Notes under the pieces: model-generated
What the model was told of the DNA's origin: nothing
Seen by the model: only the letters and a program-made list of their open reading frames with translations
The model's database searches: none
DNA from: Pomacea canaliculata
Lineage: Eukaryota > Mollusca > Gastropoda > Architaenioglossa > Ampullariidae
Assembly: GCF_003073045.1 (NCBI RefSeq)
Contig: NC_037595.1
Span: 2,542,001 to 2,606,000, forward strand
Length of the DNA: 64,000 nt
Direction of reading: 5' to 3'
Program-made: the position numbers and the translations under genes
Part shown: positions 1-64,000 of the stretch, one piece after another
How positions within the stretch are numbered: position 1 is the first letter of the stretch
How the letters are laid out: each line of letters starts with the position of its first letter

Positions 1-1572
1 CCAGTGTGACGTCATGGGTAGTAGAGGAACCGAGGCTAGAGTTATCCCTACTGCCCACGCTAGCATGCAGGCCATGTGAGCCGACCTCTTGTTAAAGTGA
101 ATGCCGATAAAGGGAAAGCGAAGGACGAGGAAACGATCCAGTGTGATGAGGCACACGATGAAAGCAGACACCTCGCTGGCCAGTAGAGACAGAAAGCCGG
201 CCATCTGACAGGCACCGCTTCTCTTCCACGTGCTGTCGTTCCACAGGTACGAACCCTGATACACACGGTCAGCGACGCCAATCATCACCAGGTAAACTCC
301 CATAATAAAATCAGACATGTTTAGGTGTATAACAAACACAGAAAACCCTAACTGGCTAGAGTTTCGTTCCAGAAACACGCGATAGATAAAACTACAGACA
401 TTACCCAGTAAACTCATGGTAGCGAATACCGCCAGTAGTGCCCGGTAGAAATCCGATCTCAGCAACGCCTCACAAGATGATATTTCGTCTTGAGGCGAAT
501 GGCAATTAACTGGATTAAAGTTTTTTGGTAGCATGGCTGGGCAGCAAAGTTTGTAATTGTTTGTGTAGACAACTTCTAGAAGGTCAAGACCTCTGAGGAG
601 ATCCCTAGGAAATTCCTTCACTGGACATCCACGAAGATCTAAAGATCTGAGATTAGGAAGGACGTGAAAACCTCGCCCTGACACAATCTCCACGCCACAC
701 TCAGACAAATTCAGGTTTTCTATATCGGAGAAAATACTGAAAACAATTGGGTCTATACTACTCATCTTTATCTGAGAGAAATCTGCGATACGTAACCTTG
801 GAAAAAATGGCACTGTATGTGAATCAGCAAACAGATGTATAATCGGATTACCAGACAGCCTAAGAATGTGAAGATTAGGTACATTTTGTAAATTTATGCT
901 ACTGATATCTTTTAATTTATTTGCCGTTAGGTCCAGAATACGTAGGTTTGGCAAATCCAGGTGACCTACCTCCTCCAGGTCACAGTCTGCAAGGCTAAGG
1001 TGAATGAGAAGCTTCTTATCCCTAACATGTCCTGGAGTCATTCCAGAGCCTTTTGCATCGAGATATCGCAAGGATGGATATTCTTGAAGTTGAATCGCCT
1101 TGGTACAAATGAATGCAAGTCCGAAACAGGTGCAAGAGTGTGGACAGGTGAGACCGCACGTCAGCTCATCGTCGTGCTGCGGACACTGGTTGAAGCCGTC
1201 GCACAGGTGGTGAGGATGAAGGCAGACGTGCGAGGCGCGGCATCGGTACAAGCCAGGACACGTGTACGTATCGCAGTCCTCTTCGTCTGAGTAGCCAGGA
1301 CAGTCGTACACGCCGTTACACCGCAGATACACCGGCAGACAGTAGTAGTCCACACCTGGACACTCGAAATGAGTGTGTGGACATGCAGTGGACTGTGCGG
1401 AGGATAGTTGCGAGTCTAGAGGCTTCACTACAAGCTGGCCTTCGTTGTCAAGGTCCACGATGGCCAGCGTCAAGATACCCTCACTCGCAAAGCCTCTTTG
1501 AAGGCACTTTGACTCGTCCGTACCAGTAACACATTGTTCTACACCGTCACACCTTTCACTTTCCGAAACGCA
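1..1572 (-). CDS. Copy 1 exon 4: LDLa, LRR and TM1-TM4 (partial)
   Basis: The acceptor TTTTTTCAG precedes CVSESERCDG, which completes an LDLa repeat. Two more LDLa repeats, an LRR N-cap (CPHSCTCFG), diverged LRRs, a cysteine hinge and TM1 to TM4 follow. No in-frame stop occurs from 1572 to 1, so the exon runs off the window. By comparison with copies 2 and 3, about 170 residues are missing. Confidence 0.85.
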
Positions 1573-4500
1573 CTGAAAAAAGAACACGTGTAAACTTTTG
1601 ACTAGGTTAAAATTTGTATCTAGACAATCAAACGTTTTATACCTTTTGCGTTTGTTTGTAAATACCGCTTTTCCTTCTTAGTTTGCTGTCGTCACATGTT
1701 AAGTCTTTCCTAAATATTGTACGATGAAATAAACAGTCAAATTCAAACGGTGCAAAAAACCTATTGCCAGTGATTCAGTCAGTCATTCTTGTAAAAACGT
1801 TCTACAGCTTAGATTGTTCTGGTATTTGCACTTTCAAAATAATCTCAGCAAGACCACTTGTTATACATTTATGTCGGCACTAAACAGAAATATGTCAGAA
1901 TAGCCTGTCGTTAATCAGATACAATCACAAAAGAGTAATTTCTTCACTGTCACTGTATCATAATACGCACACTTGAAACTAACCTTCATTTTTGCGTATG
2001 TTTGGTTAATATTTGATTTACGAGCTTAACTAGGCCTGGGTATTAATGCTAATAACAAATGTAACTACCTGGTGATTACCGCAGTCGTATTTCCCACTTG
2101 TGTAGCATGACACAAATTCACAGAAATCTTCGTCACTTCCGTCGGAGCAGTCTGAGCGATGATCACACACCAGGGTGTGCGGCACCTGATCAAAGCCGTT
2201 GTCACAATCAAAAGCCGGCGGCAGAATAGACAGCGGCGCGTCACAAGACGAGAGTGAATCTCGCACCCAACAGGCGCTGGCCACGTCACACGACAGGAAC
2301 GTGTGTGTCATGTGACCTGCTGGACATACGACTTTCAAAGAATCATTTTGCCAGGCAGAGATGTCTAAAACTGTTATCTGGGGGTTGTTATTCTCTGACT
2401 GAAGCTCATTGCCTGGATCTGCTTCTGTCTCACACAGTGCGTGACTGTTTGCGATTTGTGGTTCGTTACAGTCTCGTAGGTTTATTCCCTGCATCATATA
2501 TACCATGTAGAAAATACCGCATCCTGGCATAGTAGGGTATCCTCTGATTGTCTTAAAGTATGCTATTGTGCCATCTGTCCACTGCCAAGCATTTAGATAC
2601 CTGTCAAAAGTCGGCATGTAAATAAGAAAAATAACAACACACAATCCTTAACCCAATAATAATCACCCACTACACGATAATGATTATTACTTTTGCGTGG
2701 TATACCTTTGTGGAGACATCTTTGAAAACCAAAACACGTGAAAATCAAGCAGGAAATAATAACCAGTGTTGAGCAAAAATTGCATTTGTGCTAACTATTT
2801 TGAACAGTAAAATCTTCAGTCTTCTTGACCACTATTGTCACGGGGAGGATCACATGGGAAGACGCCGAAACTATTATCAATTATGGGTGATAGTCAACAG
2901 GTCCGGTACAGGACTACTAGTCCAGTCTTTGACCTTCGTTAAGTCTATTCTTCCTTTGATCACCGCGGCGTCGACTACCCTCCAAGGTGCCGTGAAAAAC
3001 AGTCTTCGACAGGGTGTCGTGCAGGGTCACATGGCCAAAGAAGATTGTTAAAAGTCAATGGTTCCTGGTGTCCTACGCGTGTGGCAATCTTGACAATCTT
3101 GGTTTCTTGCTAACAAATTAGTAGTTTCTATTTGGAGCTTCCATTGTAAACTTAGATCTTTCACGAGACTGCCGAAGGCTTCCCTTTAAATACCTCTCAA
3201 AGATTACTACACATAGCGCTGTTACTTAAATTACATTTTTTCTTTTCCTTAAAAATATAAGTAGTACAATATTTTACTCGCTCCTTGGCCTTATCTGTTA
3301 TTGCTGATGTATCCACGAGAAAGACGACCATACACATACATTCTAACTGATTTAATAAACGGCTAAAGGTCTTTTTCATTACTATTTTATTCTCTTCATG
3401 TGGCATAAGTAATGGTAAAAATTAAGTCATCTGCACAAAGAACGAACCTACAAATAATTACCAAGTCCGCATTCCCTATTTCGGAGAAACAATGTAGCCA
3501 CGTTACCCATTGCATTTCCTCTTTGACTACATTACACGGATTTGTAACTTAAATTACTGTTCAAAAGGCTTTGGCCGCTTTGTGCATCATATGGCAGGGT
3601 TATGATATGATTAATGCTATAAAATAGAAGGTCTGCGACCAGAAACTTAATTTATGACGGGTATAAAGAGCAAGAAGTAAAGGCTGTTATTTGGAGTAAA
3701 ATTCAAAGACAATAACTGTAAGAACAAACACTACTTACATTTGCCGCTGCACAAACATCTGAAGCATCCCTACGAAAGCCACGCTATAGTCCGCTAATCT
3801 CAGCAGGTCCACAGCGTTGTTCCACTCCGCTGGGGTGTTGAGACTGGCCAGACGCATTCCTCGAGAAAGACAAAAGTCAAACGCCTCTTTCCAAGTCACG
3901 TTAGGCAGAAGTTTCTCCCAGATATAACAAGACTTCTCGAAAAAAGGTTGGCCTACTCCACAGCGGGGACTAGTGTAGGTGCAGATAGCTTCGTCTTCAC
4001 TACCCACACAGTCAGACCTTAGGTTACAAGAAAAGTGATTACTAAAGTCGGTCCAGTTTAAGCCAGAACAGTTCCACCTACCATCCACCAACCTCACCGG
4101 AAGTGAAGACTGGTTGTGGATGCTGAAGAAAAGTCTGAAGCCTGTGTTGCTGCCGTATTCATTGCTGTAGAAATGAACGTATAAGGTGTGAGTTTTAAAC
4201 AGTCTGGGTTGCATTGGCACATTTTTGCATTTCGTGACGGTAGGCCCATTTAATATTTCGTCGACATAAAACTCTATGCCATCGTTGGGGCAAATGTTTG
4301 ATGCTTCACCTTCGACATCCATGTGAGGCACAGACACCATGACAAACCTGAGCTGAGGAACGTCAATCTTTACCCAGCTGTCCATCAACACCGGGTACTT
4401 TTTAATGCCGTCCCAATTCGGTGTCTGTATATAACCTGATAATAAAAACCAAGAACCTGTCTTTACATACAGACAAAGTTTAATCAGCAGGTAATACTTT

Positions 4501-6336
4501 AGTTTTTCGGCTTGGCAAATAATACTTAACACCACATTCTTTACTCTTGAAAAAGAACATGCTAATGAGCATGTCTAGAGAGGACAGGTTTGATGGAAAG
4601 GGTCACTGGAATCTGCCAGCACTATCAGTCTGATTAAGTCTAGTGGGTAGGACAAAGAGTTCACTGAGACAGAACGTCTGAGACAGAACGTTCTGTCACG
4701 TGCATCAGCTCAACGCGCTGATGAAGAAGGTAGTCATACACCAACGCCCTATTTGCTGGGTGGCCATTATGTTACATACACAATGTCGCGGGGGTTAATT
4801 CCAGGATTTGTGCAGACTTAGCTAATTGATGAACTGACGGTGTGAGAAACAAAAGACAATTTTGTGCTGTGCTATGTATTGGCGGTTATGTACCGGGGGG
4901 GGGGGGGGGAAATGTCAGCACAGTGACTGGGACAAGCTATCCAAATTCATATCAATCACAGTCACCATTCAATAATTGCATTACGGTTACAAATTTAAAA
5001 GATCCAGAACTGTTTACAAATCAAGCAACTCTGGTCAGCACAGAGCGTCTTTCTTTTCTATTAGGACAGCGACAGACCGCATGTCCCAAATGAACTTGTC
5101 AAAATTACAATCTAATGAAGAAATTTTACATATCCAGAATATTTTTCCGGCATCTCGCCAACAGATTTTCTCACTATATTTTCTTCCGCCCTCTAGACAT
5201 ATTTTGAAGTTCTATCCAGAAAAAGACCTTTGTAAAAGTCTTACAACAATGTTTTAAAATAACAAAGTCAAAGTGCAATGCCAGTGATATGAAAGCCATT
5301 AAGACTGCTTGATGATGTTTAGCCAAGTAAAACTGTTGTCTCTTATCAAAGTTGTTGAGCGGAAAGTCAAAAAAAGTTAAAACTTTTCAGAATGAGAAGT
5401 TTTTCTAATATCCTAGAAATAACAGAAGTGGTTTAAATCTCTACAAAACCCCACATGCACCAAACAATGGCAGAGTTTAGACCTTACCTATCTTTCCTGC
5501 ACAAAGCACGAATACGTCGATAATGAACCACACATGCGCATACAAGTGGCAAATAGAGTTCAATGCTCACCTCTTTTCTCTGAAGAAAACACAATTTCAA
5601 GTTTCGGTCTGTCATTAGCGGGTATCGCTGTAAAGTTCAAGATCACTTGAATAGCCTGCGACTCAAGGCTCACCAGAAACGTCATCACCACGATGTTGGT
5701 GAAGCTCCACACCTCGCTAGGGATGTCGGTGTCGCAGGAGTTGATGAGTCGCCGTGACGTGGCGCCTACGTCAGTCAGCACGAGCTGGAAGGTCGGGCAC
5801 TGGACGTTGATGGAGATCACGTTGATGAAGAACACCATGGACGCCGGCGCGGTGACCTGGATTTCACAGGAGGACAGTCGAGGTAGTTTGTCACTGGCTT
5901 CAGCTCTGATATCAATAACAGCCCTGTGTGTGGACAACTTCAGGTAGTGAGACGTGTTTAAGCAGCTGGTCAAGTTTCTCACAGTCAGTGCTACATATAC
6001 ACTTTGGTTTAAAGCTGATGAAGATCCAATTGTTATATTCTCCTGACTCATTCTATACGTGTTTCCAACCGTGGTGGTGTAGACAGTACTTGTAGTCATA
6101 TTTGTTGCTTGTTTACTTTCATTAACTCTATGAACTGTCAAATCTGGAGCATTCAGAAAATTAGAAACCGAAGTAGACATAACGCGCTGATAACCTCTGT
6201 AAGAGCTTGTGATGATATTCAATCTTGTGGTTTCTGTAGTCTGTGCCTGCGGGTCAGACGTCATGAGCCATGCGCTTGCAGATCGCAGAAGCAGCAGAAG
6301 CAGTGTCAGACGGAATAAGCATATATAGACAGCCAT
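1..6336 (-). CDS. GRL101-like CUB/C-lectin/LDLa/LRR GPCR, copy 1 (3' end outside window)
   Basis: Coding exons in transcription order are 6336-5571, 4435-3739, 2600-2069 and 1572-1 (continuing past the window edge). Intron phases are 1, 2 and 0, all GT-AG. The 1189 residues present run from a signal peptide through two CUB domains, an LDLa-like module, a C-type lectin domain, four LDLa repeats, LRRs and TM1 to TM4. The reading frame was checked across the last exon and is open, so TM5-TM7 and the tail should lie just beyond base 1. The family is similar to Lymnaea GRL101 and relaxin-type LGRs, plasma-membrane receptors with LDLa and LRR ectodomains; ligand unknown. Copy 1 LRRs differ clearly from copies 2 and 3, while its LDLa and TM4-region DNA is almost identical to copy 3. 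An LTR element lies 264 bp upstream of the ATG. Confidence 0.85.
2069..2600 (-). CDS. Copy 1 exon 3: end of C-type lectin domain and LDLa
   Basis: This exon completes the lectin domain (YLNAWQWTDGTIAYF ... HALCE). It continues through a cysteine-bearing spacer into an LDLa repeat ending DCSDGSDEDFC and the first half of another, YDCGNHQ. The acceptor is GACAG at 2601 and the donor CAG/GTAGTT is at 2068. It is 532 bp, phase 2 to phase 0. Confidence 0.85.
3739..4435 (-). CDS. Copy 1 exon 2: CUB2, LDLa-like module, start of C-type lectin domain
   Basis: The exon opens with GYIQTPNWDG, the typical start of a CUB domain, preceded by an acceptor ending TTATCAG. It then carries a cysteine-poor LDLa-like module (DCVGSEDEAIC) and the first half of a C-type lectin fold (CGVGQPFFEKSCYIW, WKEAFDFCLSRGMRLASL). 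It is 697 bp long, exactly as in copies 2 and 3, and ends in phase 2 within QM. Confidence 0.85.
4895..4909. repeat. Poly-G run (15 bp) in intron 1 of receptor copy 1
   Basis: Fifteen consecutive G. Such runs are prone to sequencing error, so the exact length is uncertain. Confidence 0.9.
5571..6336 (-). CDS. Copy 1 exon 1: signal peptide, linker and CUB1
   Basis: The ATG at 6336-6334 starts a hydrophobic leader (MAVYICLFRLTLLLLLLRSA), followed by a Thr/Ser/Asn-rich linker with N-glycosylation sites. A CUB-like domain follows, with the conserved block around SCEIQVTAP and four cysteines. The donor AGAG/GTGAGC gives phase 1. The CUB core is nearly identical to copies 2 and 3, while the linker is not alignable by eye. 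Confidence 0.85.
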
Positions 6337-6600
6337 GGGTGTTATGACACAACGATGACAGACTTCTCATAGAAACCTTTCAGCATCTTGACGTAACTGC
6401 GCTATTGACAAATAATACAATCGCCTCATTAAATAATCTGCAGTAATTATTTGTAAACAGAGACACTCAAAAGATTTTTCTTTGCATCATTGATAGTTTT
6501 GGAGTTGTTTTGGGAAAGAGAATTTTTCCTGTTTCTGATCCCTTTATCTAAAATTTTTTAATACCTATCATTGCTACAGCATATTTTGAGTCTCTCTCTC
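6337..6600. other. 5' flank of receptor copy 1, cut short by an LTR element
   Basis: These 264 bp separate the copy 1 start codon from the left LTR. They must hold the 5' leader and perhaps part of the promoter. No clear TATA box or initiator was recognised. The stretch ends in a short CT run, the last five bases of which form the apparent target duplication of the LTR element. Confidence 0.4.
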
Positions 6601-7626
6601 TGTAACGGATAAGTATTTAGTAGAGGGGGTTAGGAGGGAAGATCGACAACCGTGGTAGATCTGATTTAGCGTAGTGGGCTGGAAGTTGTTTGCCCTTGAG
6701 CAAATGACGTAAACTGGGACGTCAAAATAAGGTGACGTAAAAGATAGAGGAAATTAACGTTAGAGAAAATAACGGTGGGCAGAGAGCAGACGGCGAAACA
6801 AAAGTTGGAGCTGGTGGATTTTTCTCGGGACTTTCTCGCAACTGCTGCGACAGCGGAAAAAGTATTACGGGAAGTAATACCGTGGGTAAACTACAGGTGG
6901 ATGTACTTCACAGGTCGTGAGTCACTGTAGTCCGTGTTCGCACCGTGGGGGAGCTCTGTGGCTTGGGCATCCCAGTTTCTTGGCGGGTCAAGAAACTAAA
7001 CACTGGTATCAGCGAGAAAAGAACAGAAAACTTGGTGCAAGACTGGGGCACCGACTTCCATCTGTCGCCTGGAAGGGACAGCTCTTCACAGCCTGAGAGT
7101 AAGCGCCGGTGGAGGAAAGGTTTCCTCCCGGCCTTCAGCGAATCTAACATCATCCGGCCAAACATCTAGGAGGCGGCCGCATGCGCAAGATCGAGACGTC
7201 TGCTTATAAACTGTGGTACTGTGAAAAACCATTTATTTTCAATCATAAATAGACTTCGTGGAAAGAAGATCAGTGGGATTAATTGGAATAGAGGACTTGG
7301 GAGGGACTCAAAGACTTTAAAATAAGAGGTTGATGTTTCATCGGGAGCGAACATTGGGTTCTTCATCAGTGACAATAATTTAGGAGAGTCGATTTTATTG
7401 TTACCTTTAATATTATGTGGGATGAATGATAACATATTGGTAATACATCTTGTGTGGCGAATGAAGGAGTGAATCTATCAGTGTTGATACTTTGCCTTTG
7501 TTTCATTTGACATTGTATTTAATTTGAATAATTATTTGTGCCTCTAAGAAGGTACGCCCACCCTCAAGCGATCAGGATATTTTGGTTTGTGGAAAGAATG
7601 CGCGTGTCTGCGGACGGTCCGTGACA
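6601..7626 (+). repeat. Left LTR
   Basis: This is the 1026-bp direct repeat, TG...CA bounded, matching the right LTR almost base for base. Short ORFs inside it occur in both LTRs and are not treated as genes. Confidence 0.88.
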
Positions 7627-7652
7627 TCTTGGTGACCCCCGACGTGATCGCT
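7627..7652 (+). other. Primer binding site of the LTR element (tRNA-Trp type)
   Basis: The sequence TTGGTGACCCC followed by GACGTGAT resembles the reverse complement of the animal tRNA-Trp 3' end with CCA. It lies three bases inside the left LTR, where minus-strand priming occurs in LTR elements. The tRNA match is from memory of the tRNA sequence, not a search. Confidence 0.6.
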
Positions 7653-7739
7653 TTAGGGTGAGGCGGTACTAGGCGAGGCAGGTTTACATATATTGTACAA
7701 AAGTTATTATTGGTATCTGGTGGATTATTTTGACTACTC

Positions 7740-9119
7740 GTGTTTTGCCATCGTAGGGTACATTTCTTTAAATTGTTCTTGGGAGACATGAAATTCCCGG
7801 ATATAGATAGCTTCATAGCCCAGGGTGAGGAACTGGGTTATACTAACAGTGCCCTGGAACAATACGTCGAACAGTGTCTTGAGAGGTTCGACGAGGAACA
7901 AGAGAGAGAATGGGCAGCAAGAGAAGCGGAATGGCTAGCCAAGGAAAAAGAGAGAGAAAGGGAGTTTGAGTTAGAAAGACTTAGGCTACAAGCAGAAAGA
8001 TTATCAAGAGTGAGAACAGCTAACAAAAGAGAAGCTGAGGCTGAAAGGGCAGCTAACGAAAGAGAAGCTGAGGCCGAACAAGACGACGGTCAGGAGTTCG
8101 CCGCTGTGAACCAGGGTGCAGGTGAGGGCCCGCGATCACCTCGTAAGAATGGGCCGCGTGACGACAGCACACGGTGTCACGATTATTTCCCAAGAGCTCG
8201 GTATACACCAGAGAAGAGGTCTCCAAATTTCAGTAGGAAGATCAAATGTTACGCATGTAAGGGATTCGGACATATTGCCAGAGTGTGCGCTAACACACTA
8301 GGGACTTCCCGGAGGCAATGCTACAATTGTGGACGTTTTGGTCACATTGCCCGGAACTGTCTCTACCAGAGAGCTCAATATTTAGGACCCAATAAATTCA
8401 TACTGAGAAGGAAGAACCAGCTTATGTCACAAAGAGAAATGCAAGTAGCTCAGAGAGAATCAACTCTTCAGGAGGTTCATGAAGAACTGAACCACAAAAT
8501 CAACGACCTCAGTGATGAAATCAAAGCCGTGCAACAAAGTTTACAGAACTTTAAAGAAAATACAGAACATCGTGAACGCAGATTGCAGAGAGAAATCAGT
8601 GACCGGGACAAAGAAATTATTCGGCTTAAGGCTGAGACAGAGGTTTGGCGAAAAGAAAGAGATGAAATGTGTAAACAACAGTGGGTCACAGTTGGTGACT
8701 TTGAAGAAAAAGTTCACGAACTTGAATTAGGTCATAAGAAACAGTCCGATGACCTACAGAAAGCCTTAGCAGAAATCAAATTCTTCAAGGAACATAAAGA
8801 AAGCATGAAGAAAGAACGTGAGAATACTGTAACACAAGAGAAATCTCTGGAAATGGCAAATACTGAGACTAACAAAGTGGTGGAACGACTGACAAAACTG
8901 ATAAGAGAACTCAAACAAATATACGATGACGAGAGAAAAACTAAAAAGGTGTATCTGGGCATGAGACACCAGAAGTCGAGTGAGATAGAGGAAAAGACGG
9001 ACATTAGCATTACAAGGATTCCAGTTTTTTGTAGAAACTATCAAAGGAACAGCCTTTTAAACCACAAAAGGCTTATTTCAATGGATGCTAGCTCTTCAAG
9101 AGTTTCAGTTTTCAGTTGA
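7740..9119 (+). CDS. Gag-like ORF of the LTR element, with long coiled-coil region
   Basis: This mobile-element ORF is 459 codons long; a likelier start is the Met at 7788 (MKFPDIDSF). The order is a short N-terminal region, an Arg/Glu-rich charged helix, and two CCHC zinc knuckles (CYACKGFGHIARVC and CYNCGRFGHIARNC, about 8248-8361). A long charged heptad-like stretch of about 200 residues (roughly 8400-8990) follows. Knuckles of this kind bind RNA in Gag nucleocapsids. The coiled coil downstream of the knuckles is unusual for Gag and might derive from another gene. Confidence 0.7.
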   Translation: MFCHRRVHFFKLFLGDMKFPDIDSFIAQGEELGYTNSALEQYVEQCLERFDEEQEREWAAREAEWLAKEKEREREFELERLRLQAERLSRVRTANKREAEAERAANEREAEAEQDDGQEFAAVNQGAGEGPRSPRKNGPRDDSTRCHDYFPRARYTPEKRSPNFSRKIKCYACKGFGHIARVCANTLGTSRRQCYNCGRFGHIARNCLYQRAQYLGPNKFILRRKNQLMSQREMQVAQRESTLQEVHEELNHKINDLSDEIKAVQQSLQNFKENTEHRERRLQREISDRDKEIIRLKAETEVWRKERDEMCKQQWVTVGDFEEKVHELELGHKKQSDDLQKALAEIKFFKEHKESMKKERENTVTQEKSLEMANTETNKVVERLTKLIRELKQIYDDERKTKKVYLGMRHQKSSEIEEKTDISITRIPVFCRNYQRNSLLNHKRLISMDASSSRVSVFS

Positions 9120-9256
9120 GACGATTAAGGGAACAGAGAATCTTCTCGCTGACAATCTATCCTGGGTGGAGTGGGACCAATTTATCCCGTAGAAGTGAAA
9201 GAAAAAAAAATTCTTAAATTGATTTTTTTCATTCTTTTTTTTCAGGAGGGGAGGAA

Positions 9257-10284
9257 TGTAACGGATAAGTATTTAGTAGAGGGGGTTAGGAGGGAAGATC
9301 GACAACCGTGGTAGATCTGATTTAGCGTAGTGGGCTGGAAGTTGTTTGCCCTTGAGCAAATGACGTAAACTGGGACGTCAAAATAAGGTGACGTAAAAGA
9401 TAGAGGAAATTAACGTTAGAGAAAATAACGGTGGGCAGAGAGCAGACGGCGAAACAAAAGTTGGAGCTGGTGGATTTTTCTCGGGACTTTCTCGCAACTG
9501 CTGCGACAGCGGAAAAAGTATTACGGGAAGTAATACCGTGGGTAAACTACAGGTGGATGTACTTCACAGGTCGTGAGTCACTGTAGTCCGTGTTCGCACC
9601 GTGGGGGAGCTCTGTGGCTTGGGCATCCCAGTTTCTTGGCGGGGTCAAGAAACTAAACACTGGTATCAGCGAGAAAAGAACAGAAAACTTGGTGCAAGAC
9701 TGGGGCACCGACTTCCATCTGTCGCCTGGAAGGGACAGCTCTTCACAGCCTGAGAGTAAGCGCCGGTGGAGGAAAGGTTTCCTCCCGGCCTTCAGCGAAT
9801 CTAACATCATCCGGCCAAACATCTAGGAGGCGGCCGCATGCGCAAGATCGAGACGTCTGCTTATAAACTGTGGGTACTGTGAAAAACCATTTATTTTCAA
9901 TCATAAATAGACTTCGTGGAAAGAAGATCAGTGGGATTAATTGGAATAGAGGACTTGGGAGGGACTCAAAGACTTTAAAATAAGAGGTTGATGTTTCATC
10001 GGGAGCGAACATTGGGTTCTTCATCAGTGACAATAATTTAGGAGAGTCGATTTTATTGTTACCTTTAATATTATGTGGGATGAATGATAACATATTGGTA
10101 ATACATCTTGTGTGGCGAATGAAGGAGTGAATCTATCAGTGTTGATACTTTGCCTTTGTTTCATTTGACATTGTATTTAATTTGAATAATTATTTGTGCC
10201 TCTAAGAAGGTACGCCCACCCTCAAGCGATCAGGATATTTTGGTTTGTGGAAAGAATGCGCGTGTCTGCGGACGGTCCGTGACA
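9257..10284 (+). repeat. Right LTR
   Basis: This is the 1028-bp copy of the left LTR. It is preceded by a polypurine run at about 9244-9256 (AGGAGGGGAGGAA) and followed by CTCTC, matching the five bases before the left LTR. Confidence 0.88.
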
Positions 10285-10853
10285 CTCTCTGAAAAAGAAA
10301 AAAATTAATCACCTCTTTATTAGACATTCTCGATAATTGAATGTTTTCTTCTTAAAGTTATTTGACAACTGATAATGTCATCATTGCGAAATCGTGTATC
10401 GAAGTATTTTCGAAAATCGAAATTTTTTATAAGCTTAATTTACTTGTCAAGAGCGGAAAAGATCAGCTTATACAAAGGATGTTATTAGCTGATTATCAGC
10501 TGATTTTTTTTCAAATGTGAAAGCGATGCGTTAATAAAATAATTACTTTTTAACAGCAGCTGTCGTTCTCTTGAGATCGTTTACAAACCTTTGCTATCAA
10601 AACACTGATCGATACTAATCTTAACAAGTAAAATAGCGTCTCATTAAAAATTCTCCATACGAATACATTATTTTGTCAATTTTTTAACCATAATTGCCAT
10701 TGTCGCTTATTATATCAACACCGATGTTCTTACTACGGGAGAATTACATTCCATTTCCCAGTACATCGAACTAACTTTTTTTTTACTGCAGAGCTGCATG
10801 TGGCGAGCTCGCAGTCGACTGAACTTCTCTCATCTGCTTCAAGTACTTTAAAG

Positions 10854-11031
10854 CAGGGGTGGGCAATTAATTTTACCGAGGGGCCGCATGAGAAATTGGG
10901 ATGGTTTTAGAGGGCCAGACTAATATAGTTAACTCAGTTTTACCCAATACTGTATATATAGTATATATACAGGCGGGCGGGCCAGCGGGCGGGCCGGTCA
11001 GAGACAGGAGGCCGGCCTTTGCCCAGGTCTG
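10854..11031. mobile_element. hAT-type non-autonomous DNA transposon (MITE)
   Basis: The element starts CAGGGGTGGGCAA and ends TTGCCCAGGTCTG, so its 13-bp terminal inverted repeats match at 10 positions. It is flanked on both sides by the 8-bp duplication CTTTAAAG (10846-10853 and 11032-11039), the target-site length of hAT elements. At 178 bp it has no coding capacity; its interior includes a GC-rich run of GGGC repeats. Confidence 0.8.
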
Positions 11032-12189
11032 CTTTAAAGCATTGTTAAGACTTCTGGGTTTTTGTTTAATATTTCTTGTAGTATTTATACTGTCACTGCA
11101 GTTTTGTGCAGGACACGTGCTATCAATGTTATTATACAAGTCATAGGCTGTGAAGGCTTGTGCAAGCTATAGCAAGACTTCATATGAAAAAAAGGTCGAG
11201 CTACCCCACAGCGATCACGGATGTAGAGGAACAAGATTTTTGTCTTTTATGATTATGATTATTATGATTATGATTATTATTATTGTTATTATTATGGGAA
11301 TTAACAAAGCGCAATATCTCAGCCAAAAGCAGACTCATTGCGCAGAACAAGATCACAAAATAGTAACAAAGATGTAGCAGGAAGAACAATGTGAGGACTC
11401 GCTGCGTTCCGCCAGTAAAGGGAGATCACTGCAGACTTAACGGTAACGACTCCAGAGAATAAGGTCAGTGACATCAAGAGAATACTGGCAAGATATTGAG
11501 TAATCTTGAGAATATAAAGAAATTTCATCATATGAAACTGCAAGAGGGTGATCATCACTTAGTTTATTCAAGGCAGCTCAAGGTCGCTGCCGAAGCGAGT
11601 GATGTAGGCGGAGTGAACTCAGGCCAATAGATCTAAACAGTTCGCACTTCAAAGCACATTAAATATACATTATATACATTTTAAACATTATATACAGACC
11701 TGGTGCAAACCAGAAGAGAAAGAATACGCAGTAGAAGCACATGTAAACATGAAGGTCCAACACTTTTATCCAAATGGAAGCACGACCACAAAACATAAAC
11801 AAAATGGAGAGCCGATCGAAGGGACAGAACTCTCATTCCTCCATTACTGACCCAATCGGACGTCAGGTCACAGGTCAACTTCGTGCAGTTGAAACCACAA
11901 CAGCCAGGAGTACGGTCTAGTCGTCAATAGTAAATAAAGACGAGAAACGTGTGTTTCTGCAGTATTTGTTTCTATCGAAAGGACAGTACAGCACCGACAT
12001 TTGATTCAGTCGCACATGCTGAAATGTCTGAGATCTTGTCTTAAACTGATTATTTCGTTTACCTACAGTTTCATGTAAGGACATTGGCATAAAACGACAC
12101 ACATTGCCAGATGCCATGGAGTATTTGGAGTAGAAGATTTGATTTGGAGTATTTGTTCCTGTTAAAAGGCTAGGGGTCACTAACATCAA

Positions 12190-12440
12190 AGGTGAAAACT
12201 TGCTAGCCATGAGTATCGTCGGAATACATGAGGTACTGCAAGCCAAAGTGGCGAATCATAAGACCAAGAGGGTGGACATTAGTAGTAAATAAGAGAGGCC
12301 TGAGGACTAAGCCATGAGTCACTCCATTTTGCACCACAACAGGTTTCGATGCAACGGACATTACCAAACAGACAGGAGTTGAACCAACCAAATGACTGCC
12401 AGGGAGGCCAAAGGCGGAAAGAAACCTCAAAAATAGTCTT
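12190..12440 (-). mobile_element. LINE reverse-transcriptase fragment
   Basis: The minus-strand translation FLSAFGLPGSHLVGSTP ... VLRPLLFT ... LMYSDDTHG matches the RT signature of non-LTR elements (consensus GVPQGSVLGPLLFT and YADDT). The catalytic box reads YSDD and the QG before it is changed. Only about 75 codons are readable and no 5' or 3' end was found, so it is an old truncated copy. Confidence 0.65.
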
Positions 12441-13115
12441 CCACATGTATCTGCTCATAAATTTTCCCCATATTTAGCACAGATCTGCATAGTAAAAAAT
12501 ATAATCAACAAGGGGTTGACATATTTATCTCAAGTTTAAGGACAGTCACATTCAAGGCTTAGTTGTTTACAAAATGTGTAGCTAAACCATGGCTATATTA
12601 CAGACGCTATCAATTGTTGAGCTACATACCGTTTCTTCTGAAGATGTCCGACTGGAAATGAAATGTGTTTGCAAATCTCCACTTTTATTGTAATCTTGAA
12701 AAGAAAATTACTTAAAAAGTGACATTGAAGAAGAATTTAAAAATCTTTTCAAGAATTTCCAATACAGCAAAAAGATTTATTATGACAGAAGATTTTTCTG
12801 GTGTGCGTAGAACTGTAGCTAATGAAAAAGTTGACAATAATAAATAATTTTTCATGTTCACTCTTGGACAGGTCTCAAATATTTTGTACGCTGCTGATAG
12901 ACGTTTTGATGTTCCTCCCCTTTGCCATTTTATATTCTGTTCGCTTCTTTTCCGTTTGGAGCTATGCGTGCGTGCACAATCACACACGCACACATACACA
13001 CGCGCGCGCATTGCAGCTAAAATTGTATTTTATAATCACCCAAGATTCAGATTTACAAGTAGATTATATCATCTTCTCTGTTATTTTTTCTCTGTTGTGA
13101 GACAGTCTAGTAATT

Positions 13116-13116
<1 letters not shown>

Positions 13117-13200
<84 letters not shown>
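13117..13200. repeat. (CA)42 microsatellite
   Basis: This is an uninterrupted CA dinucleotide run of 84 bp. Long ORFs of alternating His/Thr or Cys/Val across it are artefacts of the repeat. Confidence 0.97.
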
Positions 13201-13201
<1 letters not shown>

Positions 13202-14929
13202 TCGCAAGCACGCACGCATGCACACGCGCGCACGAAAGCTGTGTGTATACCGCTGGAATGACAAGGACTTTGACAGGCATTAAGTCCCCCGCTTATTTAT
13301 GACAGGAAAAATCTTCGTAACCGTCAATTAATGTCTGCAGAAATAGATATTGTGTGCCTCAAACTCTTAATTTCTTTCTATTCTATTCTACAGACATCAA
13401 TAAATACGTTCTTAAGTAACAGTGTGTAGATAAACTTTCCACTCGCATGCTGTAATTGAGTATGGTGGGTCGGTGTCTCAGTTATAGTTCTGTTGCTGCA
13501 GTTATTGACGAGGACGATGCCGCCGATAATGACACTAGATATTTCAGCTCTTTTTTTTTTTTTTTGCTTTCCTTTTCGTACCACAAGAAACAGCCAGCCT
13601 TCCTCTAATGTCAACAAAAGCATACCCTGTTACGGCAATCCCACATTGCAGAGAAATAAATATTAAAAAAACAACAACTATGAACGTGTAATATTCGCCT
13701 GTGCTCTACTGCAAGAGGAAGGAAGAAGCAATTACTCTAATGGTTCAATGAAAAATTAAACGAGAACGTGGCGAGAACAATGAAAGGGTAAGTCACTGGT
13801 TCTACCATCTGATGGACGAGTTGTGTTGCTGACTTCATCGTCCACCTTCTTAAACGGTGTACTGCCTACGGACTTACTCCCTCCTGACCGGCTGTCTTCA
13901 CTCTCCATCTCTGTGACTTTAGCTGAGAGTCAAAGGTCTCCATTTTTCATCTTCATTTTACTTTACCCCAGGATACCTTTGCTTCTGCTTTATAACTGTG
14001 GCCATAGGGATAAAACAACATCAGTTGTCCATCGGGATGGACACAACTTTGTAACTTTGAAATCAAGATCCTTGTCCTTGTCCCTCCCATGTTGTCCCCA
14101 TGATAACGCCTTAACCTCGCTTCGTAACTACGGCGCCATAAAAGTACCATAGCAAGTCAGAAACAAAACAAAAAAAAAACTAATTTAGCGAGAAGTGAAA
14201 TAGTGAACACTAGTAAGTTTTTAGCGGTATTACGGAAGAACACACACACACACACACATACGAAACTACGTTTTAGAGATTTTGTTCACCTCTTTATTCA
14301 GAAAATTGTCCTGTAGAGCATAGTAGAATCTATTGAGGTGATCAGCTATATTTTACATGATATATACAGGTATGTTTCTCAACATAAAATGCGCCGGTCA
14401 TCCTCTAGAAAGGAGATAAGTTTAATTATATTATTTTAGTAATATCGTGACAATGTTGTGCACGATCCACATTGCACTTAAAGAAATTCAAATAGTAGCG
14501 CATCGTTCAGTGTTTGACTAGAGTACCCGAAACTTATTTGGCAATAAATAACAGACACATGCTAAATGTAAAATTAAGTAACTGCGGAGAGGTTCTAAAT
14601 ATAAATGTTCAATATTATTTGTTAATGACTGCTTTAATCGTTTGATCAGAATGCAGTGGGACTCCTGCCTGTACTTACCCTCGTGTTGTCGTAGAAGTCA
14701 GCTTACCACTTCTAATTCCGTATTAATAGGTTTCTTTCGGAGTCTCCTTGTAAATGATAATAAAGAGTGCTATATGTCACAACATTGTGCTACTAGTCAA
14801 TAAAATATACTTTTATGCATACGTGTGTTTAGTCATTGTGGGACAAATTGAAAAAAAACGACTGGCGCCATATGCTTAATGCATAAGTAAAAGTACAATG
14901 ACAACACTGGCAGTGAGGTATGTTAAGGC

Positions 14930-15076
14930 AGTGTCAAGCCCTCTTCATGCGCTGACATTTACTGGCCCGCATATCGGACTGGGCAGTGTGGTGAGCTTCC
15001 GGTCTAATATCTGGGCGAGCCTCGAACCAGTGACTTTTAGTCTCTAGTCGGCCGGCCTTACCATCGTGCAACGACC
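14930..15076 (-). mobile_element. tRNA-derived SINE (probable)
   Basis: Read on the minus strand, a tRNA-like head begins near 15076 (GGTCGTTGCACGATGGTAAGG). A box B follows (GGTTCGAGGCT, plus-strand 15018-15028), then an unrelated body. The spacing fits a Pol III promoter. The 3' end and target duplication were not resolved. Confidence 0.5.
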
Positions 15077-16631
15077 TACTCCCCCGCCACTCCGATTCAT
15101 GCCAAACGAAATTGAGTACTTAAACATTCTTTGAGTATTGTAGCATGTGAGAAAATGTGGAACAAACTCCTTCCACGAAGTGTAAAGAACGGTTTCTTTT
15201 ATCACAGTTACCGGTCTTAGAAAACGTTTGGAAAACTCAGACAAAGCATGTGAGGTAGTCGTGGATGTGTCGTATGGTAATGTAAAGTAGGACAGGAAAA
15301 TCCACCAACACGAGGGTCTTTCGTTTAGATCGGAATCCTATGGCAACATCCAATCAGCACTTGGCGGTTTTTTTTTTGTTTGTTTGTTTGTTTTTGCTTT
15401 TTTTAGTGCCGTGCGCAAACCGGAAGATGGGGGTGGAGCATATTTGTATGTTTTAGTCTTCTTCGAGATATACGATTTCAGCTTCATTGACATGAGTAAA
15501 GAGAGATTTGAACTAAAGAGAAGTTTTTAGTGGCAAACTAGCTTTTTAAACTGTTTGCTCTAGCTGAAGAAATAGTTTTAGATAGCGGGTAGCAGACGCA
15601 AAGCGTGACTTAAGGTGTGAAATAGTTCGACAAGGTTTTTCTGTCGGACTCTTCTACCCTTGACTGTGCTCTTGTGGAGGAAACATTTCTCGGCTACTAC
15701 TATCGTCACCACCTTTCTACTCGAATGTGAGGGAACCGGATATGAGGGAGGAAACGGTTTGAGAGAATAAAACTATTTTCACTCATTAGAATCCTAGATA
15801 CGATGTACAGTAAGTTACACATCAACAAGCTTTTATTGATAAGCTTAGTTTAATAATTATAAGGGCTTTTAAAAGTATGGACACTCCTTTAGGCAAGAGC
15901 TAAATAAGGCAAACAACCGTAAGTGGCCGGAAAGCAGGCATGTGAGAACAGATTTGCCAGGAGGTGCTAACGTCCTCTTTGGTACAGAAGCTGTGTCCTC
16001 CGGTGGTATCCCTGATTGTCTATCATATATTTATATATGCGTGTAAATGTATGAAGTTTGATGTAGCAAGAACTTCTTAGGCACTTCTCAAACGTTCTTA
16101 TTGCGAACTTTGTGAAGAATTCTTTGTATGAAACCGATACGAGCCAGAAAGACAAAGACTCGTAAGAATGTCGAAATGCAACTACGTAGCAAGTTCCTCC
16201 TGGCCAATGTTTGTCGAGAAATGCAGGAACATTGCAATAAACGTCAGCAAGTGATAAAGAATAGAAAGACAGCTTTTACCAGCCACTGTTTGTGTATGCA
16301 AGGTGATTGTAGTGATAGTTTTTAGAATGGTGAAGATAAAGTTAGGTTGTATTAATAAAGGAGCGATGTTAATAAATTAGAGGTGATACTACATGTCCAC
16401 TAGTCTTCTGGCTCATCAACAGCAAAAGAAAAATGTTTTCGTCGAAATTCACTTAAATGAACATTACAGTTTGTGAATGTCAATGTGGGTCAATCATTCC
16501 AGGGCAAACAAATAGTTCTATGTTAGAGAACTTTAAGAAGAACAAGAACACATCTTCACCATATCTGTCACTGTGTTGTTATTGACAATATTGTTGTAAA
16601 ACTAGTACAATATATTACGTTGTCCGTGTTA

Positions 16632-16830
16632 CCGTGTTTTCCCGAAAATAAGAGAGTTGATTTTCTGTTGATTTTAGCTCCAAAAGAAATGTAAGGTTTA
16701 TTTTAGAACGTGTCCTATTTTTTCGTGTACAAAAATCTACAATTCTTCTATCAATAATACAGTCATGTCGTTTTCTGGAACATGGTCATAACTCTCTAAA
16801 CCTTATATTTCCAGCCTGAATTTCTTGCGA
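16632..16830. mobile_element. Probable DNA-transposon-derived repeat fragment
   Basis: The segment starting CCGTGTTTTCCCGAAAATAAG and continuing with GCTCCAAAAGAAATG resembles a short-transposon consensus common in many animal genomes, recalled from memory. No matching inverted end was found downstream, so it is called a fragment at low confidence. Confidence 0.35.
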
Positions 16831-16880
16831 CTACATTTCTCTTTCAATCATTTTCTGTTATAATTTATATAAGCATTTAT

Positions 16881-16961
16881 TTATAAATTTTTACATAAGT
16901 AAAACTATTAAATTAATGTAAAGCATTAATGTAATAGTTTTATTTATCTAAAAATTTATAA
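16881..16961. repeat. 81-bp near-perfect inverted repeat (hairpin)
   Basis: Two 38-bp arms (16881-16918 and 16924-16961) are complementary at 35 positions and are separated by the 5-base loop TAAAG. The arms are very AT-rich. This could be a palindromic MITE, a small-RNA hairpin or a cruciform-prone site. No target duplication was identified. Confidence 0.85.
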
Positions 16962-17513
16962 TTCAGTACTACCATCGTGCGTTTCAACGGGAGAAACCAG
17001 GTCGTCCAGGACATTGTCTCTTTGACAATCTTCACTAGGGCTTTTATTAAGGGTAAAGCTTATATCACCAGCATCATAACAAAATAAAAGAAACAATATA
17101 TAAATATAAAGATATAATGGATTCGAATAAACTAAAAAACGATAATCCTTAATGTTTTTCTCTGATTCAGATTCCTTCTACTTTACTAACGTCCTAAATT
17201 GTTCATTTTAATATATTTTAATCAACAGATTATATTTTTGCCTTTATATAAATATCTATAAAGATTTATATGTTTGGACATCGTAAACACAGACAAGAAA
17301 GTGTGCATTTTGACTATTAGACTATTAGACCTTGTTAATAATTTAATTTTGTTTACTAACAGAGCGCATTTGTTCATAAATGTTAAAAATCAGTCTAAAC
17401 CTGTTGCTCTCATTCAAAAACATTTAGTCCTTTTCAAAATGTTCGCACTGTTTTCTAACACTTCAATTTACTTTCTAACTTTAAAATAGTATTGCTGGCG
17501 TTAGTTTGCCTTA

Positions 17514-19607
17514 TCACTTCATTGCTGTTATTACTTCCTTAGTATCAGCGATAGGCTCCAAGTTTTTCATCGAGGTCGTGTTGTTCTGAGACAAATAAAG
17601 CTTCATTCGTCTGGCTTCCCTCTGGCGTCGTCTTCGCTCCTGTAAGGTGTTGAGCGTGTACAGAAACGGGTTCAAGGCCGAGTTGACCGGCAAAACTACG
17701 ATAGCCATGGCCACGTTGACCTCACCAGGAATGGACACGCCCTGAGAGGCCAGAAGGGCCACAAGCCCGATGGGAAAGCGACACAAGAAGTCCGTCACAG
17801 CCACGCTGATCAGGCGGCGAGCTATGGTTAAATCTTTGCATCTCTTGGTGCTGTCGCACATAGACATGCTGTTGGTACGAATAGACCAGAAAATGAAAGC
17901 CTGTCCAATGCCTATTAGCATTAACAGTACGAAATTAAGACCCGTTAAAACGTAAAACATGTAATCATGGCCAGCGTAATTATTACGGGTAACAGGAAGG
18001 GGGATACAGATTCCTGTTTGGCCGTAAAACTGCCAGTGTGACGTCATGGGTAGTAGAGGAACCGAGGCTAGAGTTATCCCTGCTACCCACGCCAGCATGC
18101 AGGCCATGTGAGCTGAGCTCTTGTTAAAGTGAATATCGATAAAGGGAAAGTGAAGGACGAGGAAACGATCGAGTGTGATGAGACACACGATGAAAGCAGA
18201 CACCTCGCTGGCCAGTAGAGACAGAAAGCCGGCCATCTGACAGGCACCGCTTCTCTTCCACGTGCTGTCGTTCCACAGGTACGAACCCTGATACACACGG
18301 TCAGCGACGCCAATCATCACCAGGTACACTCCCATAATAAAGTCAGACATGTTTAGGTGTATGACAAACACACCAAACCCTAACTGGCTAGAGTTTCGTT
18401 CCAGAAAGACGCGATAGATAAAACTACAGACATTACCCAGTAAACTCATGGCAGCGAATACCGCCAGTAGTGCCCGGTAGAAATCCGATCTCAGCAACGC
18501 CTCACAAGATGATATTTCGTCGTGCGGGGAATGACAGTTAACCAGATTAAAGTTTTCTGGTAGCATGGCTGGGCAGCAGAGCTTGTAGTTGTCTGTGAAG
18601 ACAGTTTCTAGAAGGTTGAGGCCCCTAAGCAGGTCATGAGAAAAAACTTGTACAGGACATCCACGAAGATCTACAGATCGTAGGTATGAAAGCAGTTGAA
18701 AACCATCCCCAGACACCATTTCCACACCGGTCTTAGACAAATTAAGGACTTCTAGATTAGGAAAAGGGCTAAAACTGCTTGGATCAAGTGTAATTATCCG
18801 TACATCAGACAAGTCTAGGTAACGAAGTCGGGTGTGTGAAGTGGGTATTACAGACATTCGCGGGAAAATAGACGCTAAAGGATTACCTGAGAGTTTCAAA
18901 GTTTTAAGATTTGGCAAATGTTGTAACTGTCCACTGTGGATAAAACTTAAATTATTTCCTGTAAGGTCAAGAATACAGAGGTTAGGTAGGGAAAAATCGT
19001 CTAGATCCTCCAGGTTACAGTTTTCAAGACTGAGGTGAATAAGAAGGCTGTTGTTCTTCACACTTCCTGGAGTCATACCTGTTCCCTTTGCATCGAGATA
19101 TCGCAGGGATTGATATTCTTGAAGTTGAACCGCCTTGGTACAAATGAATGCAAGTCCGAAACAGGTGCAAGAGTGTGGACAGGTGAGGCCGCACGTCAGC
19201 TCATCGTCGTGCTGCGGACACTGGTTGAAGCCGTCGCACAGGTGGTGAGGATGAAGGCAGACGTGCGAGGCGCGGCATCGGTACAAGCCAGGACACGTGT
19301 ACGTATCGCAGTCCTCTTCGTCTGAGTAGCCAGGACAGTCGTACACGCCGTTACACCGCAGATACACCGGCAGACAGTAGTAGTCCACACCTGGACATTC
19401 GAAATGAGTGTCTGGACATGCAGTGGACTGTGGGGAGGATAGTTGCGACTCTAGAGGCTTCACTACAAGCTGGCCAAATTTATCAAGGTCCACGATGGCC
19501 GGGGGTAAGATACCCTTAGCTGCAAGGGTTCTTTGAAGGCATTTTGCCTCGTCCACACCGGTAACACACTGTTCTATACCATCACACCTCTCGCTCTCAG
19601 AAATGCA
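17514..19607 (-). CDS. Copy 2 exon 4: LDLa, LRR, 7TM and stop
   Basis: The acceptor GTTTCAG precedes CISESERCDG. This 2094-bp exon encodes half an LDLa, two further LDLa repeats, the LRR N-cap, about seven LRRs, a cysteine hinge and all seven membrane segments, and ends AMK-stop at 17516-17514. It contains no intron, unlike vertebrate relaxin receptors, whose LRRs are split over many exons. Confidence 0.9.
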   Translation of the reverse strand, partial: CISESERCDGIEQCVTGVDEAKCLQRTLAAKGILPPAIVDLDKFGQLVVKPLESQLSSPQSTACPDTHFECPGVDYYCLPVYLRCNGVYDCPGYSDEEDCDTYTCPGLYRCRASHVCLHPHHLCDGFNQCPQHDDELTCGLTCPHSCTCFGLAFICTKAVQLQEYQSLRYLDAKGTGMTPGSVKNNSLLIHLSLENCNLEDLDDFSLPNLCILDLTGNNLSFIHSGQLQHLPNLKTLKLSGNPLASIFPRMSVIPTSHTRLRYLDLSDVRIITLDPSSFSPFPNLEVLNLSKTGVEMVSGDGFQLLSYLRSVDLRGCPVQVFSHDLLRGLNLLETVFTDNYKLCCPAMLPENFNLVNCHSPHDEISSCEALLRSDFYRALLAVFAAMSLLGNVCSFIYRVFLERNSSQLGFGVFVIHLNMSDFIMGVYLVMIGVADRVYQGSYLWNDSTWKRSGACQMAGFLSLLASEVSAFIVCLITLDRFLVLHFPFIDIHFNKSSAHMACMLAWVAGITLASVPLLPMTSHWQFYGQTGICIPLPVTRNNYAGHDYMFYVLTGLNFVLLMLIGIGQAFIFWSIRTNSMSMCDSTKRCKDLTIARRLISVAVTDFLCRFPIGLVALLASQGVSIPGEVNVAMAIVVLPVNSALNPFLYTLNTLQERRRRQREARRMKLYLSQNNTTSMKNLEPIADTKEVITAMK

Positions 19608-22600
19608 CTGAAACAGCAGTAATGTTTCTAATGTCAATGAGTAGCTACTTATTATACTCGGAATAGATATTTCTTTATGTCTTTACTTTTGTAGAGACTG
19701 AACATAATTTCTCCTTCTCATTTAATTATTGATTACTTTAAAATGATATCCACAACGTTTTATTGTGATTTATTGTTATTACTAAATTGTGTTGTATTTG
19801 AGGAAGCTGGGAAGCATTTGGGGTGTATCAGTGCTTTTATGAGGCCTTGTAGGCTCCTTTAAAAATAAGCTGTTATTTAAGTATGAAAGTTTTTAAAGAT
19901 CGCCCTGAACGGTTTGTGTTGTTTTAAGGTATCAGTTAATATAGGTGGTTTTGGAGGCTGAAATTTGCAGGTTAGGTTTATATCACCTATATCTACCGGT
20001 ATCTGAAAAACACTCAAACCATTAAAGCTGGTCTTTAACATTTTCTATACATTTTTTCATGTTACCTCATTGGGTCGCTGGTCTATATCCCTAGAACTTT
20101 GACCCATGGGTGAAATATCCACAGGTCCTTGGCCAGCTACTGACTAATAACATTGAATAGCTTACTGATAGTTAAGCGATAGTGAATTTAATAAATAACC
20201 AGAAATATGCAGTAGGTGGAGGGGGGTGAGGAATGTAGAACAGAATGGTTAGAACGCTAATATTTATGCTAGCTCTTATGGCCCATCCAGCTACCCACAA
20301 TCAACCCAGCTGTCGAGAATGCCCATGAGCTCACTTAGTGATGTGACATGTAAGGCAGCAGGAGGAGAGGGACACCACCTACACTAAAATCTGGCCCCGA
20401 AAAATGTAGGGGTCTCTAATACCTCTATTTTGAACAACTGAAAACCAGTGAAACACGACCTTCTTTTCAATAAATCTATTGAATCTACTAGTGTGAACAA
20501 GAGAAATTACCTGCTGATTACCGCAGTCATATTTCCCACTACTGTAACAGGATGCAAATTGACAGAAATCTTCGTCACTTCCGTCGGAGCAGTCCATGCG
20601 ATGATCACACACCAGGGTGTACGGTACCCGATCAAAGCCGTTGTCGCAAGTAAAGGTCGGCGGAAGAATACCCAACGGCGCCTCACACAATGACGAGGAT
20701 GTCTGCTGCCAGCAAGAGCTAGGCAGGTCACATGACAGGAAGTTATGTGTCACGTGGCCTTCTGGACACATCACTTTCGAGTCATTGGCCCAAGCGGAGG
20801 CTTCTAGAAAAGTGATATGGGGCTTGTCTTTCTCTGGACGGAGTTGACTCCCTGACTCAGCTTCCATCTCGCACAGGACGTGTGCTGGTCTCCGAACATA
20901 ACATTCCTTGAGTTTGACCCCTTGCATCATGGAGGTCATGTAGAACTGGCCGCAGGCTGGCATGGTAGCGATGCCATTGGTTGCAATGGAGTAAGCTATC
21001 GTACCGTCAATCCATTGCCAAGCGTTCAGATACCTATATCGACTCAACAGAAGGTTCATTGATAGCAAACATCATGTCTGGTCTCTGCATAGATGTATTG
21101 AACGTCCGCAAATGAACAGCGAATCTGACTGGATTTTTCCTTTGTGTGCATGACTGTGAGACTAGACAAAGGAAGATGAAAGTTGACGGTAAAATTGATT
21201 TTGTAAAGCCCCAGTTAGAAGGTTATTCGTGTTTGCATATCAAGTCTCGGGATGTAAAGGCATAAAAATTGTGTTGCACGTAAGTCCAAAGAGTTTCTAG
21301 GGAGATTGCCAGTCTAATGGCTGCTTGTCCACGACAAATTACTACGACTGCATTGTTTCTGGTTATCTAATTTATGGAGCAGCACAAAAATAAAATTTAT
21401 TTTGGGGGCTGTAGCATACCGTTTGAGAAGCCCACAGATCGATCTTTGTGTTTTAGTGTATGAAAAACCCAGTAGATATAGCGTACATGTGTTTGTTTGT
21501 TATGTGTTTCCCTGAAAAATTAAAATATCCTGTGTATAATATTTTTTGCTTAATTCTGCCAATTTACATGGAACAAGCCGTTTCTACAGCAAACAATCAA
21601 ACTAATTAAGTGTCTGCGGCAGTTACCACTACGATCAAACCCACTGGACAGAAAACGTTAATCGCTAGGAAAAACTTGTAACTACTTACATCTGCCGCTG
21701 CAAGAACATCTGCAGCAACCCCACATAGGCGACCCAGTAATCATCCAGGCTCATTAAGCTAATAGCGTTGTTCCACTCTGCCGGGGTGTTGAGACTGGCC
21801 AGACGTGTCCCACGTGACAAACAAAAGTCAAACGCCTCCTTCCACGACATCTCAGGCGAAGGCTTCTGCCAGATATAGCAAGAATTTTCGAAATAAAGTT
21901 GACCTACTCCACAGCGAGGACTAGAGTATGAGCAATCAGCTTCGTCTTCACTACCCACACAGTCAGAGTTCAGATTACAAGAGAAGTGATTACTAAAGTC
22001 GGTTATGTTTACGCCAGAACAGTTCCACCTACCATCCACCAGCCTCACCGGAAGTGAAGACTGGTTGTGGATGCTGAAGAAAAGTCGAAATCCTGTGTTG
22101 TTACCGTATTCGTTGCTGTAGAAATGAACGTATAACGCACGAGTTTGATACAGTTCGGGGAGTATTGAAGCTCTTTTGCATCGTGTCCAAGAAGATTGAT
22201 TTGAGATTTTGTTAAGATACAGTTCCACACCGTCGACTGGGCAATCCATTGGCGAGTTACCTTCAACATCGATATGAAGAGCAGACACCATGACAGCACA
22301 CTGCTCAGGAATGTCCACTTTGACCCAGCTGTCCATGAGCACCGGGTACGCTTGAATTCCGTCCCAGTTGGGTGTTTGTATGTAACCTGGTAAAATGCAC
22401 CTCATTATACCCATGTAAAACTTGACTATTCCAAGTAAAGATTAGCTTGTTACTAATACAAGCTCAAACTATAAACATTAAATAGTTTCATTTGTACATA
22501 CTGAAATAGAATTTCTAAGCATTAACAAATTTTAACAGTACGAACATGGCTGCTTAAACCTGTTTGACTGAGATAGACGTACGTATGCAGAGAAGCTAGA

Positions 22601-23394
22601 CAGTCGTATGTCGCATTACCTCTGTTTTCCGATGCAAAGACAATTTCAAGTTTTGGTCTCTGGGTGACAGGCACTGCCGTAAAGTTCAAGGCCAGTTGAA
22701 TGACTTGGGACTCGAGCATCACCACAAAAGTCATCACCACGACATTGGTGAAGCTCCACAGCTTTCTAGGGATGTCGTTGTCGCAGGAGTTGATGAGCCG
22801 CCGTGACGTGGCGCCTACGTCAGCCAGCACGAGCTGGAAGGAGTCGCACTTGACATTGATGGAGATGATGTTGATGAAGAACACCATAGACGTCGGTGCG
22901 GTGACTTGGATTTCACAGGACGACAGTCGCGGTAGTTTGTCGCTGGCTTTAGTTCTGATGTCGACAACAACATTGTGCATGGAAAACTTCAAGTTGTGAG
23001 ATGTGTTCAAGCAGTTAGTCAAGCTCTTTAATGTTAATGCTACGAAGAGACCATAATCAAGGGCTTGCGAAGATTCAGTATTGGTATAAATTTGACGAAT
23101 GCTGTAAGTGTTTTCTGTGGTAATGTTGGCGTTGTAAACAATCTTCGTCGATAAAGCATTCAGTGGACTATATGTCTGTTTATTGTCGATCATCTTACCG
23201 TCCATAAAACTTGTAGCATTATAAACATTATTAAATGAAGTTGAAACGCTCGGCGTGTTAGCCCCATAAGAGCTGCCAAAAATGTTGTCGCTCAAAAAAG
23301 AGGTTGTTTGTTGGTAAGCATATGTCTCGAAGACTCGAAATATAGGAGACAAAACCAGCCAGAGAAGCGAATTGAGCGGAGTCCCGACCTTCAT
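17514..23394 (-). CDS. GRL101-like CUB/C-lectin/LDLa/LRR GPCR, copy 2 (complete)
   Basis: Coding exons are 23394-22620, 22386-21690, 21033-20511 and 19607-17514, predicting 1362 residues with the same phases (1, 2, 0) as copies 1 and 3. Domain order is leader, linker, CUB1, CUB2, LDLa-like, C-type lectin, four LDLa, LRR and rhodopsin-like 7TM. The 7TM carries DRF in place of DRY after TM3 and NPFLY in TM7. The cytoplasmic tail is short and basic at its start. LRR and TM1-TM3 DNA is very close to copy 3; TM4-region DNA differs from the version shared by copies 1 and 3. The product should be a plasma-membrane receptor; ligand and G protein are unknown. Confidence 0.9.
20511..21033 (-). CDS. Copy 2 exon 3: lectin end and LDLa
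   Basis: It encodes YLNAWQWIDGTIAY through VLCE, a cysteine-containing spacer, an LDLa repeat ending DCSDGSDEDFC, and YDCGNQQ. At 523 bp it is three codons shorter than in copies 1 and 3. The donor is CAGCAG/GTAATT. Confidence 0.88.
21690..22386 (-). CDS. Copy 2 exon 2: CUB2, LDLa-like module, C-type lectin start
   Basis: It begins GYIQTPNWDG after acceptor TTTTACCAG and is 697 bp, the same length as its paralogues. It contains CUB2, the degenerate LDLa (SDCVGSEDEADC) and the lectin half-domain WKEAFDFCLSRGTRLASL. The donor follows CGGCAGAT with GTAAGT. Confidence 0.88.
22620..23394 (-). CDS. Copy 2 exon 1: leader, linker, CUB1
   Basis: The ATG is at 23394-23392 (MKVGTPLNSLLWLVLSPIF). The leader is less uniformly hydrophobic than in copies 1 and 3, so the signal peptide is less certain. 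The Ser/Thr/Asn/Tyr-rich linker is unlike the other copies. The CUB1 core (SSCEIQVTAP to SFTNVVVMTF) is almost the same. The donor is AGAG/GTAATG, phase 1. Confidence 0.85.
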
Positions 23395-26300
23395 GACTGA
23401 CTTGTATATACAGCCTCTGAATTCCTTTAAATCACAACATCATAGGACAAATAAATGTAAACAAGACATCAATACGAAAATGTTATATTTAAAACTGTTC
23501 GACAGATTAATTAGAAATTAAAGCGCAACTGGGGAATGCTAGCCCTATGTCGGAAAAAGCCTGATGCTAATTGTGCATCAGGAAGTGGAAGTAGATTTGT
23601 AAACATGCAGCAGTCGATTCTAATACACGGAAGTAACCGCCATCTTCCACAGACTTCAATAGGCACAGAAAAATGACAACCCCACTGCATGCGATAATAT
23701 GGGATGCTGCAGAGAGAAGGGTGGTTGCTACCCGACTTTCGATCCAAGCTGCTGTTGCTGAACTTAGAGGCCATCATTTGTGAGGGCGATCGTTATTAAT
23801 AAAGACACAGACGTAGGTACAACTAACCTATGCTGTCCTTAACATTTCTTTAAACCAACATCCCATCAGCTGCAGTATGTCATCAAATCCAAGCAAAAAG
23901 AAACGGAAAGTAAAGGCCATTTTTAACACGACAAATATGAGTTTGACCAAGTTTGACAGAGATAAGACGTTTGTATTAAATCCTTGCCAGACTTGTTCAA
24001 ACATTTGTTTTACATTTGTCCGGTCAAAAAGGACCTTCAGTCACAGTATTGTATCCTAAGAGTACGTAGACGAAAGACAGAAGCAAGGAACTTGTTGCGC
24101 AGCTCATTGACAGCTTGCAGTCCACCATTTATCTATGTAACTGTGTTTCAAGTCTTTGCGTCAGTTGTTTTGTTGACCTGGCCTCTCATAATGACCAGGA
24201 CAGCAACAACCTTAGACTACGATTATTTCAACACACATAGCAACACAGGAAACAGAGACTTTTGCCTGAATCCACAGATGTGTCGCCATAGACAACGGTG
24301 ACTGCTGCTAGCATTAACGCATATACCGTTATTCAGACCTAATGAAGACTGTTATTAACTTCACAATAAGACGATAGCAGTAAATGGACCAGCACTGTTT
24401 ACAATCGTTCCACCACCTAAACCTATTTATTGCTTCCCTGTGGGAAAATCACAAAAAGACAAACCGAAGATGCTCCTTCTGGAAGTTTTCAGGTTTGGCT
24501 TCAATCAAATTGCGGTTGCCTTTGTAAAGACCACCTTTTATACTATTGAAACTTAATTTAGAAATAGAAAAGAAAGCAAAAATAAAAATACCCTATTTGT
24601 GATTTTAGACAAGGCTAAAAACATTTTTCCAGAATAATAATTTTTTGACATGCAAAAACCTCCCAACTCGCACGATGAGAAAATAGTTTATCATAATATT
24701 GTGTCGATTGTTGCTGAAGTTTTAGTTTTTTAAAATGCTCTTCTTAATGATTATTCACGTCTGAGGACTGTTTTATTTGTCAGGTGAAACGTACTGTCTT
24801 GTCATCCTGATTGCTCTCTGATTATAATGAAGTCTATTTTAAGATGGGAGTTAAATTTTTTTTTAAATCATCTTTCACTGGGTCTGTATTGACATTAATT
24901 AATTTCTTCTTACAGTGCGCGAGGAAATAATTATTGGCTGATTGATTGCACATACGGCTCGCTTCGGGTACGGGGACTCTTGGTGACTTCAGGCAGTGTT
25001 TACAACATTCCGAAACCGGGTATGACCGACCTTTCCATGTCTCCATATTGTATAAAACTAAAACTTTCACTAAGACAAGCTTTTCGCTATCGTGAACATT
25101 TAGAAGTACCTAATAATACTGGCAGATGTAAGGCAGGTCTGTTATGTAAGAGTATACATAATATTTTGCGAATAAAATTGTTAGAACTCACACACCACAA
25201 ATACTCTTGCACCCGGACCAAGCCAGTTGCAGGAGCATCTCTCAATACACAGCACGTGATGCTTGCTAAACATTTTTTCACTGGAACTGGAAAATGAAAA
25301 TTCTAATTGCCATCTCTTCATCTTGACAATTTAAAAAGAAAAATATCTTTGAGTTAAGAGAATTATGTTCCGTAATTGGAACCAGTTGTTACACTGTGGC
25401 ATTTTCTAGATGCAAGCTGGTATGTTAAAATGCTCATCTTATTATTCGTTTAGTTATAATCGTACGTGGAGAATGTGGCCGCCGCCCAACAACATTATTT
25501 TATTTATTGGCTACCTCCCATACTGTTTTGTTTCCTTGACTGTAGTTGTTCAAGTCATTTGAGTTTTGTTTATGAATTAATTCGTTGCTTCAGTAATTGC
25601 CTTGTGCTTTTTAAAGTTTGTTCTAAAGTTCGTAAACTACTGCAACTATGTTCAGTTGTTGTTCTGCATCCTGTGCAACATGCATGTTCTCAGTTCCCTA
25701 ATAATCTATATCCAGCAGTACCGTGTGTGTGTTGGGTTGTGTTGGTGTAGGTTGGGGTGGATTCGGGTAGGTGGGGGTACCCATCACGGCATGCAGCAAA
25801 AAGTCTGTATCTATTTGCATGCCACAGTTGCTAAACAGGTACTGTTTTTCTTTGTACCTACTTGTCTTGCTGCTTATGAACCTAACAGAGATATTTTCTG
25901 CCGAAGTTGGCCATATTTTAATAATTCCCTCATTTGTAATTTCCCCTGTAAACGTCTAAGTGTATTATTTACTAAAAGGGTGGGTAATACCCACAAAAAT
26001 TTAAAAAGCTTACATTCACTATAAATAGATTAAACTACACATGTTAAGATATTTCAACTTTACTTTTTTTAGTAGGATTTTATGCATTTCTTTATCTTCT
26101 ACGTGGCAGCAGAGCGTCTCCAAAATTCTCTGTACCTGCCATTTAACGGTATGTAGCCCACTCCATTTAAAATGTTGATTCAATGCCTAGGTATATGATT
26201 TGCAGCAATCATCATATTAATTGATTTATTATTATTATTTAAATATTTCTTCCATGTTTCCTGCTCCTCTTCGCCTCCCTTACACGCGCGCACGCACAGA

Positions 26301-29300
26301 GAGAAGAGGAAGAGAGGGAGAAGCACGTATCTTGGGTCTTAGATTCTCTCTCACACACACACAGACACACAAAGACACACACAGACCAGACAGACACACA
26401 GACGCACACAGACGCATACGCATACGCGCACACACACACACTCTTACGGGAACAATTACGTCTATTAACTCTTGTATTCATGCAGTTTGGTTGTCGAGAA
26501 CTTTATTTACAGTTAAACGTAAAAATGCTAAACGGATGAAAGTCGCATTAATACAACTTATAAATGCACAGCCATGTTTATCTATACAATTGGTTATCAA
26601 GCTTTACTAAAGCTTACTCCCGAGATAAACAATATTTATAATGTAGACCTCAAGGTGTCCGACAGACAGCGGTGTGCAGACCCACATGAAACTCTCGATG
26701 TTTGAATACAAGGAGTCCAGCAAATCTGTGCATGTCTTCTAGTCCCATGAAGAAACATCGCTTAGATTATTGTTTTCAAGAGGCTATTTTTTCCAAAAAA
26801 GCAAATTGCTTGTTTCTAAATCAAGTGGCTGACTTTGGAATATAGTCCCACTGATTTAAAATTTATTTAGGAGCTTTGACTGAAGTTAGAATAAATAAAA
26901 GCGTACAGTTAACTCTTCAGGCTGGCATGAAGAAGTGGCTTGGTCTGGGGTGCAAGCACTTGTTCTGTGTTATTATTTCTCCTTTTTTTTTCTTAACTGT
27001 GTAGATTCCCAAAATATATTTCCCATTGAGATTAGTAAAATTGTCCATTTGTCAGAAACTGTACAAATTTCAGTAGCAGCTTTAGCAAGGTGCCCCAGAC
27101 AAATCCAGGCTCACCGCGCGATCCAAACACAAAAACACAATCGCTCTTGCTGTTGTTCTTTCTAACGACATCCTGTTCACAGAACAAGATGTTAATGAAT
27201 CACACAGTTCAAATCTACTTCTCTAACCCATTGATGAAAGCAGAGCATATCAATTAATAATTAGAAATATGCATCAAATCATCAGACGATTGCTGGTGTC
27301 CATGTGATGATCAAGGAGAAACTTCTTAAGAAAGTAAGACTACATGACTGCTTTAAGCTGATGTAAGGTCTAGGGCAGTGCGATGTACAAAGGAAGAACA
27401 CGTTTTAATGTTGTGGAAGGCTGTTGATCACAAAGTTGAAAGCCGTGGAGAAAAACAACAAGGCCTCATTTAAATTAAGTCTTTCACAATACCGAGAATG
27501 CAATACAATTATTATTATTAGTAGTAGTAGACGAGGAAATCGCTTTCAAAACAAGTAACATCAGATTCTACAAAAATATGTTCAAACACAGACCAAACAA
27601 ACAGTTATACAGAGCAACAGACAGAAATACAAGGTAGAGAAAGAGAAAGGTGCACATAAGCATGTCACAACAACCCTGCATCTAGAGGATGACAGCAAGG
27701 TTGGGGAGCACCGGCAGTCTTCTTAATCAGTCGTATCGTAGAATATCTGGCCATAGCTCAGTCTAATATTAAGCTTCAGACACAATAAAACAAACTGCAT
27801 TCAAGCTCGTATCTCAGCTATCCATTTGATAGTTTAATAGCATTAGACTGTTGTGAGCAAACTAATCTGCAATTTCCTTCTTCGCGCTATTTTTTTTCTC
27901 TTCGATCTGCTTCTTGAGCTTTGAATGGCACCAAATCATGGGCTCAACGGCATTTCTCCGCGCTTGGGCTCGAAAATGTCTCCAGTAAATAAGACATACA
28001 CACTAATATCAGCTGGTTCTTTTTTTCGGACGAGAACCCCTTTTGAATTAAGCATGTTTACTTTGATAATATTCTCATAAACAAAGTCATAAAATACTTC
28101 AATATCAAGGTCACTTGTGCCAGGACACATGAGTTCCAAAAGCATCTAACTATTACAGCCACCTCCCCATCCAATACTTAGAAGAATTTTTTTCAGCCAG
28201 TTAGTGTGGCCAATACATAGATGGCCGATAAGTGAAGATCATCTTCAGCAGATGCGGGATCGTCCCCTATAGGGGTGCAAACACTTGGGTTTCCTTGGAA
28301 GTGATGGTCTGTAGACAGGGTGCTCTCCTCTCAGCTCTAACTTCCATCCTACGCAATTCTTGCAATCGTGATTTGATCAGTACTCTATTTAAAGGCGCGC
28401 AAACTCTTTCTTACATAAAAATCCTTTGTTTCCAGTCTCACATTCCTAATTAAACTTAACACTCCTCTTTCCCCTCCAGTTACCTGAGTACTGGTGATGA
28501 AGAAAATAACGTTCAATACTTTGGCTCGGAAAGGAATTGCATCCACTCCCATCACACAGCGTCACACTCCTTAGATATCTTATTTGGGAATGTCAAAACT
28601 CAATCCACTGAAAATAGCCGGGAGACGTGAACACTTCGTTCACTCCCTCTGTTACGTAACTCATTCTTCCCCAATCATTATAACCAAGGGGGACAACTCA
28701 TGCTCACTATAACTGTCAGGGGCAATAACTCTTGTCCTTGACAACAGGCAAAATATAGAAAATTGTGTTGGAACAAATCTCAGCTTGTTTTATTATGTTG
28801 ACAGTTATGTGACAGCCAGCATGGACATCGGTCTATTTGTTCCAGTCGTGTGACATAGTTTTTGATTCATCTCTACTCCATTCCAAATGTACTTTTTCTG
28901 TTATGATATGGAAATCAGTCTACCATTCGGGTGTCATTCGCCCTAGACATGTTCTTGCACTACAGATCGTTGCTAGTTGGTGAGGATCTTGGGGCAGGTT
29001 TTGTTATTAACCGAGATTGACATTAAAAAAAACACACTCTCATTCCAGAGGGTGGCATTAAAGAGCACATTATTATCCCGGAGACTGGCCTTCACAATCC
29101 ACTACTATCACAAAGACTTGCATTCAGTATATGTATTAGCTCAGAGAATGGCAGTCAAAACACATTATAATTGCCCAGAGACTGGCATTAATCAACACAT
29201 TATTAGCCCAGAGATCTGCATTCAGAACACACTATTTAGCCAAAAATTAAAAATCAAATATAGGCGTTGTCGTAGGATGCAAATAAAAACAAATTCTTTT

Positions 29301-29811
29301 CTAAAGAAATTCGAAAAGATGATTGATCGACGTAAAATGCAAAAGTGGTCTCCAACATAAAAAATATCGCGATTATCCTATTATTTATTCTTTTATAGTT
29401 CATATGTTATTTGTTTGTGTTCCTGTCCCTCGTATGCTGTCCATGTTTCGTTCTTGCTCTTAAGCGGTAAGAGCATGCTCCTTAGGTGTGTGAGTTTGTG
29501 CTTTACAAATTTTGCGTTTTATTATTATTTATTAAGTTATTGCTATAAAAAATTATACACCTAGAAACAACAATGTTTTATAATATGTTTCATAATTAAT
29601 ACATAAAACACGAGTTTCCTTAATATCTTTATAAGAAGGAGTTGCAATTTAAACATACCACTACAACACTGGCATTAAATGTTCCCGGCAATGTAATAAT
29701 ACTACTACGCTGTGCTATTCCTGATTCTACAAATTTTCATAAAACCATTCTTGAAATATTAACATAAATCTTCTTGAGTCAATCAATTTTTTAATTTAAT
29801 AACTGGCATTA
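23395..29811. other. Intergenic region between receptor copies 2 and 3
   Basis: No convincing gene was found. It holds compound CA/GA simple sequence (about 26280-26445), short ATT/AGT repeats (about 27505-27532) and a 33-bp minisatellite. A minus-strand ORF at 27936-28145 (69 codons, FYDFVYENIIKVNML) follows a possible acceptor TTAG but has no recognised homology. An 88-codon minus ORF at 23511-23777 is likewise unsupported. A stretch near 24486-24530 resembles one at a similar distance upstream of copy 3. Confidence 0.5.
29022..29242. repeat. Degenerate 33-bp minisatellite, about 6.7 copies
   Basis: The unit is roughly ATTMAGAACACATTATTAGC followed by CCAGAGACTGGC. Unit starts are visible near 29022, 29057, 29090, 29122, 29153, 29187 and 29220. 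Because the period is close to 33 bp, a plus-strand ORF of 127 codons (28977-29360) stays open across it; this is probably incidental. Confidence 0.75.
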
Positions 29812-31893
29812 TTACCGAATTTTTATTGTCATATTTTTGGTATCAGCGTTAGATTCTGCAATCCTCACCGAGGTCGTGTTGCTTTGAGACAAATAAAGCT
29901 TCATTCGTCTGGCTTCCTTCTGACGTCGTCTTCGCTCCTGTAAGGTGTTGAGCGTGTACAGAAACGGGTTCAAGGCCGAGTTGACCGGCAAAACTACGAT
30001 AGCCATGGCCACGTTGACCTCACCAGGAATGGACACGCCCTGAGAGGCCAGAAGGGCCACAAGCCCGATGGGAAAGCGACACAAGAAGTCTGTCACAGCC
30101 ACGCTGATCAGGCGGCGAGCTATGGTTAAATCTTTGCATCTCTTGGTGCTGTCGCACATAGACATGCTGTTGGTACGAATAGACCAGAAAATGAAAGCCT
30201 GTCCAATACCTATCAGCATTAACAGTACGAAATTGAGACCCATCAAAACGTGAAATGAGTAATCATGGCCCGCGTAATTATTACGGGTAACAGGAAGGGG
30301 AATACAGATTCCTGTTTGGCCGTAAAACTGCCAGTGTGACGTCATGGGTAGTAGAGGAACCGAGGCTAGAGTTATCCCTACTGCCCACGCTAGCATGCAG
30401 GCAATGTGAGCCGACCTCTTGTTAAAGTGAATGCCGATGAAGGGAAAGCGAAGGACGAGGAAACGATCCAGTGTGATGAGGCACACGATGAAAGCAGACA
30501 CCTCGCTGGCCAGTAGAGACAGAAAGCCGGCCATCTGACAGGCACCGCTTCTCTTCCACGTGCTGTCGTTCCACAGGTACGAACCCTGATACACACGGTC
30601 AGCGACGCCAATCATCACCAGGTACACTCCCATAATAAAGTCAGACATGTTTAGGTGTATGACAAACACACCAAACCCTAACTGGCTAGAGTTTCGTTCC
30701 AGAAAGACGCGATAGATAAAACTACAGACATTACCCAGTAAACTCATGGCAGCGAATACCACCAGTAGTGCCCGGTAGAAATCAGATCTCAGCAACGCTT
30801 CACAAGATGATATTTCATCATGAGGGGAATGGCAGTTAACCAGATTAAAGTTTTCTGGTAGCATGGCTGGGCAGCAGAGCTTGTAGTTGTCTGTGAAGAC
30901 AGTTTCTAGAAGGTTAAGGCCCCTAAGCAGGTCATGAGAAAAAACTTGTACTGGACATCCACGAAGATCTACAGATCGTAGGTTTAAAAGCAGTTGAAAA
31001 CCATACCCAGACACAATGTCCACACCGGTCTTAGACAAATTAAGGACTTCTAGATTAGGAAAAGGGCTAAAACTGCTTGGATCAAGTGTACTTATCCGTA
31101 CATCAGACAAGTCTAGGTAACGAAGTCGGGTGTGTGAAGTGGGTATTACAGACCTTCGCGGGAAAATAGATGCTAAAGGATTACCTGAGAGTTTCAAAGT
31201 TTTAAGATTTGGCAAATATTTTAACTGTCCACTGTGGATAATACTTAAATTATTTCCTGTTAGGTCAAGAATACAGAGGTTAGGTAGGGAAAAATCTTCT
31301 AGTTCCTCCAGGTTACAGTTTTCAAGACTGAGGTGAATAAGAAGGCTGTTGTTCTTCACACTTGCTGGAGTCATACCTGTTCCCTTTGCATCGAGATATC
31401 GCAAGGAGGGATATTCATGAAGCGTAACTGCCTTGGTACAAATGAATGAAAGCCCGAAACAGGTGCAAGAGTGTGGACAGGTGAGACCACACGTCAGCTC
31501 ATCGTCGTGCTGCGGACACTGGTTGAAGCCGTCGCACAGGTGGTGAGGATGAAGGCAGACGTGCGAGGCGCGGCATCGGTACAAGCCAGGACACGTGTAC
31601 GTATCGCAATCCTCTTCGTCTGAGTAGCCAGGACAGTCGTACACGCCGTTACACCGCAGATACACCGGCAGACAGTAGTAGTCCACACCTGGACACTCGA
31701 AATGAGTGTCTGGACATACAGTGGACTCCGGCGAGTCAAGAGGTTTCACTACAAGCTGGCCTAAGTTGTCAAGATCCACGATGGCCGGGGGTAAGATACC
31801 TTCAGTTGTAAAGCCTCTTTGAAGGCACTTTGCCTCGTCCACACCGTTGACGCACTGCTCTATACCATCACACCTCTCGCTCTCAGAAATGCA
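29812..31893 (-). CDS. Copy 3 exon 4: LDLa, LRR, 7TM and stop
   Basis: The acceptor CGTGTAAG precedes CISESERCDG. The 2082-bp exon ends NMTIKIR-stop at 29814-29812. It is highly similar to copy 2 through the LRRs and TM1-TM3 and to copy 1 around TM4. The tails of copies 2 and 3 diverge only in the last ~20 residues. Confidence 0.92.
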   Translation of the reverse strand, partial: CISESERCDGIEQCVNGVDEAKCLQRGFTTEGILPPAIVDLDNLGQLVVKPLDSPESTVCPDTHFECPGVDYYCLPVYLRCNGVYDCPGYSDEEDCDTYTCPGLYRCRASHVCLHPHHLCDGFNQCPQHDDELTCGLTCPHSCTCFGLSFICTKAVTLHEYPSLRYLDAKGTGMTPASVKNNSLLIHLSLENCNLEELEDFSLPNLCILDLTGNNLSIIHSGQLKYLPNLKTLKLSGNPLASIFPRRSVIPTSHTRLRYLDLSDVRISTLDPSSFSPFPNLEVLNLSKTGVDIVSGYGFQLLLNLRSVDLRGCPVQVFSHDLLRGLNLLETVFTDNYKLCCPAMLPENFNLVNCHSPHDEISSCEALLRSDFYRALLVVFAAMSLLGNVCSFIYRVFLERNSSQLGFGVFVIHLNMSDFIMGVYLVMIGVADRVYQGSYLWNDSTWKRSGACQMAGFLSLLASEVSAFIVCLITLDRFLVLRFPFIGIHFNKRSAHIACMLAWAVGITLASVPLLPMTSHWQFYGQTGICIPLPVTRNNYAGHDYSFHVLMGLNFVLLMLIGIGQAFIFWSIRTNSMSMCDSTKRCKDLTIARRLISVAVTDFLCRFPIGLVALLASQGVSIPGEVNVAMAIVVLPVNSALNPFLYTLNTLQERRRRQKEARRMKLYLSQSNTTSVRIAESNADTKNMTIKIR

Positions 31894-32177
31894 CTTACAC
31901 GAGAAAATATATAACATAAAGATCATCTCAATACTAGCTTCTAGACAGAGCTCAAAAAGAAACTGTCCACAAAATTATAAGTTGAATATAGTATGATAGA
32001 AAGCAAATCAAGGGATAAAATTTACGTTATAAGCATTTCAACAATCAGTGAAAAGAACATTGTCCAACTCTTTACCCTTACTCTAGAGTTGGAAAGTTGT
32101 TGGTACGTCTGTAAATGACCGGAAAATGAAAGCCTGTCCTATGGCTAAGAGCATCAAGAGTACGAAATTGAGGAAAT

Positions 32178-32210
<33 letters not shown>

Positions 32211-34912
32211 AAAAGAGGATGAATTATGTATAGTTACCTGCTGATTACCGCAGTCATATTTGTTGCTGATGTAACAGGAGGCGAACTGACAGAAATTTTC
32301 GTCACTTCCATCAGAGCAGTCAATACGATGATCACACACCAGTGTGTACGGCACCCGATCAAAGCCGTTGTCACAATCAAAGACAGGTGAGAGAACGGCC
32401 AGCGGCGCGTCACAGAATGACGAAGAGGCCCGCCTCCAGCAAGAGCTGGCTACGTCACACGACAGAAAGGTCTGTGTCACGTGACCTTCTGGGCACACTA
32501 CTTTTGAAGAGTCTTTCTGCCAGGCGGACGGAGCTACCTGTGTGATCATGAGCTTGTCGTTCTTGTGCTCTGACGGGAGATGAGTTCCTGGGTGTGCTTC
32601 TGTCTCGCACAGAACGTGTGCTTGTCTTGGTTCACTGCAGTCCTTAAGTTTAATTCCTAGCAGCAGTGCGTCAAAGACAAAAAACCCACAGGCTGGCATA
32701 GTTGCATATCCATTGATGGTCTTAAAATACGCTATTGTGCCGTCTGTCCACTGAAAAGCATTCAGATACCTGTCGATAGTCAAAAGTACGTGATAGTCAA
32801 TACTAGTCCTATACATCAAAGCCTCCCATTACTTTCGATCGAGTACTTTTTTTAAATTTGCTGAATTTTCAAAGCGGTTCACTGTTCATATTATTTTACG
32901 AGACAAAAGTCTGATGGGCTTAGTGTGCAATATTCAGTGAAAATTTAGAATCTGGACATGATTGTTTAAATGTTTGTATCTCAAATTTCACAAAAAATTG
33001 AGACCGTTGATGAACATGTTTATGTAGGTAAAGATAAACAAGAAAGCTGTAAATCAAATCAGTCCCTCCTTGTGACCGAGGCTTGACTGTCAGACAAACG
33101 AAATGCTAGATATGTCAAAAATACAAGTTATAAAAGAAAACCGATCTTCCTCTACTTACATCTGCCGCTGCAAGAACATCTGCAACATCCCTACAAAGAC
33201 GACGGTGTAGTCTGCTAGGCTCATTAAGCTAATAGCGTTGTTCCACTCTGCCGGGGTGTTGAGACTGGCCAGACGCGCCCCACGTGACAAACAAAAGTCA
33301 AACGCCTCCTTCCACGTCATCACAGGCGAAGGCTTCTGCCAGATATAACAAGAGTTTTCGAAAAAAGGTTGGCCAACCCCACAGCGGTCACTGGTGTAGG
33401 GGCAGATAGCTTCGTCTTCACTACCGACGCAGTCAGACCTTAGGTTACAGGAGAAGTGACTGCTAAAGTCGGTCCAGTTTAAGCCAGAACAGTTCCACCT
33501 ACCATCTGCCAGCTCAACCGGAAGTGAAGACTGGTTGTGGATGCTGAATAAAAGTCGGAAGCCTGTGTTGCTGCCGTATTCATTGCTGTAGAAATGAACG
33601 AGCAATGCTCGTGTTTGGTACAGTGTAGGAGGAACTAGTTTTGATTTGCATCTTGTCCATGAAGACTGATTTAATGTTTCGATGACGTACAGTTCCACAC
33701 CATCGCCCGGACAATAGAATGGCGAGTCACCTTCGATGTCGATATGAGGCAATGACACCATAATAGCACTCTGCTCAGGGACGTCCACTTTCACCCAGCT
33801 GTCCATTAGCACCGGGTACCTTTTATGCCCGTCCCAGCTTGGTGTTTGTATGTAACCTGGCATTTAATGCAGGAAACTTGCATTACTTAAATGTGTGAGT
33901 AACTGAGCCAAAATATAGAGAATTAACTAGTATAAGCTTGAATCATTTGTAAGTCACCTTAGTGCTTATTAATCATTTTCATACAGCCTTGTAGATACGC
34001 AGATTTTCCTCGTTGTTTTACTGGTATTAAAACGAATGGGAACAGTCTCAAGAAAAAGTTAACTAAACTAACAGGAAGATGCAGAGGAAGAGTAAAGTGC
34101 GCACCAATACCTAGACAGACTCACATGACACTCACTTTACCTCTAGTACTCGAAGTAAACAGAATTTCAAGTTGTGGTCTCTGGGTGGCAGGCACTGCCG
34201 TAAAGTTCAAGGCCACTTGAATGACTTGGGACTCAAGGCTCACCAGAAACGTCATCACCACGACGTTGGTGAAGCTCCACAGCTCGCTAGGGATGTCGTT
34301 GTCGCAGGAGTTGATTAGTCGCCGTGACGTGGCGCCTACGTCAGTCAGTACGAGCTGGAAGGACGTGCACTGGACGTTGATGGAGATCACGTTGATGTAG
34401 AATATTGTGGACGCCGGCGCGGTGACTTGGATTTTACAGGAGGACAGTCGAGGTAGTTTGTCGCTGGCTTTAGTTTTAATATTAGTTACAACGTTTTGTG
34501 TAGAAAACGTCAGGTAGTGAGACGAGTTTAAGCACTCGGTGAAAGTCTTCGATGTTAATACTACTTGATGACTCGGCTCCAAGACTTTTGATGAAAGCGA
34601 TGTTGTGTTTTCCGGACCTAGGTCAAGCACTTCATTCTTTTTGTAGAAGGCCTCAGTCGATACATCAAAGATGAGATCATATGTCTGTTCACTGTTAACT
34701 CCTTTGTCATCTCCTAAACCTACAGTGTTCTGTTCATTAGACCATGAAGTGGAGATAGGAGGAAAATTAGCCCCATCAACGTTGACAGCAGAATTAAAGT
34801 AACTGTTCATCGTCGTCTGGGTTTTCAGGTAAGAATTTTTCGAGAGGACCTGAACTACAAACAACAGGGACGTCATGGAGAACAACACGCAGAGCAAAGT
34901 CCAGAACTTCAT
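29812..34912 (-). CDS. GRL101-like CUB/C-lectin/LDLa/LRR GPCR, copy 3 (complete)
   Basis: Coding exons are 34912-34141, 33856-33160, 32769-32238 and 31893-29812, giving 1360 residues. Approximate positions are: signal 1-24, linker 25-115, CUB1 115-257 (Cys 127, 159, 182, 203), CUB2 258-363, degenerate LDLa 379-409, C-type lectin 416-544, LDLa at 620-650, 661-690, 733-763 and 767-802, LRR N-cap 806-820, LRRs 830-1000, cysteine hinge 1007-1031, 7TM 1039-1315. TM2 has HLNMSDF, TM3 ends DRF (1143-1145), TM7 has NPFLY (1309-1313). It should act as a plasma-membrane receptor. LDLa plus LRR plus 7TM resembles relaxin receptors and GRL101; the CUB and lectin modules suggest glycan or protein binding, but no ligand can be read from sequence. 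Confidence 0.92.
32238..32769 (-). CDS. Copy 3 exon 3: lectin end and LDLa
   Basis: It encodes YLNAFQWTDGTIAYF to VLCE (lectin end), a spacer with cysteines, an LDLa ending DCSDGSDENFC, and YDCGNQQ, which joins CISESERC of the next exon to form another LDLa. The donor CAGCAG/GTAACT is followed in the intron by a GA/GT dinucleotide run (plus-strand 32176-32212). Confidence 0.88.
33160..33856 (-). CDS. Copy 3 exon 2: CUB2, LDLa-like, C-type lectin start
   Basis: This 697-bp exon begins GYIQTPSWDG. Between CUB2 and the lectin domain, the LDLa-like module keeps DCVGSEDEAIC but lacks two of the usual six cysteines. The lectin domain starts CGVGQPFFENSCYIW. The exon ends in phase 2. Confidence 0.88.
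34141..34912 (-). CDS. Copy 3 exon 1: signal peptide, linker, CUB1
   Basis: The start is placed at ATG 34912-34910 because it opens a clear signal peptide (MKFWTLLCVLFSMTSLLFVV). The frame stays open 34 codons upstream but without an ATG. The linker has many Ser/Thr/Asn residues. CUB1 carries four cysteines. The donor is AGAG/GTAAAG, phase 1. Confidence 0.88.
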
Positions 34913-37842
34913 GGCTGTTTGACCTGGCTGTTGTCGTGACCTACGTCTGATGAACGGAACCTGACCAATATTGTGTTTAGAAGCATTACATAGTAAGGTT
35001 GCTGTAGAACGCACGCGATGTCACAGGTCAACTGTCTTTCTGCAAAAAATATCTGTAAATTTTTATGCCGACGTGTTATATAGAAATAAATGAACGCAGT
35101 TATGTGGAAATAAATATACATTTGTGGAGGTAAGCATATGTGTGTTGTTTTTGTAATCATCCGACCTCAGCCTAAGAGTACGCCCTGAGTTGTTAGAGCA
35201 TTTAAAAGTAAAAGAAAAATAAGTCAAATGATAAGATGGGCTTAAATAACAGATATCGGCGTTCTGAGGTAAGGCTGAGTGAAATGATGAGCTACAGAAC
35301 AATTGTTTACTTGCAATCGCTTCAAAACCTCAGGTGTGAGTGGTTCAAACAGTCCGCCATGTTGCGGTGTCGAGGGAGGCTTTGAACCGTCGAACGTGAG
35401 AGTTGTCTGTGCCCTACGTGGAGGTCGTCCTAGGGTTAATTAAACAAAGTGTTTCTAAATCAGTTCTAAACAAGCAAAGTTATTTTAATTGCTCCTAAGT
35501 CATATAGATGAGCTGCACAAGCGCATACGAAACATTGTGCTGACTGGAACGAAAGTCTGGCTTCAGTTTTAATTTTATAAAGTATAAAACTGTGTTGGGC
35601 ACTGTTTCTATAAAACTGATCAACTAAAATAATTTAAAACCTACAACGTGATTTAAAATTAAATACATGTTGTGCAACTACCTCCTGGATGTGGAGATGA
35701 ATAACAAAAAGTTATGACCAGCTAGACACTTTTTTAGTCCAATTGGCCGCCGAAAAACTTCTGACACAGCTTCAGCATCGCTTGATAATTGTTTGGTCCG
35801 TCTGCGCCGCGAAATTAAGTTTGTTTTCTTTCACAAAAGAATGCGTAAACATGGCTGTTTTTATCGGTCGGTCCGAAGTTGTGTTTTAGTCACGATCTTT
35901 TTGCAACTCACAATCTTGCTCGGACACGAATCGGGACGGCAGTATCTGTCGTTTAAGATTAAAGACTTTCTAAAAGTCACCAGGTTTGCCTTCAATTTAA
36001 TTGCATTTCCATTTGCAAAGAACGCTCTCAGAGAATTCCTTTTATGGTCCCATCATAACTAATAAAAGGGAGAGACCAAACAGCCCCCAACCAATTATGA
36101 TTTAGAATTATAGAGTGCGCAACGATTGATGTTAAATATTTTACAACTACATCCAATCTGCATGAAAACCCTCCCCGAAACACACACACCACCACCACCA
36201 GAAAAGGTTATCAGTGAAAGAAACAAATTGTTAACAATGGTAGACGTTTAACCTATGAAAAAAAAATCAAATTATTTTCAGTCTGCGCCATGATATTGAA
36301 CCGCAAATCCTTTTTTCTCAACTTTTGACTCATTAAGTTATTATGTTTGTGTGCATTAATGGAATTCTTTTTGATAATAAAATAGCAAAGCATTTTTCAA
36401 GATTCCAAGAATGTTTGACTTTATTTCAGTACGTGTTTTCTTGAGAGCCTCATTAGCAATTTTCACGTCCATCGAATTCTTGTGGAAGTGGGGGTAAAAA
36501 TGTTTGCACTTGCATCCACATATACATACTTATAGAATTCCAATTCTTCTGGGTCTGGGCATGCGTGGGTACACATAAACCCATGCTAGTATTTGCATTT
36601 TCGTGCACACACGGGTATGTGCGTGTGTTTGTGTAGTTACTCTATCCGTATTGTAGACATTTCATTGTGCCAAAGAGTATGTTGCAGCTGGGGAGACAGG
36701 TAGTCTGTTCTTCATACGATCATGCGCATCTTCCTCTGACGTGTAGTGCGAGCTAAAAGTTTAGGAGACTGCACGGGCACGGCAGACATCCGCATCCGGG
36801 TCACAACAGCGACAGAGTTAATGGCTTGGCTGGACAAGAAGCTCAGATTTGCCACTAAGTACAGTCGTACATAGAAAATGGACTATACAGCTACACTTAG
36901 GAGCTAGTGGGATAATTCCCCGACTAGCAAGGAGAGTGATGTGACATAAGACAGTCTGCATTCTTTGTGACCTTAATATTGTTTCCCGCTCTAAGTGATC
37001 TAAGATGGCGTGTACCATTTCTCTCTCTGTCGATTCTGAGACTCGCAATTTTTCTTGCTCTGTGTGTGTGTGTGTGCGCGCGCACTGGCCTTCTGTTAGC
37101 ATACATTTTACAATGAGCATCAGAGATTCCTGGATGTTGCAATTTAAAGACAAAACATAACAACCAAAGATTAACATTGCATGAAAGTGAACACACATTA
37201 TTACGCTCATTACACAATACAACACTAAAGAGAACTTCATTACCAGTAACATTTTCTTTGAGTTTAATATGTTGTCAGACCTAATAAAACTGACAAATTA
37301 TAAATGCAAAAAAGCAGCTTTTATCAAATGCAAATACCAGAGTACGGAAATGACCTTAACTTTAAAGCATTAAGGATCCATCAAAAAAAGGTTTGAATTA
37401 TTTAGTTTAAATAAAGTCATTTTAACAATATTCTTTCTGCCCTAACACATAAATATTTGAGGTAACTGAACTTTTTTATCGTTTAAATGACCCAAACCCC
37501 TCCCCCCCCAAAAAAAAAAAAAACAACATTATGTAGCACATTCCTTGGCTGTAAAATGATTCCATGGACGAAAGTTCAAAAGCAAAGCTTCAAAATCTCC
37601 TTACATATTAATCCTTAATGACAACAGTAAACATTACCACATGACACTTAAAGGTTCTTTAAGATTCACGCAGCCTCACTATTACTTTTTTTAAGCTCTA
37701 CAAACGACTTACAGACAACCTACACGCTAGTTTCGAAAGAACCCACAAAAAGACAAATTACCGTAGAGTGGTGTGTTTTATGGACTGCACACTATGACAG
37801 AATGTCCTTAGCTAACTTTTCTTTTAGCTGTTAGGGAGAAGG

Positions 37843-38005
37843 GGTATTGTTGTTGTACGTCGAGCCAGCAACTAAAGCTATATCACATTAAGGCAGCCAG
37901 CTGGTAAACACTAGCCATAGGCAGAAAAAGCAACGCGCTCGAGACGAGATCTGAACCCAGGACAGTCAACTCTCACTGTATTGCCGTTGCGCCACCGGAC
38001 CACCC
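37843..38005 (-). mobile_element. tRNA-derived SINE
   Basis: On the minus strand the head reads GGTGGTCCGGTGGCGCAACGG. Box A (TGGCGCAACGG) is at plus-strand 37984-37994 and box B (GGTTCAGATCT) at 37947-37957. The body ends with a conserved-looking tail containing TTAGTTGCTGGCTCGACGT and a GTT-type simple run. Confidence 0.7.
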
Positions 38006-38334
38006 TTTTTTAACACCTCACTCCCCAGTGAGACTCAAGTTTTCTTAGGGTTAGCTTTATATGAGGAGTGAGGTTTTACGAGACCTCACTTTTGTTAAGA
38101 ATAACTTTATGTGAGGGTGGCTTCCATCTTTTCTTCCTCGCTGCCCTCTTCCCCATCCCTCAACAGTTGGTCGACTGACGGAAGTTCTTGCGCCACACCA
38201 GTCTTGGTGCAGACGCCAGTGCTCTACTCGCTCAGCTCTCCGCTTTCCCTACATAGTGACTAGCGAATGAGTTATTTGCTTTCAAATCATAGCCCATAGT
38301 CACTACTCCACATTCTGCTGAAAAGAAAGTCAGC

Positions 38335-38410
38335 ACTATGGTTGTTTGAGCTATACCCCATGCCAGCAACTAAGACCATCTCACAGCAAAGTCGGCACAT
38401 GAGCTCAGTT
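38335..38410 (-). mobile_element. SINE tail fragment related to the SINE at 37843-38005
   Basis: The plus-strand motif GCCAGCAACTAAGACCATCTC followed by ACAGCAAAGTCGGC parallels the tail of the neighbouring SINE (GCCAGCAACTAAAGC and further). No tRNA-like head is visible, so it is a partial copy. Confidence 0.5.
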
Positions 38411-38519
38411 ATCAAAGAGAGCAATGGTCACCTTCTCGCATAAACCACAAGCAACCAGTGGGCTGAGTATTGCAATGACCTATTTAACTTCCGATACCTA
38501 AGATGGACTTCAGCATCCT

Positions 38520-38940
38520 CTAAAGCAACCAGACTACAACCAGTGAACTTGCAGACTTATTAGCCCTAAGGTAAGAGGTCAAGTTGATAACTGTACTCAG
38601 TCTGACGGAAGGGAAGTCACAATATCCTAGCTGAGCTGTTCAAGTAACATGGGAAGAAAGAGTAAACCCATTCTTTGTCAAAAAATCTGGAAAGAAAATG
38701 AGTGGCCCAACAAATGATTGCAGTCACTGGTCATACATTCCAAAGAAAGGAAACAGTAAACAGTGTCAAAACTACAGAATCATAACCTAATTGGCTGCCC
38801 AAGCAAAGTCATCTTTAAAGTAATCCAAAATTTTCTTATCACTGACGTGAAGCTGTTAGCAGAAGCATGGCTGAATAGATCTTCAACAGTCATATCCAAA
38901 TCGAAAAACGCACAACATTAAAGGGTTAATTTTGTATGCA
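38520..38940 (+). mobile_element. Degenerate LINE reverse-transcriptase fragment
   Basis: Plus-strand frames give pieces matching the conserved N-terminal RT block of non-LTR elements: CQKIWKENEWP, IPKKGNSKQCQNYR and IGCPSKV. The matches shift frame several times and contain stops, so this is an old inactive copy. Confidence 0.65.
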
Positions 38941-40465
38941 GCATGGTGGAAAACCTTGCCAGCCCCACCCCCACTGATGACTAGTACCAACTGGAGATCA
39001 GCATGTACCAGCCAAGCAATGATATTTACTTTCCAAAGGGATTCATTCCAATTGACACCATTCTAAGCTTTGTATGTAACATTTGAAAAGGCAAGTAAAA
39101 GAAAAACTTTTCAGAGATAAAATACAATACAAAAGTTACTGGTATGAAAAAAAGGTGACATTAAAGGTACTAATTTTTTTATAAATTGTTCTAAATTAAC
39201 AAGAAAAATAACTACAGTAGGTCACATATTAACAGTAAATACATTAAACCTTCATTTCTTTCATACAAATTACAGCTACATAACTACAGAAACAGAGCGC
39301 TAAATTTTTATAAAATAATTCACAAGCACATGCCACTGTAGATAAATCACAGCTGTCTTTCATAATAATCCATTTGCATTACAGAGTTAAATTTAATCAT
39401 ATGACACAGGTGATAAATTAGTCACAGTGGTGTTAAGAATAGTACTATACTTACTAGACAGAAGAAAACTTAAAATGGCATTTAGATATCTTCATGCACA
39501 AAAGAACCCTAAACTAAATAGCTCATTTCACCAATGTAAACATCTTAAAACTTTCCTACAGATTTCATACAAGCACTGATGAAGTTGTATTGTTCACTGT
39601 ATATCTGAAGATTAAGTCCAAAAGGTGACTGTTATAAATAATGTATTACCCGCTATTTTTTTATGCATCATTACTGACATTCTTTTTTGAAGTAGGATAC
39701 ATGTAATTTTGTGACTTTGTTTTGATGGTCACAACAAAAATATGGTTAGATTTTAATAAAAACTATTTACTTATTTTTGAGAACTCTAGTCAGTGCCAGC
39801 AGCTGACCAAACATTGTTCAAAAATAAATGTACATGCTCGTTTGTGAACATATAATATTATACAGTAATGACAATACTTCGATTCACTTTGTTTTACTGC
39901 AGTTGCTATCCTCCACACATCTGTTTGGATTATCCATATATCTTCCATTTTTCCACCAGTTCAGTTACATGCTCTGCTGAGCCAGCATATCCAACCGATA
40001 CTATCAATGAACTAACCTTGAATACTTCAGTCACAACTCTTTTTTTAAAAGGTAAATCTGTATAAGTGAATCTGTAAACTATTCCATGGCCATTTTTCAT
40101 TTTTACAGCAGTTTAAATTGCTGCACTAACTCTTGACACTAACAGTTTACTAAAATTTTGAATTCCTGAAAAAAAGGAAAAAAAACCCCAAGTTTTTAAA
40201 ATAAAATAGTAAAGAATGCTTGCACAAATGAGTGCAAAATAATAAAGAGGAGTGAAAAAAAATCAAATGTCATTCACACCTACATATCTCCTTCATTTGT
40301 TTCAACAGCATTTTTATCTACACACTTCCATTTCTCACTTAATATCACAATAAACTATAAACAATGTTTACAAGAACAGTTTTTGTCTGACACCAATCTG
40401 AAAGATGAATAAAGCACAAAGCTCTTAAATCTCAACAAAACACAGCAACAGCACCTGCATTAAAA

Positions 40466-40677
40466 TCAACACAGGTATGTGCGGATACTGGCTCTGACAG
40501 GCCTGCGACACATGGGGCAGGTATGGGCATTGCGGGCACATAAAGCACAACAAATTAAGTGACCACATGGCAGAAAGGTCATCTCTACTTGATTGTCCAT
40601 GCAGATTTTGCAAAGTATCCTGTCACTCGCAGGGTCTAAGTTGACTTCAGAGGAAGGTAATATTCTACTTTCAGAGC
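40466..40677 (-). CDS. IAP exon 5: RING domain and stop
   Basis: The acceptor CCCTTACAG precedes SESRILPSSEVNLDPASD. The RING uses CKIC ... PCGHLICC ... CARN ... CPMCRRPV and the protein ends RTYLC-stop (40468-40466), so the E3 domain is at the very C terminus as in other IAPs. Confidence 0.93.
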
Positions 40678-43600
40678 CTGTAAGGGAATTATACATTGTA
40701 AGGTATAAAATTACTTGTATATATTTTTCAACAAGATGGATGATGTTTTAATGCATTGCTCTATCAACATACAACAAATAAATTGTTTGCACAATGTAGG
40801 ATTTCTTCTCTACCAACTAGCTCTTCCAGACAAGGGAAATTACAAAATTATAAAAACTGCTTAAGCACACCCCCTATTATCAGGATTTCAAGTCATATGT
40901 AGATTCAAGATGATCTACTGTGTTCTCCTAAACAATGTGCACTAGTATATGACTAAAAGAGTAAAATGTGGAAAAAAGTCCAAGGTATACACTTATGCTG
41001 TCCTACATTAAACAGCCTTCAGAGGACCTCTTGACAGAATACTACATGGTACAGAGCAGACCAGTTAATTTTTCACAAGACATTGCAGAAAAGAGATTAA
41101 GTCTAATAAAGGGAAGAAAGTCAGTCTACGCACAAGTTTTATTCTATAATTCTTTCCTGTTAACCACTTTTCAGCATCCCAGAATGGGCTTCATTGCTGT
41201 TTGATAGTGAAAATTAAGCACTATGTTGAGTATAGGTTAGCTGATCATTTTCACAAATTTACATTACAAACAATAAGAAACTAAAAACGTTTTAATTTAA
41301 ATCTCTCACTTATGAAATATTGATGAATTTTGAGTTATGCTTGAAGAAAATTTTTTATAAATGATTCAAGTGTGTTTTTGCAATCATAGCTGCAAGTATC
41401 CTTACTTAGAAATAATAAATGCATGATTTGTATATCAGAGTATTGCTTGTAAGGAGCATGCTCTTAGAATTAAGACAAGAATGAGACATGGACAACATAT
41501 GAAGTGAACAACAGTCCTGATGACTAATAGAAGAAAAAATTAGAAAAAGCAAAGAGGAATGACGTAACAAGAACTAAGATTGTCATGATTCTGCAGAGGA
41601 TGACCAGTAGCAAAATAAACAGAAAAAAAGAGGGAGGAGGGGTTAAAAAAGGAGTAGCATTGTGTTGACTGTTAGGAGTAATGCTAAAGGAAGGTTTGTC
41701 TTTGGTGTGCATTTAAAGGCTTCAATGGCGGGATAGGGAAAGGGAAAGAGTTCCAATGTTTTGCTGCACAGTAGCTGAACATTCTGTGACATGTTGTTCT
41801 GGTGACAGGAATAGTTAAGATATAGTCATTAGATGAAGGTAGTGGTTGGCTGGGATGTAGGGGAAAAGAAGTTTAGAGAAATAGTCAGGGCACGAGCCTG
41901 CAAAAGAATTAAAACACAGCATGGACAGTTTGGTCTGAATGCAAGAACAAATGGGTAACCAGTGCAGAAAACGAAAGAGAGAAGTGACAGTCCTATTTCC
42001 TAGCTCTAAGCACCAGATGTGCAGTGGAGTTCTATACTGTCTGGAGTTTATGAACGAGGTATGAGAGACAACAACATACCACTTAGATTTGATATAAGAC
42101 AAAGCAGAACACTGAATTTAAAAATGCTAAGGTAAAAAAACATTTTTGAATTTAAGTCTTTATTGTAGGAGTAGATGCCATATTTTAACCAGCCTGTACT
42201 TTAGCAAAAAGTATAGTGGCAGAGACTATCCATACCAGATGTAAAATGCGAGACTGGCTCAACTTCTCGTTGCTCTGGTGGCCCCTGGACAGATTGGACA
42301 TCATCTTCCTGGAACAGTTTGTCCAAAAGCTGAGCCAGAGAAGGGAGCTGCCCTCCTAAACAAATTATTTGCACATTTCCACAGAAATTCTCCATCATTT
42401 GTGGACAGCTATCTAGGTTAACTGCATGTTTGGTATACAAGTGACACAAATGTTTAAAAACAGAGTTTGAAAAATAAACGTAATGAGGAGAGAGGAAATA
42501 ATGCCACATTAAATACTGACTACACAAGTAGATAAATCACTAGCGGGTATTATAAAAGGAAGTATGTATGCACATGCAAATGCACACACTATTTTATGCA
42601 TACTAGAATTCATAAAAAAAAAAAAAAACACCTGTAGTGGTCATCAACTGTTGTACAGATGCAAGCACTCGGGTTGGCTCAAATCCCATTTTCAAGACTT
42701 CCTGGACAACTTCTGATTCCATAGCTTTTGTCTCCCTCCTTTCATGAGCTGGAACAGCTACAAAGTAAACAGCCTTTAAAACAGTCTGTAAGGAATATAG
42801 GAAGTTATAACGGCATAATGATTCTATAACTTAACACTAAAAAAAAATTTGACTTAAAATACCTACATGCACAAGTGATAAGGTGCTAAGATATTTATTT
42901 TATTAAATAAAGTACAATATTATTTATTTTCAATATAATTTTAAAGCTTCAAGCATACTATTAAAAATAGGTATTGTTTTAAAGACAAAATTTGGAACCA
43001 ACTTATACAGTACAGAGAATAAAATTGACCTTGTGCAGGAGTTTGTGGTGCCCATTGGTATGCTTGTCTTCTCTTTCAAAAAGGAAACAAATATATAGCT
43101 CATTTTTTAATAACTCTCCTTAGAATCTTCGAAAATTTATCAATAATCACTTACATTAAATGAAAGTGTTAACAATTTAAATAGATGCTGAATGCTGTAA
43201 AAACTCCACGAGTTAAGAACATATTTTCTGGAAATTTTCCATTCACCACTACCTTATTACAATGATGTACTGGTAAATTTTGATGAAATTTCTTTTCTGC
43301 GTGTGGGAAAAATGTCAAGAGATTGTTTCTGCAAGTAGGATGGCATGCAAGAGAATAAAGAGAAAAGAGAAAAAAAAAACCACCTCAGGTCTGTAACCCT
43401 GAAGTGCTAGTATGAGCATCTTACTTCATGCTGTGTCTGTGGAAACCTCTGCAAAATGCTAGCAACAAAATCTGAGCCCTTTTCTTCTTGAAGATATGGA
43501 CAACGAGGAAACCACCGAGCATGCTCCACCCAAGGATCATCACTAGGAGTCCAATTTCGAAGCCCCCCATCACAAAAAAAACATCGCACAGCATCATCTA

Positions 43601-44398
43601 CACCTGCAAAAACAAAAGTAAATAAATAAAATGTTATTTCAAACTTAAGTTTGTCCGACTCTTTTCTGTATACAAGGTACATGAAAGACGAGACATGAGA
43701 TTTTTTTCTATAGAATATCTCACTTGTCAGGATAGTCAATACTAAATGTTTCAAGTAATTTGAGAATTACAGTACAGCTTAAATATGTCCTTTTAAGTAT
43801 TAGTCATTATAAGACTACATCTAATGCTTTTTAAAATAACCAATCTCATACTATGCAGGGCACAAAATTATGCCTGTACAACTAGATTGGGCAAGGACAA
43901 CCTGTCAACTTGCCTAACCAATAATGCTGATGTATACTCACCACAGTAAAAGAATCCTGCTTCTGCAAGTTCTTCTGGATTCTGAGTAGTCCTGCTTGGC
44001 CACTCATGAAATGTTTCAAGTCTCTTTGCTATGGTGTTATAATGAGGACTACATGGATGAAACATTCTTGGATGAAGCTGCTCACTTGCCACCACTGAAG
44101 TCTGTGAACCTTCAATGGGAATATTTCCCACATCTTCCCCATTAATAAATGGACACTGCGCAAAATATCGCTGATGTTCAATAAAGGGATCATCAGTAGG
44201 TTGCCAGCTTTTGAGAACACCACCACAGAATCTGCAGCGGACCCGATCCTGTGGTCCTATATAGAAGAATCCTGCTTGTGCAAGCCTTCCAGGTTCCAGT
44301 GTGGCAGTCACTGGCCAGTAGCGAAATGTTTCCAAGCGACTTCGCTCACTGAGAAGGTTGATATGTGATGGTGAACTTTGTTGTCTCTGCTGCGTCAT
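40466..44398 (-). CDS. Inhibitor of apoptosis protein, two BIR domains, UBA and RING (XIAP/cIAP-like)
   Basis: Coding exons are 44398-43942, 43603-43425, 42785-42632, 42355-42236 and 40677-40466, giving 373 residues. BIR1 (about 20-85) has zinc ligands C55, C58, H75, C82. BIR2 (about 125-190) has C160, C163, H180, C187 and the GGL...W...DPW...HARW groove typical of BIR domains that bind IAP-binding motifs. A UBA domain follows (VVQEVLKMGF, about 233-280). The C-terminal RING E3 (CKICMD ... PCGHL ... CPMCRRPV, 326-361) ends the protein. The family restrains caspases and ubiquitinates partners in the cytosol. The layout matches the BIR2-BIR3-UBA-RING part of XIAP, without a third BIR. Confidence 0.93.
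41650..42100 (-). mobile_element. LINE ORF2 C-terminal fragment inside the last IAP intron
   Basis: The minus-strand translation LFRFLHWLPICSCIQTKLSM ... CFNSFAGSCPDYFSKLL and a following frame with CSKTLELFPFP match the conserved C-terminal end of non-LTR ORF2 proteins (typical LHWLP, YKL, LCF motifs). It is frame-shifted and truncated. It lies in the same orientation as the host gene. Confidence 0.65.
42236..42355 (-). CDS. IAP exon 4: UBA end and linker
   Basis: It encodes GQLPSLAQLLDKLFQEDD, matching the third UBA helix of XIAP-type proteins, then an acidic/polar linker ending HFTSG. Its 120 bp keep phase 1 at both ends. Confidence 0.85.
42632..42785 (-). CDS. IAP exon 3: UBA domain, first part
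   Basis: It encodes TVLKAVYFVAVPAHERRE then SEVVQEVLKMGFEPTRVL, the MGF-containing UBA helix. The acceptor is CCTTACAG and the donor ACTACAG/GTGTTT (phase 1). Confidence 0.88.
43425..43603 (-). CDS. IAP exon 2: zinc-binding half of BIR2
   Basis: It starts after acceptor TTTTTGCAG and encodes VDDAVRCFFCDGGLRNW to QRFPQTQHE, including all four BIR zinc ligands. The donor is CATGAA/GTAAGA, phase 0. Confidence 0.92.
43942..44398 (-). CDS. IAP exon 1: BIR1 and start of BIR2
   Basis: ATG 44398-44396 starts MTQQRQQSSPSHINLL. The exon carries all of BIR1 and BIR2 up to FFYCG, ending in phase 1 at donor TGTG/GTGAGT. The ATG has an A at -3 and follows a short upstream ORF by 2 nt. Confidence 0.92.
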
Positions 44399-44448
44399 GG
44401 TCAGAAATCATATACTGACGTAGAGTGGACTTTGGCCATGTTTCCAAA
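44399..44448 (-). promoter_or_regulatory. IAP 5' leader segment with a 12-codon upstream ORF
   Basis: On the minus strand, ATG at 44439-44437 opens MAKVHSTSVYDF and stops at 44403-44401, only 2 nt before the IAP start codon. The upstream ATG has A at -3 and G at +4, a strong context. A plausible acceptor (TTTGCTACAG) lies just upstream at 44449, so the leader probably continues in a separate upstream exon that was not found. cIAP1 translation is known to be controlled by an upstream ORF; function here is inference. Confidence 0.65.
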
Positions 44449-47400
44449 CTGTAGCAAAAATACTATTAGAATGTAATCATAAAAGTTCCATTGTTAAAGC
44501 ATTAATAAGGCAAAATAACATGTGACTGGCGAAAGCTAAAGGTAGACAGCTAATCAAAAGTCACAAATCACAAAACAATTATTATTATTAGTATTATGAG
44601 ACTGTCAAAAGAAACTGATATTAACCAATAGACTAATGTTGTGTTGTATTTGCATGGCAGCATAGACTATGCCAATAAATATTTAGTATTACTGAGTCTT
44701 GCTCTGGAGCATTTGTGCTCTGAGCAGATCAAGAGAAGGAAGAAGGCAAGAGGAACTGCAATCTACTTCTAGTAAACAGCAGAGATAAAATGTGTCCCAC
44801 ATGACATGCCCTCCCTTTTCCTTTCTTTCTCTTCTCCCCCCCCCCCCCCCAATCTCCCCAGTTCTCGTTGGCTATGTCTTAAAAGACACAACTTTATAAA
44901 AAGATAAAAGATACCACTTGTATCTTTACTCCTAACTGTGTGTTAAATGTCTGTATGAGTATTTATGCCTGCCCTTGTGAGCGAAGAAAAATTTCTTTCC
45001 TGGGTCTCCTCGACAGACAATAAAGTCTGATTTGATGTTTGGTATAAGTGGTAGAGGTATGTTACAATTAGCTCTGGTTGGTTTTTCTTTTTCTGGTTGC
45101 TTTTATTTGGAGAACAGAGAACATATATATGCTCCACAGTAACACACACCAACCAAAAATACCCACAATCTTCTGAGACACAAAAAGAATCTTCCTGTCA
45201 AATTTGGTAAAGATCAGACACTGTGGATTTGTATGGGGTCTGACTCAAATGACGAACACTGCCTGCCCACCAGCCATTACTCTATTGAAACACCATACTA
45301 TTGCAATGTTTAGAAGAAGTTTACTTATCATGTCTGGTATAGTCTTCGTGGGTTTTTTCAATGAAAATTCAGCGGGAAAAGGGTATGAAAAGTCGTCTGC
45401 TAATGTTTGGACAAATAGTGTGACCAAATTAGATTGGAAAATGGTAGGGACATCATTTAACAGTATTTGTGATCTCTTTCTTTCCGGTAGGTTACAATTA
45501 TGGCTTCATGCCATTCGAGAAGCGCATTTGTTTTGACTTTTCTGTGAGTTTTTCTTTTAAGCAGTCAAAAATCATAAAAATCCCCTGGTTTTCGAACTAT
45601 ATCCATCGCATCTGAAAGGGAAACAAAATAAAGCATACACTGATACAAGCAAAATCGTCTAATACTTGCGTACTGACAGCATCAGAAAGACTTTCTTCAA
45701 TACCACTCATGCTTGACAGAATATAATACTCACAATACGTGAAAAACCCGAACGTGTGAGTTTTACTTCCGAGGTCCAGCTAATCCGTCATCTTTGTTTA
45801 CATTAGTAATACACTGGTGGCAAGAAAATCTCTGAAACAGCAATCTGATTCTCTGCATGAATTTATTTCCTCATTATAATATCCAGATGTCTCGTTTAAT
45901 AGATCACACATTCTAATAACAACAAGATGCTGACAACTGTATTTTCTTCTCTGTTTATCCAAGCTGAGTAAACAAAATTTTCGCGACTTTGCACCGAAGA
46001 GCTCACAGCAAGGGGAAATAACACAACCCTCTTCAGGTTAGTCCTACCTGCGATCTTTGCACTGGCACCGCCAACTTGTGTATACACCTCCAGGCTGGCA
46101 CCGTCGACCTTCCCACTCTAGAGTTTTTTGTATGTATGCGAATTGAATTCACGGATGGATCTAGCAAACGTGGACTGGACGATTTGACGTTTTCAGTTTG
46201 AGTGAGTCGACCTCAAGAGGTTGGATCTCGACCACTGCGGGGTCGACTCGGGTGGAGGTATGGACTAGTCAGAATTGTCTGTTAACAACTGTTTCACGTG
46301 AACCCGACTTCAAGGAAACACCAGACGCGTTAAGCCTACGTACACAGATTTAAATTAGGAGAAAATTTCATGGAGAAGTGAAAAAAAAAGGAAAAGAAAA
46401 AAGTCCCTGACTATCGGGTGTGAGGTGCGTGTTATGACCACAAATTTTCCGGAGCCAACTTTATATTTATTTGTTAGGATGGTGACTCCCACATCATACG
46501 AATAAGAAACCTTGGCTACCGGATCTGTACTAAACGGTGTCTTTTTTTTTTTTTTTTAAGTCAAATAAAATGGTGATTCACCATATATTAACTTAGAGAA
46601 CTAATGTCAGGTCACGAATTGTAAATTGCCCACCATCCGTGAGTGACGAAATTCTGGGAAAGCAAACTACTCAGAATACCTTGTGTGGCCGCACTGACCA
46701 CATTAATTAATTTCTCGCTAACACTGCGGCCCCTAGCGCCAGATCAGTCCGTTCCACTTCAGTGTTCCAGGGAAGAGGACGGAAATTCCCAAGGCGAATC
46801 CTGCTATTCTAGCTCTCGTTCGTCGGGTGCGTTGTCTAATACATATTCTGTTTTGTTTTTTTGTTGTTTTTTTTGTTCCTATCCACTACACACCAGCACT
46901 CAGCCGACCTTGAAATCCACAAAGGATTTTGCAAAGGATTTTCCACAAAGGATCCTGCTTTTTCCCGCACAAAAGTGAGTTTTCTTTGATGAGTCGTTCA
47001 ACTCCACGGATCTTCATGTGTTTTCTCTGCTGCTGTGTCACAACTACGGACGACACTATCTTTTTCACTCAAGTAATACACGTTCATCTCTTTCACACGA
47101 CAAAGACATACGTACGACACGCTAGCATTCGTTCAGACTGACACGTTCACACAGGTAAATAAGTTCAAAAACATAGGTTTATTTACAGAATTTACACATA
47201 CAACCATTAGTTCTATTCTAACTTACCTAGTCTATAAACCTAGCACCTAACTTCATGGGGTTGGGGAAGAGGGGGTTGAGTGACGTGAGCGGGACCAAGA
47301 CACCTTGCGGTATGGTACTTCTCTCGTACTAAGATCCAGAGTTTTACTGTTTTTCCAAGCAGCAGTCTGCTGCACCTGGACCAGCGGCTGTGAAGGGGGC

Positions 47401-48846
47401 CCGGCCTTGGTCAGTGGATTTTTTACATCTTTTCTTTTTCTTTGTCTTTTAAGGAAAGGTCTGGTGAAGGAACATCCAAGCATTACACATGCTGATGTCG
47501 AGTCACAAGCATGTATAATATACAATTCCCAGGCCGTAGGTAGGCGGGTCTCGGGTGGGAGGCATAGTCAGCGTATCATATTCTGGCTGGACGTGCTTGG
47601 AGTCGCAAGCCGCTGAACACAGAGTATTTATCGAGCATGAAGGTCTAGAAGCACGTTCGTGCATTGAGATTGCGGGAATTATTTTCCACTAAGGGGGGGG
47701 GGGCCTGCAAGCAAATACAAATTGACTGTGAAGTTTGTTACTGATGTGTGGCCACTCTGTGAACCGAGAGGCGCTGCAGCCTCTAAGCAAGATATGTAAA
47801 TGGTGCTTTTTTCGTAGTTAACGACACAGTGAAACTTTCTCTTCCAGTTTCTCCATCATCAAACAAACAACTACATTAGTCTACACCAGGGTGGGCAAAG
47901 ATCTTTGGACCGTCCCTTCAGCCAAAATTTGAAATGCATTTGATTTCATTTTTTATTTAGTCAGCCTTGGTTAATTTCATTGAAATTTATTTTATCAAGC
48001 ACAACAGCGCCAGTCCGACATCTTTATGAGCTATTAAGACGAGTCAGCAGTCAAGTCGCCGAGTGTTTGACACTATCCACTACCAGTATGCCCTCAGACT
48101 CGTCAACTCTTTCCCTGGTAAGATAAGATGGTGAAGCAAAGGCGAACCGCTCATTGATTCACGTATACTAAAGTTGACACTCTTACACAGATGACGCAAA
48201 TAACAACATGCAACAAACAAACAAAGACGACGCTAGAAATACACTGAACAACTAACACTGCTCCACAAGCATATGACCAACAAAACACTTTATCAGACAT
48301 AGAAAAGGCTTCTGGTTCTGGAAACAGCTCTCAGAACAGACAATGTACATGGTGTAATTAAGTCCATTTCACATGCGCCGCTACTAATGTGCTTTACTTA
48401 CCGTGCTGCTCGCCAACTGTTGTGCGCAGACACTATTTCTACAAGTGATGCAATGAACCCGTTATCAGTGGGTGCTTCCTATCTATAATTGCGTCTGATG
48501 GTGACAGGACTGTACAGTTAGCTGCGTGTGTTGAGAAGCAGACGACCGTCCACGAGCTGCGTGCCTTTGGTTTGTACCAAGACTGAGGAACCCGTGAGTC
48601 GCCATCGGGTTTCTTTCTCGCGTGAGCACTGTTCCATCTCCGCCTCTGAAGCTCCTTCACCCTTAAAAAGACAAATATCTTCTCGAGACAAATTTCATCC
48701 ATCTCTAGTAATTATACATTGCCCTCCGGGTATAATACACTGCCAACATGTTTTTATCCTTTGTTTAACAGGAAACGACGCAGTGGTGTCACACCTTCCT
48801 TGGTTCAAGACAGAAATAACAGCTCACAAGACAAGAGCTGCTAACA
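44449..48846. other. Region between the divergent IAP and ABCC1-like genes
   Basis: The 5' ends of the two genes face each other across 4.4 kb. The region should contain both promoters and upstream untranslated exons, but none could be placed. Visible sequence includes poly-C (44836-44850), poly-T near 46540 and a single hAT-like end (CAGGGTGGGCAAA at 47887) without a partner. No coding gene was recognised. Confidence 0.45.
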
Positions 48847-63959
<15,113 letters not shown>

Positions 63960-64000
63960 TAATTTACCTTTATGACCTCGTCAACAAGCTTAATTCAACA

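Follow-up and report, generated by a model that had tools for sequence, protein, structure and literature searches.

SudRes2, a schistosome-resistance locus of Biomphalaria sudanica described in 2025, contains 12 GRL101-like genes, 10 of which encode a C-type lectin-like domain together with LDL class A and LRR. A Zn-RING-IAP gene lies within this cluster and a BIRC gene at its margin; the variant that was validated there and the top outlier both map to non-coding sequence of the IAP gene and to no receptor gene (PMC12297450). The papers cited here were available in part, and the statements taken from them refer to those parts. Another GPCR of B. sudanica, with LDL and LRR, belongs to the hyperdiverse candidate pathogen receptors of that snail (PMC10875847). 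GPCRs are seldom counted among variable recognition receptors. GRL101 itself, from Lymnaea stagnalis, is a type C2 LGR with twelve LDLa and six LRR (PMC8286064), while in relaxin receptors the LRR are thought to bind the hormone and the LDLa is needed for activation (PMC4837482, PMC5468325).

The window analyzed here is a stretch of 64,000 nucleotides from Pomacea canaliculata (contig NC_037595.1, positions 2,542,001 to 2,606,000 of the forward strand). Six-frame reading revealed three tandem receptor genes, A, B and C, all on the minus strand and each composed of four long open frames, whose joining as exons was predicted from the frames and from splice sites. The three copies have in common the module order CUB-CUB-LDLa-lectin-LDLa-LRR-7TM, in which the first CUB is putative, distributed as follows.

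5571..6336, minus strand: gene A exon 1, signal-like start, variable linker and CUB1 (5572-5991), from ORF, splice sites and alignments
3739..4435, minus strand: gene A exon 2, CUB2 (Pfam CUB 28.7 bits), LDLa1 and first part of the C-type lectin
2069..2600, minus strand: gene A exon 3, rest of the lectin, cysteine-rich linker, LDLa2 and start of LDLa3
1..1572, minus strand: gene A exon 4, incomplete at the edge of the window, remainder of LDLa3, LDLa4-5, LRR and the 7TM up to roughly the end of TM4
22620..23394, minus strand: gene B exon 1, signal-like start, linker and CUB1 (22621-23040)
21690..22386, minus strand: gene B exon 2, CUB2 (18.4 bits, below the cut-off), LDLa1 and first part of the lectin
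20511..21033, minus strand: gene B exon 3, rest of the lectin (Lectin_C 25.5 bits over exons 2-3), linker, LDLa2 and start of LDLa3
17514..19607, minus strand: gene B exon 4, rest of LDLa3, LDLa4-5, LRR, whole 7TM and stop
34141..34912, minus strand: gene C exon 1, signal-like start, linker and CUB1 (34142-34561)
33160..33856, minus strand: gene C exon 2, CUB2, LDLa1 and first part of the lectin
32238..32769, minus strand: gene C exon 3, rest of the lectin, linker, LDLa2 and start of LDLa3
29812..31893, minus strand: gene C exon 4, rest of LDLa3, LDLa4-5, LRR, whole 7TM and stop

Intron phases are 1-2-0 in A, B and C and every junction is GT-AG. An earlier note on this DNA had proposed three neighboring genes with one architecture and predicted proteins of 1360-1362 residues; exons, phases and module order were indeed the same in all three, and the products of B and C are 1362 and 1360 amino acids long, respectively, while A is truncated at the window edge after 1189 residues. 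All three N-termini are hydrophobic and signal-like, as judged by eye, and are followed by a poorly kept linker, with 26-33% identity among copies over residues 1-110. A chance succession of unrelated exons was excluded, exon order, phases and splice sites being common to the three copies. A tblastn search (E 1e-3) found no fourth receptor copy within the window; a lectin-like relic of 29 columns was observed by tblastn at 11225-11139.

The core of GRL101 and relaxin receptors, which the earlier note had recognized in these genes, was recovered by Pfam, with LDLa, LRR and 7TM detected in A, B and C: 7tm_1 was over the cut-off in all three (partial in A), and Ldl_recept_a reached 70-74 bits in four to five stretches per gene, five in C and four in A and B, where the fifth was placed from the alignment; LDLa1 on its own scores only 10 bits. 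In a phmmer search of PDB, the segment 182-651 of the exon 4 translation of gene C, comprising the LRR joined to an LGR-type hinge and the 7TM, matched RXFP1 (7tmw) with E 2.9e-55, followed by glycoprotein-hormone receptors, and NCBIfam gave for exon 4 three weak bacterial matches, far under the cut-off. Judged from these comparisons, the core of A, B and C is that of a type-C LRR receptor, with RXFP1 as its nearest solved relative. Exon 4 of B and of C contains the whole 7TM as well as the stop codon, while the end of A lies outside the window. RXFP/LGR3 genes, a receptor type reported lost in molluscs, have introns in TM2 and TM5, which are absent from B and C, and LGR4 has a phase-0 intron after TM7 (PMC11863921); by this rule the uninterrupted 7TM exon argues against both C1 types and, together with the several LDLa, points to GRL101. 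The cluster receptors are probably of the GRL101 type (C2).

Outside the core, Pfam agreed with the earlier prediction for CUB2 in A and C and for the lectin in B, whereas CUB1 gave no match and CUB2 of B and the lectins of A and C remained below the cut-off. CUB2 scored 28.7 bits in A, 25.8 in C and 18.4 in B, with a cut-off of 21.4, and Lectin_C scored 25.5 in B, with a cut-off of 22.6. The lectin domain also matches lectins in PDB, and those of A and C are paralogs of that of B, with 69-76% identity among copies; CUB2 in B and the lectin in A and C are putative calls made by paralogy. EPN or QPD plus WND are the calcium-sugar motifs of C-type lectins. A motif search found neither EPN nor QPD in the lectin domain of A, B or C, the place of WND is occupied by LRDC, LKEC or LKDC, and WND first occurs at residues 1108-1110, in the 7TM region and outside the lectin. 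Since these motifs are absent from the domain, classical calcium-dependent sugar binding is unlikely.

For CUB1, no match was obtained by Pfam, by PDB profile or by comparison with CUB2. Its predicted fold, of low confidence, resembles CUB structures best in Foldseek; since 8 of the 25 matches with E up to 0.001 are non-CUB by description (toxin or toxin-antibody entries, a lysozyme inhibitor and a phage structure), this list alone is no proof of the fold. The AlphaFold model of the entire exon 1 was unusable (pLDDT 31.3). The first CUB of A, B and C is a low-confidence assignment, made by fold only. Spermadhesins, which are CUB-fold seminal proteins, are linked to this fold comparison, and they would favor chemosensory or gamete recognition, in which the diversified ectodomain would serve on sensory tissue or on sperm or egg to read cues from outside; a GRL101-like gene of the crown-of-thorns starfish is likewise higher, although not exclusively, in sensory tentacles than in tube feet (PMC6267866). 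The published clustered, lectin-bearing relatives sit instead at a parasite-resistance locus (PMC12297450), and such a function is considered quite unlikely.

Comparison of the copies revealed a mosaic pattern of divergence. Pairwise dS over the modules of exons 1-3 is 0.28-1.54 (0.28-1.24 over CUB1, CUB2, LDLa1 and lectin, 1.31-1.54 in the N-terminal linker), versus 0.02-0.09 in LDLa4-5 and 7TM. For the pairs B-C, A-C and A-B, respectively, dS is 0.58, 0.69 and 0.64 in CUB2 and 0.58, 0.87 and 1.24 in the lectin, while it is 0.07, 0.05 and 0.02 in LDLa4-5 (residues 720-800, span 0.017-0.071) and 0.07, 0.06 and 0.08 in the 7TM (residues 1028-1188, about TM1-4, span 0.060-0.079); the remaining 7TM, from B-C only, has a dS of 0.086. 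In the LRR, dS is 0.07 between B and C and 0.77-0.80 between A and either of them. In 20-codon windows the nucleotide identity of A drops to 42% in the LRR, flanked by 98-100% in residues 731-810 and 92-100% in residues 1031-1190. Three blocks can be delimited on gene C.

31465..31704, minus strand: LDLa4-5 block, gene C residues 731-810, almost identical among the three copies, candidate conversion tract
30865..31404, minus strand: LRR block, gene C residues 831-1010, B similar to C, A strongly diverged
29905..30813, minus strand: 7TM block, gene C residues 1028-1330, near-identical (A covered to residue 1188), proposed conversion tract

Sites common to two of the three copies number 168 for BC, 8 for AC and 3 for AB in the LRR, and 12, 12 and 6, respectively, in residues 1011-1188, comprising the hinge and the first part of the 7TM. 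In shuffling tests, which are inflated by the non-independence of adjacent sites within a codon, third-position differences are clumped in each of the three pairs (0 of 5000 shuffles reach the observed level), and the shared sites of exons 1-3 are clumped too (335 runs versus 408.5 in shuffles, 0 of 5000). CUB1 also has a shorter quiet patch around residues 190-220; because of this patch and of the clumping in exons 1-3, exchange may extend outside exon 4 and would not be confined to the signaling core. Self-matches of at least 150 bp (blastn 1e-10) are 13, 12 on exons and one an LTR pair, with none in the introns and rest of the window; thus the duplications are not recent.

The mosaic is best accounted for by gene conversion or a comparable recombination process that acted most strongly on parts of exon 4, and the case, built on three copies of which one is incomplete, is strong but not final. 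Strong silent-site selection or a recent partial duplication, with no conversion, could also be invoked for the near-identity of LDLa4-5 and 7TM, given that same sample and the fact that the B-C match in exon 4 ends within a few bases of the splice site; this explanation is nevertheless very unlikely, as dS is lower by a factor of some ten or more on either side of the diverged LRR of A, the copy nearest to C switches along the gene, and silent constraint so deep across some 240 codons would be exceptional.

Among five sub-segments, amino-acid change is densest in the long loop of the lectin (pN 0.25-0.31, versus 0.08-0.12 in the first half of the domain) and in the middle of CUB2 (pN 0.22-0.38), with pN/pS of 0.43-0.74 in both; pS is likewise elevated in the lectin loop. 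No segment has dN/dS above 1, the top values of 0.95 and 0.97 deriving from very few changes, and positive selection is thus not demonstrated. The two variable regions are where ligands might bind.

The best explanation overall, which is held with slightly more belief than doubt, is that a recognition ectodomain diversifies on a shared 7TM transducer, the likeliest use being non-self detection. The outer CUB and lectin modules, together with the LRR, would bind differing ligands, proteins or glycans, and the signal would pass through the membrane-near LDLa, LRR and hinge to a single 7TM and G protein common to all copies, as it does in RXFP1; gene conversion would hold the transducer common while the recognition parts diversify. 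Parasites or microbes would most likely be the targets, detected on immune or surface cells. Diverging outer modules on a homogenized core would show a hormone-receptor scaffold turned into a recognition array.

The tandem expansion, the LDLa and the LRR are also compatible with hormone or chemosensory receptors. In an endocrine receptor, insulin/IGF- or relaxin-like peptides would bind the LRR, and CUB and lectin would merely tune binding or localization; RXFP1 is the nearest solved relative, GRL101 has been argued to be a possible second IGF receptor (PMC8286064), and type C2 LGRs have been suggested to bind insulin-like peptides (PMC6267866). However, the divergence of the A LRR from those of B and C (dS about 0.78, 63% identity) would be odd for a single shared hormone, and hormone reception requires no tandem copies whose lectin and CUB modules diverge, so an endocrine function is judged unlikely. 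Non-self recognition is ranked first, endocrine function second and chemosensory or gamete recognition third; an innate-immunity role of the cluster would find indirect support in the SudRes2 paper and in the mosaic evolution.

A further element of the locus is found upstream of gene C.

40466..44407, minus strand: inhibitor-of-apoptosis gene, BIR frames 44407-43868 and 43766-43407, RING frame 40747-40466, partial exon model

Pfam assigned to this gene two BIR matches (104.5 and 59.7 bits) and zf-C3HC4_3 (52.7 bits), and its frames match BIRC1 and BIRC2 in PDB; past it, an ABCC/MRP-type transporter lies on the plus strand. The product could be a partner of the receptors, a possible but unproven role.

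RXFP1 and RXFP2, type C1 LGRs, share with the three receptors the LDLa-LRR-7TM core, and 7tmw is the top PDB match. To our knowledge they have neither lectin nor CUB, and ADGRG6/GPR126 is, as far as we know, an adhesion-class GPCR without the LRR/LDLa/lectin set. RXFP1 and RXFP2 possess one N-terminal LDLa (PMC4837482, PMC5468325), while five are present here. GRL101 of Lymnaea stagnalis is similar in its multiple LDLa, LRR and rhodopsin 7TM; no lectin or CUB is described for it in the available text, in contrast to the two predicted CUB, the lectin and the five LDLa of this cluster. The earlier note knew of no characterized receptor with all four ectodomain module types, and the full set in one receptor was indeed not found in the parts of the literature searched; the novelty of the architecture is nonetheless reduced, since GRL101-like receptors with LRR, LDL and C-type lectin are already published (PMC12297450). 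The CUB pair and the conversion of the signaling core are undescribed in the available parts of PMC12297450, PMC11722531, PMC8286064, PMC11863921, PMC4079206, PMC6267866, PMC11521371 (where the five CUB matches are DOI strings in the references) and PMC10875847. Clusters of GRL101 receptors with lectin being known, it is mainly the CUB pair that is undescribed for SudRes2 in the text available.

The likeness to SudRes2 consists of tandem GPCRs with an LRR, LDLa and lectin ectodomain and of a RING/BIR IAP gene alongside (PMC12297450). Conversely, CUB is mentioned 0 times in the main text of that paper, as available, while two are predicted here, and SudRes2 spans 12 genes in 440 kb versus 3 in 35 kb (PMC12297450). 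Since receptor type and IAP neighbor are common to both, the comparison, made by description and not by sequence, suggests that the two are the same locus, but molluscs have many IAP genes. The wider proposal of a variable family of pathogen-recognition GPCRs, in which CUB, lectin and LRR diversify, LDLa-7TM is kept shared by conversion, the locus is the counterpart of SudRes2 and the IAP/RING protein is a partner, is tentative and rather doubtful as a whole. If the cluster is the counterpart of SudRes2, it would bring a pair of CUB domains and a mechanism of conversion to a locus associated with schistosome resistance in snails, and it would single out the exons worth comparing in resistant and susceptible animals.

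Within exon 4 of the three tandem receptor genes (A, B and C), third-position GC changes from block to block, and this difference is seen in every copy: it is 0.68-0.70 in the block of LDLa4-5, 0.34-0.36 in the LRR block and 0.59 in the 7TM part. Such differences could be due to GC-biased conversion. In exon 3 of the same genes, a cysteine-rich stretch (residues about 546-627) lies between the lectin domain and LDLa2; no Pfam family is listed for it in the full-length protein scans, and over residues 546-640, which include it, the copies are 63-69% identical.

Other features were found around these genes:

6601-10284: LTR element, immediately upstream of gene A
6601-7626 and 9257-10284: direct repeats of this element, flanking a gag-like ORF
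7734-9119: the gag-like ORF, with CCHC zinc knuckles
40466-44407, minus strand: IAP gene, in which BIR frames and a RING frame are recognized
55796-59672, plus strand: ABCC/MRP-type transporter exons

The LTR element is probably young, since its direct repeats are 99.8% identical; besides the gag-like ORF, none of the frames listed that lie wholly between the repeats exceeds 101 aa. Between genes A and B, a minus-strand relic (11139-11225) resembles the start of the lectin domain (29 columns, 58.6% identity, E 2.8e-4), and may possibly be a remnant of another receptor copy.

The transporter exons were recognized by sequence and profile matches: the top match is ABCC3/MRP1 (E 9.9e-26), ABC_tran exceeds the Pfam cut-off and ABC_membrane, at 26.3 bits, falls below its cut-off of 28. 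The gene probably extends past these exons in both directions. Additional exons were discerned by eye.

Finally, the IAP gene adjoins the receptor cluster, an arrangement reminiscent of SudRes2, the schistosome-resistance locus of Biomphalaria sudanica, which contains GRL101-like genes together with a RING-IAP gene (PMC12297450).
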